Assembly (NCBI GenBank): GCA_963969595.1
Contig: OZ018412.1
Location: 560,501-624,500 of the forward strand
DNA from: Neckera pumila
Lineage: Eukaryota > Streptophyta > Bryopsida > Hypnales > Neckeraceae
Reading direction: 5' to 3'
Length of the DNA: 64,000 nucleotides
Position numbers and translations under genes: made by a program
Notes under the pieces: model-generated
The model's input: only the letters and a program-made list of their open reading frames with translations
Databases searched by the model: none
What the model was told of the DNA's origin: nothing
Shown: piece by piece, positions 1-64,000 of the stretch
Layout of the letters: each line of letters opens with the position of its first letter
Numbering within the stretch: the stretch's first letter is position 1

Positions 1-792
1 ATATACTAAGGTAGAAGCACCAGAGTTCGATCATTTAAAGAGATTTGGAGCAGATTGTGCGCAGTATGAGGTGGTGGAAATTTTTCCCATGTAGGAAGAT
101 AGGAAATATGGATTGCAAAATTCTCAGAATTTAATTCCCAAAATTGAAATTACAGTGAATTTTGGGAGCCAAAAAGTGCATTTCACTAGTAGACAAAGTC
201 TAGAGTCTTCCAATTCCGATCGTCAAGGATGCTCACTACTTCGGGACATGTGGCATAACCATATTAGTCCCAACCTTGAAAAGGACAGAAAAACAATACT
301 CAAGCTTGATTTCCAACCTCAGGTTGGAAAGAGTGCACCCTACAAGTTGGGTATTGGGCGTGGTCGACAACTGGTGCTTAAAGACAATCTTCTCATAAGT
401 TTCAAATCTTGACAGGTAGATGATATATACAACTACAACTAAATGCTTCAAAATGAGCAATTAAGCATTGTTCCTATTTCATTATTAATATCCCATAAAT
501 GACTAAGAAGCCCATATTGGGTTCTTGCATTTTTTGAGCAAGGCATTGCCAATTAAAAAAAACATATTTTTGAAATTATTTTTAGAAAAAATGGCATACC
601 AATTTTTTCCCTGACTTGAATAAATAGTTGAAGAATTATGAGTTGAAATGTGTTTTTATAAGCAACTTGGTTAGCTTATAAATATGTTGTTTTTATAATT
701 TTTTCTAATCCAACTACAAAATCATATAGCAAACTTGTTCAAGTATATTGTGCCAAAAATTCAAAGTAAAAAATATTGTAAGGTATTTACCT
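1..792. other. AT-rich gene-free DNA
   Basis: No gene recognised. A 99-codon open frame at 113-412 (+) is Lys/Ser/Asn-rich with no motif I know, and an antisense frame overlaps it, so I do not call it. The DNA from about 530 onward is A/T-run rich and resembles the repeat DNA that follows. Confidence 0.5.
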
Positions 793-794
793 AA

Positions 795-2700
795 CCTTAA
801 AGGACCATTCCCTTTGGGACATAAATCCGAATATTGGGCAAATACCTAGGGGCTGAAATTTCATCCTAAATTTCTTGAAACTATTTTGGGGATAGAAAAT
901 TTGATTAGCTTCATGGAGTATAATTTTTTTCAATCAATGCCTGGAAAGAAATGTTATGCTTCCAAACAGTGGATCTTAGAAGGAGGGGAGAGAAGGTAGG
1001 AAGAAAAAATTCAAAAATTTGAATTAATTAATTTTTTCTCATAGATTATATTTTTGTCTATTTGGAAAGCTTTGATTCATTTCATTTGGATTTTTTATGA
1101 GAAAAAATCCTAAAAGTTATGGACAATCTTGTTTTTTGGGCAATTTAATCATCTTTTAGAAAAAATAACTTGTAGGATTCATTTTTGAATGCCATTTTTA
1201 AAATTTACCAAAAAAAAGTTTCACATGGTTTAGTTTGCTTGCTAGAACAATCTCACCATTCGGATTAGTGCATTTTCATTCCATTTTAGAGATATTCATA
1301 ATTTAGATTTTCCTTTTATTTTGTGCCTATTTCTATTTAACAATTTTTTGAAGTATGCAAATTTAGTTTTCTTGAATTTTTTTTCCAAGACTCTCAATGC
1401 AATTCTCCACTATAAAGATTCAAAGCTTAAAACTCTATAGTGCAAAAAAATAAAGTTAAGAAGATTCAAAGTCGAATAATCTAGTCCTACAATGTGCTGA
1501 TAATTTGTTTTTTTTCACTTTAACCCCTAAAGTTCCATGACTATGTTTTCATTTACATTGCTCAAACACTGCCATTTTTAGTACAAGTACCCAATTTTTG
1601 AAAAAGAAAGTTTTGACACATGTAACTGTAGGATCTTGTAGTATGTTGACTTGAAAACATGCGATAAAAATTTCAAAAATTTCCATCATGTGGATTGCAA
1701 GATATAAGCATTCAAATTTACTGAAATGATTTTAATTTTTGGCCCTGTGAAAAACAAAGCAGCTACACTACACAAGCTCACTTTTTGATGAAAAAAGGTC
1801 CGAAATGATGGTGCTTCTTTGCTTTCTTTTTCCTAGACAAACTGGTTACATGCTCGAAAAATTTCAATTCATTTGGAATTGTCCAACATATAGGAAAAAA
1901 ATAGTAAATAGATAGTAGTAGGGAAAATGATTCAAAATACTAAATTGTCAAGAATTTAATTATAGAATTGAAAAATGCCAATCCCAATGGTTAAAAATTT
2001 GTAATAAACAATCTACATCATAGGATTTTAATTTTTTCAAAAAATATTGGAAACTAAGTAAGATAAAGGACTTCAAAGTTTATTTTAGAGGAGAGAATCC
2101 ATAACTACCCGCAAACTAAAAGTCTTCATAACTTTTGACTCATTGATCAAAATGGGATGATTAAAAGCTATTCACGTGTATATAACTTTAGAAAACTAGT
2201 TCAAAATTTTTGTTTTTGAAAAAAGTGATTTTTTTTATCTGCCCGAATTGCCCAGTTCCAAAAAAAATAACATATTAGGCCATAACTTTTGATTCACATT
2301 TCCAAATGTCATAAAATTTAATGCATATGAAAGATATTTCTTGCGCCTACTTTCTATAAAAATTTCAGCCTAAAATATGGAAATCTCTAATCAAACATAC
2401 CTGCCCAAAATTTCTATACAACCTAAAAATGCATGCTAGTCTTTTAGGGGTTAAACGCAGATATCTTGCAGTTTGTGCGGTCAAATTGATGTGTTTCTTT
2501 CAAATTTAGTCGGAAATAGATGATAAAAATTCCAGGAAAAAAATTCAAGTATAAAAAAGATTTCTTGTTGTTTGATGCCTCATACTGAGAGTAAAAAAAC
2601 TAATTTAGAAATAAATTTATAACCATTAATCCAAATTCTAGTAAATTTATCTTGCATTTAAGACAATCCTTGCATGCATCTATGTGTAAAATTCCAATTG
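795..2700 (-). mobile_element. TTAA-type element, subfamily A, interrupted copy
   Basis: The left end reads CTAA|CCTTAAAGGACC, a mutated TTAA followed by the family terminus. The interior at 1200-1500 is the reverse complement of 26.95-27.3 kb and 31.85-32.1 kb, for example the shared 'TTTGCACTATAGA.TTT' and 'AATCCCAATGG.GAG' blocks. A second element interrupts it at 1520-2454. Homology resumes directly at 2455 (ATATCTTGCA.TTTGTGCGGTC) but fades soon after, so the far terminus is lost or diverged and the end coordinate given is only approximate. It is non-coding. Confidence 0.6.
1524..2450 (-). mobile_element. TTAA-type element, subfamily B, nested copy (927 bp)
   Basis: It is bounded by TTAA at 1520-1523 and 2451-2454. 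The ends are CCCCTAAAGTTCC on the left and, read inward from the right, CCCCTAAAAGACT. The whole body is the reverse complement of the copy at 32552-33466, sharing 'CATAACTTTTGA', 'AAAGCTTTGAAT'-like and 'TAGGATCTTGTAGTA'-like blocks. There is no coding capacity. It sits inside the subfamily-A copy that begins at 795. Confidence 0.78.
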
Positions 2701-3529
2701 TAACATCAAAAATTATGGTTGCAATTGCTTGCCCTAGATTAATAAAAGTCCCAAAAAACATTTTTCAATCATTTGGAGACTAAATTGCTTATGTCATTGC
2801 AAGTCTAAGAAAAATCCTAAATTCTTTTTTTTTGGTACTAATCCAAACATATTAGTCAATGCACTAGAGACACCATATATGAATTAACTATGAATTTTCA
2901 AAGTGCAAAAAAATAGATATATCGAAAAGTAATCCTAGACTTTTATGGGTATAAATTTTACATTTTAGACAAGAATATGTATAAGTTGATTATGGAATGG
3001 AATCTCAATTTGATGCAGCCACTTTATGCCCAATCAAATTTTTACAACAAATAAAATCATTAAGATTTAGAGAGACTAGAAACGTACAAAAGTATTATTT
3101 GAATGTCATTTTTGTTTTTAGCTTACCTACATTATCCTACAAATCCCTACAATTTCACTTCCCTTCTAGTAGAGGAATTTATAAATGGATAAAATTTCAA
3201 TTAAAATAAAGTGCTTTTCCAATGGTCTCCATCCCTCACTTGCAATTTAAAAAAAGAAGCTCATTTAACAAGAAATCTTTGATATTATAAAATAGAATAG
3301 TCTTAGCCACTAAATGTCTAGGTTTGTTTTTTGAGCTTTTTTGAGTTTGTTCAAAACTAAACGGAAAGTCCAAGTGTTGATTAGTTTTATTAATGTTTTT
3401 AAAATTGTAACCATATAAATCCAATCCAGATATGCTATAGAATTATAGGAATAGAAAACACAACAATGTGATTTTGTAAGCCATTATGGGGGCTCACATC
3501 CCCTTATGATTTTTTTTATTCTTTGAGAT
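2701..3529. other. AT-rich gene-free DNA
   Basis: Nothing recognisable. The short open frames (2997-3209 +, 3236-3424 -) are Lys/Asn/Phe/Leu-rich as expected of random AT-rich sequence. Confidence 0.45.
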
Positions 3530-4470
3530 TATTTACCACTTTGAATTCACAATTAAGAATTGAACAGAAGACATTTGAATCAAAACTTTCCCATTTCATT
3601 CTTGCAATTGTCAAAGTATCATCCATAATTTATGATATAAATTAAAAAATACAAGGTAATGGATGGACATTTAAGTGTGGACTTCTTTATTTGATTTTCA
3701 CTACTCTTGAGCAATCATCTTAGTCATGTATTATGTACCTTGTTGATTTCAAAATTAAAATTTGGAAAAAAGAGATTTTAATTAGAACTTCCCCGGTTCG
3801 TTCTTGCAATTGTCAAAAAATCATCCCACGGGTGTATAATTTATGACATGGATTTAAAAATGAAAGATAATGGATGGAGATAAATTTAGGTATGGAATTT
3901 TCCGTTTGATTTTTTCTATCCTTGAACAATCATCTTAGTCATGTATTGTTTCTCAAAATTTGGAGGATAGAGATTTTAATTAGAACTTTTCCTTTTCCTT
4001 TTGGCAATTGTTAAAGAATCATCCTATCGGTGTATAATTTATAAAGTAGATTTTATAATAAAAGAACGGATGGAAATTTGGTTACAGACTTCTCCATTTT
4101 ATTTTTACATGTTCTTGTGAGAATTATTTATTCATGTATTACATACAACTTTGATTTCAAAATGAAAATTTAGAAGGAAGACAAACTTCTCCTTTTCATT
4201 TTGGCAATTGTCTAAGTATCAATCCCTTAGTGTATAATTTATGAAATGATTTTAAGAAAAAGAGGTCTAAATAGAGATTTAAGAAGGACTTCCCCCTTTC
4301 ATTTTCTCTATTCTTGAGCAATCATCTCTATTGAAAATTATTGACCTTGTTGATTTCAAATAAAAAATCGGGAGGGAAGAGATGTAAAATAAGAACTTTT
4401 CCTTTTTCATTATGGGGGCAAGAACCATCCTAATAGTAATTTTCAAAGAATTATTTACCACTTTGATTAA
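3530..4470. repeat. Degenerate tandem repeat, ~200-bp unit, 4+ copies
   Basis: A marker phrase, (C/G)TTGCAATTGT.AAA..ATCATCC or close variants, recurs at 3601, 3803, 4001 and 4201, giving spacings of 202, 198 and 200 bp. Between the markers the units share 'GTGTATAATTTATGA', 'GAGCAATCATCTTAGTCATGTATT' in shorter variants, and 'TTTTAATTAGAACTT'. The copies are diverged by many substitutions. No coding function. This is satellite-like or an old local amplification. Confidence 0.8.
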
Positions 4471-5892
4471 GAATTGTTAAGAAGTCATCTTTACTATGGG
4501 TAATTTTCAAATTTAGTCAATAATTTAACAATTAATGTTATAGAATAGGTCATGATTGAAAAATTTGAATCCATAAGTTCATATTATAGTAGAATCTGTC
4601 TTAGTGCATCCTTTCTATTGCATAACTGTTAAGTATGCAAATAGTAGGTGGATCCAAGTGAGTTGGCCCTATAATAATACTCCAAACTCAAAAATAAGAG
4701 AAATACTCCAACAGACTTAGCTCAACGTAGCCAGCCTCTGTAAATGCCCATTTTCTTTATATGCTTACGTAATCGCCAGTGAGTTCTTCTGCATAAAGTT
4801 TATAAGTTAACAAGGCTCTCGTAGTGTGTGTAGGTGCTTGTTGACTCCAGACCGAAGGGAAGCATCTGCCGAGAGGTAACTTATCCTTAGGAAATTCAGA
4901 ACATATTTGGAAAGTGTCAGTCTTGCCAGAGCTCCAGCGGCAGTGCTCCAGGAACGGCGCTCTCGTCGTGAGCCCCGCTGCTCGTTTGTTTCATCAGATG
5001 GCACGAAACCAAAGTCGGGTCGAGTAGGCAGTTCGGCACCGACGCAATTGGGATTCCGTCTGGCGTCAGAAATCAGAAAGCCCGCCCGCCCGGGCAGGAC
5101 GAAGAAGCGGGTTGGTGGCCACGTTCCCACCAGCTGGTCTTCCATCTCCGTGCCAAGTGTCTGTTGGGATGCACATTATCCGGCACCGGACCAGCGATCC
5201 CCAAACTGGCTAAATTTCGCTCGATTTCTACTTAATTTTTTCATGCCCTCACAAAAAAAATCTTCCAAAAACAAACCCTGAACCTGTTCTGAGATTGCTG
5301 CACCGGACCAAGAGCCGGACCAGGTGCCTGATGAGTCAGTAAAAGTGAAAGTCGCTGTTCTGCTCCGAAATTCGTCCCTACAGGAGGATGCCTCAAGAGA
5401 TGCTCTGAGCATTGATCATCACTCACACAATCTTACAGTAAGTGCAGACGAAACTGACGGAGCTTACAAGGACGGGAGGGATTTGACTTGGGTTTCCACC
5501 ATCATTCGCACATACAAGTTAGATCCCCTGGGCTGAAGACGACGCACAGGAGGTACCCCTCGCTCGGCGGCAGATTGAATTGGGGATAATAAGTTACTTA
5601 GACCCTGCCTGCAGTCGGTCATCTCCGCGTATTTTCGTCAGTCCCGTGCCGTGTGGGAGGTGGTAGTACTCCTGTATGACCCGCAGATCGATCGATCGAT
5701 CCATCCATCCACCCCCCCGTACGTGGAGCTTGGTAGCGGCATTCCCACCTTGAAATTGGAGACTGAGGCGGGGTTTCGGAGGGGAGGACGAGGCTCGCCA
5801 TTCGAGCGATCGGGACGCAGGCAGGAGGATTCATTTTGCACACTGTGGATTTGGGGAGTCGGGGACTCGAGGGAGACAGCTGACGGCCGGCC
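4471..5892. promoter_or_regulatory. GC-rich region upstream of the polyprenol reductase start
   Basis: Base composition changes sharply at about 4900, from AT-rich repeat DNA to GC-rich sequence that continues into the gene at 5893. I infer that it holds the promoter and 5' leader. Two long overlapping frames lie at 4907-5281 (+) and 4807-5145 (-); both are Arg/Ser/Pro-rich, typical of GC-rich non-coding sequence, and neither has a motif I recognise. There is a short GATC/CATC/CCCC microsatellite at 5685-5717. No TATA box can be assigned with confidence. Confidence 0.4.
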
Positions 5893-8800
5893 ATGGATTT
5901 GGGAGAGGCCATCGTGATGGGCCTGCGCGTGCTGTGGAGTGGGTCCGTCGGGGCAGCGTTGGTGGGGTTGTTGCCGCTGGGAGCTCTCAGCGAATTCGTG
6001 CGGGATTTGTCTCGCCGGGGGAAGCTCAAATTGGCGACGAGTGCCGAACAGCCACCGGTGGGTTCGATCCCCTCCTGGGCGGGAAGTCTGCTACTTAGTA
6101 GGGTCTTTTGGAGTTTGTTGTCAACAGAGGTTAAGTTAGAGTGAGTGCGGGTTTGAAGTATTCCGTGCCTTGGAGGCCGTGAGCCGTTTTATGCAATTTT
6201 CTATGACAACGAATAGAGCAAGCGTAGCTTTGGGTGGGCTATAATGAGCGATTGCGCGAATGGACACTTCTCTGTCTGCCTGTTTTAGAAACCCTAACAG
6301 GACTTCTAGCGGGAGCTCTTAGCCTAGCACACGTTCGGTAGCGAGCCTGGCTTCATCTGCTGGGTTTTTCGGTGGAATGAATGGGGACATTTCCACGAGA
6401 TGGGGATGACACTTAAACTCTTGTTTGCAACTGGATAGATGTACAATTGTACGATATTGGTGGCCAAACTTCATCGTCCGTTGCTAACAGCTGCGTGTGC
6501 GCTTGTGAGCAGAGGTTTTCGGTTCCTCAGAAATGGTTCGCCCATTTTTATGTGCTGGGAGGTCTTGTGAACTCGCTACTGCTTGCAGTCACTTTCCTGT
6601 TTGCCTATTCCTGCACGTTCCCCATGCAATCGCATGAGTCTCAAGTTTCCGCCGTCGTGGCTCAGTTGGGAGGTAATAAACACTTCTTCTCCCTTTCTTG
6701 TAGATAATGCTTCTACCGAGATGGATGCTCGTTGGCCATCGTTGCTTGAAATAGACCTTGTGATTTACAAGTTGCCTCATGGATTATGTTTAGGTGCGGG
6801 CGCCAGAGATTCCAGTGGAGTGGTAGGCGATGTCGGGCACCTTGCCAACTACAGAGGGCGTGCATGGAGTTCCTTTGTCGTGCTTGCTATGCTGGAGCTT
6901 CAAATTGTCAGAAGACTAAGCGAAAGCATTCATCTTTCTAACTACAGTCCCTTGGCCCGAATGCATGTCCTTGGCTATCTTATTGGATTGGGGTACATTA
7001 CCTAACTCTCTATTCAGTCTTAAAATAACCCAATCGCTTGCTCTTGGCAGACCAGTCAGCGTGTTTCGTTTTGGCACGTAGTTAAGGGTGTACGCAATGA
7101 ATATTCCTCATTCCTCATTCGAAATGCTCAATGTTGATAAGATGCAGTTGTGGATCCTCATTTCTTGAGGTCTAGCAAGATTGATGTGAATCTGATTATT
7201 TTAACGCACTTACGCTAAGATTTACTAATGCAAGCATTCATTCTGGTTCTTAGTTTTAATTATCTGGTAGTGGTTTAGGAATGTCGACCTCACTATTCAT
7301 CATGGGATTAAAGGAACTGTGGAAGCAGGAGACATTGAACTGGAGAGAGACTGACTGAGTGTTTGATGTCTGCGCAGGTTCTATCCAGCAGCATCTCTTA
7401 CCCTTTTCTCCCAATATTTCAAAGATAGAGACTACTTGTCCTTGCTCTGCACATTTGTGGTAAAAAGACTTGGACGCGTTTGGATACTGCACACAGGTCC
7501 ACCTCTCCTCAATTCTCAAATGGAATTGATGGATTATGCGAAGAGTCTCAAGGGTTTGGAAGCGTTTCAGTGGGTTGGGTTGGGCGTTTTTTTATTGGGC
7601 TGGGGCCAACAGTTACGATTACATTCCATACTGGTAGGTGCTCTAGCATCTGCTTTTCTCTTAATAGTACCTCGTCCCCTCTCCCACGAATTTGAGCATT
7701 TTTCTTCTTCTTTTTGTATATTTTCCCTTCACTGATTAACAAGGTTTATGTGTCTTGAGACATTTCCCTGTTCTTAAATTTCCTAGATTGGAGGTTAGGA
7801 TTTTTGACGGATCTATGTAGTAAATTTTAAGTGAAGGTTACTCCTATCTTCGTTGAGGAGTAGTGACTGGTCACCTTTCATTAGACAACGAAGAATAAAC
7901 TGAAAATCTTAAAAATCTCTTGACGAATTTCATTAACTTTTTCAATTTCATTAAGTTCTATGGAGTTAATCGTGTGCTGTAGTGCATGAAGACGTGTTTC
8001 CTTAGTCCTAGTTGGAGGCCACGAACTCTAATGAGGTATTGAGTTTGGGTCTTTTGGCAGGCCTCTTTACGAAGGAAGAAAGCCCGCACAACTGTTGAAG
8101 TCATTTTGAAGCCATCTTTGTCTGCGTCCAAAGGAAGAGCTGATCGATATGAGATTCCACAAGGAAGTTGGTTCGAATGGGTCTCTTGTGCACATTACTT
8201 GGCTGAAGTTGTGCGTTACCTATACCCTTCCCGTTTTCTTTTTTCTACAGCACGCAAATTCAGTAAAGCATTAGAGCCTTTAGACTTCTTAATTTGCGTT
8301 CTCAAGATTCATGCTCCTGTTATCCACTGGAAGTGCTCTGCTGCTATCACATGTTCCCATTTGATGTGCTTTGCTGTATCTGTGGGAGCAGGTGTTGTAT
8401 GCTGGAATTGTGATAGCCAGTGGCGGACACAACCTCAATATCTGGCTGTTCTACTCATGGGTGGTTTGTACCTTTTCATGGATATATCTGATTTTGAATT
8501 TCTTTTAAATCTCTTGTGGCTGTGTACAACTTTATATTCACTAGAACGAATAGCATGACTTGGAGTGAAATCGGTTATGCACATCAGGAATTGTAATCTG
8601 CATTAACCCTTAAAGGTTCACGCATCCCAAAAGTGGATGCGCCTTGGTCAACCTCGATTATAACTTTCAAAATAACTACTTTTGGAGTTTTATTTAAACT
8701 AAGAAAATGAAGCTTGACAAGTTTTGTTTCTACTCCATTTCAAAATGTGAAGAGTTATTGCAATTGAAAGCTCCATGTGATAGAATCCAAATAACAGTAT

Positions 8801-9393
8801 GGTGTATTTTTCATTCATATTTTCTATAAAAAACATAAATAAGAAATGCGTTTTATACATCTATTAAATAAAAGGATAAATTTGGTTTGATAGTCGAATT
8901 TGACTTCAAGGTATTTGTTGTGGCTAATTTGGGTGTAAAAGATAAAGTAACCAATTGAAATTTTTTCACAATGATCTCTATTGCTACTTGTACCTCTTAG
9001 AAAAAATTTCAAATCACTTGGAATTTTCTACTTGTTTTTGCTATTTTTACTTGTTTATGTTCAATTTTTTGCAACAAAAATAATAACAATCACAAATTTC
9101 ACGAAACAAGTTGAAGTTTCTCACAATGATATATACTGAAGTCAAGTCAGACAGGAATTTTCACCATTTCACAATGGATCAAGACGTTTGGGGTTAAAAA
9201 GAGATCTACAATTCTTCCTATGAGATTTGTGAGGTAGCTGAATTGGAAATTGTTTGACATGAGCTGACTGCCGTTCTGTTGTGTGTAGGTACTGAATCTC
9301 ACTTTGTCAGCCAGGGAGACACATGCATGGTACAAAAGTAAGTTTGACGATTATCCTCCATTCAGAAGAGCCATTTTCCCTTTTATTTACTGA
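5893..9393 (+). CDS. SRD5A3-like (PPRD): Polyprenol reductase (steroid 5-alpha-reductase 3 family), 7 exons
   Basis: The enzyme reduces the alpha-isoprene unit of polyprenol to give dolichol with NADPH in the ER membrane, supplying the lipid carrier for N-glycosylation. I place exons at 5893-6057, 6513-6672, 6794-6992, 7378-7633, 8061-8210, 8392-8463 and 9289-9393. All introns are GT-AG and phases agree (0,1,0,0,0,0 except 2 after exon 3), giving 368 residues, close to plant PPRD length. Recognisable family features in order: VPQKWFAHFYV at 59-69, SPLARMHVLGY near the end of exon 3, RYEIPQGSWFEWVS at 289-302 followed by AHYLAE, VLYAG at 311-315, and the C-terminal ETHAWY..KF..YP...AIFPFIY ending at 368. 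Glu344/His346 are the conserved C-terminal pair of the family. Several hydrophobic segments fit a multi-pass membrane protein. The start ATG lies in a GGCCATGG context. Intron 6 contains a transposon. The gene appears intact. Confidence 0.93.
8607..9193. mobile_element. TTAA-type element in intron 6 of the polyprenol reductase gene (587 bp)
   Basis: It is flanked by TTAA at 8603-8606 and 9194-9197. The left end is CCCTTAAAGGTTC, and the right end read inward is CCCCAAACGTCTT, so the terminal repeat is only partly conserved. The body is AT-rich and non-coding. It lies wholly within the 825-bp intron 8464-9288 and touches neither splice site. The family assignment rests on the ends and the TTAA pair, since the interior is too diverged to align by eye. 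Confidence 0.6.
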
Positions 9394-11041
9394 GCGTGAC
9401 ACACTTTGGAGAGGTTTTTTAGAAGCGACATCCGCTGTAGAAATTTCCATGTACATATGCTGGGATCAGGAAACATGCTTGAATGTCCGAGTAGAAGGCA
9501 GGCTCCGTTACAACTGTCGCATTCAGCATGTAAATACTGCATATAGGATTTGAGTTCTCAGGCTGTACACAAAGCTTATTTGATAAAGATCTCTTTTGAT
9601 TCCGTTCTCCTTTCACTGCTCAATTGCACTGCCTAAGTGCCAAGGGTACAAAAGAGTTCTTGTCCTGTAACCCCTTTTCCCCTTCGGTCCTGTCTTTGTT
9701 GCCATGCGTTGTGGACTTCCTTTTCCACATCCACAAGACGTATCCGATCTGTTGCGCACGGATACAGCTCCAGCTTTGCAGCATTGCTTTAGGTAAGGAA
9801 TTGAATTATAGACTACATTGAATCAGGCGGAATTTTATTGATTTTTGTGTCAGCATGAGATCATGGGGAAAGATAAGGCAGAAGGCAAGGGAAATGATGC
9901 CTCTCGAGTCTCGTGGCTTTATGACCTACATTTTTTAAGAAAATGACAAGAAAACTAGAGTTAATTTGTCTAATTTATTTCATTCTATTTTGGGGCAATT
10001 TCATGTTCAATATAGAACTAAATGTTTCGATTTGATTATCAAGCGAAGGGTATTTGGAAGGTTAAATGCGAAATATAATGAGGTCATAACCAATTCTAAT
10101 TTTCAAAATTATCCACATTCCATGTGATCGAACCTGCAACTCAGAATCCTGTGATTCTTCCAAGCCCCCTTTGACAGGATCCAGTGATTCTTCCAAGCCC
10201 CCTTAGATAGCTGGTAGGCAACAAAACCTTCCTCCCGTAAACCGCTCATCAGTTTTGCAGATTTGCAGAAGAAACTACAGGGCTCCCATCATTCTAGTGC
10301 ATCACACATAACCAGCCTGGGCACCTGACTGGCGAGAACAGGTTGATTCAGCTGTAACCCACTACCGTCGCTCTTCGCGGTAGTCAACAACGAAAGCACT
10401 GAGCACTTGCACTAGGCCTTCGGGAAGCGCGTCGAAAGGTAAACGTAACTAAAATTATTCGATTTAATTTCGAGGAAATTTGTTCAACATGTGCCCTATT
10501 ACGACAACGTATACAAGCAACGACCTATCAATGTCCATCTGGATCACAGCATGCAGCAAGCATTATTACCAACCGACTGAGTTGAATGAGACAATCCGCC
10601 AGAGAAAGCATGCATTAGTTAACTAAAGCGACGGAGTAAAAATACCTGAAGAGTCGGAATAAAATAATATACTTCACTTCAGACCGACTCAAAAATACCA
10701 CAAGTTATGGACACCAAGTCTAACTGCAAACTGTTCTCCAGAGATACAGAAACAGAAGCCCAAGGATGCAGCTCGAGGTAAAGAGCAACTGCACTAATAC
10801 ATCCTTACTGCAATCTGAAAATAGAATGGGACAGCATTGATGGAGGACCGCTCGTGTCGACCTCGGTGATCGAGCAGGCTCCAGAAGAGTCATGACGTTC
10901 GGACCACGACCGGCACCTGCGATTGCACACACGCCCGACCCAAAAATAAGAAAATCTACTCACCATCGAAGAACTTCACAAGTGCGCACATATGTAGCGG
11001 ATCTGGACGTGCCTGCATGTCGGTCTGGACCAGCGGAGCGC
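9394..11041. other. Intergenic region, polyprenol reductase 3' side to DUF642 3' side
   Basis: The two genes converge here, so this holds both 3' UTRs. A short direct duplication, GTGATTCTTCCAAGCCCCCTT, lies at about 10151-10172 and 10182-10204. The open frames at 9323-9821 and 10720-10932 show no family features. I see no RNA gene. Confidence 0.5.
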
Positions 11042-11923
11042 CTAGAGCTGGAGCCGCAGCTGCGGCTGAAATGCCTGCAGCGCCAGAAGCGTCAGCAGAG
11101 GCACGGAACGTTGGCACACACCCGCCATCTTGCCCAGCGGAGCCGCACCAAGCTCGTGCTTCCCGCTCAGGATCTGCACGTTGTCGATCATGGGGCCATA
11201 CTTCTCCGACATGCTCTCGAACTTGATCACCGTCTGTGCGCCCGTGCCCGTGTACACGAAGCTCTGCTTCTGCCATGTGATGTGCGACGCAGCGTCCGTG
11301 GCGTTGTACACCGGGTTCTTCACCATCCACGAATTCACCGTGCCGCCTTCCACCGCCGACACCTTCAGCGCCGGCCAAAGGTTGATGGGGCCGTCCGGCA
11401 TGCGCGCAGTGTCGTACTGCACCGTGTACGTCTTGCCCGTGACCGCCGCGGTCGCCAGCGTCGTAGACAGCGAGCCCTGCGTGCCATTGCCCGCGGAGGC
11501 CGGGTTGTTCAGGTGGATGCAGTATGCGCTCTTGGGCGTTTTGGGCGGCATGTGGTACGAGATGCCGAACAGAATCTGCACGCCCGCTCCACCCGGCAGC
11601 CAGTTAACGATGGCTGTGCTGGTGGAGTCCGCCGTCACCGTCGCGTTGCCCGTCACGTTTGTGAGCTCGAAGTCGCCGTTGATGAGCGGGATCACGCTGC
11701 CGGAGACCTTGACGGCGGGTGCCGGTGCGGGCGCCGTGGCGTTGTCGAAGGGTTCGATGTCGTCGTCGCCGAATTGCCACCCCGTCTCCGTCTCCACCAA
11801 CTCCGACTCCATGTTCATATCCAGGTTGCGGACGCCGCTGGCTGTGCCCACCCAGCACACCGCCCACAGGAACGCCACCACGCTCACCAGCCGCGTCGTC
11901 GTCGTCGCCACCGCCGCCGCCAA
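11042..11923 (-). CDS. DUF642 (galactose-binding-like) cell-wall protein, single module, intronless
   Basis: The 293-residue frame starts with a hydrophobic signal peptide (about 1-30), followed by an acidic and Ala/Pro-rich linker (40-73) and one DUF642-type module from 79 to about 255. Family marks are NGDFE at 82-86, NWLPG at 107-111, TYTVQYD at 165-171 and GPMIDNVQI at 243-251, the usual end of a module. Five N-glycosylation sequons (N61, N89, N93, N146, N207) fit secretion to the apoplast. DUF642 proteins are plant-specific, bind wall components and usually have two modules in ~360-370 residues, so this one is short. The tail (273-284) is hydrophobic but ends with charged and polar residues, so a GPI anchor is only possible. 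Coding sequence is much more GC-rich than its surroundings and has no intron. The exact ligand is unknown. Confidence 0.75.
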   Translation of the reverse strand: MAAAVATTTTRLVSVVAFLWAVCWVGTASGVRNLDMNMESELVETETGWQFGDDDIEPFDNATAPAPAPAVKVSGSVIPLINGDFELTNVTGNATVTADSTSTAIVNWLPGGAGVQILFGISYHMPPKTPKSAYCIHLNNPASAGNGTQGSLSTTLATAAVTGKTYTVQYDTARMPDGPINLWPALKVSAVEGGTVNSWMVKNPVYNATDAASHITWQKQSFVYTGTGAQTVIKFESMSEKYGPMIDNVQILSGKHELGAAPLGKMAGVCQRSVPLLTLLALQAFQPQLRLQL

Positions 11924-12998
11924 CCTTGCTCGATCGGAACCCGTCCTTCTCCTACGGGCGCTGCATTTTAAAATAATGCGTCAGGTTTCTGATCTAAACA
12001 TCCATTTTAGTGCTATTATGTGTCCCGTCCTCGTCTGCGTAGATGCAAACACAAATCCTGAGTGTCACTCTTACTATTACAAAACGTCATATATTCATAC
12101 AAGGTCAGCGAACGGAACTACACTCATTGCTAAACAAATGAGTTGTTCTGTAAATATAACAAAACATAATGTCAATGGAAGCAGACTCACAGAACTCTAT
12201 CGCAGTGGTTACTAGCGATATATACATGTTTCGCATTACAGACGTCCCTGTCATTTTAATCAATGCAATATGAAATTATTGTAACGAATAAACCCAAGAA
12301 ACTACGCTGGCACATGTCCAGTGACAGAAGGCATGTGTTACGTACCCTGCATGCATCAATAAGGAATGTCTCGGCCTTCGTAAAGATGAATTTCTTTCTT
12401 GCCGGTACTCCAAGCCTGATAAATTGTCAATGAGCCTTCCCATGACTAGAATATATCCAAGATCTCTCCTGTCACGTAAAATAAGCCTGCAAGCTAGGGT
12501 GCAGAAAGGTCTCACACCAGGCGTGTAATTGTTTCAAAGCATATGCTTAATTCCATGGTCTCCAATCACCACTTATCATAAGTGCAGGAGACTTCTGTAT
12601 CGAATTCCACTTAAGTCCTCTGAGAATAGCTCTCTCCTGCAGTCCTCTGAACAGAGCTTCAGCCGAAGGATACCTGCATTATATGCAGCAATTAAAAGTA
12701 GATCAGACGTTGTCTTCGACAATTCCAACGACACGTATTCACTCGAACCTTCGTTTCAAAATTTAAATACATAATGGAGCAAAACCAGGCGACATCCGTA
12801 GAGTTTCAGAGGCTTACCACAATTCAGCAAGTCTCAATTAGACGATTTCCGAAACTACTCAAAGCTCGTGAACCTAACATGCAAGGAGACAGATAGCAAG
12901 CGAATGACAGATGGAGGGTGGTTAGCAGACCTCAGAGGTCCTGCAGCAGCGCTTGATCGCCTCTTCAATTTCTGATGAAACGCTCTCATTCTCGTTCG
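11924..12998. other. Intergenic region upstream of DUF642 and downstream of RIT1
   Basis: About 1.1 kb of moderate GC content. It should contain the DUF642 promoter and 5' leader and the RIT1 3' UTR, which are both on the minus strand. No gene or repeat recognised; the frame at 12276-12515 (-) has no motif. Confidence 0.45.
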
Positions 12999-15900
12999 TC
13001 AGAAACAGAATCTCATCCAATTTACGTGACTTTTCAGATGAGAAGGATCTTTGGCAATGGTCCAAAGGAGAATCTGAGACACCCGTCATCCAGTGTCAGG
13101 CAGAGAGTCATCCAAGTGGTGTCCAATCTGATCTCAAGAATTCCATACAAAATCTACTCTCGAGAGTTCATGCGCCTTGCTACCACGAAGCACTGATCTG
13201 CATGGTACTCCCACAGCAACACAGGCAAGCCCTGGAACCCTCAATGTGAATGCAACCTTCAGCTAAGGTTGCGCTGCACTTGGCCTCCATGTGCGATGTC
13301 CCCTCAAATCTCATTGCCAAGGAGAGAAAGGACAACGCGCTGACTGTCAAAATACCCAGCGCGAAGACAGCGCGGACGTCAGCATGTTCTTGATGACGTA
13401 CAGAGACTTACAATGTCGTTCAGTTGCCAAGAGTATAGTCTTGACGTCAGTCCTAAGCTACTACTCGCCAAAATTTCCATTCCATTCAACAAGGAGGGAA
13501 CTATTAACATAATACAATAAGAATCAGCAATTATAATTTTGCAGATAGTTGTACACTTGTTTCAAGCTACCCCTAGATGGGCGTGCACCTGAGTGAAAAT
13601 TCGCAAGCTGTACTAAACTTTGTCTAACATCAGACTTAGAAACAGCTCTAGGATTCGAGCCAGTGCAGTAAAAATCACCTGCGAGCCTCACGATAACCAG
13701 TTAATTTAATCGAGGGAAAAACAAACTTCGGACATAAGGAACGTAAAATGTAAACTCACTCAACAGGCAAGCCGTCATAGCAGATATGACCAAACAATGT
13801 CGCATCTAACATAGAGAGATACTCCAAATTATAGCAAGGGGTTCTCAACGAATAATAGTATTCTAAAGAACAGTAAAGGGTGATAAAGCAAATGTTTACC
13901 ATTTGAGTCAAAGCAAGTAAGTAAGATTGCTAGACAAACGCACACGCTTATGTCTTCACCTGCATGCATGAAGACACGAGAACCATTCGGGTACAAATAT
14001 TATACTCCACATACCCAAAGCCATATGCAAGACTGCAAGCCATATGCAAGATATACAAGACTGCTGGGAGACCACAAAACCAAAAATAAAATGCAGCGAA
14101 GTTGCTACAACTAATTCCAATACATGTAAGTAATCGGGTTAAAAATTTGACTTACCGTCCGAGCAGCAAATGAGAAGTGAGAGACCATTCGCCAACTTCT
14201 CACTTGCAAATTTGACAGCGTCTGGTAAGTGATTTTGCAAAGAGTGGCGATCAAACTTTGAGCCCTGAAATTCCCAAGGCATTTCCTCCCATTACAATAA
14301 AACTTGAGAACGGAGCGAGTACTGGTGAAATACAAAGTTTTTATTGCCTAGGTTTCAAGTAGACGCAAGAACATGATGTATACGCCTCCTTCTAAACATG
14401 AAGCTCAAATTGGGCTGCTTTTTAAGCTACTATTGCAAATACACAACCCAGAAAATAAAATCAGCCTCTACTTCCAACTAAAATAAGATGCATAGTTAAG
14501 TTAGTTTTCCAATGCCCCTAATTTCATTAGACTCAAAGCTAGAGAGCAGAAGATATGACTATTTTAGTCGCAAGTGGTATCATTTTCATATATGTTATGA
14601 TATCAAATAAAAAAGTAAAATTAATATTTAGGTCAAAATGAGAGTCAAATGAGAAAGAAATGCTGGAGGTCAGAGGTTAAACAGATGCTGGCCCATGTGT
14701 GCTTACCACAACTGGAAGCTGAAGATAGGAGTTTTCCCAGGTACTCGAAGTCGAGCATGCCGAGGAGCTAACATTTAAGACACAATCCACAACCTCAAGC
14801 AGGGATTCCACTTGACCTGCTCATAACACAGTGGTGTTCAGCTAGAATTACGAAAAAGGTACACTGTAAGTGTATTTGGAGTGATTATGCTCAACTTTCC
14901 AAGCCTCTAATGAAAAGTTCGTAATTATCACATCGCTAGACGGAGACAACCAAAGTAGCTAGAATTACTATCACCCAGACCTAATTGAGATAATTCAACA
15001 GGAAGTTTCGAAAGCCTTGTCTCAAAATTTCATAAGACAGATCATTTTACAGGGACTTGTTTTGTAAATGAACCCACATTCACATCCAAAACAGCAGAGA
15101 CAAGCAGCTTACAGCATGAAGAGTCACCCACAGCAAGTCCGGTTGAACCGATCCAATGAAAACCAGGAGCCACGTCAGTTAAAAGTCCTTCGAAAGGATC
15201 AATGCGCTTTGCACCCATATCCTCGCAAGGGTTATCTTGAAGTGCATTGATTTCCCTTTCTTTGAGTGTCCGATGGCATCCGTCGTCAGAACACAGAGAA
15301 TCGTCCAATTTCTTTGCATCTAAATACCCTAAATTGAGATAACCCATCAAATGAGAACTTCCACTGGGAAATGTAGTACGAGCAGATCTTGCATCACTCC
15401 TCCGGTCCACAGGATCAGCAAACTTTCCCAAAGATTTCATTTTCACGTGCGGCGCATCTTGACCTCGCAATGCTCTATAGACACGCTCACGTTCTACCAA
15501 GTCTGCCACTTTGCGATTGCAATCCGCTGGACCACCATTGACAAGGTCATACACGTGCTTCCAAAACAGGGTCGGCGTGAGGCCTCGCGCCCAGCTCTCT
15601 TCATCATCTGCTGCACCTGGAATATAGCTCCAGCTGAACTCTGCATCACTCCTCCGCTGCGTGCAGCTCACTGGCTGAGATGCTGAGACGAGGAATACGG
15701 GAGTAAAATCCAAAGTCCCGATGTCTACCACTTCATTTATCCAGATCACTGTCTTCTGTGAGACCCACAGAGTACGGAGGGGCTTCCGAAGAGCTCGAGC
15801 CAGAGGTTCAAGGTTTGCCCCACAAGCGTTTAAATCCTCGACCATTGAATCTAGCAGACCTTCAATGTTGTTCTTCTCAGTTTCTGATACCCAGAGAGGC

Positions 15901-16927
15901 AAGTGTAGCTCGCAATCCCAATCCAAAGGATGTCTTGGAGCTCCATTTTCTTCAAATTCAAGAGCATCTTGCTCTGACTCCAGGTGTTTTGGCGTTTCAT
16001 CCAAATTCTTACGGACATCGGCCAACGCACGATTAATCACACAGGCCCAAATAGGTATTGTTTTTGACATGCTATCGGGGAAACGCTTCCCCTTTCTTGT
16101 AGCATCGACAATAATGCAACCCCCTTTCTCTGCTGCAGAATCGCGAATAGAAACACCGCGGGACAACAAACAAAGAGAGAAAGTTTGTGAGCGGCGGCCA
16201 AGTGCATCAAAAAGTGGAAAATCAAATTTGAGCTAAGACGAATTAAGAATCGATCGCAAAACCTAATTTGGAGATTTTGAGCTGTGGACCTACCTGGCTC
16301 TCACTCAGGTATTCACCGGTCTTGTCAATACATGTACATGCAACCTCCCAGTCTTGCTCCCTTCGAGGTACTCGCGTGGCTGGGATGATCCAAGACCGGC
16401 CAACACCTGTGCGAGAACTGTGCTGCACCAGTCTTTCCCTCCCAAGCCAAATCGTACTAGAAAGACAGACAGCTCTGCTACGGGGCAATTTAATTCTACA
16501 GAAATCAGAAACCAAGGACTGGTGATCGATCCAATTCGAATTCGAAGGAAAGTCCCCCGAAATGAAGGGATCTCCTCGGCTTTGAACGCAAGAAGACTCA
16601 CTAGAATACAGTAGTGGATTAGGGTTTTCTTTTCTCGGGGGGAAGGGACGGACCCGCCAGGAGCGCGACGTGTATGTTGAGTCGCGTGACGTTGAAGGCC
16701 CAGTTGCCGTTGTGCCCGTCCGTGGACTTGAAGTAGCAAGCGCCATGGAAGCTTGCGGGTGAGGCGTACCACAAGCCGCAGCGCAGATTGGCGAGCAGGG
16801 GCAGGCGCGGCCACAGACTAGCGATCTCCGTGACGAACAAGGCGTCGTGGTAGATGGAGCGCAGGGCGTTGTACAGCGAGTGTTCCGTCTTCTTGATTTG
16901 ACGCGAAACCTTGTAAATGCTGTCCAT
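12999..16927 (-). CDS. RIT1: Initiator tRNA 2'-O-ribosyl phosphate transferase (RIT1 family), 6 exons
   Basis: Rit1 adds a 2'-O-ribosyl phosphate from PRPP to A64 of initiator tRNA-Met, keeping it out of elongation. It occurs in fungi and plants. Exons (descending): 16927-16654, 16132-15128, 14816-14707, 14264-14156, from 13388 to about 13210, and 13073-12999. The first four junctions have clean GT-AG sites and matching phases. Marks: LPLLANLRCGLWY at 42-54, KSTDGHNGNW at 67-76, then EKGGCIIVDATRKGKRFPD at 93-111 and SMSKTIPIWACVINRA, split by intron 1 exactly where phase demands. Later come WIGSTGLAVG, then SKFDRHSLQNHLPDAV and LLICCSDG of the C-terminal phosphatase-like domain. Exon 5 opens with DVRAVFALGIL, matching the family's hydrophobic helix. 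The donor of exon 5 and the frame of exon 6 are unresolved: a frame ending in DPSHLKSHVNWMRF fits the family's PSR..LK.V pattern, but another frame is open to 12928. Total about 560-585 residues. Confidence 0.87.
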
Positions 16928-17551
16928 GCTCGATCTCTCGGCAGCCCGACAGACCTCCGCTGCCGCTAATTGAGCTCAGACAGACAGGCAGAGAGGCACG
17001 CTGCAACGCAAAAAACCACCGGCAAGGGAGGGAGGCGCAGACACTCGAAGTTACTGTAGAAGTTCTGGTAGGACGCCGAGGACGTTTCCTGTTTAGATGG
17101 ACAACTGAATAGATGAATAGATGAATAGATGATTTTCATCCAATTTTGGGTGTGCTACTTTATTGATGCTACTTATATCTTCCAGTAATCATTGGCTTGA
17201 GTTCAAGATATTTTAGTTTTTTTTTAAATTTTATGTGGGGTCATTTATCAACATAATGGTACATTATCTAGTGTATTTCAATATTTTGAGCTTCTTCTCC
17301 TGATAACTCAATTTTGACATTCAAAACGATATCCTTTACTTTTGAAAAAAAAACTAACAAAATAAAGCTTCTAAAGTTTAGTTTCTACTGCACTTGGAAA
17401 TTTGAAAAAACCCTTAAAATAAACATTTCAGTAAAGTTGAGTATTTATAACTACATTTTTAAATATAGAATGACATGGACACTTTCTTTGTATTGTAATA
17501 TTCTATGGGGGCCTATGACCACATAACGGTGCTAGATTGTGAGCCTGTGCC
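16928..17551. promoter_or_regulatory. Region upstream of RIT1
   Basis: The first ~150 bp beyond the RIT1 start are GC-rich and presumably carry its 5' leader and promoter. A short GAATAGAT microsatellite lies at about 17106-17132. Beyond ~17150 the DNA becomes AT-rich with no recognisable gene. Confidence 0.4.
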
Positions 17552-17680
17552 CACTACAAGGGACCAATTTCAGTTCAAACATTTTTTTGTCAATTTGGAC
17601 ATTTTTTGACAAAATTCTATAAACTAAAACAATTTAGTCAATTAGGACTTGTCAATTCAAACATTGTTTTCTTATAGGCT
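17552..17680. mobile_element. Degenerate CACTA-type MITE
   Basis: It begins CACTACAAGGG and ends in TTTTCTTATAG followed by a degraded TG. The interior carries 'TTTGTCAATTTGGACA' and 'AGTCAATTAGGACTTGTCAATT', the GTC/GAC phrases that also fill the MITEs at 18875 and 57487. No intact terminal pair or target duplication is visible. Confidence 0.45.
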
Positions 17681-18874
17681 GGCAACATCACTGTTTTTCA
17701 GGGCATTAATTTTGTCTCACTGAAGTTTATCAACTTTCTCACAATACATGTGCTCCTTCTTGTGGAATTCCTTACAGTAATGGTTGAAAACCAACAACTG
17801 GTGTACTTTCTTCTTAGACACATTAGGAAAATTTTCAGCCCTCTAGAAGGCCGCTAGTTCTGAACCCGTCCAATGCAATTATAGAAAAAAATCAAAATAA
17901 TATTATTTTTTTAATTTAAAAAATAAATAAAATTGGCTACTAACATGGCAGTAGTAGTGCTACGTCAGTTTTTTATTTTTTTTATTTATTTATTATTTTT
18001 TTAATACTTTTTTTTTCAAAAAAAATATTTTTTTATTCATTCTGAAATTGCACCAAAGGGGGCCCATAAATCAGTTCCTTATGTTAACTTCTGGAAGGCA
18101 GAAAATTTTCCTAATGAATCATTTATTTTTTTGTCTGGGATATACAAACCAATAACAAATTAGAAGACTTTAAAGAGGGTCACAAGGCATTCTAGTATTG
18201 AGTTTCTATTCAATTTGTGGCATGTACCAAAATAAAGCAATAAAGTCAACTTCAAAAATACAGTTTACATTTAAATGTGAATAATGGATGAGACTCTGCT
18301 TGTGTGAGTTTGAATCTTTTCTTTTCTGCAGCCGTTGTGATTAGAGACTTTTTTTTGACTCTATGTTATGCTATTGGATTTTGCAGAGACTTTTTGCATG
18401 ACTCCTTTAAGCCTGTTATGGCGGATATGGCAACATTGCAGACAATAAAGAGGACTCATGCCGGAAGACGGCTGAAGCAATTGGAAAAGCTTGAATTGAA
18501 GCAAAAGGAAGAGAGGCCGTGCCGCAATAGAGAGAAGTAAAGAGAGTTCTATCATAAAGTTGAATCATACAAGTATTCTAGTTTTAAATTTAAGCATGCT
18601 ATAAGTGAGCAGCTGCGGTAGTTCATTGTTTTTATTGGTGTACACCTTCCACACTTTTGAAATCTACAAATTCAAGACTAAGAATTTTGCATATTGAAAT
18701 TAGACTACTGAATTTGCATGCACCTGCAGAATTGCCGTTGTAGATGTAAAAACTGCAACTTCTGCAGTTCTATTACACTCCTAGTCTAAATGGAGATGTC
18801 TTTTGTTGAGCTCACAGTCTCCTATGTAGATGAAGTGCAACAAAAAATCAAGGTTAGACAAAAACAAGTGCAGG
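17681..18874. other. AT-rich DNA with a possible captured exon
   Basis: Mostly low-complexity A/T sequence, with a long T/A run region at 17880-18050. The stretch 18391-18537 (+) is preceded by a good acceptor (TTGGATTTTGCAG) and followed by a GTAAAG donor-like site. It encodes a highly basic helical peptide that includes ADMATLQTIKRTHAGRRLK. It reads like a real exon but I cannot name the parent gene and no partner exons are nearby. Confidence 0.3.
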
Positions 18875-19040
18875 CACTACAAGGGAAATAATGTCCTAAT
18901 TGACAAAAATTTGACATAATTTTGTCAATTGTCCCATCAATTAGGACTACCTAATTCTGACACTTAGTTGACACACTTATGTCAACTAGGACATTCGATT
19001 GACAAAGATTTGGACACTTAGTTGACAGACTTATATCAAA
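18875..19040. mobile_element. Degenerate CACTA-type MITE fragment
   Basis: The left end is CACTACAAGGGAAATAATGTCC. The interior contains repeated, inverted 'ATGTCCTAATTGACA', 'GTCAATTAGGAC'-like and 'ACACTTAGTTGACA' phrases related to the intact copy at 57487-57656. The right terminus is not recognisable. Confidence 0.45.
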
Positions 19041-21835
19041 TTTTATTGTCTTTGAACTTTGTGTTCAGGTGCCTCATTGCCATGGTGGATTTTTTTTGCC
19101 ATGAAGCTAAAAGCAATGAGACCAAAACTAAAAAGTTGTTCTAACTGCCTAGCTAAATATACTCTAAACAAATCTAGACCTCCAGGTTGACAGAAGCCAT
19201 TATCTAAGCCAAATTCTTCTCTCGTAAGTATGAGTATATGAACAACTAAGCTTTTGCACGCAATGGACCCCTCTCCAGAAACAACCACTCTTCCTCTTCA
19301 TAAATAGCGGTGGCATTGCTTCTGTTGTTCAACTTTCCTCCTTTGGACCAATCAGCTGAATTACTCTTCTTTTTTCTAAAGTTTGTGCACTAGAAACACC
19401 ATTTACACCCCCCCCCAAACTAAACACATGACCGGCAATATCATGCAGGCAATAAAACAGTATTGTGCAAGAACAAGAACACATCAAACATCTCACCTAC
19501 TTTTGCACTAACTCATCAACAATGCACCACTCAAGAAGTGGAAAAGACTCAATATGAAGCTTCTGTCAAACATTAGGAATGTCAATCCCTCCAAATCCCA
19601 TCAAGAGTAGCTCATCGAGTTAGGTATTGAATGTACCCTTAAATTGACTCCACTGACCACCCTTACATCATTCAGCGCATCGATAGAAGCTAGCAACCAT
19701 TGCTCTATGACCTGTGGCTTGTAAAGAACATTACACAAGTATCAATACCTTAATGAAGACTACACAAAATCAGTAAGAAACATGGTGAATTCTCTTCAAA
19801 ATGATGCTCATGAGAGGCCAATAGTCATGTAGAAAATATAATATGGTCAAAATAATCATTTCAATGGCATGCATTTGATAGAAGATGAATATATTAGGAT
19901 TTATAGAGTTTTAAGAAAGACAAGTTCAGCTAGAATTTAAATAATATTTAGATTCAAGAAACTTTAATCTTGGAGCGCTCCAACGTCCAAATTCTATTTG
20001 ATGAATAGAGGACTTGCAAGCCTTGTTTCATCCAACCAACTTCTCATTCATCCAATGTAATATTTGAATCTAGAAAAGACAACCTTCCTTAATGACATAA
20101 TCCATGAAATTTTGGTAAATGATATTTCTATACAAAGATATGAACAAAAATGTGCAAAAATTCAAAAAAGAATTGAGACCTTTAGGGGTTAATATAATAT
20201 TGCACTTAATGTTACGATAGGTGGTTGTTTCTTGATGTGCTCCCTCAAGTCCACAAGAGAATGTTTGATGCCTCAATAATATAAGAACATTGGCATCGAG
20301 TAGGAATGCCAAAGAAGTCATTCAGTATTCCACCTGGGCAGATTGCAAAAACTTGGAAACCATGCTTGAGTCAATACAATGAAGAAAAATTGCAATATCA
20401 AAGGGATGTCTTTGCATATTCCAATCAACATTCATTGCATCAGAGATTTTTAGGGCAGAGCGCTAGCTGCATTCTATGTATGCAATACAAATTAAATATT
20501 TGTACAAGCCCCATTCAAAATCAAATCAATCATCAATCTATTGTGCAGATGCTCACTGCTGGTGCCACCTGATTCTTTGCTTGGAAATTGGCCATGAAAA
20601 TCAAATAAGGAGAGAGAACAATTCCATTGACATGGGCATCAAGAAAAATTAGAAGTAGGAATGAAGACAATATTAGTCAATCATTCAAATGCAACAAAAA
20701 ATCCATTATTTCAATGTATACGCCCCCAAAACTAAGAATCTCACGTCTACAAACCTGAACAAGCACCAAAACCCCAAAAATTTAGGCTACTCTGAGACCA
20801 CAAAAAGATTAATATGAAAGGTAAGTTGCCACCTCTTCATGAAATTTGGTCATCTCCTAGTTATTAAATAATGCTTGCTCAATAATTACAAGACTTCAAT
20901 GTCACAAGCAAAACTTTCTAAAAAAAATTAAGAAAAAAATTGCCTCAGAAGCATGATTCAAACGCTCCAGCTTCAAATCAAAATATTTGCAGATAATATG
21001 TTGGTACTCTGTCACACAAGACCACTATTTTTTGCTGTAACAAGCCTAAATCCTAAATATAGTACCAACCTCTACAAATAAAAGATTAATATAAAGCACA
21101 AGTAATAAAGATATTGTATCCTTTCCGATAGGTATAAGCAACCAAACAAGGAACAAAAAATTTGGACCCACCTTGATGATCCAAAAGCTGATATACAGTC
21201 ATCCAAAGTCTTATCCAACTTATGAAGAGGGACATAAAATATTTGCGTTGCTATCTGCTTAGATGCTGATGCAAGCTTCTTTCTCCTTGCTGTTGTCTAC
21301 AGTGGTAAAAATCCAGCTGCACAAAAATAGAGTAGTCTCTGATTATGACCGGTTGTGAGCCCCCAAGTTAGCACTTGAGCTTCAAGATTTTTTTTTTTTT
21401 TTTGCTTTTTGATCACATTTACAATTAATTAAAGTTCAAAAGATAGTATAAGTATATTTACATGGCGTTTGGACAAAATCCCTATGAATGCGGTGTAAAT
21501 TGACTAAGAAGTCTGGAAGCGCTCTAAGCACTTCTATATACTAATATTTAGGTCTACTTAAGTGTTTGAGAGAACATTTAAGGGTTGAGATAGTATTGAG
21601 CTCTGATGGCCAAACCATAGAACCATCTAAATATAGACTTTTGAAGGTTTTGACAAGCAAAAGTGCATATGAAAGACTTAGGATAAAAAAATGAAAAATA
21701 GGAAAGAAATCATGTGACAATACAAGTAAACCCACGGACCATATTTATGAACAATCTACAAGTAAAAAACAGTGTTTCTAACTAAGAGACATGTCAAAAG
21801 CGTAATGGTGAAGTTTGATTGCCAGATTCCCTAGA
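19041..21835. other. Gene-free DNA
   Basis: No coding gene supported. A solitary family terminus CCTTTAGGGG|TTAA lies at about 20179-20192, the right end of a TTAA-type element whose left end I cannot find. The remaining frames are short and featureless. Confidence 0.45.
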
Positions 21836-23478
21836 CACTATAAAAAAACCCGATTTTTTTTTTATGTCAAAGCAAAAATATGCGATGTTCAACGCTGAAC
21901 ATACCATGTCCGCGGAGACATCAAGATGTTAAAGAGAAGGATTGTGATTTCAGAAGATTTCCAAGGATGTTTCAGATGACTGCAGCAAATTTGAATCAAA
22001 ACAAGTTGTTGTTACCATCGACATCGGGATTTTTTATGACATTTTTAAGGACTTATTGATGTTCGATGAGCCATCCGCAAAAACATAGACTGCCATGTCA
22101 ACTTTAAGGGAAAAATTCACGGAGTATAAATCTGTGGAAATTACTTTATGTTTGGATAAAAGTCTGACCGAGGTTAAAAGAAAAGGAATCGGGCAGCCAT
22201 TGGACAGCTTTGGGAGAAAATAAGATGATGCGGCATATGACGTGGCATGCCACATGTAAATTAGTTGACGTGGCATACAATTTTGTTGATGTGGCATGCC
22301 ACGTCAGCATAGCAGGGCTGTCTTTTGCGTTTTCTACACTTATTTTGGAGATATCTAAGTAGACGTAGAAATGTCACTAGAGACATTTTATAAAACATTG
22401 AGATGTTTTCTTGGATATTTTTGTAGACTTTTAAATGTTTTAGGAAATATAGTCACAATTGGTGTAACATCTATGGGAACATCATCAAAGCGGCCTTTAA
22501 GAATTGCAAAAAACATCTTACTAGACGTTTGTGTGCTGCTCCACCAAAATTTAAATCTAGTATTTTCAATATCCCATATAGTTTGTCTTCCCCTCTACCA
22601 CTCCAATTGTATAAAGCGCCCGTCTTTTCCCCTCCATAAACTCACATCAAGTGGCTTTTGAAGCTATGAGACATAATTGCCAATTATGATGTATTTTGTA
22701 TAGCGTATTATGTATGGTATATGATGTATAATGTATGGTATATGATGTATGATGTATAATGTATGGTGTACTATATATGACATGTTATATTGGACATTAT
22801 GACATGCATGTAGACATCATATAAGACACGTGAGAATGTCCATGTTAACATCATGCCGAATAGTCCATTCCATTCTATGAACGTCTAATGTGACATCATT
22901 TTATTCTCCTAAATCATACCAAACATTGCCAGAGGTATTCATGATGAAAAGTAGATGTTTACATTGATGTCACAAGAAATTTGGACGTCTAAGGTGATGT
23001 TTCAAAATACGTCTATGAAAACATCTGGACGTTTGAGTTGATGTCTCAGAAAACATACAAATGTATATGTTGACGTCTTCAAAGATAGCAATAAAAATTT
23101 AGACAACAAAAAAATATGCTAACATGGCATGCTACATCATCCTTGTTAGATGCCACGTCACTTTTCCCACTGCCACGTCATGTGCCACCTCAGATGCCAC
23201 GTCATGGCCAAAAATAGATGAAAAAATTCTTACGTAGCTACTCGTGTTCGCGTGGCGCTTAGGTGGCAATTACATGGCGCCCTTTTAGGACCCCGTTGAT
23301 TGATGTTTTTTGGACATCCGGTCCCCCATCATGCTGATGTCTGATGTAAAATCTGATGTCAAGCCCGAGTTTTAAGCAACGCAACATTTTGGATGTCCTC
23401 GTAGATATTTGAAGACATCAGTCACAACATCAGCACGCAAAATCCAGAGATAAGAAAAAAAACGGGTTTCTTATAGTG
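21836..23478. mobile_element. Non-autonomous CACTA element, ~1.64 kb
   Basis: Left end CACTATAAAAAAACCCG; right end read inward CACTATAAGAAACCCG. Flanking triplets are AGA on the left and AAA on the right, a target duplication with one mismatch. The interior is full of short GATGT/GACATC and ACGTC phrases in both orientations and repeats of 'TGCCACGTCA', the sub-terminal repeat pattern of CACTA elements. The frames at 22034-22297 and 22371-22661 have no domain. It is related to 46132-47083. Confidence 0.72.
22681..22790. repeat. ATGATGTAT-type microsatellite inside the CACTA element
   Basis: About 110 bp made of variants of 'TATGATGTATAATGTATGG' repeated in tandem. It is internal to the 21836-23478 element and non-coding. 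Confidence 0.75.
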
Positions 23479-26400
23479 AAACCAAGAATGATTCCCCCTC
23501 CCGGTGGGAATTAATCCTAGACCAAGAATGATTTCCCACCAGGGTGGGAATTAAACCAAGAGGTATTAAATTAAATACTCGTCAGTGCAAGGTGAGATGT
23601 AAGCTTGTGTGCAATATTTGGAAATTTCCTAGAAGTTGCCCAAAAAGTTCCTTAATTTTCTAAATTGCGGAAATGACTCCACGGAAAGTCAACCGTGTTT
23701 TTACACATTGGGGAATTTCTAGAAAATCCCAAAGTGGCGGTAAAATCCCACTAAAAATTAGGGTAGAATGTTTAGTGCTAATAAAGTGCCCGACCAAATC
23801 CCATTACATTCCGACCCCGACAAGTACCAAAATCGACGGCCTTAACGGATTCAAAAACATTTGATGAGTTGACCGGCGCACCAAGAGCTCACAATGTCCA
23901 ATTGGAATCAACTCAGACTCTTTTCTTACTATCTTGAACCTTACCAACAACCTAGGCCAGTTAAAACTTGAAAAGAAAATTATCTCCAATAATTGAATTT
24001 TTTACCCTTTTATTGATACGCTAAATGTTGGTTTTGACTTGTGAAATGGCCAAAAAATAGGGGCTAGGGGTTAATTTGGGTCTTTTGAAGACAATGGCGC
24101 AATTGGTTTAGTGTTTGGATCATTTTTTCAAAAGTTAGAACGATCACAGCAGTAGTGTAGAATTTCAAATTAGGTTAGTTTTTATTTACTTAGGAGTAGA
24201 AGTAGGTAATTGGAGGAAAGTTGGGGGCCTTGAATGAGTATAAAAGGCCCTCTCCTCCCCTCTCTTTGCACCCCTTTTTATTTTCGTAAAGCTTTGGCCA
24301 AAACGCAGCCACGTTGTTGAAATTTGTGGTTTTCCGCCAAACACTTGTTTTATTGCATTTAAAGCTTTGCTCCTTGATTTTGCTCAACTTTCTTTTGTGT
24401 TTTGAGCCTCTTTCAAAGGACATTGGGGTCCCTTTGAAACGCTTGCTTGCTTAAACATGCTTTAACTCAAAATTACTTATGTTGTATGTTTTTGTTGATG
24501 TTTAAACATTGTAGATTCCAACCCCTACAAACCGAGCTCCCTGCACGGGATATCTTGATGTTATGTCATACAGTATCCCCTTAGAGCCTTGACGTTTGAA
24601 AACGTTGTTTTTAGGACTGTCATTATTATTTTGGAGAAGTTTGGGTTGGAACCAAGCTCTTGCATTCAAGTTTTAACCATTCCCTTGTCAAATTGTCCAG
24701 AATTTGAGGTTAATCCCTCTAATACGACAAAGCTATCACCATAGATCTAGTTTTTGTTAAATTAATAAATTTCCCTTGTTGAATTTGCCCAAAATTTGAA
24801 GGTAACCCCTCTAATGCGGCGAAGCTATCGCCCTAGTCATAATTTCTAGTTGATTTTTTATTTAAGGGGTTCCCAAAAGGAAATCCAAAGTGGTGAGCAA
24901 CAGCTAGATTTAATTAAAAGAACCAAATTCAAGGTTCAGCCAAGGACTAGAGCTCCAATCATAGAGGTGAACGAGTGAGCCAACGCCAGAAGGGATGGCC
25001 AGACAGGAGTTCAGGTCGTTGGACAGGTGGTAGGTCAGTTAGAAAGGCAAGTTGCTGGACGAGCAAGATTGCTTGACTGGCTATTCCATGTAGGAAGTCA
25101 TACCACATGCTGCATCAGGTTTTGTAAAAGAAAATTGAGTTTGAATTGCCTAATTGGTAGTCCTTGGGGGTTAATTTAACTTTGATTCTATTTTATTTTA
25201 ACTTTTGCCAAGGATTAGAAATTCCACTAAATGTATTAGGGCAAATCCATGGCTAGCGTGGCCACTAGGGCACCAAGGAGGTCAATGGCTTTGCTCTTGA
25301 GGAGCCCGGCGTAGCCTGGCTGGCTAGCCTTCCACAACAGACACGCCAAGAAGCCACGCCAAGTGGTTTTGAGGGGAGGGAAGTGAAGCCGTTTTGTTGC
25401 CTAAATAAAGAATTAATTTTTCGTTCATTTCTATATCTCAAATATTGGAATTATCTAGTTTGATTGGCCTGGTTGTAGGTCAACTTGGCTCATAACCTCA
25501 GAATTGAGGTCAAAATCTACTTCAAAATGCATGCAGACTTGTTGGCACGGCACACTAAACACTCCGTGTTTGCCAGTGCCATATCTAAATTCTGACTTGC
25601 CTGGGCTTTTTTTTTGCCTCTGGCGTTCCTGCCGTGGGGCGACTAATGTGAGTAGCCTCGCCCATTTCTCGGGTTTGCCCCATGTGGCATGCAGCTTTGG
25701 GGATGCTCTTATAGCTCAAAATTTTCCAGTTAGAAGTAATCTGCATCAATAAGAGTCTAATTTACGTGATAAATTCAGAGTGAGGAGTTTAATCCACCAG
25801 GCAAGGGTCAATCCAGTTGTGATTTCTCAACTCCAAGTCAACTAATCCTCAAAATCAAACAAACCAATATACATAGGAGATTCAAATAAGATAAAACAAA
25901 TCAAGACAAAGGTCTAATCCACAAAAACTTTGAAATTCCAAAGTCAACTGGTTGGTGGTTTTATACCTGTTGTAAACTTGAAGCTTCCCATGTGGTTCAT
26001 GCTAGTTCTCTCCCAGGCTCTTGAAGCCATTTGTATTGGACTCACTTAGTTCCAAATCTCATATTCTATTTGAAATCCAAAGCTCTAAACACATCCAGTG
26101 ATCTCAACACAATTTGCAACAAGAAGAATGAAGTTAGATGTTTGGTATTAGGAAGTTTAGAGCCATAAGGGAGTTCCAAAGTGAAGTTGGACCACTCAAT
26201 TGGAATATTTAATTTGTAGTTCGAGGATAGACTTTGATGTAGGATAAGAAGAAAAGACAAAACAAGGAAATAATTGACTTTAGGAGATTCTAGAAGTTAG
26301 TTATTAATTAGAAGAAGAAAAGACAAACTTTGTTTCAAGACTTTGTTTGGTTCCAATAGAATTAGCCAAGAATTTAGCTTTAGCTTTGATTGGATTTCAT

Positions 26401-26742
26401 TCCTACAAAATATCTCCCAAACATTGGGGTTTAAGGTGATTAGATTTGACTTCTACAAAATATCTTCAAAAGAAAAGAAAACACTTGAAAGAAAAAATAG
26501 ACAAAAGAGAAGAAAGTATTCGGAAGAAAAGTTTGAGATTTCTAAAAAACCCATTAAAGAAGTTATAAAAGTTCAACGCCAAAACATCAAACATTAAACA
26601 TGGAGTTGTAGCATGCGGTCGACTAGTGGGTGGCGCTATACAACGAGGGCATCAACAATATTCAGGTCAGTAACTGATTATTTTGACTAAGAATTCTTGC
26701 ATTTATTTCCAATTTAGTAGATTAGACATTAAACTTTTGACT
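23479..26742. other. Gene-free DNA with small direct repeats
   Basis: Two short duplications are visible. 'ACCAAGAATGATT.CCC' with 'GGTGGGAATTAA' occurs at about 23481 and 23521. A block 'AATTTGA.GGTAA.CCCTCTAAT' with 'AAGCTATC.CC' occurs at about 24700 and 24790. The frames at 23673-23864, 25504-25752 and 26343-26597 have no motif. No retrotransposon domain was found, although the texture would fit an old retroelement. Confidence 0.4.
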
Positions 26743-26746
26743 TTAA

Positions 26747-27625
26747 TCCCTAAAGGACCAAGGCCTTTTTCTGCCAAAAAACTCTCAAAACTGTCATTTC
26801 TAGATCAAAGAGTAAAAAAATTTGAAAATTGTTTTTTTTCACATCCAACCATAGGATCTTACACCTAATTAGTATGACAATGTGTGAAAAAAAAATTCAG
26901 AATTTTCGACCGCACAAATTGCAAGATATTTGTATTTGAAGTGAAAAAAACAACATTTTCAGCACATTGCGGGACTAGATTTTTTGACTTTGAGCATTTT
27001 TAACTTAAATTTTTTGCACTATAGAGTTTTGAGCTTTCAATATTTATATTGGAGAATTGAGTTGAGAGTCTAGGAAAAAAAATTCAAAAAAACTTAATTT
27101 TCATTCTTAAAAAAATTGTTAAGTAGAAGATAGTACAAAATAGAAGGAAAATCTAAAATATTAATAACTTTTAGATGGAATTAAAATGCACTAATCCCAA
27201 TGGCGAGATCATTCTAGCAAGAAAACTAAACCATGCAGAACTTTTCTTTTTGAAAAATTGCAAAAAATTGCTTTCCAAAATGAATCCTACAAGTTATTTT
27301 TTTCAAAAAGATGCTCTAATTGCCTGAAAAATAAGATTGTCCAAAACTTTCTCATTAAAAATCCAAATGAAATGAATCAAAGCTTTGTAAATAGGCAAAA
27401 ATATAACCTATAAGGAAAAAAAATTTAAAAATTAAATTTTTTGCAAAATTTTTTTGTTGCCCCTTCTCCCTTTATTTTGAGCTTATTTGGGAATAACTTT
27501 TGTTCTCAGGCACCAATTGAAAAAAAAAATTATATTCCCACAAAGCTTATTAGTTCTTCTTTCTTCTAAAAAAGTTTCAAAAAATCACAACAAAAATTAT
27601 GCCCAATAAAATGGTCCTTTAGGGG
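26747..27625 (+). mobile_element. TTAA-type element, subfamily A (879 bp)
   Basis: TTAA at 26743-26746 precedes TCCCTAAAGGACCAAGG. The right end is GGTCCTTTAGGGG followed by TTAC (27626-27629), a one-base change from TTAA. It aligns by eye with 31622-32547 and, inverted, with 795-1519. It is uninterrupted and so shows what the broken copy at 795 looked like before the nested insertion. Non-coding. Confidence 0.78.
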
Positions 27626-29065
27626 TTACGGTAGAATTGGAATTACTATAGGAAATTAGGAAAAATCCAAATAGGAAATTTACAAAAGACTTAAAAAATT
27701 TACCATAGCAGTTAAAAAGGATTTTACCACAACAATTAAATAAGGTTACTAAAATTTATCCCTAAAAGAAAAGTAGCAATAAATGTGGCAAAAGCAAGAA
27801 GTTACCAAGAAGAATCTTTTAGGAACTTTAGAATATAAGGTAAACGTAAAGATAATTTAGAACTTTAGGATAAAAACTGATTACGCAAGAATTTTGATGA
27901 ACCGGACAATGGTCAAAATTCATCTGTAAATAATATTTACCCAGGAAGTCGAAAGTAAGAATTTTTTGCCTTCTCGCATTATTGCGGCAGCTGTAAGGTT
28001 GCTATTTTGGGCTCCTAAGGTACCAACCACTAGAGTAGGTGTACATGGTTGGTCTGTCAAGTTGTGCATGAATGAACTTTGGGTTTGGATGAATGTGTGG
28101 ATGTTATTTGACAGCCAGGGATGGATGAAGTATTATGGATGGAGAAAAAAAGTAAATTGAATTCACATGTAATGCGCTGGTGCGACTCAGAGACAGACAC
28201 AGACAGAGACCGACTAGCATACAAAGAGTGTTTGGGGGGGTGATTTTAAAGCTGCAGCTAAGGAGGCACCGACTACATTAGTTTATAAGGAGTCAAATTT
28301 CCTGACTCCTCTTTTTTTGTGGAGCCATTTTACATAGTCTATTTTTTTTAATAAGAATTGGAAACAAATGAACAGTTGACTCATTCCATTGTATGAATTG
28401 ATTAAAGCATGCTAAATTACATGGGCAACTCTCAAATGTATTCACCCACAGACAACAACCATCACTACAAATTTACAAACCTGGCAAACTGAGCCCTGAC
28501 TGATGAGCAGTCAGTGAGTCAGTGAGTCAGGACCTGCATTTATTTGGTCAAAATCATGAAAGAATTGTGATATAATGGAGTTGGGGATGTTTATAAGATT
28601 CAAATTCTAAAATTTATAGTTACTTTTACTTTTATCACTTTAATTTGTCCATTTTATTTATTTAACTATTGAAATGTTTTTTCATTCTTAGATTGTTTCT
28701 TCTTTTTCTTAAAATTAATTTACTTTTTGATAGTTGAACTCTACTTTTGAAATTCTTTTACTTTAAAAATAAAATGAAATTTTACTTTTGAAATTCTTTT
28801 ACTTTGAAATTTACTTTAAAGTAAAAAATAGGAGGACTATAAAAGACACCTCTTAGATTTTCTATTGAGTATTACTAAGCATCATACACATTGTATGCAT
28901 TATATAATCGTATGGTTTTGGGTTTATTATTGAGTATTTCAAAGTATTTTATAGATTGTATGCATAAACTCTAATCGTTTGCTTTTCAATAAGGTGTATC
29001 AAAGAATTATCTAATAGATCAATTTAATAGGTATTGAAAAGATCATCCAAGCAAACTTATCAAGA
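27626..29065. other. Gene-free DNA upstream of the chromodomain ORF
   Basis: AT-rich, with short tandem motifs: GACAGACACAGACAGAGACC near 28194-28213, and GTCAGTGAGTCAGTGAGTCAG near 28511. A phrase ACTTTTGAAATTCTTTTACTTT is duplicated at about 28743 and 28785. A frame at 27966-28160 (+) is not recognised. The last few hundred bases may hold the promoter of the next ORF. Confidence 0.4.
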
Positions 29066-29386
29066 ATGGCACAAGAGTTGTGGGTTGCGCCACATCCAAA
29101 GTCAAATGAAAAAACTCCAAATGGATTTAACATTCATGACGTTTATGATCGAGAAAACAATGAATGGGAAGTGGAACGTATATTAAATGTAAGAAAATAT
29201 GTTGTTGACAAAGATACCAACAAATTGGAAACTCAATATCTTGTGCTATGGAAGGGATATTCACTTGACTACACTTCATGGGAACCGGAAGAACACCTTA
29301 CCAATTGCCAAGATAAAGTTAGAAAATTTTGGAAGTCACATGCATTTTTTCAAGAAGTTGTTAAAGAGTTTGTTAGACAAGAATGA
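29066..29386 (+). CDS. Small single-exon chromodomain protein
   Basis: The 106-residue frame contains a complete chromodomain at about 33-90: EWEVERILNVR, then TQYLVLWKGYS, then TSWEPEEHL and a C-terminal helix. The aromatic methyl-lysine cage appears present as W34, W62 and Y65, so binding to a methylated histone tail is plausible. The N-terminal 32 residues are unstructured. Chromodomains of this compact form sit at the C-terminus of chromovirus (Ty3/gypsy) integrases, but I find no integrase, reverse transcriptase or LTR nearby. It may be a domesticated or retro-copied fragment, or a 3' remnant that by chance keeps an ATG. Nothing in it is broken. A 24-bp phrase beginning CATTCAAATGTTG is repeated after it at about 29409 and 29637. 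Confidence 0.62.
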   Translation: MAQELWVAPHPKSNEKTPNGFNIHDVYDRENNEWEVERILNVRKYVVDKDTNKLETQYLVLWKGYSLDYTSWEPEEHLTNCQDKVRKFWKSHAFFQEVVKEFVRQE

Positions 29387-30103
29387 CAATTTTGTGATTT
29401 TACATTGGTCATTCAAATGTTGATGTAGATTACAACAAATACTTATATATAAATGTCAAGTTCTTTAATTTGGTAATATTCCATTACTTTGACGGAAGAC
29501 CCATGGTTTGAACCCAAAGTCTATACATGTCCTAGTTTGTGTCCTTAAATTAGATTTTTTTTTAAAGATATGTGTGACAATTTTAGGCACATGAAACACT
29601 GCCAATTCAACAACAAAATTGATGTTCATTTAGATCATTCAAATGTTGTTGTGGATTACAGTTCATAATCCACAAATGTAAAATAATAGAAATCATACAT
29701 GGTAATTTAAAGATAGTCTACAACTGTCCATTTTTCCTTTCTGATGCTTAGTATGTGTTGCATCAAGCACAGTCTCAGGTACCAGTAAGTACCACTTACC
29801 ATTTACAAAAGCTGTATGCATTAATTTCACACTTCTCACATGCCCACCACAGTGTGTCCCAATCATGTCTTTAAATACTAAATTACCCACTAACTTACCC
29901 AATCACATAATTTTACTTTCATTAATTTACTTCAAACCTCATAAGTTAATTCACATCATAAACTGTCATGCTATAAAATGAAAGTGCCACCCATCAAATC
30001 CTCACTCACCCAGCTCATCTTACAGTCAATGAGTTTGTCATTAAAATATTAAATGAAATGAGCCTGTGGACGATGACTGGATACAGTCCAAATATTAAGT
30101 TAA
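29387..30103. other. Gene-free DNA downstream of the chromodomain ORF
   Basis: Includes the direct repeat CATTCAAATGTTG(A/T)TGT at about 29409 and 29637. A 69-codon minus frame at 29693-29902 has no known domain. Nothing else supported. Confidence 0.4.
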
Positions 30104-30830
30104 CCCTTAAAGGACAGACCCATGACCACTGATTTCAAGTCTCACTGCCTATCACTCAGTTTTCTATCATTTTGCAATTAGATATGAATGAAAATTTTTA
30201 TATTTATTTTTTAGAGATGGAACAACATATCTTCTATACTTCATAAATTTTTTAGATTTTTTTAGGAAATATTATTTTTTTTGAGAATTTTTGAAGAAAA
30301 ATTGAAGAAAATCCCTATCAAATAGAAAAATATTTCAAAAAATCTGAAAATTTCAACATGTGTGTATATTACAGTGACAAACATCAGAGTGTAAATTTAA
30401 TTTCCGTATTATTCTATAATTAGAAAATAAGTGACATTGAAAAAGCATTCAGAGTTCAAATTGCAATAAAATATTCAATATGAGGAACTAAAAAAAATTC
30501 AAATTGGAGTAGAAACTAGAGTAGATGACCTTCATTTTGTTAGTTTGGCTCAAACTCAAAAAATATCATTTTTGTGAAGAAATTTTAGATTTAGAGCAAC
30601 TTCCCAAAATACACTAAAATTAGCATATTTTGTGATCCATTTTTTTTGCTAGCTACTCATTCACTTGAAGACAAACACTAAGAAGACTAAAAACTCAATT
30701 AAAGATTCTTCATAACCCACCATGAAAGGTCAACAAAAAGAAAGTGGATGAAAAAATGCTTCTTAAATCTCTGTAGATCACAAAGACAGTCATCCCAATG
30801 CCACAAAATGGCGTTGGCGTCGCTTCTGGG
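30104..30830. mobile_element. TTAA-type element (727 bp), divergent subfamily
   Basis: Bounded by TTAA at 30100-30103 and 30831-30834. Left end CCCTTAAAGGACAGACC; right end read inward CCCAGAAGCGACGCC. The terminal match is limited to CCC plus scattered bases, so the call rests mostly on the TTAA pair and the family-like left end. AT-rich, non-coding. Confidence 0.5.
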
Positions 30831-30994
30831 TTAAGGAAGTCAGTTCAGGCACTGACTCTGGTCACTGAAAATTCCATGCTTGGCATGTGAAGGCCTCACT
30901 GAAGGGAATGGAACTTGATCTTTACTGTAGAAAATCCTGTCCTTGATTTTGCTTCACCCACTAAGTTATGAGTCCAACCATTTGCGGATATCTA

Positions 30995-31265
30995 CACTAA
31001 AAATGATATTTAGTGTTGGCAACACTAATTATGAACCTTGACACTAAATATCATAAGTAAGTAACACTAAATCTAATTTCTAACACTAAATATGCTCTAT
31101 GGTAAATCTGAAATCTGAAAAGGTTTACATTTAGTATTAAAACATGTTAAAAAAATGAACTTGCAAAGGAAAAGATTGAAGACAAGTAAAATTGAAGACA
31201 AGTAAAATGGCTGGTAGGGGGGTAAAACACTAAATGTCATACTACACTAAATATCATTTTTAGTG
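30995..31265 (+). mobile_element. MITE with long terminal inverted repeats (271 bp)
   Basis: Both ends read CACTAAAAATGATATTTAGTGT when read inward, within small differences, and are flanked by TA on each side. The interior repeats ACACTAAAT several times in both orientations. A second copy in the opposite orientation lies at 61009-61262. Although the ends begin with CACTA, the flanking duplication is TA rather than a triplet. Confidence 0.82.
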
Positions 31266-31621
31266 TAGTGAACAACAACCTGGAACATGGACGCAAGGAC
31301 ATTAGCAAATGAAGCCATCAACACTTGTTGGACACAGGATACAGTGTACACTTCAGGCTTCCATACTAACTGTCAAGTATATGTGTATGTTTATACTACA
31401 GTAGCAACTTCAAATGGCAAATGAATTGTTGCGCTTGTGTTGAGGAAGACAAGGTTCATGTCAAGGAAGGACACTCATTCATCACATTTTAGTATTTCAT
31501 TGTGAACTTTGGATGAAATAATTGGATGATATTTCTATAGGATGAAAATATGACAAATTATGTGACAAGAGTCGCAACAAGGTTTGTGACAATACACACT
31601 TAATACAATAGACATTGTTAA

Positions 31622-32547
31622 TCCCTAAAGTCCCAAAGCCATTTTTCTGTCAAAAACCATTCAAAACTGCCATTATAGCTGTGTTCACCCAAGAACACAA
31701 AAAAAAAAAACATTTTTTTAGAATCTAACCGTAGGATCTTGTACTTCACATGTCAAAGATCATGTGGTAAAAATTTCATGAAGTTTGACCGTATAGATTG
31801 GAAGATATTAGCATTCAAAGTTGAAAAAGAAAGTTTTTTTGAACACTGACCTGCAATTTCAGCTAACTTTGCCACCGCCATTTGTGGAAACTTTTTGCAC
31901 TATAGACTTTGAATTTAAATTTTTTTATGTTGAAGATGTAAGTTGAAATTCTACAAAAAAAAATTCAAAAAACACACACTTGGTTTTTGTTCTTTAAAAA
32001 ATTGTTAAGTAGAAATAGGTCCAAGATTGAAAAAAAAACTAAATCATTAATAGCTCTTATATGGGATTGAAATACAATAATCCCAATGGTGAGGTTGTTT
32101 TAGCAAGAAAACGCAACACTCTCAAAAAAAAATTATAAAAAATTGTGCAAATTGCAATTAGAAATGAATCCTACAAGTTATTTTTTCAAAAAGATGCTTA
32201 GATTGTTCGAAAACAAGATTGTCCATAACTTGCTCATTATTAGTTCAAATAAAATGAATCAAAGCTTCACATGTAGACAAAAATGTAAAGTTTCAAAGAA
32301 AAAAAAAAATTAAAATTTATTTTGACTTTTTGCAAAAAAAATTTTGATGCCTGCTCAGTTCATTTTGAGGCTTTTTGTGGTATAACTTTTGCTCCTGGAC
32401 AAATTGAAATAAAAATGATATTCCCACAAAGCTAATCAATTTTCCTATCTTATAGAAAAGTTTCAAAAAGTTTCACTAAAAATTGAGCCTGTAGATACCT
32501 GCTCGAAATTTGATTTGTCCCTTGAGGGGACAATGGGACGTTAGGAG
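31622..32547 (+). mobile_element. TTAA-type element, subfamily A (926 bp)
   Basis: TTAA at 31618-31621 precedes TCCCTAAAGTCCC. The right boundary is the shared TTAA at 32548-32551. The interior aligns with 26747-27625, for example AAAAATTGTTAAGTAGAA and AATCCCAATGG.GAG. Non-coding. It abuts the subfamily-B copy that follows. Confidence 0.75.
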
Positions 32548-32551
32548 TTAA

Positions 32552-33466
32552 TCCCTAAAGGACCAACATGCGTTTTTTGGCCGTATAGAAATTTTGGGCA
32601 GGTACGTATGGCTGGAGATTTTCATATTTTAGGCTGAAATTTAATAGAAGGTGGGAACAAGGAATATCTTCATGTGTACAAAATTTCATGACATTTTGAA
32701 ATACAAGTCAAAAGTTGTGACCTAATATGTTACTTTTTTTGGTAACTAGTCAATTTGGGTAGATTAGAAAAAATCGTTTTGGGGGGAATTTTAAAAAAAA
32801 AAATTGGTTCTCTGCATTTAATTATACTTGGAAAGCTTTGAATCATTCCATTTCAATCGATGAGTCAAAAGTTATGAGGGGTTTTAGTTTGCGAGCAATA
32901 ATGGATTCTCTACTCTAAAAAAAAATTTAAAGTTGTTTATTTTACTCAATTTTCAGTATTTTTGGAAAAAAAATAAGACCCTAGGATGTAGATTAATTAT
33001 TACAACATTACAACTGTTGGGATTAGCATTTTTTAATTCCATAATTAAATTCTTAACAATTTAATATTTTGAATCATTCTCTACTTCTTTTCTACTTACT
33101 ATTTTTTTCCTATATGTTGTTCAAATACAAATGATGTGAAATTTTTCAAGCATATAGGCATCTTGTTTAGGAAACTGAATTTTAAGAAGCACCACCTTTT
33201 TCAACATTTTTTCATTGAAAAGTGAGCTTGTGAAGTGCAGCTGCCTGATTTTTCGCAGGACTGAAAAAATGGTTTTGGAGACTTTGAATGCTTATATCTT
33301 ATGATCCACACGGTGGAATTTTCTAAAAATTTTACCACATGTTATCAAGACATTGTACTACAAGATCCTACGGTTACATGTGTCAAAAATTGTTCTTTTT
33401 CAAAAATTTGGTAGTTGTCATAGAAATGGCAGTTTGGGAGCGTTTTTAGTCATGGAACTTTAGGGG
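32552..33466 (+). mobile_element. TTAA-type element, subfamily B (915 bp)
   Basis: TTAA at 32548-32551 and 33467-33470; left end TCCCTAAAGGACC, right end GGAACTTTAGGGG. It is the reverse-oriented counterpart of 1524-2450. Its right third, inverted, resembles the left third of subfamily A (GTAGGATCTTGTA, then a run to AGATAT...GCATTCAAA), so the two subfamilies share sub-terminal sequence. Non-coding. Confidence 0.78.
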
Positions 33467-33470
33467 TTAA

Positions 33471-34880
33471 GTATGCAGTGTCACAACCCCTATTACATGA
33501 TCCGTCACATTTTCATCCCAAAACATATATCATTTAATTATTTCATCTAACACTCACGATGAAAATCGAATGTAGAACAAGAATTTTTGATCAAACGCCA
33601 CTATTCAAAATGAGTTATGATTGAACTCATGTACTATCAACTTCAATTGCCTGCAAAGTGACTGCAATGTTGTTCTTGCAGCTAGTATATATATTGATAC
33701 TCATTACTGTAGTGCTTATTATTATTGTTTAGTTATGCTAATCCACTTTCTAGAGAGAATATTAGTACCATTAGTTGAACATTGAGATTTTTTTCTTCCT
33801 TGCAGTCAAAGTCAACTAGCCCATTACTACTCATTCAGCATTTGGATAGGTGCTTATTCTTGTCTGTATTTTCCAAACAAAAAATTAATTGAGAAGATTC
33901 AAATACAAGTGGATTTGTGTTAATTTGATACAAATTGAAATGGATATGAATTTTCAAACTCATTTGGCAAAAAAATATAAAACGATCAATAGGTGGAGGT
34001 CATGACCATCTTAAAAAGGTTCTTGATTAGAGACACACGACCCTAATCCTGTTCAATGAGTAAGGTAAAGCAGCCCATTGTGGTCAGAATTAGAAGTCTG
34101 CCATCATCCCATCACCAAAATTTTTCAATTTTTTTCCCATGTGAAGACAAGTATGAGAGTTTGTGAAGGCAACTAAAATCATAATTTTTGGACAAAGTAT
34201 GAATTAACTATGAATTTCTCAAGTGTTCAGCCCAAAGAAGTTGGCAGACCACCCCAAAATCAACTGCAAGTGTATCCATAATGTTCACCTACCTCTTCTA
34301 AAGGAGACAATTTTTTTTTATATGTGGATGGCCATAAAAAATCACTTCCTACAATGACTTACACCAAAATTACTGCATGTTCCTAATAAGGTCACTAATT
34401 ACTCCATTGAAGTTAGGTGAGATATTGATTGTGGTCAGAAAAAACACAATGGGATCATCATGTGTCCCCTATGGGTCATTTGACCGCAATGGGCTGCTTT
34501 ACCTTATTTGAAAGCACAAGTTTAATTTTCTAACTCTTTTACTACCTAAACAACAACTTGCTCTGACAAGCATTAGTTCGCAACTAAGTCTACCTAAACC
34601 AACATTTAATGAACCACATCTTTATTAGCCTATTATTGTTTATAAATAAATATGAATTTGATATCATCCTCTTCTAATAGCATCCAGTTCTTTGCCCAAA
34701 GAAAATAAACTACACACTTTGTGGAAATGGGTGAGGTCTATTGAGCAAATGAGAGGGGCTAGTAGATGTTGGAATTAGGTGACTAGCAATAAGAGGTTGG
34801 TCTACCTTAAATGTTAAATGAATATTGAGACTTTCCATAAACAAGGTAGTTAGCCCATACTAAATCATAATCTCTAGACA
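33471..34880. other. Gene-free AT-rich DNA
   Basis: No gene or clear repeat. Phrases around 'AAGGTAAAGCAGCCCATTG' near 34062 and its inverse 'CAATGGGCTGCTTTACCTTA' near 34486 form an inverted pair about 420 bp apart, possibly the ends of an unidentified small element. Confidence 0.45.
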
Positions 34881-34884
34881 TTAA

Positions 34885-35808
34885 TCCCTAAAAGACCAAA
34901 GAGCCCACTTTGGGCTTTTTGAGAACTTGGGCAACTTCTATTGACTTTATAATTTGGAATTTTTGCATGAAGTTTTTAGAATGGATGCTATTCATCATAT
35001 TTTACATGTGAAGTTTTGTTCCATGTCATTCCAATAATTACTGTAAAAGTCACAAACCTTTTTTTATTTCAATGCGAAACCAGGCAATAAAAAATATATT
35101 CTAAGAAAATACTCGGTATTCACTATTTTTTTGAAACTTTAAAGATTGATACCTGATCAAAAACATTTGAACCATTCAATTTCAAATAATGAAGTAAAAT
35201 TTATGAGAATATTTATTTTGTAGGCAATGAAGGTAGAAAAAACATATTATGTCGTCTTTTGCTCTTAATTTTAAATGTTTTCAAATAAGATTAAAGAAAA
35301 AGGATTTAAATTGTTTATTAGAACATTCTTACAATTGTAAAAAAACACTATAATTAAATTTTCATGCAATTTTCAACTATGTGTAAAAGTTATTAGCATA
35401 TTAGTTTTTTCTTTCATTTATTACCGCCTTCTACTTCATAATTTTTTTAAAGATGAATAGAAAAGTTTTTTTGGTTAAATTTTCTTACATATGTTTCCAA
35501 TCCATTTTCCAGCATATTGGATAAAATGCACAAGTTATAGGACATACATGCTTTTTTCTCAAAATGTTGAAAGACAAAATGTTACGTGTTGGAAGGGCTA
35601 GAAAAGTCTATATTTTAAACTTTAGGCTCATTGAACTTACAATCGGTGGGCATATTCATTCTAAAACTTTGGGACAATGGACTTGAAACCAGATGATCCT
35701 ACAGTTGGATTTGTTAAAAAACAAATATCAATGAAGATTTTGACCTTGCTTTGGGGACAAGTATTTTTAAGCAATTTTGAATTTGTAAACATATTGGTCC
35801 TTTAGGGC
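34885..35808 (+). mobile_element. TTAA-type element (924 bp)
   Basis: Bounded by TTAA at 34881-34884 and 35809-35812. Left end TCCCTAAAAGACCAAAG, right end GGTCCTTTAGGGC. The two ends form a terminal inverted repeat of about 13 bp with two mismatches. The interior is AT-rich and differs from subfamilies A and B, though it keeps similar phrases such as TGATCCTACAGTTGGAT near the right end. Non-coding. Confidence 0.78.
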
Positions 35809-35812
35809 TTAA

Positions 35813-36799
35813 TGAATTATTTATATTAAATTATATTTCACATTTTTTATTAGAGAATATATTTTCAGTATACTTTCATAATATTTTGTTTTTTGGAATT
35901 AGTATGTTTATACTCCCTCAATTTTTGAAAATTAATTAAAAATAGCATATAGACATGCATAAATATTTATATCAACTATTATATATTTTAAATTTTGTAA
36001 TTTTTTTATACAAAGCACATTCATGTAGATTTTAGTTAGGAATCACTTGGAGCTAAGTTTCCAAACATTTAATGGAAGTGATAGTAAGAGAAAGTTGAAA
36101 TGTCACTTCATTTTATGTAGATCACTCTTCCAAGTTAATATAAAAGGAAAATAATGGCATTCAATCTTTTAAGATAATAATCTGAAGATCTAGAAAATCA
36201 TTATAGATGCATAATAAATTCATGGTATGTAGCTTGCTATGACATATTGACATGATGTATTGCAAGTCATAATTCAAAGATATATAATTCTATCATTCTA
36301 ATATATGGATTGTGCTATTTAGTGAATTAGAGCATGTGACAAACCAAAATAGCAAACCAAATTTGCAAATCAAAGTTTGTGTAGATTTATTGAATGATTT
36401 TATATCAATAAATTGCATTAGATGACATTAGATGAGAAATCTACCTCTCAGCAAATCTATTCATTGTTTAAAATTTGCACAATAGTTAATTATTCTAAGA
36501 AGATGAAAGTGGTGTTATTGAAAGTTTTAGCCTTTCAATATTGAATTCAATAATTTTTTTTTTTCCTTTTAAAACAAACAAACAAGACCATTGCATAAAG
36601 AAATAATATACCATCATATAAGGACCACAAGGTCAAAAGAGATGAGTAAACATATGTTGCAATTTTTGAAAATCTTTGGATTATATTTGTTCTTGCTATG
36701 CAAAAAAATATTGTGCCAAGATGATATGGTGCCAACATGTAATAAGTGTGAGTAAAAACAATCAATAATGACGTAGAAAGTGACTCAATAAGTGTCCAA
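35813..36799. other. Gene-free AT-rich DNA left of the CACTA element
   Basis: Nothing recognised. It ends with CCAA at 36796-36799, the left half of the target duplication of the large element. Confidence 0.5.
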
Positions 36800-38230
36800 C
36801 ACTACAAGAGATGTAGGTGTTTTAATCGCAATATTAAGGCAAGAAAACCATGTTGAAAGGTCATGTATTTTAAGTAAAAATTTGCTAAAAATCATGTGTC
36901 TAGGACTTGCATTATTGTACATGACTGAATGTCCAGAAGACGTCCTCTTAGCAAACGGGTGCCTGACTTTTAAGTTCGGCATTACAACAATGCGATATGA
37001 CTTTGCTTTTCATCCTTCCTCATGGAAGTTACTGCCGGCCAATTTGTTTGTTTTTAGTAGTGAGCTATGTCTTGACACTTGGCAAAATCTTCTTATTGGT
37101 CAACAGTTTCTGTAGACGGTCTGGATCCAATTTCTTTCAATAATAATTCCATAAATAATTCTATAAATAAAGCATTTGAGCATGCACGTGTGCTTTGCAT
37201 GAGTATTGCATGAATAAAAAACATGTAGCGTTGCCGCTACCTTTTATTTAATGTCACGGTATTTTCCACAAAAGTGTGCCTCACACTTATTTTTTTAATA
37301 AAAACTTAATTCTATTTGTGCAACTATTTCAGCACATTGCACTCATAATGTCCCTATCACAAATACAAATCACTATGTCTACATACATATTAAGGTAGTC
37401 ATTGAACTCTGCAAGGCTTTCCATGAGAAGTAGCCTTTGCTGAGTTTCCGATTCTACAATTTCAGTTCTTCAGCAATATCAATACTGAAGACAAGCGAAT
37501 AATTCACTGAGCATGCCTTACACATCTACAAGGCTCCTTAGAAGCATATCTAACCATAGTATGCTTCGGCCTTTCACTTCCTTGACAGTTTGATTCATCA
37601 GCTGCTCAGTCCATCCTGCTGGATAAGGACAGATTTTGGCGGCGCCTGCAGATGTGTATGATGTCACTTTGATGCAATGCCAACCCCTGGGAATCTGCTT
37701 CCTTGCATACTTCAACTCTACTAACCCCATCACGATCCCTCTTCCAATTCTTCCCTGATCCCCCCTGTGAAAGCAAATACTTTGAAGACATCACCACAGT
37801 CCATCTGCATTACAGATCCCCCCCCTTAGCACTTACATTCACAGCCCACGTACGGAGACAGCCAAAAATCACTTACTCAAATTTCAGATTTTTCCTAAAG
37901 GTAATGCCCTACCGTATGGACCTACATCTACTACATGAATTGGAATTTCTATGATACAATTTCCAGCAACACAGAAGCACATCATTCCAAATGTCTTGGG
38001 TTAGCACTATTATGCCCTACTTGTAAAATTGTATAACATCAAGACTTGGTCAGGAACAACCAGCACGCTTGAGGTTAACCATGACCACTACTTGCTAATC
38101 CCATGCAATGCCTGATTGAACTGTATTCGCATTTTCATTCACCTTATCAAAGTCGATTTTCCACATTTATAATCTTGTCATAAAAAGATTTCATTGAAAG
38201 CATGTTCACTTACTTCCCGTAAAGGACACT

Positions 38231-39037
38231 TCAATTTCTAAAGAACATTGACTGCTCACTCACCTGCATGTTGTCTCTGTCTTCCTTTGATTCTTGTCCA
38301 TGCAGTACTGGCACTTTCAGCATATTTGGGGATGACTTATTTCCATCCGCTCTAGAAAATGACGTTCTCTGCAAGTCTACTTCCCTTGCCCTCTTTTTTG
38401 AGACCGTTTTTGCTTCTGGTTGCCGTGCATTTCCATTCAGGGGCTTCACATTCTCCTTCATGTTGTCAGAACCTTGCAGAAAAGCATGATTCTTTTCATG
38501 TCCTATTTCACGAAAAAGAACTTCAGTACATCAACCTTCTCTTGCACATGAAGGACTGCATATCCTTATATAATTAAGCGGTGGAAGTTCCTTCAAAAAC
38601 TTCTTCTTTTCATATCCACAGTCAACACTTTCGACGTGCACATGACATCCTACTCCTACACGTCGTTTCTTTTCCGTTTTCTTTATTACTTTAGAATGCT
38701 GCATTTGTGGTTCAACAACATGGTTGCACTTTGCTGTGCAATGTAGAGCCTTGTTCTCATGACCTACTGGCACAACTTCTTCCAAGAAAAAGACTCCCAA
38801 CCCTCTCACTGTCCATTTCCTTTCAAAGATATTGACATTCCAAACAATTACATCTCTATTGTGATGCACTGAAGTTCTTCCACATAATAGTACATTTTTC
38901 CCTACCAATGCACTATTACGTGAAACATGAGTCATTACAAATAAATGGTTCCTACAATCATCTGAGTTGAACATCCTCTGCAAACCATCATAAACAAAAG
39001 ATACATGCATTTCTTTTTTAACTCTCACCCAATACAA
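38231..39037 (-). pseudogene. Downstream part of the CACTA element's second gene
   Basis: Two minus frames, 39037-38531 (168 codons) and 38461-38231 (76 codons), lie in the expected 3' part of the second CACTA gene. The first is Val/Lys/Cys-rich with YWVRVKKEMHVSF and a basic KKTEKKRRVGVGC stretch. I know no named domain for it. It may be DNA-binding accessory protein or host sequence swept into the element. Exons between 39801 and this part were not resolved. Confidence 0.35.
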
Positions 39038-39800
39038 ATCATCCTCAGCCTCGTCATAGAAAGATTGTTATTTCCTAACATGATAAGCCCAGAACTTCCA
39101 TTATCCAATTGATACAAACTTTCAATTTCTTGTTCATGTGACCACCGAAGTTGAAGTTATTCGGCACCCAAAACCTCATACAAAACTTTTTCAACAAAGT
39201 TTTTTGATAACACACGCAGCACTCCAGAACTTCCATTCTGGAAAACACTTCTTCACTCACCGTACTTGTCTCCACAAACTCCCCCCCTCTCCCCTCATCA
39301 CATATAATGAAAATGCGTTCATTTCAGTGTTCCTATATTTTCATGAAATGACTCCCTTTGTTACTAATAAATTCAAAAGCTTCCGTCACTACATTCTCAT
39401 ATTGTACACTTCCTCCGAGTTGTTCATGACAACATAACCATCCCAAGACTCTTCTTCTTGTTGTTTCTGATTCCAACTTCCACCATAGGTATTACGAAAT
39501 TCCAGGACGTTGTTGTATATGACCACACTTAATCAAAAACCTTTCTGAAGACGGGACCATTTTGACTGTGTACTTTCAACATTACGAACTGTGTCGGCTC
39601 AATAAAAATAGCGTCAACTACCAAAATTCTAGTTGTTTCACATGCAAATGTTTATTTCATGAACGACATACACTACGCATTCATTACGTACGTCACCTTA
39701 TGGGTGATCATGTTTTCATAATTTTTGAATATGTTAATAACCAAAGTATTACTTTAGTTCAAAAAAAATTTCATCACATATCTTCGTTGACGTCACTTAC

Positions 39801-41785
39801 CACAGCAACTTCCAGCACTTTCTTCACTCTATTGGAGCTCGCATCTTGGTCCACCCTAAATCCTACCTGTAGATTCTATAAAAACTTAATTAAAACAGTG
39901 CACACACTTTAAACCATGTAATGTACAAACCTATAAATCCTCAGGTACTCATCATAGACAGGTACTAAACAGTCATATGTCCTTCAATATTAAACATCAT
40001 TCACATGTACAACGCATGCACTCACTTACCCACCATGACATTTGTGATTCACGGGATTTGTCCTAACATTATATTCTCACTGGAAGTTTCTAATTCAAAG
40101 TGGATTGTAATAATTTATTAAATTTCAATATATTTCTAAACTCAAGTACATGACAATCAACAAAGACATTTACCTCTCTTGATTTCTTCAGCCTTAACAA
40201 TTTGGTCTGCAAACTGCAAATCTGAACTTCCACATTGTCTGATTCAACCACCAAGGTCTCCCCTCTTTGGTGAGGATTGCTGGGACTACAAGTTCCAGCA
40301 TACTTCTGTAGATCCTGCCACACAAAAACTCAAAAACTGTCACTTACACATGTCTCTTCCTTCAACAGTTCACCATCCATGAAAGCAAAACCAAATGGCT
40401 AATGCGTCCGTCAATAACATTCCATGCACATATGCATTTCATGTTACTGCAAATGGCATTGAAGTTCACAAAACAAATGTCGTCAACAACAATGATTGCT
40501 GCTTTGCTCTAATCCACCATGAAACATGGAAATCAATTTGTTACTGCCAAGCTTTTCGGCCGCTCTTATTTGCTTAATAGAATAATATTTCCAACTGCAT
40601 TCAAAGCCCTGGGATTGGATAAGAATGAATATTATAAGTCTACATGAATGACATGTAACGATTAAGACTGAATATTACTAATTAGCTTTGATGAAGTTCA
40701 ATCATACCTGTTGCTGCGACCCGTCAGGTGACTCGTCTCCTGACTCCTTATTCTCATCCTCCACTAACTCAATTGGATTCTTTCCTTTTGAGTTGTTTCC
40801 TTCAAAGTCTGTTGACGTACCTTCACCTGTGATTTTCTTTGTATTGTCAACTATGCTTGTCCACTGACCTTTACAGACGTTGTCTAGTTTTAGACCTTTC
40901 ACGTACTTTTGGGTAATATACTTCAGCTGCATCTTCCTATTCCTCATCAATTTTGTCGCAGATCTTTCAAACATCTCCCTCGCCCTATGTGCAAATCCCT
41001 CAAACTCCCACTCTTTCTCCAATGTGTGCCAAATGCTGTCAACCACTTGCTTCAAGTGGTGATTGATGTTATCTAACACCGGATCTAGACATCCACACTG
41101 GCCTCGTAGTACGGCACGCTAGAGGTGTTTGTGAACTCCTCTCGCTTTAGCATGTCCATCCACATGAATCGCGTATGGCAATTTCTTTACTGCCTTCTGA
41201 TTACTTGTCAACTCCTTCGCTCGCCTCGACCAAAAGCGATTCAACCTCCGTGTCCTGCGCGACTTCTTTTTGGAAGTTTCATTTTCAAGAATACCAAATT
41301 TGGCTTGCAAATCTGAACCCTCTCCCGCTGATGTCCTCGTCATCTGATTTACTCTCTACTAAAACCGCTTTTACAACGTTGTATGTTCGTTGACTCCAAG
41401 TCTTTTGTAGACTTCCTTCTTCCACGGCCATTGGCGGATTCACCTTTGTTTGGTCTGGCAAAAGAGACGTGGTACCAGTCATCTATTCTACTACCGCCAT
41501 TGTCGATTGCATGATTGCTCTAAAAAGAAACTGCTGCAAATGAGCACCAAAGGCAACCGCTAATTCGGTGTACCCGGACTCTGTGCTCAAGGTGGTGGAT
41601 GCGGTTCCAATTTCCTCGCCCTCTCCCAACATCCCCACAACATTCTTTTGCACCGTTTCAGTGCCATTGACATCCATATTCACTTCGACTACGTACAAAC
41701 TATCAACCGAGGCATCCGTCCAATAACCGGATGAGTTTTCCATCTGCTCCATTTCCTTTTTCTTTGACGGTGTCGTGTTGTACAT
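39801..41785 (-). pseudogene. CACTA second gene (TNPA/plant transposase Ptta-En/Spm-like), broken
   Basis: Read from 41785 downward: MYNTTPSKKKE start, an acidic region, an in-frame TAG at 41483-41485, then a frame change between about 41343 and 41285. Next come KKLPYAIHVDGHAKARG, an in-frame TAG at 41119-41121, and DSIWHTLEKEWEFEG with RNRKMQLKYI, which matches the pattern of the plant transposase (Ptta/En/Spm) domain. The exon ends with QQQ and a GTATG donor at 40708. Further exons with good splice sites are 40314-40174 (DLQKYAGTCSPSNPHQRGE, then a short coiled-coil-like Leu/Lys stretch) and 39866-39801 (VGFRVDQDASS...). In En/Spm this second protein binds sub-terminal repeats and assists transposition. 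At least two stops and one frame change show decay. Confidence 0.6.
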
Positions 41786-42479
41786 TTGTATATAGTGTAA
41801 AAATATATATTATATGTTTTATTGAGTAGCTTCAAGGTGATGCCTTCTTGTTGAGGTGCATGACATCTATATAAGAAGGCGGATCTGCCTAAGCGCTTCA
41901 TCAAATTCCATAAGTGGTAGTTTTTTTCTACTTTAGGTTTAGAATGTCAAACTGGAGGGTTTTTTCTGAGTCTCAAGATGAAGAATCTCAACCGGAGCGT
42001 GAGTTTGAATTTTCTCAAATTCCTACAGATGGAGTGATATTTTGATTGGAACTCTAGTTTTTTACCTCTACTAGATGTGTGTTGAGTTTGAGTTCTTCAT
42101 TCCATAGTTGGAGTGATTTCTTGCATTAATTTTGTATTTGTAAAGTAGTATGAGGACATTATTCAAATAGTTTGCCTTCTCGGTGAACTTGAATGAATTT
42201 TCTTCTAAGTTAAAGATAAAAAAATAGTTGTGGGCCAAGTGAGTGCTCAATTATTCTTGTTGTAGCCTTGAAGAGTGAGTTAGGGGCGGACCCCACTTGT
42301 TTGTGTGGTTAGAATGAAGATAAGGTGAGGAAAAAGGGGACACTATGGATCTTCTCTCTCATTGTGAGTTTAGGGAGGACCCCGAATGTTTGAAGGGCTA
42401 TTGTGTTGGGAGTTTGAAGAGTTTTGAAATGAAATTTGAAAGAGTTGTGTATCATGGTGTGCATTTTTTAAATTGATCT

Positions 42480-43040
42480 CATTTTCTTGATTTGGAGTTG
42501 TGAATAAAAAGTTGTGCTAGTTTGAGTGAAGGGTTTTTTGTTGCCTTTGAAACTAAAAGGTAGAGACTTTGATCAGCCATAAAAGACGGAAAGGTTCTTG
42601 ATTTACAATGAGATTTGGAGGGAGTGTAGAAAATTGTGTTAGCTTTTCATAAAGTTATCATTCGTTCCATTTGGAGTTTTTATGAGTGAGTTGTGGGTGT
42701 GGAAGTGAAGGAGGGTCTGCTGCCCTTTTTCTCTCAAGGCCGAAACTTTGAATGGCCATAGATATTGGACAAAGTTTTAGAATTGTTTGAGATTTGGAGA
42801 AAATGTAGAAAATTGTGTTAGCTATTCATGAAGTTGTCACTCGTTCTATTTGGAGTTTGTATGAGTGAGTTGTGAGTGAAGAAGTGAAAGAGGGTCTGCT
42901 GCCCTTCTTTCTTAAGGTCGAAACTTTGGATGGCCATAGAAGTTGGACAGAGTTTTAGAATTGTTTGAAACTTGGAGGAGAAGTAGGAGTTTGTGCTAGC
43001 TTTTCAAAGAGCTATTACTCATCTCATTTAAAGCTGTGGA
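42480..43040. repeat. Tandem repeat, ~178-bp unit, 3 copies, inside the CACTA element
   Basis: The phrase AG.A.TTGTG(T/C)TAGCT recurs at about 42629, 42807 and 42985, a spacing of 178 bp. Units also share GTCTGCTGCCCTT, GGCCATA.A..TTGGACA and GTATGAGTGAGTTGTG. A related pair, GTGAGTT.GGG.GGACCCC, occurs just upstream at about 42267 and 42365. Non-coding. Confidence 0.8.
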
Positions 43041-43104
43041 GCGTTGGAGGCAATCACCCAAAGTTCAGCTTATGAATTGGAGGTTGAAGTTGGAGATTGG
43101 AGGA

Positions 43105-43160
43105 AGTGTTGAAGACTTGTGTGTGTGTGTGTGTGGCTTGTGGCTTGTGGCTTGTGGCTT
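43105..43160. repeat. GT microsatellite followed by GGCTTGT repeats
   Basis: A (TG)n run of about 16 bases at 43117 is followed by four copies of GTGGCTT. Low-complexity sequence within the CACTA element. Confidence 0.85.
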
Positions 43161-45364
43161 TGTAAACTTTGTTGTTGCGGGCGGCTTGGTTTACACCATT
43201 GCTAACCTCATTTTGTGTCATGGGTGACGAAGTGGGGTTAATTGCCCACATGGTCGAGACTTGCTTGTTCTCACGGTGAAGCTTGGTTTTTAAAGCTGAT
43301 CACTGGGAGTTTGAAAGTTTAGGAGCCCATCATCCGGACAGCATCTTGTGTTATGCTGTCCCGTTTTACCTGTCCAAGGACTGTGGTTTCTTATCACCTA
43401 TCTGACCGAATCCTGACCCGTTTAGAGCTAGCCTCATGATAGGCCAACAAGGAGCAGTTTCAAAATGAAGTTGAAGATTCGACGTTCTAAGTAGAAGATT
43501 CAAGGTTTGAGGTACAAGATTCGACATGAACGTTACACACCCTAGTCCTAAACCATTTCCAATTGCAGCCAAAATCTCTGCAATTTCCCGAGGCAAACTC
43601 TCTCTACATGACAACGGACCTACGGAAAAAAAAATTTCAACTAAAATCAATACACTATGAACTTTCAATGTGTAAGACTTACTCAAAGTCCAGACATAAT
43701 TATAGCAAACTCAACAAGAGAATATGGAATTGAATATTCTATTGCTCTGCTACTACTGGTTTGGCTTATACCTTCTTTTCAAGCACAACTAGTTGCCGTT
43801 TATTTCTCTTGCAGCTTCGACTTCTTACACCGAGCGGCTTCTCTTCAGCAGACAATTCCGCAGAAACCAAGGACAACTTCCTCACTGCTGCTAACCTTGC
43901 GCTTCGGCGATGCTTGAAGTCCCCTTCTTGAAACTTATTGGCAGTTTTCTGACAGTGTGGGGAGGACACTTCCAGTGCATTTTCAATCCTGAACCACAAT
44001 CCCATGCACAATCCAAGTGTCCAACTTCAATCAAGGAATCATAACTGTAAATAGAATTTTAATTTACTGTACACTCCTGCGTAGACATTCTCAATTAATG
44101 CAAACTATCTAAGTCAACTTGCGTTGCCACGTCAATTCAAGAACTGGTCCTCATTTCCTATCACCGTGCATGTCATTTTGAGTACGCCAACTCATTTGCT
44201 ACCATTCTCCTTCAGTATAATCGAGGAGGAAGCACCGTCTCTAATTCCATCTTCATTCAACAAAACATTGGATGCAACTGCTACCACAGGGGCGGCCGCT
44301 TGTCAAACACACAAAGACTATAGCTTCAGAATTTCTGCATTTCTGCCTTCACACTTGCATTTCTTAGAAACAAAATTTTATTGTCCTAATATAGACCACC
44401 ACGTCGTCAGTTTCCAGAAGACTGTCTACATTTAGCTTCTATGCTTATTTTCAACAGGCTTGGATTGCATCTTGAATGTGCAAATTGAATTGCAATATCA
44501 AAATATGCACACACAGCGAATAACACTTTCTATGCTTGTCTATGCCACTGATTTTTTTTTACACAAACATTTAGCTAGCAAACACTACAAATACCATGAT
44601 AGTGAAAATTTGCCTACTCAATCTTTCTGTGTACGTAAGCAGTGCCTTCTATGATCCTTCACAAAATTTAAATTGATCAATAACAAATTCGATTCTCACT
44701 TGGACGGAAGCAATCCCAACATGCGCATCATGTTCTGGTTTCTTTTGACGTTCTTATTCCGCATCTCTTCATAAGGCGTACAATGTTTGCCATGCTCCAT
44801 AACTCTCCGTTGCATTCCCTTCCAAAGCCACAAAATTATAAACAATTGTCAGTGCTTGTACTCGTTGAATTTGATCGGTTGTACAAAGTTTGCAAAAAAC
44901 CGTACTTGATTCTTTTGTTTTTCGCTTGGAACAAATCATCAGCGGCAACAAACTCTCAATCAAAGAAGGCATTCTTGACTTCTTTGCCTTGTAGCCTGAC
45001 ATAACTAAAGTAGAGAGCATTGTATTGCTTTTACGATCCCCATCCAATGCCGTCCATGCAAAGAACCATTTTTTCTGCCAAATAAATATTACCACAAATG
45101 GTAGTCCTCCCGCTCCGCCAAAAATAGTTCCATAACAAGGGAGGCAATAATGTCAAACGATATTTATAGAAACACAAACAATATTTTAAAGCCAAAAAAT
45201 TCCAAATAAAAGAAGAAGACAAATGCATTTGCCTCTTCTATGGGCCAGTGCATTCAATACCTCAGGTGAAGGGACGATGTCTTGACGTGTAGAACCCTAA
45301 CTCACTTCCTTTGTTTGTGCCAGTGTCCACTACATTTCTGTACTTCAGCACTATCATCGTGAAA

Positions 45365-48300
45365 ATGGAAGACCCCAGTGGAAGGGCGGACAAAAGATTT
45401 TCAATCCTAGCGAACACTCTAAATGTATTGGAGCAATCACGGGCCAACAAAAGATTACTTGGGAGTTACAAATGTCCTTGCAATGACTGCAAGGGAGGAG
45501 GAAGACCAATATTCCGTTCAGCAATAGAGACACAAGTGCTAGCGGAGACAAGGGTGAGAATGCGAGATCCAAGCCTCAAGCACTCCATGCTAGTAAGTAC
45601 TTCTTAGCCTTCTTCTTCTTTTAATTGTTCCGTTGAATTAGGCGTGCATGTCGTATGATGCCTTTGCCTTTTCAAATTGTCCATCAACCCTACTTGTGCG
45701 GTTTTCGTCTAAAAACCCGTAATCAAATCAGAACAAATGCACATAACCCTCACTGAAAGTCTGATTTGAAATGCCTGCACATGTTGAATTCATTAGGTTT
45801 AGGAAATGATACATGAAGGAAAATTTTTGCTCACTCTGGTATGGCAGTGCATTTCAATTGAAGATAAATAAGTTGTGGCATTTTCCTATACGAACATGAC
45901 AAATTGACAAAGCTGGTATTCGGTCATGGGCAATTTTGTAATACGTCTTCATCATAGTGCTCGTCTACTGTTACAGTAGTCTTCATTCCTAAGTGACTAA
46001 TGTCCCTTAGAAAGTCTAATGAAACTCAGGTTTGTTTAGTGCTGAAGTCCCTTCTACGTCCTATTTGTTCTTAAATCGCCATCAAATAACTCCGGTTCCC
46101 TGTAGGTTGTATTTATAGCTACCTAACCAGACACTATAAGAAAAGCCTATTTTTGGCGGCGTTTAGGCAAAAATGCGTCATGTTTTTTCAAACATCAGAT
46201 GTTCTAAAAAACATATACATGTTTTGCAGAAACATGTATGTGTTTTGCAGAAATGTGTAAGTGTTTTGCAAAAAACGCGACTATGTCGTTGTAGACGGCT
46301 ACGTTTGTGATCATGTCAACTGCAACGTGGCCATGATTTTATATAACGTCGCATACAACAGAAGCTGCCACGTCAGCAAGTAGACTTGGAAAAGGGCAGC
46401 TACGTGGCATATTTTGGAAAAAAAATTAAAAATGGATGGATGAACCTTGGGCCAAATGTTTGGAACAACGAGTTGGATGTCGGATTGGACATCTGAGACA
46501 ACGTAGGCTAATTATTCCATATTGTTTGTCTCACCATGGACAAAGAATGGGTACAAATATGACCCTGAAAATCTTCATTTTCACGTAATTATGTCATCAA
46601 GATAAATTTGATGATAAATGGTAAGTTTTTTTTAAATTCTTGGTGGATTCTACTTTTTTTTTATTGCATAATTTTATTGATTAATTTCTATTGACTAATT
46701 AGTTTTTGAAAAATGGATTGGATGAAAAAAAATGGATTGGATGAAAAATAGATTGGATGAAAAATGGGTTGGATGAAGAAAAATGGATAGATGAAAAAAA
46801 TGGGCTGGAGGAAAAAGTTGCCTACGTGGCCCTGCGTGGATGAGAATTTTGCCTATGTGGCCTCCACGTGCTTTCATTTTGTAAGCTTGAAAGACCCTGT
46901 TTTGTAGGACGTTAGAAAAAAACAAGCCAGAAATTGGCACGTTTTTTGAAAACACTAGACGTTTTTTGCTTGTTTTCTATGACGCGATTTTAGGTGACAT
47001 CTACGTTGACTCTCAGACATGTCAAACCGGACATCATACGATGTTTTTTCAAACATCACAAAAAAGGCCAATTTCTTATAGTGAGAATCACAATTAGCAG
47101 ACACTAATTCAAAGTGTAGGGTCTCCAGTACATATAACCATCTTCCTTTCTTTTATTTTAGGGTTAGGGTACAGGTTTTGCTTTCACTGAGTCCATTACA
47201 AGAACTTCTATCCACCTACATGTAGCTAATGCTTCATTCAAATGGCATGTCAAGTACATGCGGATTACTTGAACGCATTACCCAAGACATTTGAATTGAA
47301 TGCACTCTCCGATAGAATCTATTACTTCAAATGATGCACTTCAAATTCATACAGGTGGATATCGGTAATAGTAAATGAGTTCACTGAAAGCTATTTCCCA
47401 TGTCTATTTATTGTAAACGTTTTTTCTTGTACTCAAGGGGAATTACTGAATTAAATACAGGAAAGGACTGAAGTGCAGGCCATGCCCATGTTCTGTCCAC
47501 TTTGCAAAGGAGGCTATGGATTTCACGAGTGCTGTATGCATATATGACGTGCTCACCCAACTCTCCTTCTCTCCATATCTGACGATGACATTTTGAATTG
47601 TTGTAGTTAGAGGACGGAGATGCCGAAGAATTAAATTTCAATGACCAGCGACAACCTTCAACTCCTGAGGATGCAAACATGGAGATTCTAGATGAAGAAA
47701 ATTTTGATCAAGGATTTGACTTCCAAAGACTCATTGCGGAATGGTTTGAGCGAGTGGATGAAAGAAGACAGACCTCCAATGTCACTGTCAACGTCGATGA
47801 AGAAGGAAACTCTGGCGCAACGAAGTTTGTTGATGAGGCCAACAACCCAGACATGGAAGAATGGCTTCATCACAGCCAGGTATCCCTGTATCACGGTTCC
47901 AGAATATTTGCCCTAGCTTCTGTTCTAGTGCTGATGAACTTAACGCATTTGCATAACGTGAGTAATTCTTTCATGGACAAATTATTCTTGTTCCTGAGAT
48001 TCGATGTACTATCCACCTCCAACGGATTATCGAAGACTTGTCATGAAACACGTAGGCTAGTGGATCAATTAGGCCTGTCATTATCTACCATTCATCCATG
48101 TCGTAATGGCTGCGTTCTATTCTTGAAAGATAGAGCGCATCTCAGTGAATGTCCCGAATGTAAATCCTCTAGATATTTAGTCGGCAGCACTTCCATTCCA
48201 GTGAAAGTGTTGAAGCATTTCCTATTAATTCCTAGACTTCTTCGTATGTACTTATGCCAAGACCTAGTTGCGCTCATGAGTTGGCATGAGAAAAATGGGT

Positions 48301-51249
48301 CCACTTATGGAAAAATGCGATTCCCTTTAGATAGCCCTGCTTGGAAAGAAGTTTGAAACATAGACAGAGATTTCTTTGAGGAAAGCAGGAACAAAAAACT
48401 GGACTTAGGTTTGGATGGAATGAACCTGTTTGCAGATAAGTCCACCAGGCATTCTACATGGCCAGTATTTCTTTTGAACTACAATTTGCTTGGCTAGCTA
48501 GTAACTAAATGTTTCTTTGTCATGTTATCACTTTTGATATCTGGCAAAGAGTCTGTAAAGTCTGCAAACGTAGATGTTTAGTTGGAACCTCTTGTGGACG
48601 AACTGATGTTGCTATGGATTGGAGTGCCCGCGGTTGGCATGTCTGATAGTGCAAATCCCACTACATTCATGCTACAAGGAATGCTATTGTGGACAATCCA
48701 TGATTATCCAGCATATGGATTGATTTCTGGATGTGCCATGGAGGGCTACCAAGGATGTTCCATTTGCAGGCCCAGTGTGGATTCCAGGTTTTCAAAGAAC
48801 TTGCGGAAAAATATTTTTCAAGGTCATCGACGTTCTTTACCAAAGAACCACCCTTTGAGGTACATGATTGACTCCTTCAACAGGAAGGAAGAGCATCGTC
48901 GCAGTCCTTCAAAAGTTTCCAGCCGTGAACATCAAAAGAGGGGTGAGGCACAACAGAGGTAGCTACATGCAGGTGGTAGTGCTGGCTCCGAAAATGACCC
49001 TGTCAAACAGAATGGTGTGAAGCGTCATTCCGTGCTCTTCACTTTACCTTATTGGGACGTAAGTGCCTTATTCTTTTCATTTACTTCTTGAATTTCTTAG
49101 TATTTGTATTTAAAAATTCATATCACTGGTGAAGCTTTAAGAACATTATGAATTGGAGGTGCCCAATGAATTGTATGTGCCTTACCATCCGAATATTGGA
49201 TTTATTTTTTTATTCTAACTCATTAAGATTTGTCTTTTTAATTTCTATGATGTAGAAACTTCTAGTGAGGCATGTATTGGATGTTATGCATTTTGAAAAG
49301 AATATTGCCGACAATTTATTGGCAACATTGCTTGGATTAAAGGACAGGCCGACTGTTCGAAAAGACATGAAGGACATAGGGTGTAAGAAAAATTTGCATA
49401 TGCGGAATGCAAAACCACCTCAAACAGGATTTCATGTACCACAAGCTGCTTATGTGTTGATCCCGGAGAATAAAAAAAGGTTCATTGAGAGACTGCGGAT
49501 CTTCAAAACTCCTACCAGGTACATGACAAACTTGAAGTCCAGGATAGATGAAGATGGAAAAATTCATGGCTTGAAGAGCATGACTACCATGTTCTTCTTC
49601 AACAAATTCTACTTGTTTCTCTCCGTAGTCTATTGCCAAAGCGGATTATGGAAGTTGTTCTTCATTTGAGTCACGTTTTCAAGAAAATGTGCTTGAAGAC
49701 ACTTGGGCCGTTGCAAATGGGCTCTATCAGTGCAAAAGTGGCCATTGCCATGTGTTTGTTGGAACATGAATTCCCTCCTTCTTTTTTTGATTCAATGTCA
49801 CACCTGCTTGTTCACTTAGTGGAGGAGCTACATTTATGTGTTCCGGTCCATACTCGCTAGATGTACCCTCTAGAGAGGTATATGAAGTACATGAAATCCT
49901 ATGTCCAAAACAAAGCAAGGCTTGAAGGATGTATGGCAACCAGCACGGCTATGGAAGTTGCTCTTGGTCTTTCAATTGAGTACATTCTTGAGTGTGAGTC
50001 AACACGCAAAAGAGTTTGGGATGCAAAAGAGGAAAACGGAGATAGTGGTGAGGTTTTGTGCGCTGCCTATTGGATGCGGCCTCTTTCTACAGAAGAATGC
50101 CAGTGGGCTCATTTGTGTGTGATAAACAACTCCACTTATCTCAACAATTTAAGAAAGTGCGTTTTGGATCTAGCACATGCTTTTAGTTCTATAGATTTTT
50201 GTTTTATTATTTAATGGCTTCATAGAATACCGGTCCAAATGTCAGTTTCTATACTAGTGAAGTTTCAATTTTATGTGGCACATGGGAGGACAACATGTTC
50301 ATGATGGAATGTGTTTCTTATGCCCAAAATGTGATGATCAAATTGCAGGAGGCATAAGCATTTGTCAATAGAGAACCTAAATGCCAGAACCTCGTATAGA
50401 CGTGGGTTGCACCCCAGACAGAGACGTCATATGGAGTACCCAATAGAAATGAATCTCATTCTTGATTTTGCGGATTGATTAATGAATGTGGTACAAGAAG
50501 GAAATGAGTTGTTTCCCAATGATGTGGTCAATCTTTCCATAGCCCCTAGGCGCAAAGCCAAGTCTTTCAAGTCCATGGAAGTTTATGAAAATAACTTTCG
50601 TGTTTTGAATTCTGAAGTGAATTTGCTCACTGCTGACTCAGGAGTTACCGTGACTTGCAAGACTTTACAAAGAAGTGTCTCTTCCGATACAAATATCATA
50701 TCAGGACTAGTAACGTACTATAGCAAATTAATGGAGATTTTAGAGCTTGATTACGGGCGTTTGAAACCGGTAGTGCTATTGTGTGATTGGGTGGTTCCTA
50801 TTTCAAGAGGCCCTTCAGCATGTGTGAAAAAAGACCAGTACGATTTCACCATAGTCAACTTCAACAGGCTCATGCAAAGATCTACAAATTCATTTGTTTT
50901 CCCCTTTCAAGCATCTCAAATCTTTTTCTCCACTTCAGGAGAGGAAGCGGGTTGGTCAGCGGTACTGCACACAGATCCAAGGTCAACACGAATTACTCAG
51001 GAGACAGAGTTGGAGGACTTCGCTCCAGTACTGGACAGAGATGAAGCATATGTGGGAGAAAAAATAGATGATTGTACATCGAAAGCTGAAGCAGAGCAAG
51101 GCATTGATGGTAATGAATCTTTGGGTAAACATATAATGGAAGAGGACTTGTTACTTGTAGATACTGCTGTAGAACTTGCTGCTCAACAAATGCTGGAAGA
51201 AGGATCCGATGATGACACACTTTTCAAATTCATTGACGACAAAAATTAA
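45365..51249 (+). pseudogene. TNP2-like: TNP2-type CACTA transposase with DUF4218 and DUF4216 regions, inactivated
   Basis: Exon 1, 45365-45592, is the transposase-associated N-terminus (GSYKCPCNDCKG; donor GTAAGT). Exon 2, 47607-49058, holds the catalytic TNP2 core: YHGSRIFALAS, GCVLFLKDR, VPVKVLKHFLLIPRL, DSPAWK, HSTWPVFLLNYNL, LEPLVDELMLLW, LLWTIHDYPAYG, GCSICRP, KNIFQGHRRSLPKNHPLRY and SVLFTLPYW. Exon 3 starts at 49256 with the DUF4218 part: LDVMHFEKNI, HDYHVLLQQIL, YPLERYMKYMKSYV and NKARLEG. The last part (50482-51249) carries the DUF4216 pattern (TYYSKLMEILELDY, VLLCDWVV, KKDQYDFTIVNFNRL) and an acidic tail. Disruptions in an otherwise continuous frame: TGA at 48354, TAG at 48495, 48579, 48960 and 49858, and a 1-base loss near 49575-49579. 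The intron 45593-47606 hosts a nested element. Confidence 0.88.
46132..47083. mobile_element. Nested non-autonomous CACTA element (952 bp) in the TNP2 intron
   Basis: Ends CACTATAAGAAA (left) and, read inward, CACTATAAGAAA (right), an exact 12-bp match that then loosens. Flanking triplets are AGA at 46129-46131 and AGA at 47084-47086, an exact 3-bp target duplication. The interior has AACATC/GATGTT and CACGT phrases in both orientations, as in 21836-23478, plus a GGATTGGATGAAAAA tandem stretch at 46712-46800. Non-coding; it lies entirely within an intron of the host transposase gene. Confidence 0.9.
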
Positions 51250-54200
51250 GTTTGTCACTTCCTGCAGTCACGCCTGAAATTGCACAGACGTTTTTTTTGC
51301 TAAAGGATGTTGTCAACAGTTCTAGCATTTTAGTTCCAGTTGGAATGTAGAACAAATGCCAGGTATTGAAGTTCGCTTTTGAATTATATTGATACAACGT
51401 TCTTTTCAGATTGGAATGTAGTATGCGTTTGAAGTCAGGTATATAGTTCTGAGCGTGGTTGTTGTGGACGGAAAAGTTTGTAATTCAAATGTGTTGTCAA
51501 TGCTCCAGGTAGTGAGACAGTTGTATGTGATGGAGAGTACAATTTTTTGGTAGAGTTTAATGAAACGGATAATCAGGCATGTGTGTCTGTAGTTCTGTAT
51601 TTGTATTCCATAGAAAGCAAATATTTAATTCATGGGAACTTCAGTGTGCATGGAAGCAACGTTAGGTGAACCAGAGCTGTGTGATATTGTCATTTGACTA
51701 TTTGACTATAGTCGTGATGCTGGTGAATATGTGGAGATTCATTATTTTGTTAAAAATACAAAGTACTGCTCCCTCCTGTTATGTATAATTTTCCGCACAG
51801 TGAATATGAACATTTTTTTATGAAGTGAATGTGGTTGTGATAGGAAGTGGAGGTCCATGATGTAAGAAATTCATAAGTGTCAGTGTGATTATGTACGTAG
51901 TGACATGCCCAGGATGAGATGCAAAGATATGAAGGACAGTGATGAAGTGTGCACGGAAATAATTGAAGTTTATGTTGTAGTTGTAATTAAAGAGTGACGT
52001 TAGAATTTGTGTATATCCAATGCTTGTAGGTCAAGAAGTGTCTAAGGAGTTAATTACATGCTTACCTTGATCAAAAGTTTGAGTGCCTCATTTGGACATT
52101 TTAATTTGAATTGAAGTAGAAAGTGAAATTGAAATAAGAGCAGTGTTAAAAGAGGAAAGAAATGCAATGGTTTATGCTAATTAAAATACCTTAAAAGAGG
52201 AACTCAGTGGTGACACACTGAAGAAAAGAGGATGTGGGAGAATTCAACAGTGACTACAGTGTGGGACAGGTGCTTTTGCACGTATTTTGAGAAGCAGAAC
52301 TTAACGTTCTTCTTCTCTTTCAGAACGTGCCATTGTATTATGATATTTGAGCACAGTTAATGGCTGTTTACAGGACATACATAAGTTGTAACAGAAGAAG
52401 TACAAGGAGGATGTAGTTTCATTGTTGTGTCTGCTCAATCGTGCAACAAATAATTGTGTAATTATAGGTACTAGTAAAAGTGCATGGATTTGAATCGTTT
52501 GACAGGACGTCTGTATTTTAGTTTCTAAAAGGGAAGTGTTTGTTTTCAGAGTACGGTGAAGTCTTTGTTAAACCTGTTGGTATGGCAATGTTGATTTCCT
52601 GAATTTGGAGATGGAGATGTTGTTGTGAGTAATTATTAGAGGAAAATGAATTTGGAGGTCTAGTAGAAGTTGACAAGGTTTGTGCTTTGTATCAGTGATT
52701 GTCATTTAAGTTGGATTACGTCTATCATTAGAAATGATGAAATGAAATTGGAAAGTTATTTTTTGAAAGCTATGTTGATTCTTTGAAGATATTTCAAATT
52801 GGTATGCAAAGAGCAGGTATGTATACGCATAGTATGGTATTTGAAATATAGCATTGAATGAAAATGTCATAGAGCGTATATTTTCCATATCATGTTTAGA
52901 AGGTTCAAGTAGGCATGAGTTAGCATGGATTAGACGAGAAGTCAAAGTCTGTTAGAGAGCAGATCGACTGAATCTACTTCCTGTAAATTTTTAAATGAAA
53001 ATATCAGTCAACTTTGAATTAGGTCACGCTTGACACTTGTTTTATTGAAGTGCAAGGCTATAAGTGCATCCGCCCTGAGAGAATGGGAAGCACCTGAGAA
53101 GGGATGCACATTTGACAAGGCAAAACGCGATAGAAGTAGACGGTTATTTGACAATGGAGTTTGAATGCACTAACAGGAAGTGGTGTGTCAGTTAGAAGCA
53201 ACGTTTGATTATTCTATATGACTTTAAAGGCTTATACCATAGTATTCATGTGAAGGAATGGAATTGTAATTTAATTGAACTTCATTGTTCCTGCAAGTTC
53301 AAATTGTATGAGTACATTTTTTTAAATTTTAATTTAGTAATTGTGTTGGACATTTGGGAAAGTATGAAGCATGTTCTCAGTCCATTTCATTTGAAGTTCC
53401 TAGAAGCCCACCAGCGCATGGTTAGAAGAGGAATGTTTCGGTGGTGAATTATTTCAAGTAACAGATGGGACAGTGTAGTCAACGTTTTATGAAATTGGTT
53501 CCGCATTCTAGAAGTAGTCAATTGTATGTATTTGGCAGAATAAGTGATGAAGTCCTATTCGGTCTTCAGTTGCAATTGAAGGTGTGTCTACATTTCTAGA
53601 GTAGAACCGGAGGGAAAAGACGTGGACAAGAACTGTATAGAATAAAATAAGAGTTCAATTATGCACTGTGGGCACATATGAAACCATTCTGTATGAAAAG
53701 CAAAACTTGACAATTGACAGTGAGATGACACATTTCAAAAAATGTATGGTCATTGTTGAATTATTGGATGGAGGAGGACAACGATAGTGGAGTCGGCCAC
53801 TTCGGTAAGCAATTCATGAAGTTCTCATTATCACGTAGTGCTCATCTGTTGAAAGTTATATGAGCTTTGAACCTAGAAAGAATGTTGTGTACATTGTGTT
53901 GAAGCTGCACACATATATTGATGTGGACAGGAGCCTTCTTTTAGGGTATACTACTTCTAGTCATATAAGTAGTGCATGCTAGTTTCAGTTGTGCATTATG
54001 GCAGAGAAGTTGTGAGGACAGAGCAAGTCACACAATCTGTGAACAGAGTAGACTCATGTAGAGTCCTGCTTTATTTCGGATTTGCACATGTGGTTTCAAT
54101 TGATCAACTACGGGATCTGTGAAGAAAAAATAGTGTCATTGACAACCTCGTCGTGGAAGTGCTCTAAAGCTAGGATGATAATGATGGGCAGGAGAAGACA

Positions 54201-55163
54201 GAAGGTTTCAAAATACCAACGAATGGTATAGAAAATTAGGGGCAAGTGAATCGTGGTATAGCGAAGGTGGAAACGTGAGAAAGTGTAAGTGCTCATTGTG
54301 GAACGTTGGCAACAGGATACGTGTACAAGAGCTTAGCATATTCTTGTGACAGAAACTGTGAATGGAACATGGAATCCGTAATTGACATTATTCAGAGAGC
54401 CAGTGAAGTGATATTATTTGCTGAAAAGTTACCTATCGAATTCTGATGTTATACTTGATTTTGCAGCTTGTATTAGAGAAAGAAAAACGCCCGACGTAGT
54501 TCTTGGAGTCATACTGGTGTGTCGTTAATTTGAAGTTTTATCAACATCGGCTTCTACCATTTTTGAGAATCATACCAGATTGACATGTGTGTCAGTTACC
54601 CTAATACTGGACGTTATAGCGCGAGCGCTAGAGGAGGGTGAATTGCAGGTGCTCTCCCTAAATGACATTGTATTGCTTCAAAAAATCCTGGAAGCCTCTT
54701 CCAAAAGCCACATGCGGGTAGTCGTTCATGATTTTAGCTTTGATTGTGAGAGTCTACACTTTTTAATGTTCTTCGTGAGTGAGTCCAACGTGTGTGTTCA
54801 ATTTCTGGAAATGTGTCCTCATGAACCAAGCAAGAACAATCTGCAGCAGCCGATTGAACAAATGAGAACGTGACAATAAACAAGATCCCAGCAATACAAA
54901 AGACATGTAGGTGAGTTCTACAATCCTAACCGCATTAGCAGTGTCTTATGTATATTGAGATTGGTGAAGTGGTTGACAAAGCTAGACACTATCACAGGAT
55001 TGTCGGCATTATGTATGAAGCAAAGTCGACAAAAAAGAAAAGGAGAATTACGGCAAGAAGTCCGAGTGAAGGCTACTCAGAGAAAGAGTGATTCCATGTA
55101 TTAGGCAAGCCTTAATGCAATTTAATAAATGGGAGTGCTTGACATATTCACAGTAGGAATTAG
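51250..55163. other. Right flank of the CACTA element, non-coding
   Basis: About 3.9 kb downstream of TNP2 without a recognisable gene. The strand is rich in GT/GA phrases such as GAAGTTG, GTGAAGT and TGGAAG; the left part of the element (37-45 kb) is rich in the complement, AACTTCC and CTTCC. This asymmetry fits sub-terminal repeat regions of CACTA elements. A 97-codon frame at 54580-54873 (+) has no known domain. Confidence 0.45.
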
Positions 55164-55314
55164 CACTACTAGAAAATTTAATTTTTCTGTTGTTTTGGTT
55201 GCGTTGATCCGGTCAAAATTTGACAAAAATGTGTTGAAAATCAACAAATTTCTGTCAAATTTTGACCGGATCAATGCGACCAAAACAACAGAAAAATTAA
55301 ATTTTCTAGTAGTG
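55164..55314. mobile_element. Near-perfect palindromic CACTA MITE (151 bp)
   Basis: The two halves, beginning CACTACTAGAAAATTTAATT and ending with its complement, pair almost perfectly around a short centre near 55239. Flanking triplets are TAG at 55161-55163 and TAG at 55315-55317, an exact target duplication. Because the element is a palindrome, both strands carry nearly the same open frame (55129-55317 + and 55331-55122 -); I treat these as shadows, not genes. Confidence 0.93.
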
Positions 55315-55317
55315 TAG

Positions 55318-56382
55318 GAATGTTTATACATTGCTTTGTTGAGGAAGAGGTTTTCTGTTGTTCAATTTAGTTTGTGTTGTTCACTTCTATCTTTGTTGTT
55401 CAGCTAAATATGTGTTGTTGACTTGTATCTCGGTTGTTAATTTCATTCGCCGAGTCATGCACTCTGGAGTCTCGGTGGAGAAGACGAAGAGGTGATTTTG
55501 CAGACTCTGGGCTGCAAACTTCTCAGCAATCGGCACGGAAGTGGAACACAAGAAGGGGAAAGCATGTACCTTTTTTTAATTCTGAGAAGACGATGATATT
55601 AGAGCTGCACGAATCGAGGATGTCAGAGGAGCTGACATGTAGAAAGGCCTGAAGGTGTGAAAAGTAATGGACCATGCACTTGGAATGTGATTTTTCAAAG
55701 TTATTTGGGAAGACTACTTTGCCGGTTGTGGACGTCTAGGTTTGTGAGCCGCGGCATTGTTAAGTTGGGGACTCGCCATGCTTTACCTTAGCTAGATTTA
55801 AATAAGAAGATTGAAGCCGTCAATGTTAAGTTGAAGTTGTGGAGGTGGAGCAGAAACAGAGGCTGGGATATGGCAAAAAGAAACACTGATGTTTGGAGGA
55901 TAAATGAAACAAGGCAATAGGAATTACTTGTCAGCTGCGTACGGAAAATATGTGCCAATGGTCATGCAGTACTTGGTGTTCAAAATTGAGTAATTCATGC
56001 TTCGATGAAAATCATCCACATCCGGCAAATCTTGTTGTACAATGTCAAGATGAAGCAATGCTTAAAGTAACAGGACTGCCAGTAATAAGGAAGTTGTAAC
56101 TGCACAGTGTGAAGATTCTTACTTTTTCCTTTTCTAGAGAACACTATGCATGTGCCATATAAGATTTCAACAGTGTCACTGCAGAGGCACTGGCAGAAAG
56201 GTCATCCGCAGGCAAGAGCGACCAAAAATGCAGTCATAACTTGGAATTCTTTGACCAATAAAAACTAAAGAATTGAATGTACTCTATTTTTCTTCCCTTG
56301 GTGACCTTCAAGGAAAACAAACGGGTTTTCAGTACTTTTTTACTAAACTCTCTTGCTCGAAATACCCACATCTCTTGTAGTG
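55318..56382. other. Right terminal region of the CACTA element
   Basis: Contains three GTTGTT(C/G)A..T phrases near 55355-55440 and the right terminal inverted repeat ending at 56382. No gene; the frame at 55434-55652 is unrecognised. Confidence 0.5.
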
Positions 56383-57486
56383 CCAAGCACTGTCACTATT
56401 ACATCCACATACATCAATGACATGAAATTCACCTTCACTCAATATTTGTGCAAGATGTAAATGCACCTTGTACAAAACTTTATTGAGTGATTTACAAAAC
56501 AATGCACAACCCTCCGTGTAACATAAGGCCTGAAAATGCCTAGAAAACTAATCTATGCCACAATCTAATAGCTCTAGACTTATTGTGGACAAAGTAAGTC
56601 AATGGAAGCACATTGAGTGGCTTGTGACACTTGCCATAGCCACCAAGAGATTATAAAAGCAATGATACAAGTGCAAAAAACCTACATCACTACTAACACT
56701 TGACAACCTCTATAGCAATGAAAAGAAATAAATGAACACACATGATGCATACATAGATATAGTAAGCGGCTTAGCTAAATCCCTTTACTTGTCCCTTCAC
56801 CCTTCCCTTTGCCAGTGTTGAAGCCTCTTTTATGCTAGTAAAAACAATCCTTCCTCTATGAGCCCCTAAAAATACCAACTATGAAAATCCAACATCAAAC
56901 TATAAAGACCAATCATCCTTTAAGATATATCATGGACACAACTACTGACTAACATGAATTTCCTAGGTGGCGGATTCCAAACATTGTAAATATCTCCTTG
57001 TAGAATAGATAGCACACAAAACTATAGTGTGGCAATGCCTTTGGCACTTCAATACAACATACAATTCAATTCAGCTGAAGTACAAGGCCAAATAGCATCA
57101 ATTTGACCATCAATATGTGCCAAATGACAAAATATATAATTGTTAACATGGTCCTTTTAGACCTTACCATTACGACCCTTTAAGAGTATTGTTGATAATT
57201 GAAGTACCTCATAATACTTTGCTCGCTTGAGCTCTCCAAACATATGACAATCCACCCCTCCCAAAAAACTATCTATGAAAAAAGAATAAGGTTGTCTCTT
57301 ATCCCCCCACCTAATCCACCTAAGCAAGTGGATCTCAACCTATAATAAGCCACATGGACTAGATTTCATCCATTGGCCATTTTTTTTCCCCATAACTCTA
57401 TCCATGATAATGATAGAAACTTCAGTCTTTGAAGAAGGTCAGTGTGAATAAAGTGTCTGTTTGTTATGACAATGAGCCAATGTCCA
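56383..57486. other. Gene-free DNA right of the CACTA element
   Basis: Starts with CCAA, the right copy of the target duplication. The pre-insertion sequence would read ...AAGTGT-CCAA-GCACTG.... No gene recognised. Confidence 0.5.
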
Positions 57487-57656
57487 CACTACAAGAAAAC
57501 AGTGTCCGAATTGACACGTCCTAATTGACTAAAATGTCCGAATTGACAGATCCTGTCAAAAAAATGTCCAAATTTATAGAAAATTAACAAAATAATGTCC
57601 AAATTGACAAAAAATTGACAAAAAAATGTCTGAATTGACATTGCTCCCCTGTAGTG
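57487..57656. mobile_element. Intact CACTA MITE (170 bp) built of GTCCGAATTGAC repeats
   Basis: Left end CACTACAAGAAAACAG; right end read inward CACTACAGGGGAGCAA. Flanked by CCA at 57484-57486 and CCA at 57657-57659, an exact 3-bp target duplication. The interior is several variants of TGTCC(G/A)AATTGACA. Relatives: 17552, 18875 and the end at 63843. Confidence 0.85.
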
Positions 57657-57659
57657 CCA

Positions 57660-58246
57660 CTAGATCAAGGGCCATTGATGCAAAACTACTTTCCCCTTAA
57701 CTAACTAACTCTATCCATATTTCCTAACTAGAGTTACAATCCTCCAAAATCCAAAAGAAAGATAAAACAAATTTCATCTTTAGTTTCAACAATTTATCCA
57801 AAGCTAAAGAAAATAAAGAATAGTTTCAAAAGAAGAAAAACAAGATAATCATATTCCACAATCAATAAATAGAGGTGACAGAAGCCTCATGAAAGCAAAA
57901 TTAGCTATTAGAGGAGGCAACCCATTCTCGATTACTTAAAGAATTACAGAATATGGAAATCATTAATTCATAGTAACTTCGTTTTGATACCAAAACATCT
58001 AAAAACTCTAGGAAGGGTCCAAACACTATTGTTGCACACAAGAAAATTTTCTATTGAAGAAACCTTCCTCTTACATGCCTGTAATTCTTGAAGTGATCGG
58101 AAATGGGTCGTCGATCGGGAATGGGTTGCCTCCCCTAAGTGGCAAACTTAGTTTGTTGGTTGAGTTTTTATCACCATCTTCAATCCTAGTTGGAGCCCAT
58201 TGGAGACTACAGTTATGTCAAATTCAAGAAATGAGTGAATTGGCAA
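57660..58246. other. Gene-free DNA
   Basis: No gene. A 92-codon frame at 58054-58332 (+) runs into the adjacent fold-back element and has no motif. Confidence 0.45.
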
Positions 58247-58986
58247 CCCCTAAAGGACCAAGCTGCATTTTTTGGCAACATAGCAATTTTGGGCAGCTCA
58301 CTACAAATGGAGTTTTTATTTTTTTTCTTTGAAAATTTTACACAACATGTAACCAAGGAGTAGTTTAAGGCCCAACAATTTTCATAACTTTTGACAACAT
58401 AGTTAAAAAGTTATTGCATGATATGTGAATTTCATTGGTCGGCGGGCAGCCCAGGCAGCTCAAAAAACTTCAGTAAAAATGACTTTTAAAAAAAATAAAA
58501 ACCTGGAATTGGTTCTTTAGATTTATATAGAAGTGTGAAGCTTTGAATGATTCAATTTGGATCTATGAGTCCAAAGTTATGAGGATTTTAAGTTTGTGGG
58601 GTAGGTATGGTTTTGAAAGACTATACCTACCTACAAACTTAAAATCCTCATAACTTTGGACTCATAGATCCAAATTGAATCATTCAAAGCTTCACACTTC
58701 TATATTATTCTAAAGAATCAATTTCAGATTTTTATCTTTTTTTAACAGTCATTTTTACAGAAGTTTTTTGAGCTGACCAGGTTGCCCACCGACCAATGAA
58801 AATCACATATCATGCAATAACTTTTTAACTATGTAGTCAAAAGTTATGAAAATTGTTGGGCCTTGAAGCTACTCCTTGGGCACATGTTGTGTAAAATTTT
58901 CAAAGAAAAATAAATAAAAACTCTATTTGTAGTGAGCTGCCTAAAATTGCTATATTGCCAAAAAACGCAGCTTGATCCTTTAGGGG
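58247..58986. mobile_element. TTAA-type fold-back element (740-bp inverted repeat)
   Basis: The right end is CCTTTAGGGG|TTAA (58987-58990) and the left end CCCCTAAAGGACC preceded by GCAA, so the left TTAA is mutated. The two arms of about 360 bp are near-perfect reverse complements around a centre at about 58615, for example TATACCTACC and CCATACCTAC facing each other. Each arm corresponds to the left half of subfamily B (compare 32552-32910: the ends CTAAAGGACCAA, GCATTTTTTGG, AAGCTTTGAAT, CAAAGTTATGAGG). Non-coding. Confidence 0.88.
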
Positions 58987-58990
58987 TTAA

Positions 58991-61008
58991 TTAATACATC
59001 TAGTATCCTCCTTGACCATCAGTGTAGGTAGTTATGCTATTCATCACTTATAATATAGTAGCTCATCAATTTAAAATTGTTTATCTTCTGGTAAGCATAC
59101 AAGGAACTCAAGCACAAGGTTTTTCTCAACTACAATGCTTTTAAAAAATAATTGTGGTTTATTGACGTAACCAAGTACAATCTAAACCCGCGATTGTATG
59201 CATTCCACCTTGGTTGCTCTCCAAACCTTAGTCAGTGGCTACACTCCCAAGTGATGTAGGTGGCAGCATGATCCTAATATTTACAATACATTGGACAATA
59301 TAGTTGTCACCGTCCTTTCTTCCTAATAGGCTACCCCGCAAGGGCCTTCCAGTGACTTCAAATGGTTCCTAATGCCCACTTTTCATCCCTATTCATTTTC
59401 TTCAATTGAATTCAATCAAATTCAATCAAAATAACAATAATAAATATTTTTACAAAATAGAAAAATTCGTATCATAATTCTAACACATAATTGCTACTTT
59501 TGAAATCAAACTTGTCATTTCATGTAACAAAATCTTCTCATCTCTACGGTTAGTTTTGTTTGTATTACAATTTGCAAGGCATGCATGACCTTGGCAACTC
59601 CCTTTTCACTAATATGCTAGGGCCTTAACATTATAACTAAAGGAAGGCTTTCATATTTTATTTCATCATCTCCTTTTACAACCTTCTACATTTAGAGTTG
59701 TAGGGACATTTTCATAGTGGGTGGTAGGGCATGCTTTGAAGGTAAGATACAAAAAAATTAGAGGGCTCACTAAATACAAATGCAAGAACTATATATTGTC
59801 AAATTTTAAGAATAAGGATGTAGATGCTCTAAGATTGACCCAATTTCTCGCCTGTCTATTAGAGCATTGGGATGCAAAATTGTTTAAATGAATGGCAACA
59901 TGCACCTTCTACCTTAGAGCATCTCCACTTGTTTCATGGAAAAATTGCCTTGCCAAATGGCTTTTTGCGGATTCAATTGTCCTTTAGGGCTCCACCAACA
60001 AAGTTCTCCATCCTTTCTTTCCATATTTGTATAGCGACTTTGCACTCTCATTAGTGGGAGTTGCTATAATGGTCAAACATTTCACTAAAAAATATTAAAA
60101 AAACATAATTAGACAAGCAGAGTCTAAGCTTGATGAAGAAATAGGAGGGCTTGTCAATTAGGTTGCCTTGTCTGAGATAAATTATCTCATGGATCAATGC
60201 TTGTTCCACATGGAGGTGCATGCCAAACTCTGAACTAAGCCTTGAACTGGTGCACAAATGCATCATTGTACAAAAGCAGTGAATATTTCTGTAATGTGGA
60301 CTGTTGAGAAATTAGTGTGGGGCAACCTAATTTCACTATTTTGTCTGGTGATTCACTCATGACTAAAACAAATCTTGGACCCAGCATTCATTTGTGATTG
60401 GGCGGTGGCACATTCAGAACAGGGACAATAGGGCAGATTGCTTGCTTGGCATGTGCCTTAAATGGGTTTTACCGTTCAGGTTGATGGTGCTCTGCAATTG
60501 TTGCAATGGTCTGTTGGTAGCATTCTACCCTTACCAAATCTAACATTTTTCTATTTTAACGATAAATTTTGCTTCAAAATGACTCCTTGAGAGCATGCTA
60601 AAAAAATTGAAAGTCCACTCTGGAAACATATTTCTATCAGTAAATAAGTAGGGCATGATTCTTGCTAAATATTGGACATTTAGTTACCTTACTAAAGCTT
60701 TTTAAATGGTTAATTTCAAGTCCTAAAGTTGTGGAAATGACCAGTATTGAATATTTAGATACTTAGTGGTTGCATCAGTCACTAGGAAAACAAACTCGTT
60801 TTTCAAGAAGTACTGTATGTGCAAAATATACAAAATGATGTGATGTTCACTTATTGTGGGTGAAAAATGAAGGTGCCCCATGTGTTTCAAAAAACAAACA
60901 AATGAAGGTGCCACAATAAGTTTGGCACAGAAAGATTCAAAGCAAAGGTAAAAAAGATAAAAACATTAATCTCCACGGATAAAAGTAAAATTCCAAATTT
61001 CCCCATTA
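58991..61008. other. Gene-free DNA
   Basis: AT-rich sequence with a short ATTCAATCAA repeat near 59405-59430. The frames at 59872-60054, 60051-60266 and 60723-60914 show no domain and I do not call them. Confidence 0.45.
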
Positions 61009-61262
61009 CACTAAAAATGATATTTAGTGTAGTATGACATTTAGTGTTTTACCCCCCTACCAGCCACAACACTAAATCTGAATTGTAGCGGATTTAGTTC
61101 ATTTTTTTAACGTGTTCTAACACTAAATGTAAACCTTTTCAGATTTTAGATTTACCATTGAGCATATTTAGTGTTAGAAATTAGATTTAGTGTTACTTAC
61201 TTATGATATTTAGTGTCAAGGTTCGTAATTAGTGTTGCCAACACTAAATATCATTTTTAGTG
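61009..61262 (-). mobile_element. MITE, inverted second copy of the 30995 element (254 bp)
   Basis: Ends CACTAAAAATGATATTTAGTGT at both sides when read inward, flanked by TA at 61007-61008 and 61263-61264. The interior is the reverse complement of 30995-31265 with few differences, plus a short length difference. Non-coding. Confidence 0.85.
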
Positions 61263-61264
61263 TA

Positions 61265-63770
61265 GTAAGAAATAATTAATAATTTATCACAAAGATTAAA
61301 AACAATAGAACAAAGCTTTTAACAAAATCAGGTTAGAATTGGAAGAAAGTCAACTAGAGTTGATCAAAACAAGTAGAGTTCAGGCTTAGGTAGAAGATAA
61401 ACAATAGGCAATAAATCAGAATTCCATATTTAAATTCCATATCTAAATCATCTACAGTTGTTGGTGGAAGTTTAGAAGATAAGCACGGTTAAAATTTCAT
61501 CCATTGTTATTTGCTAGGGATACATGTCCAATTTGGAATTCTTTATCATTTAAAAAAAGGCAAAATAAATCCTACAGATTATGTTATTTCATCATCTTGC
61601 TTGACTAACAATTATTGGACCTCAGTTTTGGCAATTAGAGTAAAAACCGGCCATTAATACTAACACATGGTTCATTTTGGTTCATTTTGATAAGTGTTAA
61701 CAAGTAAACAATTAGGAATAGGAAAACAACAAGATCCATTGCTTGGAAGGCTCAACTGGATTCCACGTTGTTCGACACCCCCTAGGAATTCAGAATTACA
61801 AAAACCTGATTGTGTACACTTTATTCCAAGGGTGGGAATAATGCGCCCACATTGGCCTCCTACGTGTAGAGCACTACAACAAACGACTATCATTCCAGGC
61901 AACTACAATTATACATCAAACATCAAACATTTGATATTCAACATTTTAAAGATACACTTTGAGTTTGAGCAAGACAAAAAACCTTCAGACTTTCACATTT
62001 ATACATTGAAACATTTCAATACAAAAAAAACTAGTAAGGAAAGTCACTCACCAAAAGTGACCTCATCTATTGGTAAACCAGAAGCAACTAAGGCGGTTAT
62101 GATAGCAAAAGCACCAGGAACAAGATGCACCTGCATGTTGAATTGCACTCATGCCTTCATCTAAATAGCAAAAAGCAAACAATGAATAGCTATGGCAAAA
62201 GAAAACACCAAACAACACCAAGTATATGAAATTGGGTTTCATGTCTTTTGGAGGGCAGTTTTGAGTAGTCGTATGAAGCCTCCCTTTTAACCAATGTTAT
62301 TTATCTATTAGCTAACACATGCAATAGTCTTCATTGATTTTGGGTCATATAAAACGCGTCCCCATCTAAAAGATAATTATCACAGAATGATCAATGAATT
62401 GGTCATTTTCACACCACAAATCATTGAATGTTAAATAATGCTTAGGCAAAGAAATTGCAAGTACATATTTAAGAGATAATAAAGCATATAAATTTAGTGC
62501 CAGGATCATTGATGCTAGGCATCCTTGCATTGCTTATAAGAGCTTAAATTACTCCACGATTCAAGCATTGTATTGTGGCATCCCATCTTGCAAACTCGTT
62601 GAACTTGTGATAGTTCATCTAAGCACCTACTAATGTGCAAAATTAAACATACTCAAATTTGGCAAACAACCTTCCACTTTGAGATTGCATAAGAAATTCA
62701 TTTGCATGTGGTGATGAAAATTTGATGTCAACAGATTTGCTCTTGTAATCATAGTGATCTCTCAAAAATCACACTCCTAGTCACGCAAATTGTCTTTCCT
62801 TTGTTTACAACTTAAAGAACAAAGGTGTTAAAAGTGATCTCCATCATGCAATGAAGAAAATGACTCATTGAACTTAGGGTTTACTAATTGAATTTTGAAA
62901 TTGATCACCTCTATAATTTTTTGATATTAAAGCTAGGTTACATCCATTATAGCATCAATTGAATTGCATAAGTGATAGAGAAGATTATTTTCCTTGATCC
63001 ACTTAAATCCTAAACCTTAAACCCTCAGAAGATTGCCTGGTTTCATTTCTAACTTCAAAAAGACAAAAGATCTCCTGGTTTCGTTTCCAATTTCAAAAAG
63101 ACATTAGACGTACTACAACTCACCAAGACGTTATGTCTTCTAGCTAGGTTACCAATTAGAGTTGCAATCAGGTAAAGACCACCTTCTAATCTCCCTTGCA
63201 TATGAAAAATTCACAGAATTTTTTTAATGCAAAAGCAGTCACGTATTTGTCAAAGTTATAGAGAGGGTTTTGCCACCGTTCTATATGCCGAAGTAACCAT
63301 CCAATGCAACTATAGATGCCAAATTGAGATTCTTATTTGCCATCTAGCACCACGTTATTTGTGGCCTCGTCAACCGTGGTCTCAGTTGCTAGTGCCTCCT
63401 TGACTTGCATCACATCTACCGATCCCTACCCACTTGCAAAACACTGAAATTGAGCTCCTGACCTGGTGCAGACCAAAAGTAACTCTAATTGTAACTACGG
63501 AATCTTGCAGCAAGGTAAGCACAAGCAGAGCACCAATTGTTCTAAATGTGAAAATTTTTGCGCCCAAAATGCTTGCATAGCTTGTGAGAATTGTTGCGGC
63601 GCTTGCCAAAATCGCCATGAGGATATGAAGGATTCCACTTGGGTTGGTCTTGTAGAAACCTATGCAAAAATTATGTTTAGAAGCTTCAGCAATGGTACGT
63701 TATATCTAAATAAAGTAACATATATAACAAGAAATTGACAAATACAATGAAAATTTTCAGCAAAGTGATA
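61265..63770. other. Gene-free DNA
   Basis: No gene supported. The frame at 61694-62164 (+, 156 codons) lacks any motif. The frame at 63466-63738 (+) has a Cys-rich patch (CSKCENFCAQNACIACENCC), but its antisense frame is equally open and hydrophobic, so coding is undecided. Confidence 0.4.
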
Positions 63771-63843
63771 GAAATAGGGCTTTGTCATCTTCGACATTTT
63801 TTTGTCAAATATTTGTCAATGTGGAAGCCTTTTCTTTATAGTG
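63771..63843. mobile_element. Solitary right end of a CACTA-type MITE
   Basis: Read inward from 63843: CACTATAAAGAAAAGG, followed by variants of TTGACAAATATTTGACAAAAAAATGTCGAA, similar in style to the 57487 element. The left end was not found in the window, so the start coordinate marks only the recognisable part. Confidence 0.45.
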
Positions 63844-64000
63844 AGGTATTGCGTGCACTGTTTTTTTTTATTGTTTTTTTTTTAAACAAGTGTGTTGAAG
63901 AAATACACTGCAAGGGTTTTGTCAAGTACAAAGGCTTTGATTTTATACAAGGTCACAAACTTGTCACTGCCAAGTATTGAACTTGCAACCACGCCATTCG

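What the first reader, a model, noticed from the sequence alone, without database searches (positions are those of the whole stretch)
1520..58990. An abundant TTAA-target DNA transposon family with CCCCTAAAGG ends
At least eight elements of 587-927 bp share ends of the form TTAA|CCC(C/T)TAAAGG and CCTTTAGGGG|TTAA: 1524-2450, 8607-9193, 26747-27625, 30104-30830, 31622-32547, 32552-33466, 34885-35808 and 58247-58986, plus an interrupted copy from 795 and a lone end at ~20185. The sequence directly shows a TTAA on both sides of most copies and CCC at the termini. A fixed TTAA target and CCC-GGG ends are known hallmarks of piggyBac; Sola3 also uses TTAA. These are non-autonomous, so the superfamily is inferred. 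A large piggyBac-like population in a plant-type genome would be unusual.
Basis: partly seen in the sequence, partly recalled or inferred. Interest (0 to 1): 0.88.

Follow-up and report, generated by a model that had tools for sequence, protein, structure and literature searches.

The report
Large piggyBac transposon population in moss
What is most likely a moss genome is crowded with thousands of copies of piggyBac-type "jumping genes", a kind known mainly from animals, and it also holds full-length copies that encode the enzyme that moves them.

Summary
Six of the 8 window elements have TTAA on both sides (14 of 16 flanks). The window lies in a held 339.5 Mb assembly, most likely a moss. That genome has at least 116 DDE_Tnp_1_7 (piggyBac) domains. 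I read 20 of them at 10 kb: 13 lie in TTAA-bounded elements of 5.4-7.3 kb with CCC-type ends, and 7 of those carry the window's CCCCTAAAG ends. Genome-wide, CCCCTAAAGGACC occurs 13,867 times, 12,107 (87%) with TTAA in front; its reversed control gives 6. TTAAYCCYTAAA occurs 49,643 times against 1,040. Paralogous empty sites show one uninterrupted TTAA. Catalytic aspartates are kept, dN/dS between families is 0.06-0.09 (3 comparisons), and copies in three autonomous families are about 99% identical: an old lineage, recently mobile. In 9 of 11 families one end has a palindrome centred at bp 24-25, where Trichoplusia piggyBac's cysteine-rich tail binds. Known mechanism, unexpected host and scale. 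Nine searches of an open library listed no endogenous moss piggyBac.

The parts
1524..2450 (+). Non-autonomous piggyBac-type element, TTAA both sides, inserted in a reversed copy of the 26747 family
   Evidence: 78% identical to 32552-33466 reversed
795..1523 (-). Right part of the interrupted host copy (26747 family); continues at 2455 to about 2485, left end not found
   Evidence: 26747-family positions 190-839 map to 1523-870 and 159-186 to 2485-2458
8607..9193 (+). Non-autonomous element of a family of about 850 bp (this copy shorter), ends CCCTTAAAGG...GGGG; palindrome at bp 15-35 of left end
20179..20192 (-). Lone right end CCTTTAGGGG|TTAA of a further family
   Evidence: 82% over 226 aligned positions to L016
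26747..27625 (+). Non-autonomous element of the main ~920 bp family; TTAA left, TTAC right
   Evidence: 83-87% to sampled genomic copies L034-L036, L038, L039
30104..30830 (+). Non-autonomous element; imperfect palindrome centred bp 25 at right end
31622..32547 (+). Non-autonomous element of the main family; 71-72% identical over about 300 bp (left) to autonomous piggyBac ends, and 71% over 90 bp (right) to L009; right-end palindrome TTGTCCC-N5-GGGACAA at bp 15-33
32548..32551 (.). Single TTAA shared by two neighbouring elements
32552..33466 (+). Non-autonomous element, same family as 1524-2450 (reversed)
34885..35808 (+). Non-autonomous element; palindrome centred bp 25 at left end
58247..58986 (.). 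Palindromic (whole-length inverted repeat, 92%) non-autonomous element; left flank GCAA, right TTAA
   Evidence: genomic copy L030 is 90% identical with TTAA both sides (L030 was picked by a TTAA pattern)

Best explanation
The window elements are non-autonomous members (MITE-like) of a large, diversified piggyBac population resident in a moss nuclear genome. Autonomous partners of 5.4-7.3 kb encode a DDE transposase. I infer that it binds the CCCCTAAAG... ends and a one-sided subterminal palindrome with its cysteine-rich tail, cuts and pastes the elements into TTAA, and leaves TTAA on both sides. Shown: TTAA outside most ends, one uninterrupted TTAA at empty sites, shared ends, transposase frames with catalytic residues, near-identical copies, purifying selection between families. 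Inferred: which transposase moves which small element, binding of the palindrome, seamless excision, present-day activity, the host being a moss.
For: PF13843: 116 scored of 872 candidates in G000, best E 4.6e-80, 0 of 14 control genomes. Elements with the window's ends and a transposase: L009/10/11 and L017/19/25/27. Sequence match to solved T. ni piggyBac 6x67, E 3.2e-35. Residues aligned with D268 and D346 are Asp in 19 of 19 own-genome cores (near-identical copies included), D447 and D450 in 17 of 17 that reach that far. TTAA in front of 12,107 of 13,867 exact ends; 28 of 29 CCCCTAAAG sites in the 20 piggyBac loci; 18 of 20 flanks in 10 copies chosen without regard to TTAA. Gap-free empty sites reading TTAA for L009, L010, L023 and 1524-2450. 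End homology of 31622-32547 to autonomous elements. Identity 98.8-99.4% within three autonomous families; between-family dN/dS 0.06-0.09 (3 comparisons). Palindrome centred at bp 24-25 at one end in 9 of 11 families at >=0.67 paired, where T. ni has its CRD site.
Against: No movement was observed. For 7 of the 20 piggyBac loci read I found no element boundaries. TTAA is self-complementary, so the empty sites alone cannot exclude that only an inner part of it (TA, TTA) is duplicated; the piggyBac transposase decides this. Only 13 of 36 elements gave any junction-spanning match, some of these do not keep TTAA (L037, L038), and the one for L017 reads TTTG. The 11 copies L029-L039 were picked by a TTAA-containing pattern, so their flanks are no test. 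In the window only 4 of 6 CCCCTAAAG sites have TTAA, and in the random sample 5 of 18 YCCYTAAA 8-mers (a short motif often met by chance). The palindrome was noticed first and scored afterwards; L009, L019 and 31622 share homologous ends; the 58247 and 1524 families score only 0.50 and 0.62. No autonomous copy was seen with the full ends of the 1524/32552, 58247, 8607 or 30104 families.
Confidence: 0.95

Rival explanations
1. Sola3 elements, which also use TTAA.
For: Same target (recalled; no call).
Against: The elements with these ends that I could read encode DDE_Tnp_1_7 and match solved piggyBac proteins by sequence.
Confidence: 0.01
2. PIF/Harbinger (Tourist) or Tc1/mariner (Stowaway) MITEs with TTA/TAA or TA targets lying inside TTAA.
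For: These are the usual plant MITEs (recalled). Because TTAA is self-complementary, the empty sites fit a shorter duplication too.
Against: All four bases are kept outside 87% of exact ends; the autonomous partners with the same ends are piggyBac.
Confidence: 0.02
3. A contaminant or a very recent animal-derived invasion rather than a resident plant lineage.
For: The named relatives found (8, 1) are all animals, at 25-33% identity.
Against: Elements sit on contigs of 24-53 Mb; dS between families is 0.76-2.9, partly saturated; own-genome transposases fall in several deep branches of one clade (34 of 71 rows, SH-aLRT 100) apart from the 6 named animal rows in the tree.
Confidence: 0.06

Closest known systems
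piggyBac IFP2 of Trichoplusia ni
   Same: DDE_Tnp_1_7 transposase with D268/D346/D447 equivalents; TTAA target; CCC-type tips (T. ni tips recalled); palindrome centred near bp 25 of an end (PMC7351741, passages)
   Different: Delimited moss elements are 5.4-7.3 kb (IFP2 2472 bp, PMC10140906 passage); stop-free frames up to 999 codons, with about 400 residues ahead of the domain in L009 (start codon not determined); palindrome seen at one end only and differing in sequence between families
piggyBat transposase (9c0f)
   Same: Sequence match E 1.7e-23
   Different: Bat origin (recalled); distant
Animal PGBD4-like piggyBac proteins
   Same: Same Pfam domain; nearest named relatives
   Different: 25-33% identity; on other branches of the tree
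Plant Tourist/Stowaway MITEs
   Same: Short, AT-rich, inverted ends, thousands of copies (plant MITE traits recalled)
   Different: TTAA outside the ends and a piggyBac transposase in the autonomous partners

Membership tests
piggyBac superfamily | DDE_Tnp_1_7 (PF13843) transposase in the autonomous element | tested here: met
piggyBac superfamily | Catalytic Asp triad (D268, D346, D447 of T. ni) | tested here: met
   19/19, 19/19, 17/17 (2 fragments stop short)
piggyBac superfamily | TTAA target site on both sides of the element | tested here: met
   empty sites (these alone cannot tell a 4-base from a shorter duplication within TTAA)
piggyBac superfamily | Short terminal inverted repeats starting CCC/CCY | tested here: met
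   some copies start TCCC, GCCC or CTCC
piggyBac superfamily | C-terminal cysteine-rich domain | tested here: inconclusive
   Cys/His-rich tails visible in P0121, P0123, P0124, not in P0122; no Pfam zinc-finger hit in any of the four
piggyBac superfamily | Subterminal palindrome bound by that domain | tested here: inconclusive
   A palindrome stands at the T. ni position at one end in 9 of 11 families at >=0.67; binding not tested
piggyBac superfamily | Seamless excision | not testable with these tools
   Needs an excision assay
Sola3 | Sola3 transposase in elements with these ends | tested here: inconclusive
   The transposase found in the readable elements is DDE_Tnp_1_7; no dedicated Sola3 search was run
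PIF/Harbinger or Stowaway MITE | 3-bp TWA or 2-bp TA target duplication | tested here: inconclusive
   Four bases TTAA kept outside 87% of exact ends, but a shorter duplication inside TTAA would give the same empty sites
PIF/Harbinger or Stowaway MITE | Harbinger or mariner transposase in the autonomous partner | tested here: not met
   Partners with the same ends encode DDE_Tnp_1_7

The most novel reading that the evidence does not exclude
Mosses hold their own ancient piggyBac lineage, kept for a long time inside plants, still moving today, and perhaps a leading class of DNA transposon in this genome (tens of thousands of TTAA-flanked ends, roughly 5% of DNA in a small sample; other classes were not counted). 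Its one-sided palindrome, fixed in place but changing in sequence, would record co-evolution of the DNA-binding tail with its site across families and would give a native plant seamless-excision system.
Probability: 0.5. Interest if true: 0.8.

Novelty: new member of a known kind. Interest (0 to 1): 0.7.

Why it matters
[quoted passage not shown] Plant records I met: a repeat table for the fern Ceratopteris with 1,230 PiggyBac pieces, 122 kb (PMC6890710 passage); a 2015 survey that lists PiggyBac among superfamilies found in all groups it studied (PMC4438587 passage; its text speaks of land plants as one group); and a review that names PiggyBac among plant superfamilies (PMC10794571 passage). 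So presence in plants as such is not new. A moss with about 50,000 TTAA-flanked ends and several autonomous families is a natural plant test bed for TTAA targeting and end recognition, and a possible source of a native plant seamless-excision tool.

Tried and rejected
First looked for the window ends within 1.5 kb of the piggyBac domains: none, because the elements are larger than those flanks; 10-kb stretches resolved it. Pairing the 8603 end with the lone 20192 end as one 11.6-kb element was considered and dropped: 8607-9193 has its own family with the same boundaries. Accessory genes: 8 further ORFs of the autonomous elements gave no Pfam match above cut-off. Viral contigs: no match to P0121 patterns. 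The protein search with alignment A1 returned 4 rows; the core-region search replaced it. No transposase piece was found in the window (tblastn with 6 proteins, E <= 0.01). L040, taken as a possible 8-kb element, had no match to the 13 autonomous elements. Whether elements prefer the TTAA beside an existing copy could not be counted: the search did not complete.

Literature: nine searches of the open PMC library; judged from listings and starts of abstracts, none reports endogenous piggyBac in mosses or liverworts. Passages were read in seven relevant papers only besides the structure paper PMC7351741 (PMC10619864, where the hits were the word 'piggybacking'; PMC6890710; PMC10794571; PMC4438587; PMC9860276; PMC12732532; PMC10813416 and PMC10140906 make eight). 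Most subscription journals, preprints and Repbase were not searched.

Full report
What is in the window. The eight elements are present as described. Sites matching TTAACCCYTAAAGG with up to two mismatches number 15 against 1.08 expected. TTAA stands on 14 of 16 flanks and on both sides of 6 of 8 elements; the exceptions are GCAA left of 58247 and TTAC right of 26747-27625. Four left tips are TCCC rather than CCCC. They fall into several families: 1524 with 32552 (78%, reversed); 26747 with 31622 (72%) and the interrupted copy at 795; 58247, a whole-length palindrome (92%) related to 1524/32552 over about 350 bp at 67%; and 34885, 8607 and 30104, which have no full-length partner in the window.

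An empty site inside the window. The 1524-2450 element sits in a reversed copy of the 26747 family. Joining its flanks around one TTAA gives a sequence that runs without a gap along 26747-27625 across the junction, where that copy reads TTGA, and along copies at L031, L034, L036 (TTAA), L039 (TCAA) and L035 (TTGA). The same test works for autonomous elements L009, L010 and L023, which sit inside other copies of these small elements, with gap-free matches reading TTAA; for L017 the single match is gap-free but reads TTTG. Of 36 elements tested, 13 gave any junction-spanning match and 23 gave none; some of the matches are weak, run into element sequence, or (L037, L038) do not keep TTAA. So insertion is at TTAA. 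As TTAA is self-complementary, sequence alone does not prove that all four bases, rather than TA or TTA within them, are duplicated.

The genome. The window is G000:C5:560501-624500 in a 339.5 Mb, 18-contig assembly without a name. A Rit1 gene at 15042-16169 was placed in a tree with 30 of the 120 listed relatives. It groups with unnamed sequences and Sphagnum balticum, the only named moss in the tree, apart from liverworts and seed plants (SH-aLRT 88-91 on the deep forks). I therefore call it a moss; this is inference and the species is not known to me.

The autonomous partner. PF13843 gave 116 scored matches out of 872 candidates, 0 in 14 control genomes. I read 20 of the 116 at 10 kb. Thirteen lie in elements bounded by TTAA and CCC-type inverted ends: L009/10/11 (5.62 kb, CCCCTAAAGTCCC, 98.8-99.2% identical), L017/19/25/27 (7.2-7.3 kb, CCCCTAAAGGACC, 98.9-99.4% among three, about 95-97% to L017), L015/16/18/23 (5.36 kb, CCCCTTGGGGAC, about 98.8%; L023 starts TCCC), L014 (7.3 kb, CCCCTAAGCG/CCCCTAAACG) and L020 (5.5 kb, CCCCAAAACG/TCCCAAAATG). 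Seven of the 20 carry the window's own CCCCTAAAG ends. Seven of the 20 could not be delimited; three of those (L012, L021, L026) have a CCTTTAGGGG|TTAA end downstream. The transposase matches T. ni piggyBac of 6x67 at E 3.2e-35. Residues aligned to D268 and D346 are Asp in 19 of 19 own-genome cores, near-identical copies included, and D447 and D450 in 17 of 17 that reach that far (the triad is named in PMC7351741, passages).

Link between small and large elements. 31622-32547 matches the autonomous ends at 71-72% over about 300 bp on the left and, for L009, 71% over 90 bp on the right. Several genomic small elements carry the same asymmetric pair of ends as L019, CCAAGGCC... at one end and CCATTGTCC... 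at the other. That one transposase family moves the ~920-bp family is inference.

Scale. CCCCTAAAGGACC occurs 13,867 times, the reversed control 6; 12,107 (87.3%) have TTAA in front. TTAAYCCYTAAA occurs 49,643 times against 1,040 for the control. If most elements have two such ends this points to about 24,000 elements (inference). In 20 fixed-position 2-kb stretches, 2,225 of 40,000 bases (5.6%), in 5 of 20 stretches, match a library of 22 small and 13 large elements; the reversed control gives 0. That sample is small; in it 5 of 18 YCCYTAAA 8-mers have TTAA in front, as expected for a motif short enough to arise by chance. CCCCTAAAG has TTAA in front at 28 of 29 places in the 20 piggyBac loci and 4 of 6 in the window. 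The family of 8607 was sampled by body match rather than by ends: of 40 scored copies I took the end pieces of 10 that matched at both ends, and 18 of 20 flanks are TTAA.

Age and selection. dN/dS (NG86) in the transposase core is 0.06-0.09 in three between-family comparisons (dS 0.76-2.9, the higher values saturated) and 0.33-0.79 in nine within-family comparisons. The lineage has been under selection for function, and three families at least spread recently. In a tree of 71 cores (near-identical own copies, and five of six relatives numbered above P0170 other than named ones, were left out beforehand) all own-genome rows fall in one clade of 34 (SH-aLRT 100) with unnamed metagenome proteins, apart from the 6 named animal rows (quick tree, no bootstrap). 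The 106 relatives include no named land plant; its 8 named ones are animals at 25-33%. Many annotated plant protein sets leave transposons out (recalled), so this absence is weak, and the search reaches only proteins sharing short exact words with the query.

A one-sided palindrome. At one end, several families have a 19-21 bp palindrome at bp 15-35: TTGTCCC-N5-GGGACAA (L009, L019, 31622, and 9 of 13 other ~920-bp copies, at bp 15-33 or 16-34), AGCGACC...GGTCGCT (L014), CGAGGACACAATGTGTCCTCG (L018), CGCATCC...GGATGCG (8607). Scored over centres 18-80 bp, the mean over 11 families of the better end peaks at centre 25.0 (0.626 paired; mean of all centres 0.357, sd 0.061). Nine of 11 reach 0.67 at centres 24-25.5; 58247 (0.50) and 1524 (0.62) do not. 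The families are not all independent, and the feature was seen before it was scored. T. ni piggyBac has a palindrome within bp 17-33, bound by its cysteine-rich domain and centred near bp 25. The likely reading is a conserved docking site whose sequence changes with the protein.

How it works, in order. Shown: most ends lie against TTAA; the empty site has one uninterrupted TTAA; the transposase carries the piggyBac active-site residues. From established piggyBac biology: cutting at the tips, TTAA hairpin, joining at a new TTAA, repair without footprint (PMC7351741 abstract and passages). Inferred for this moss: that the same steps occur, that small elements are moved in trans, and that movement goes on today.

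Novelty. Membership in piggyBac is clear. What is unusual is the host, the number, the size of the autonomous elements and the diversity within one genome. Nine searches of the open library listed no report of endogenous moss or liverwort piggyBac (listings and starts of abstracts, passages in a few). Against novelty, three papers place PiggyBac in plants in general or in a fern (passages). Closed literature, Repbase and preprints were not searched.

Noticed in passing
47679-51249: Remains of a CACTA (En/Spm) transposon: Transposase_21 and DUF4216 domains.
   Followed up: no
11042-11923 and 15042-16169, minus strand: A DUF642 gene and a Rit1 (initiator tRNA phosphoribosyl transferase) reading frame; Rit1 was used to place the species.
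   Followed up: partly
32548-32551; L015:2030-2033; L018:2026-2029; L039 and L072 right flanks: Neighbouring piggyBac elements share a single TTAA at these places, as if one copy's flank were a favoured target. The genome-wide count did not complete.
   Followed up: partly
L019:7067-7750: The 7.3-kb autonomous elements hold an internal inverted-repeat stretch of about 684 bp (91-92%); CCCCTAAAAATCT repeats lie in and near it (7247-7918) without TTAA outside.
   Followed up: no
34061-34506: Another inverted-repeat element: 26-nt arms 96% complementary, 394 nt apart.
   Followed up: no
30992-31268: A 25-nt perfect inverted repeat 227 nt apart, perhaps a further small transposon.
   Followed up: no
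42609-43020: Tandem array of a 179-bp unit, 2.3 copies.
   Followed up: no
element tips throughout: The tips CCCTAAAG resemble the plant telomere repeat CCCTAAA (recalled); probably chance, since piggyBac tips begin CCCT in other hosts too (recalled).
   Followed up: no
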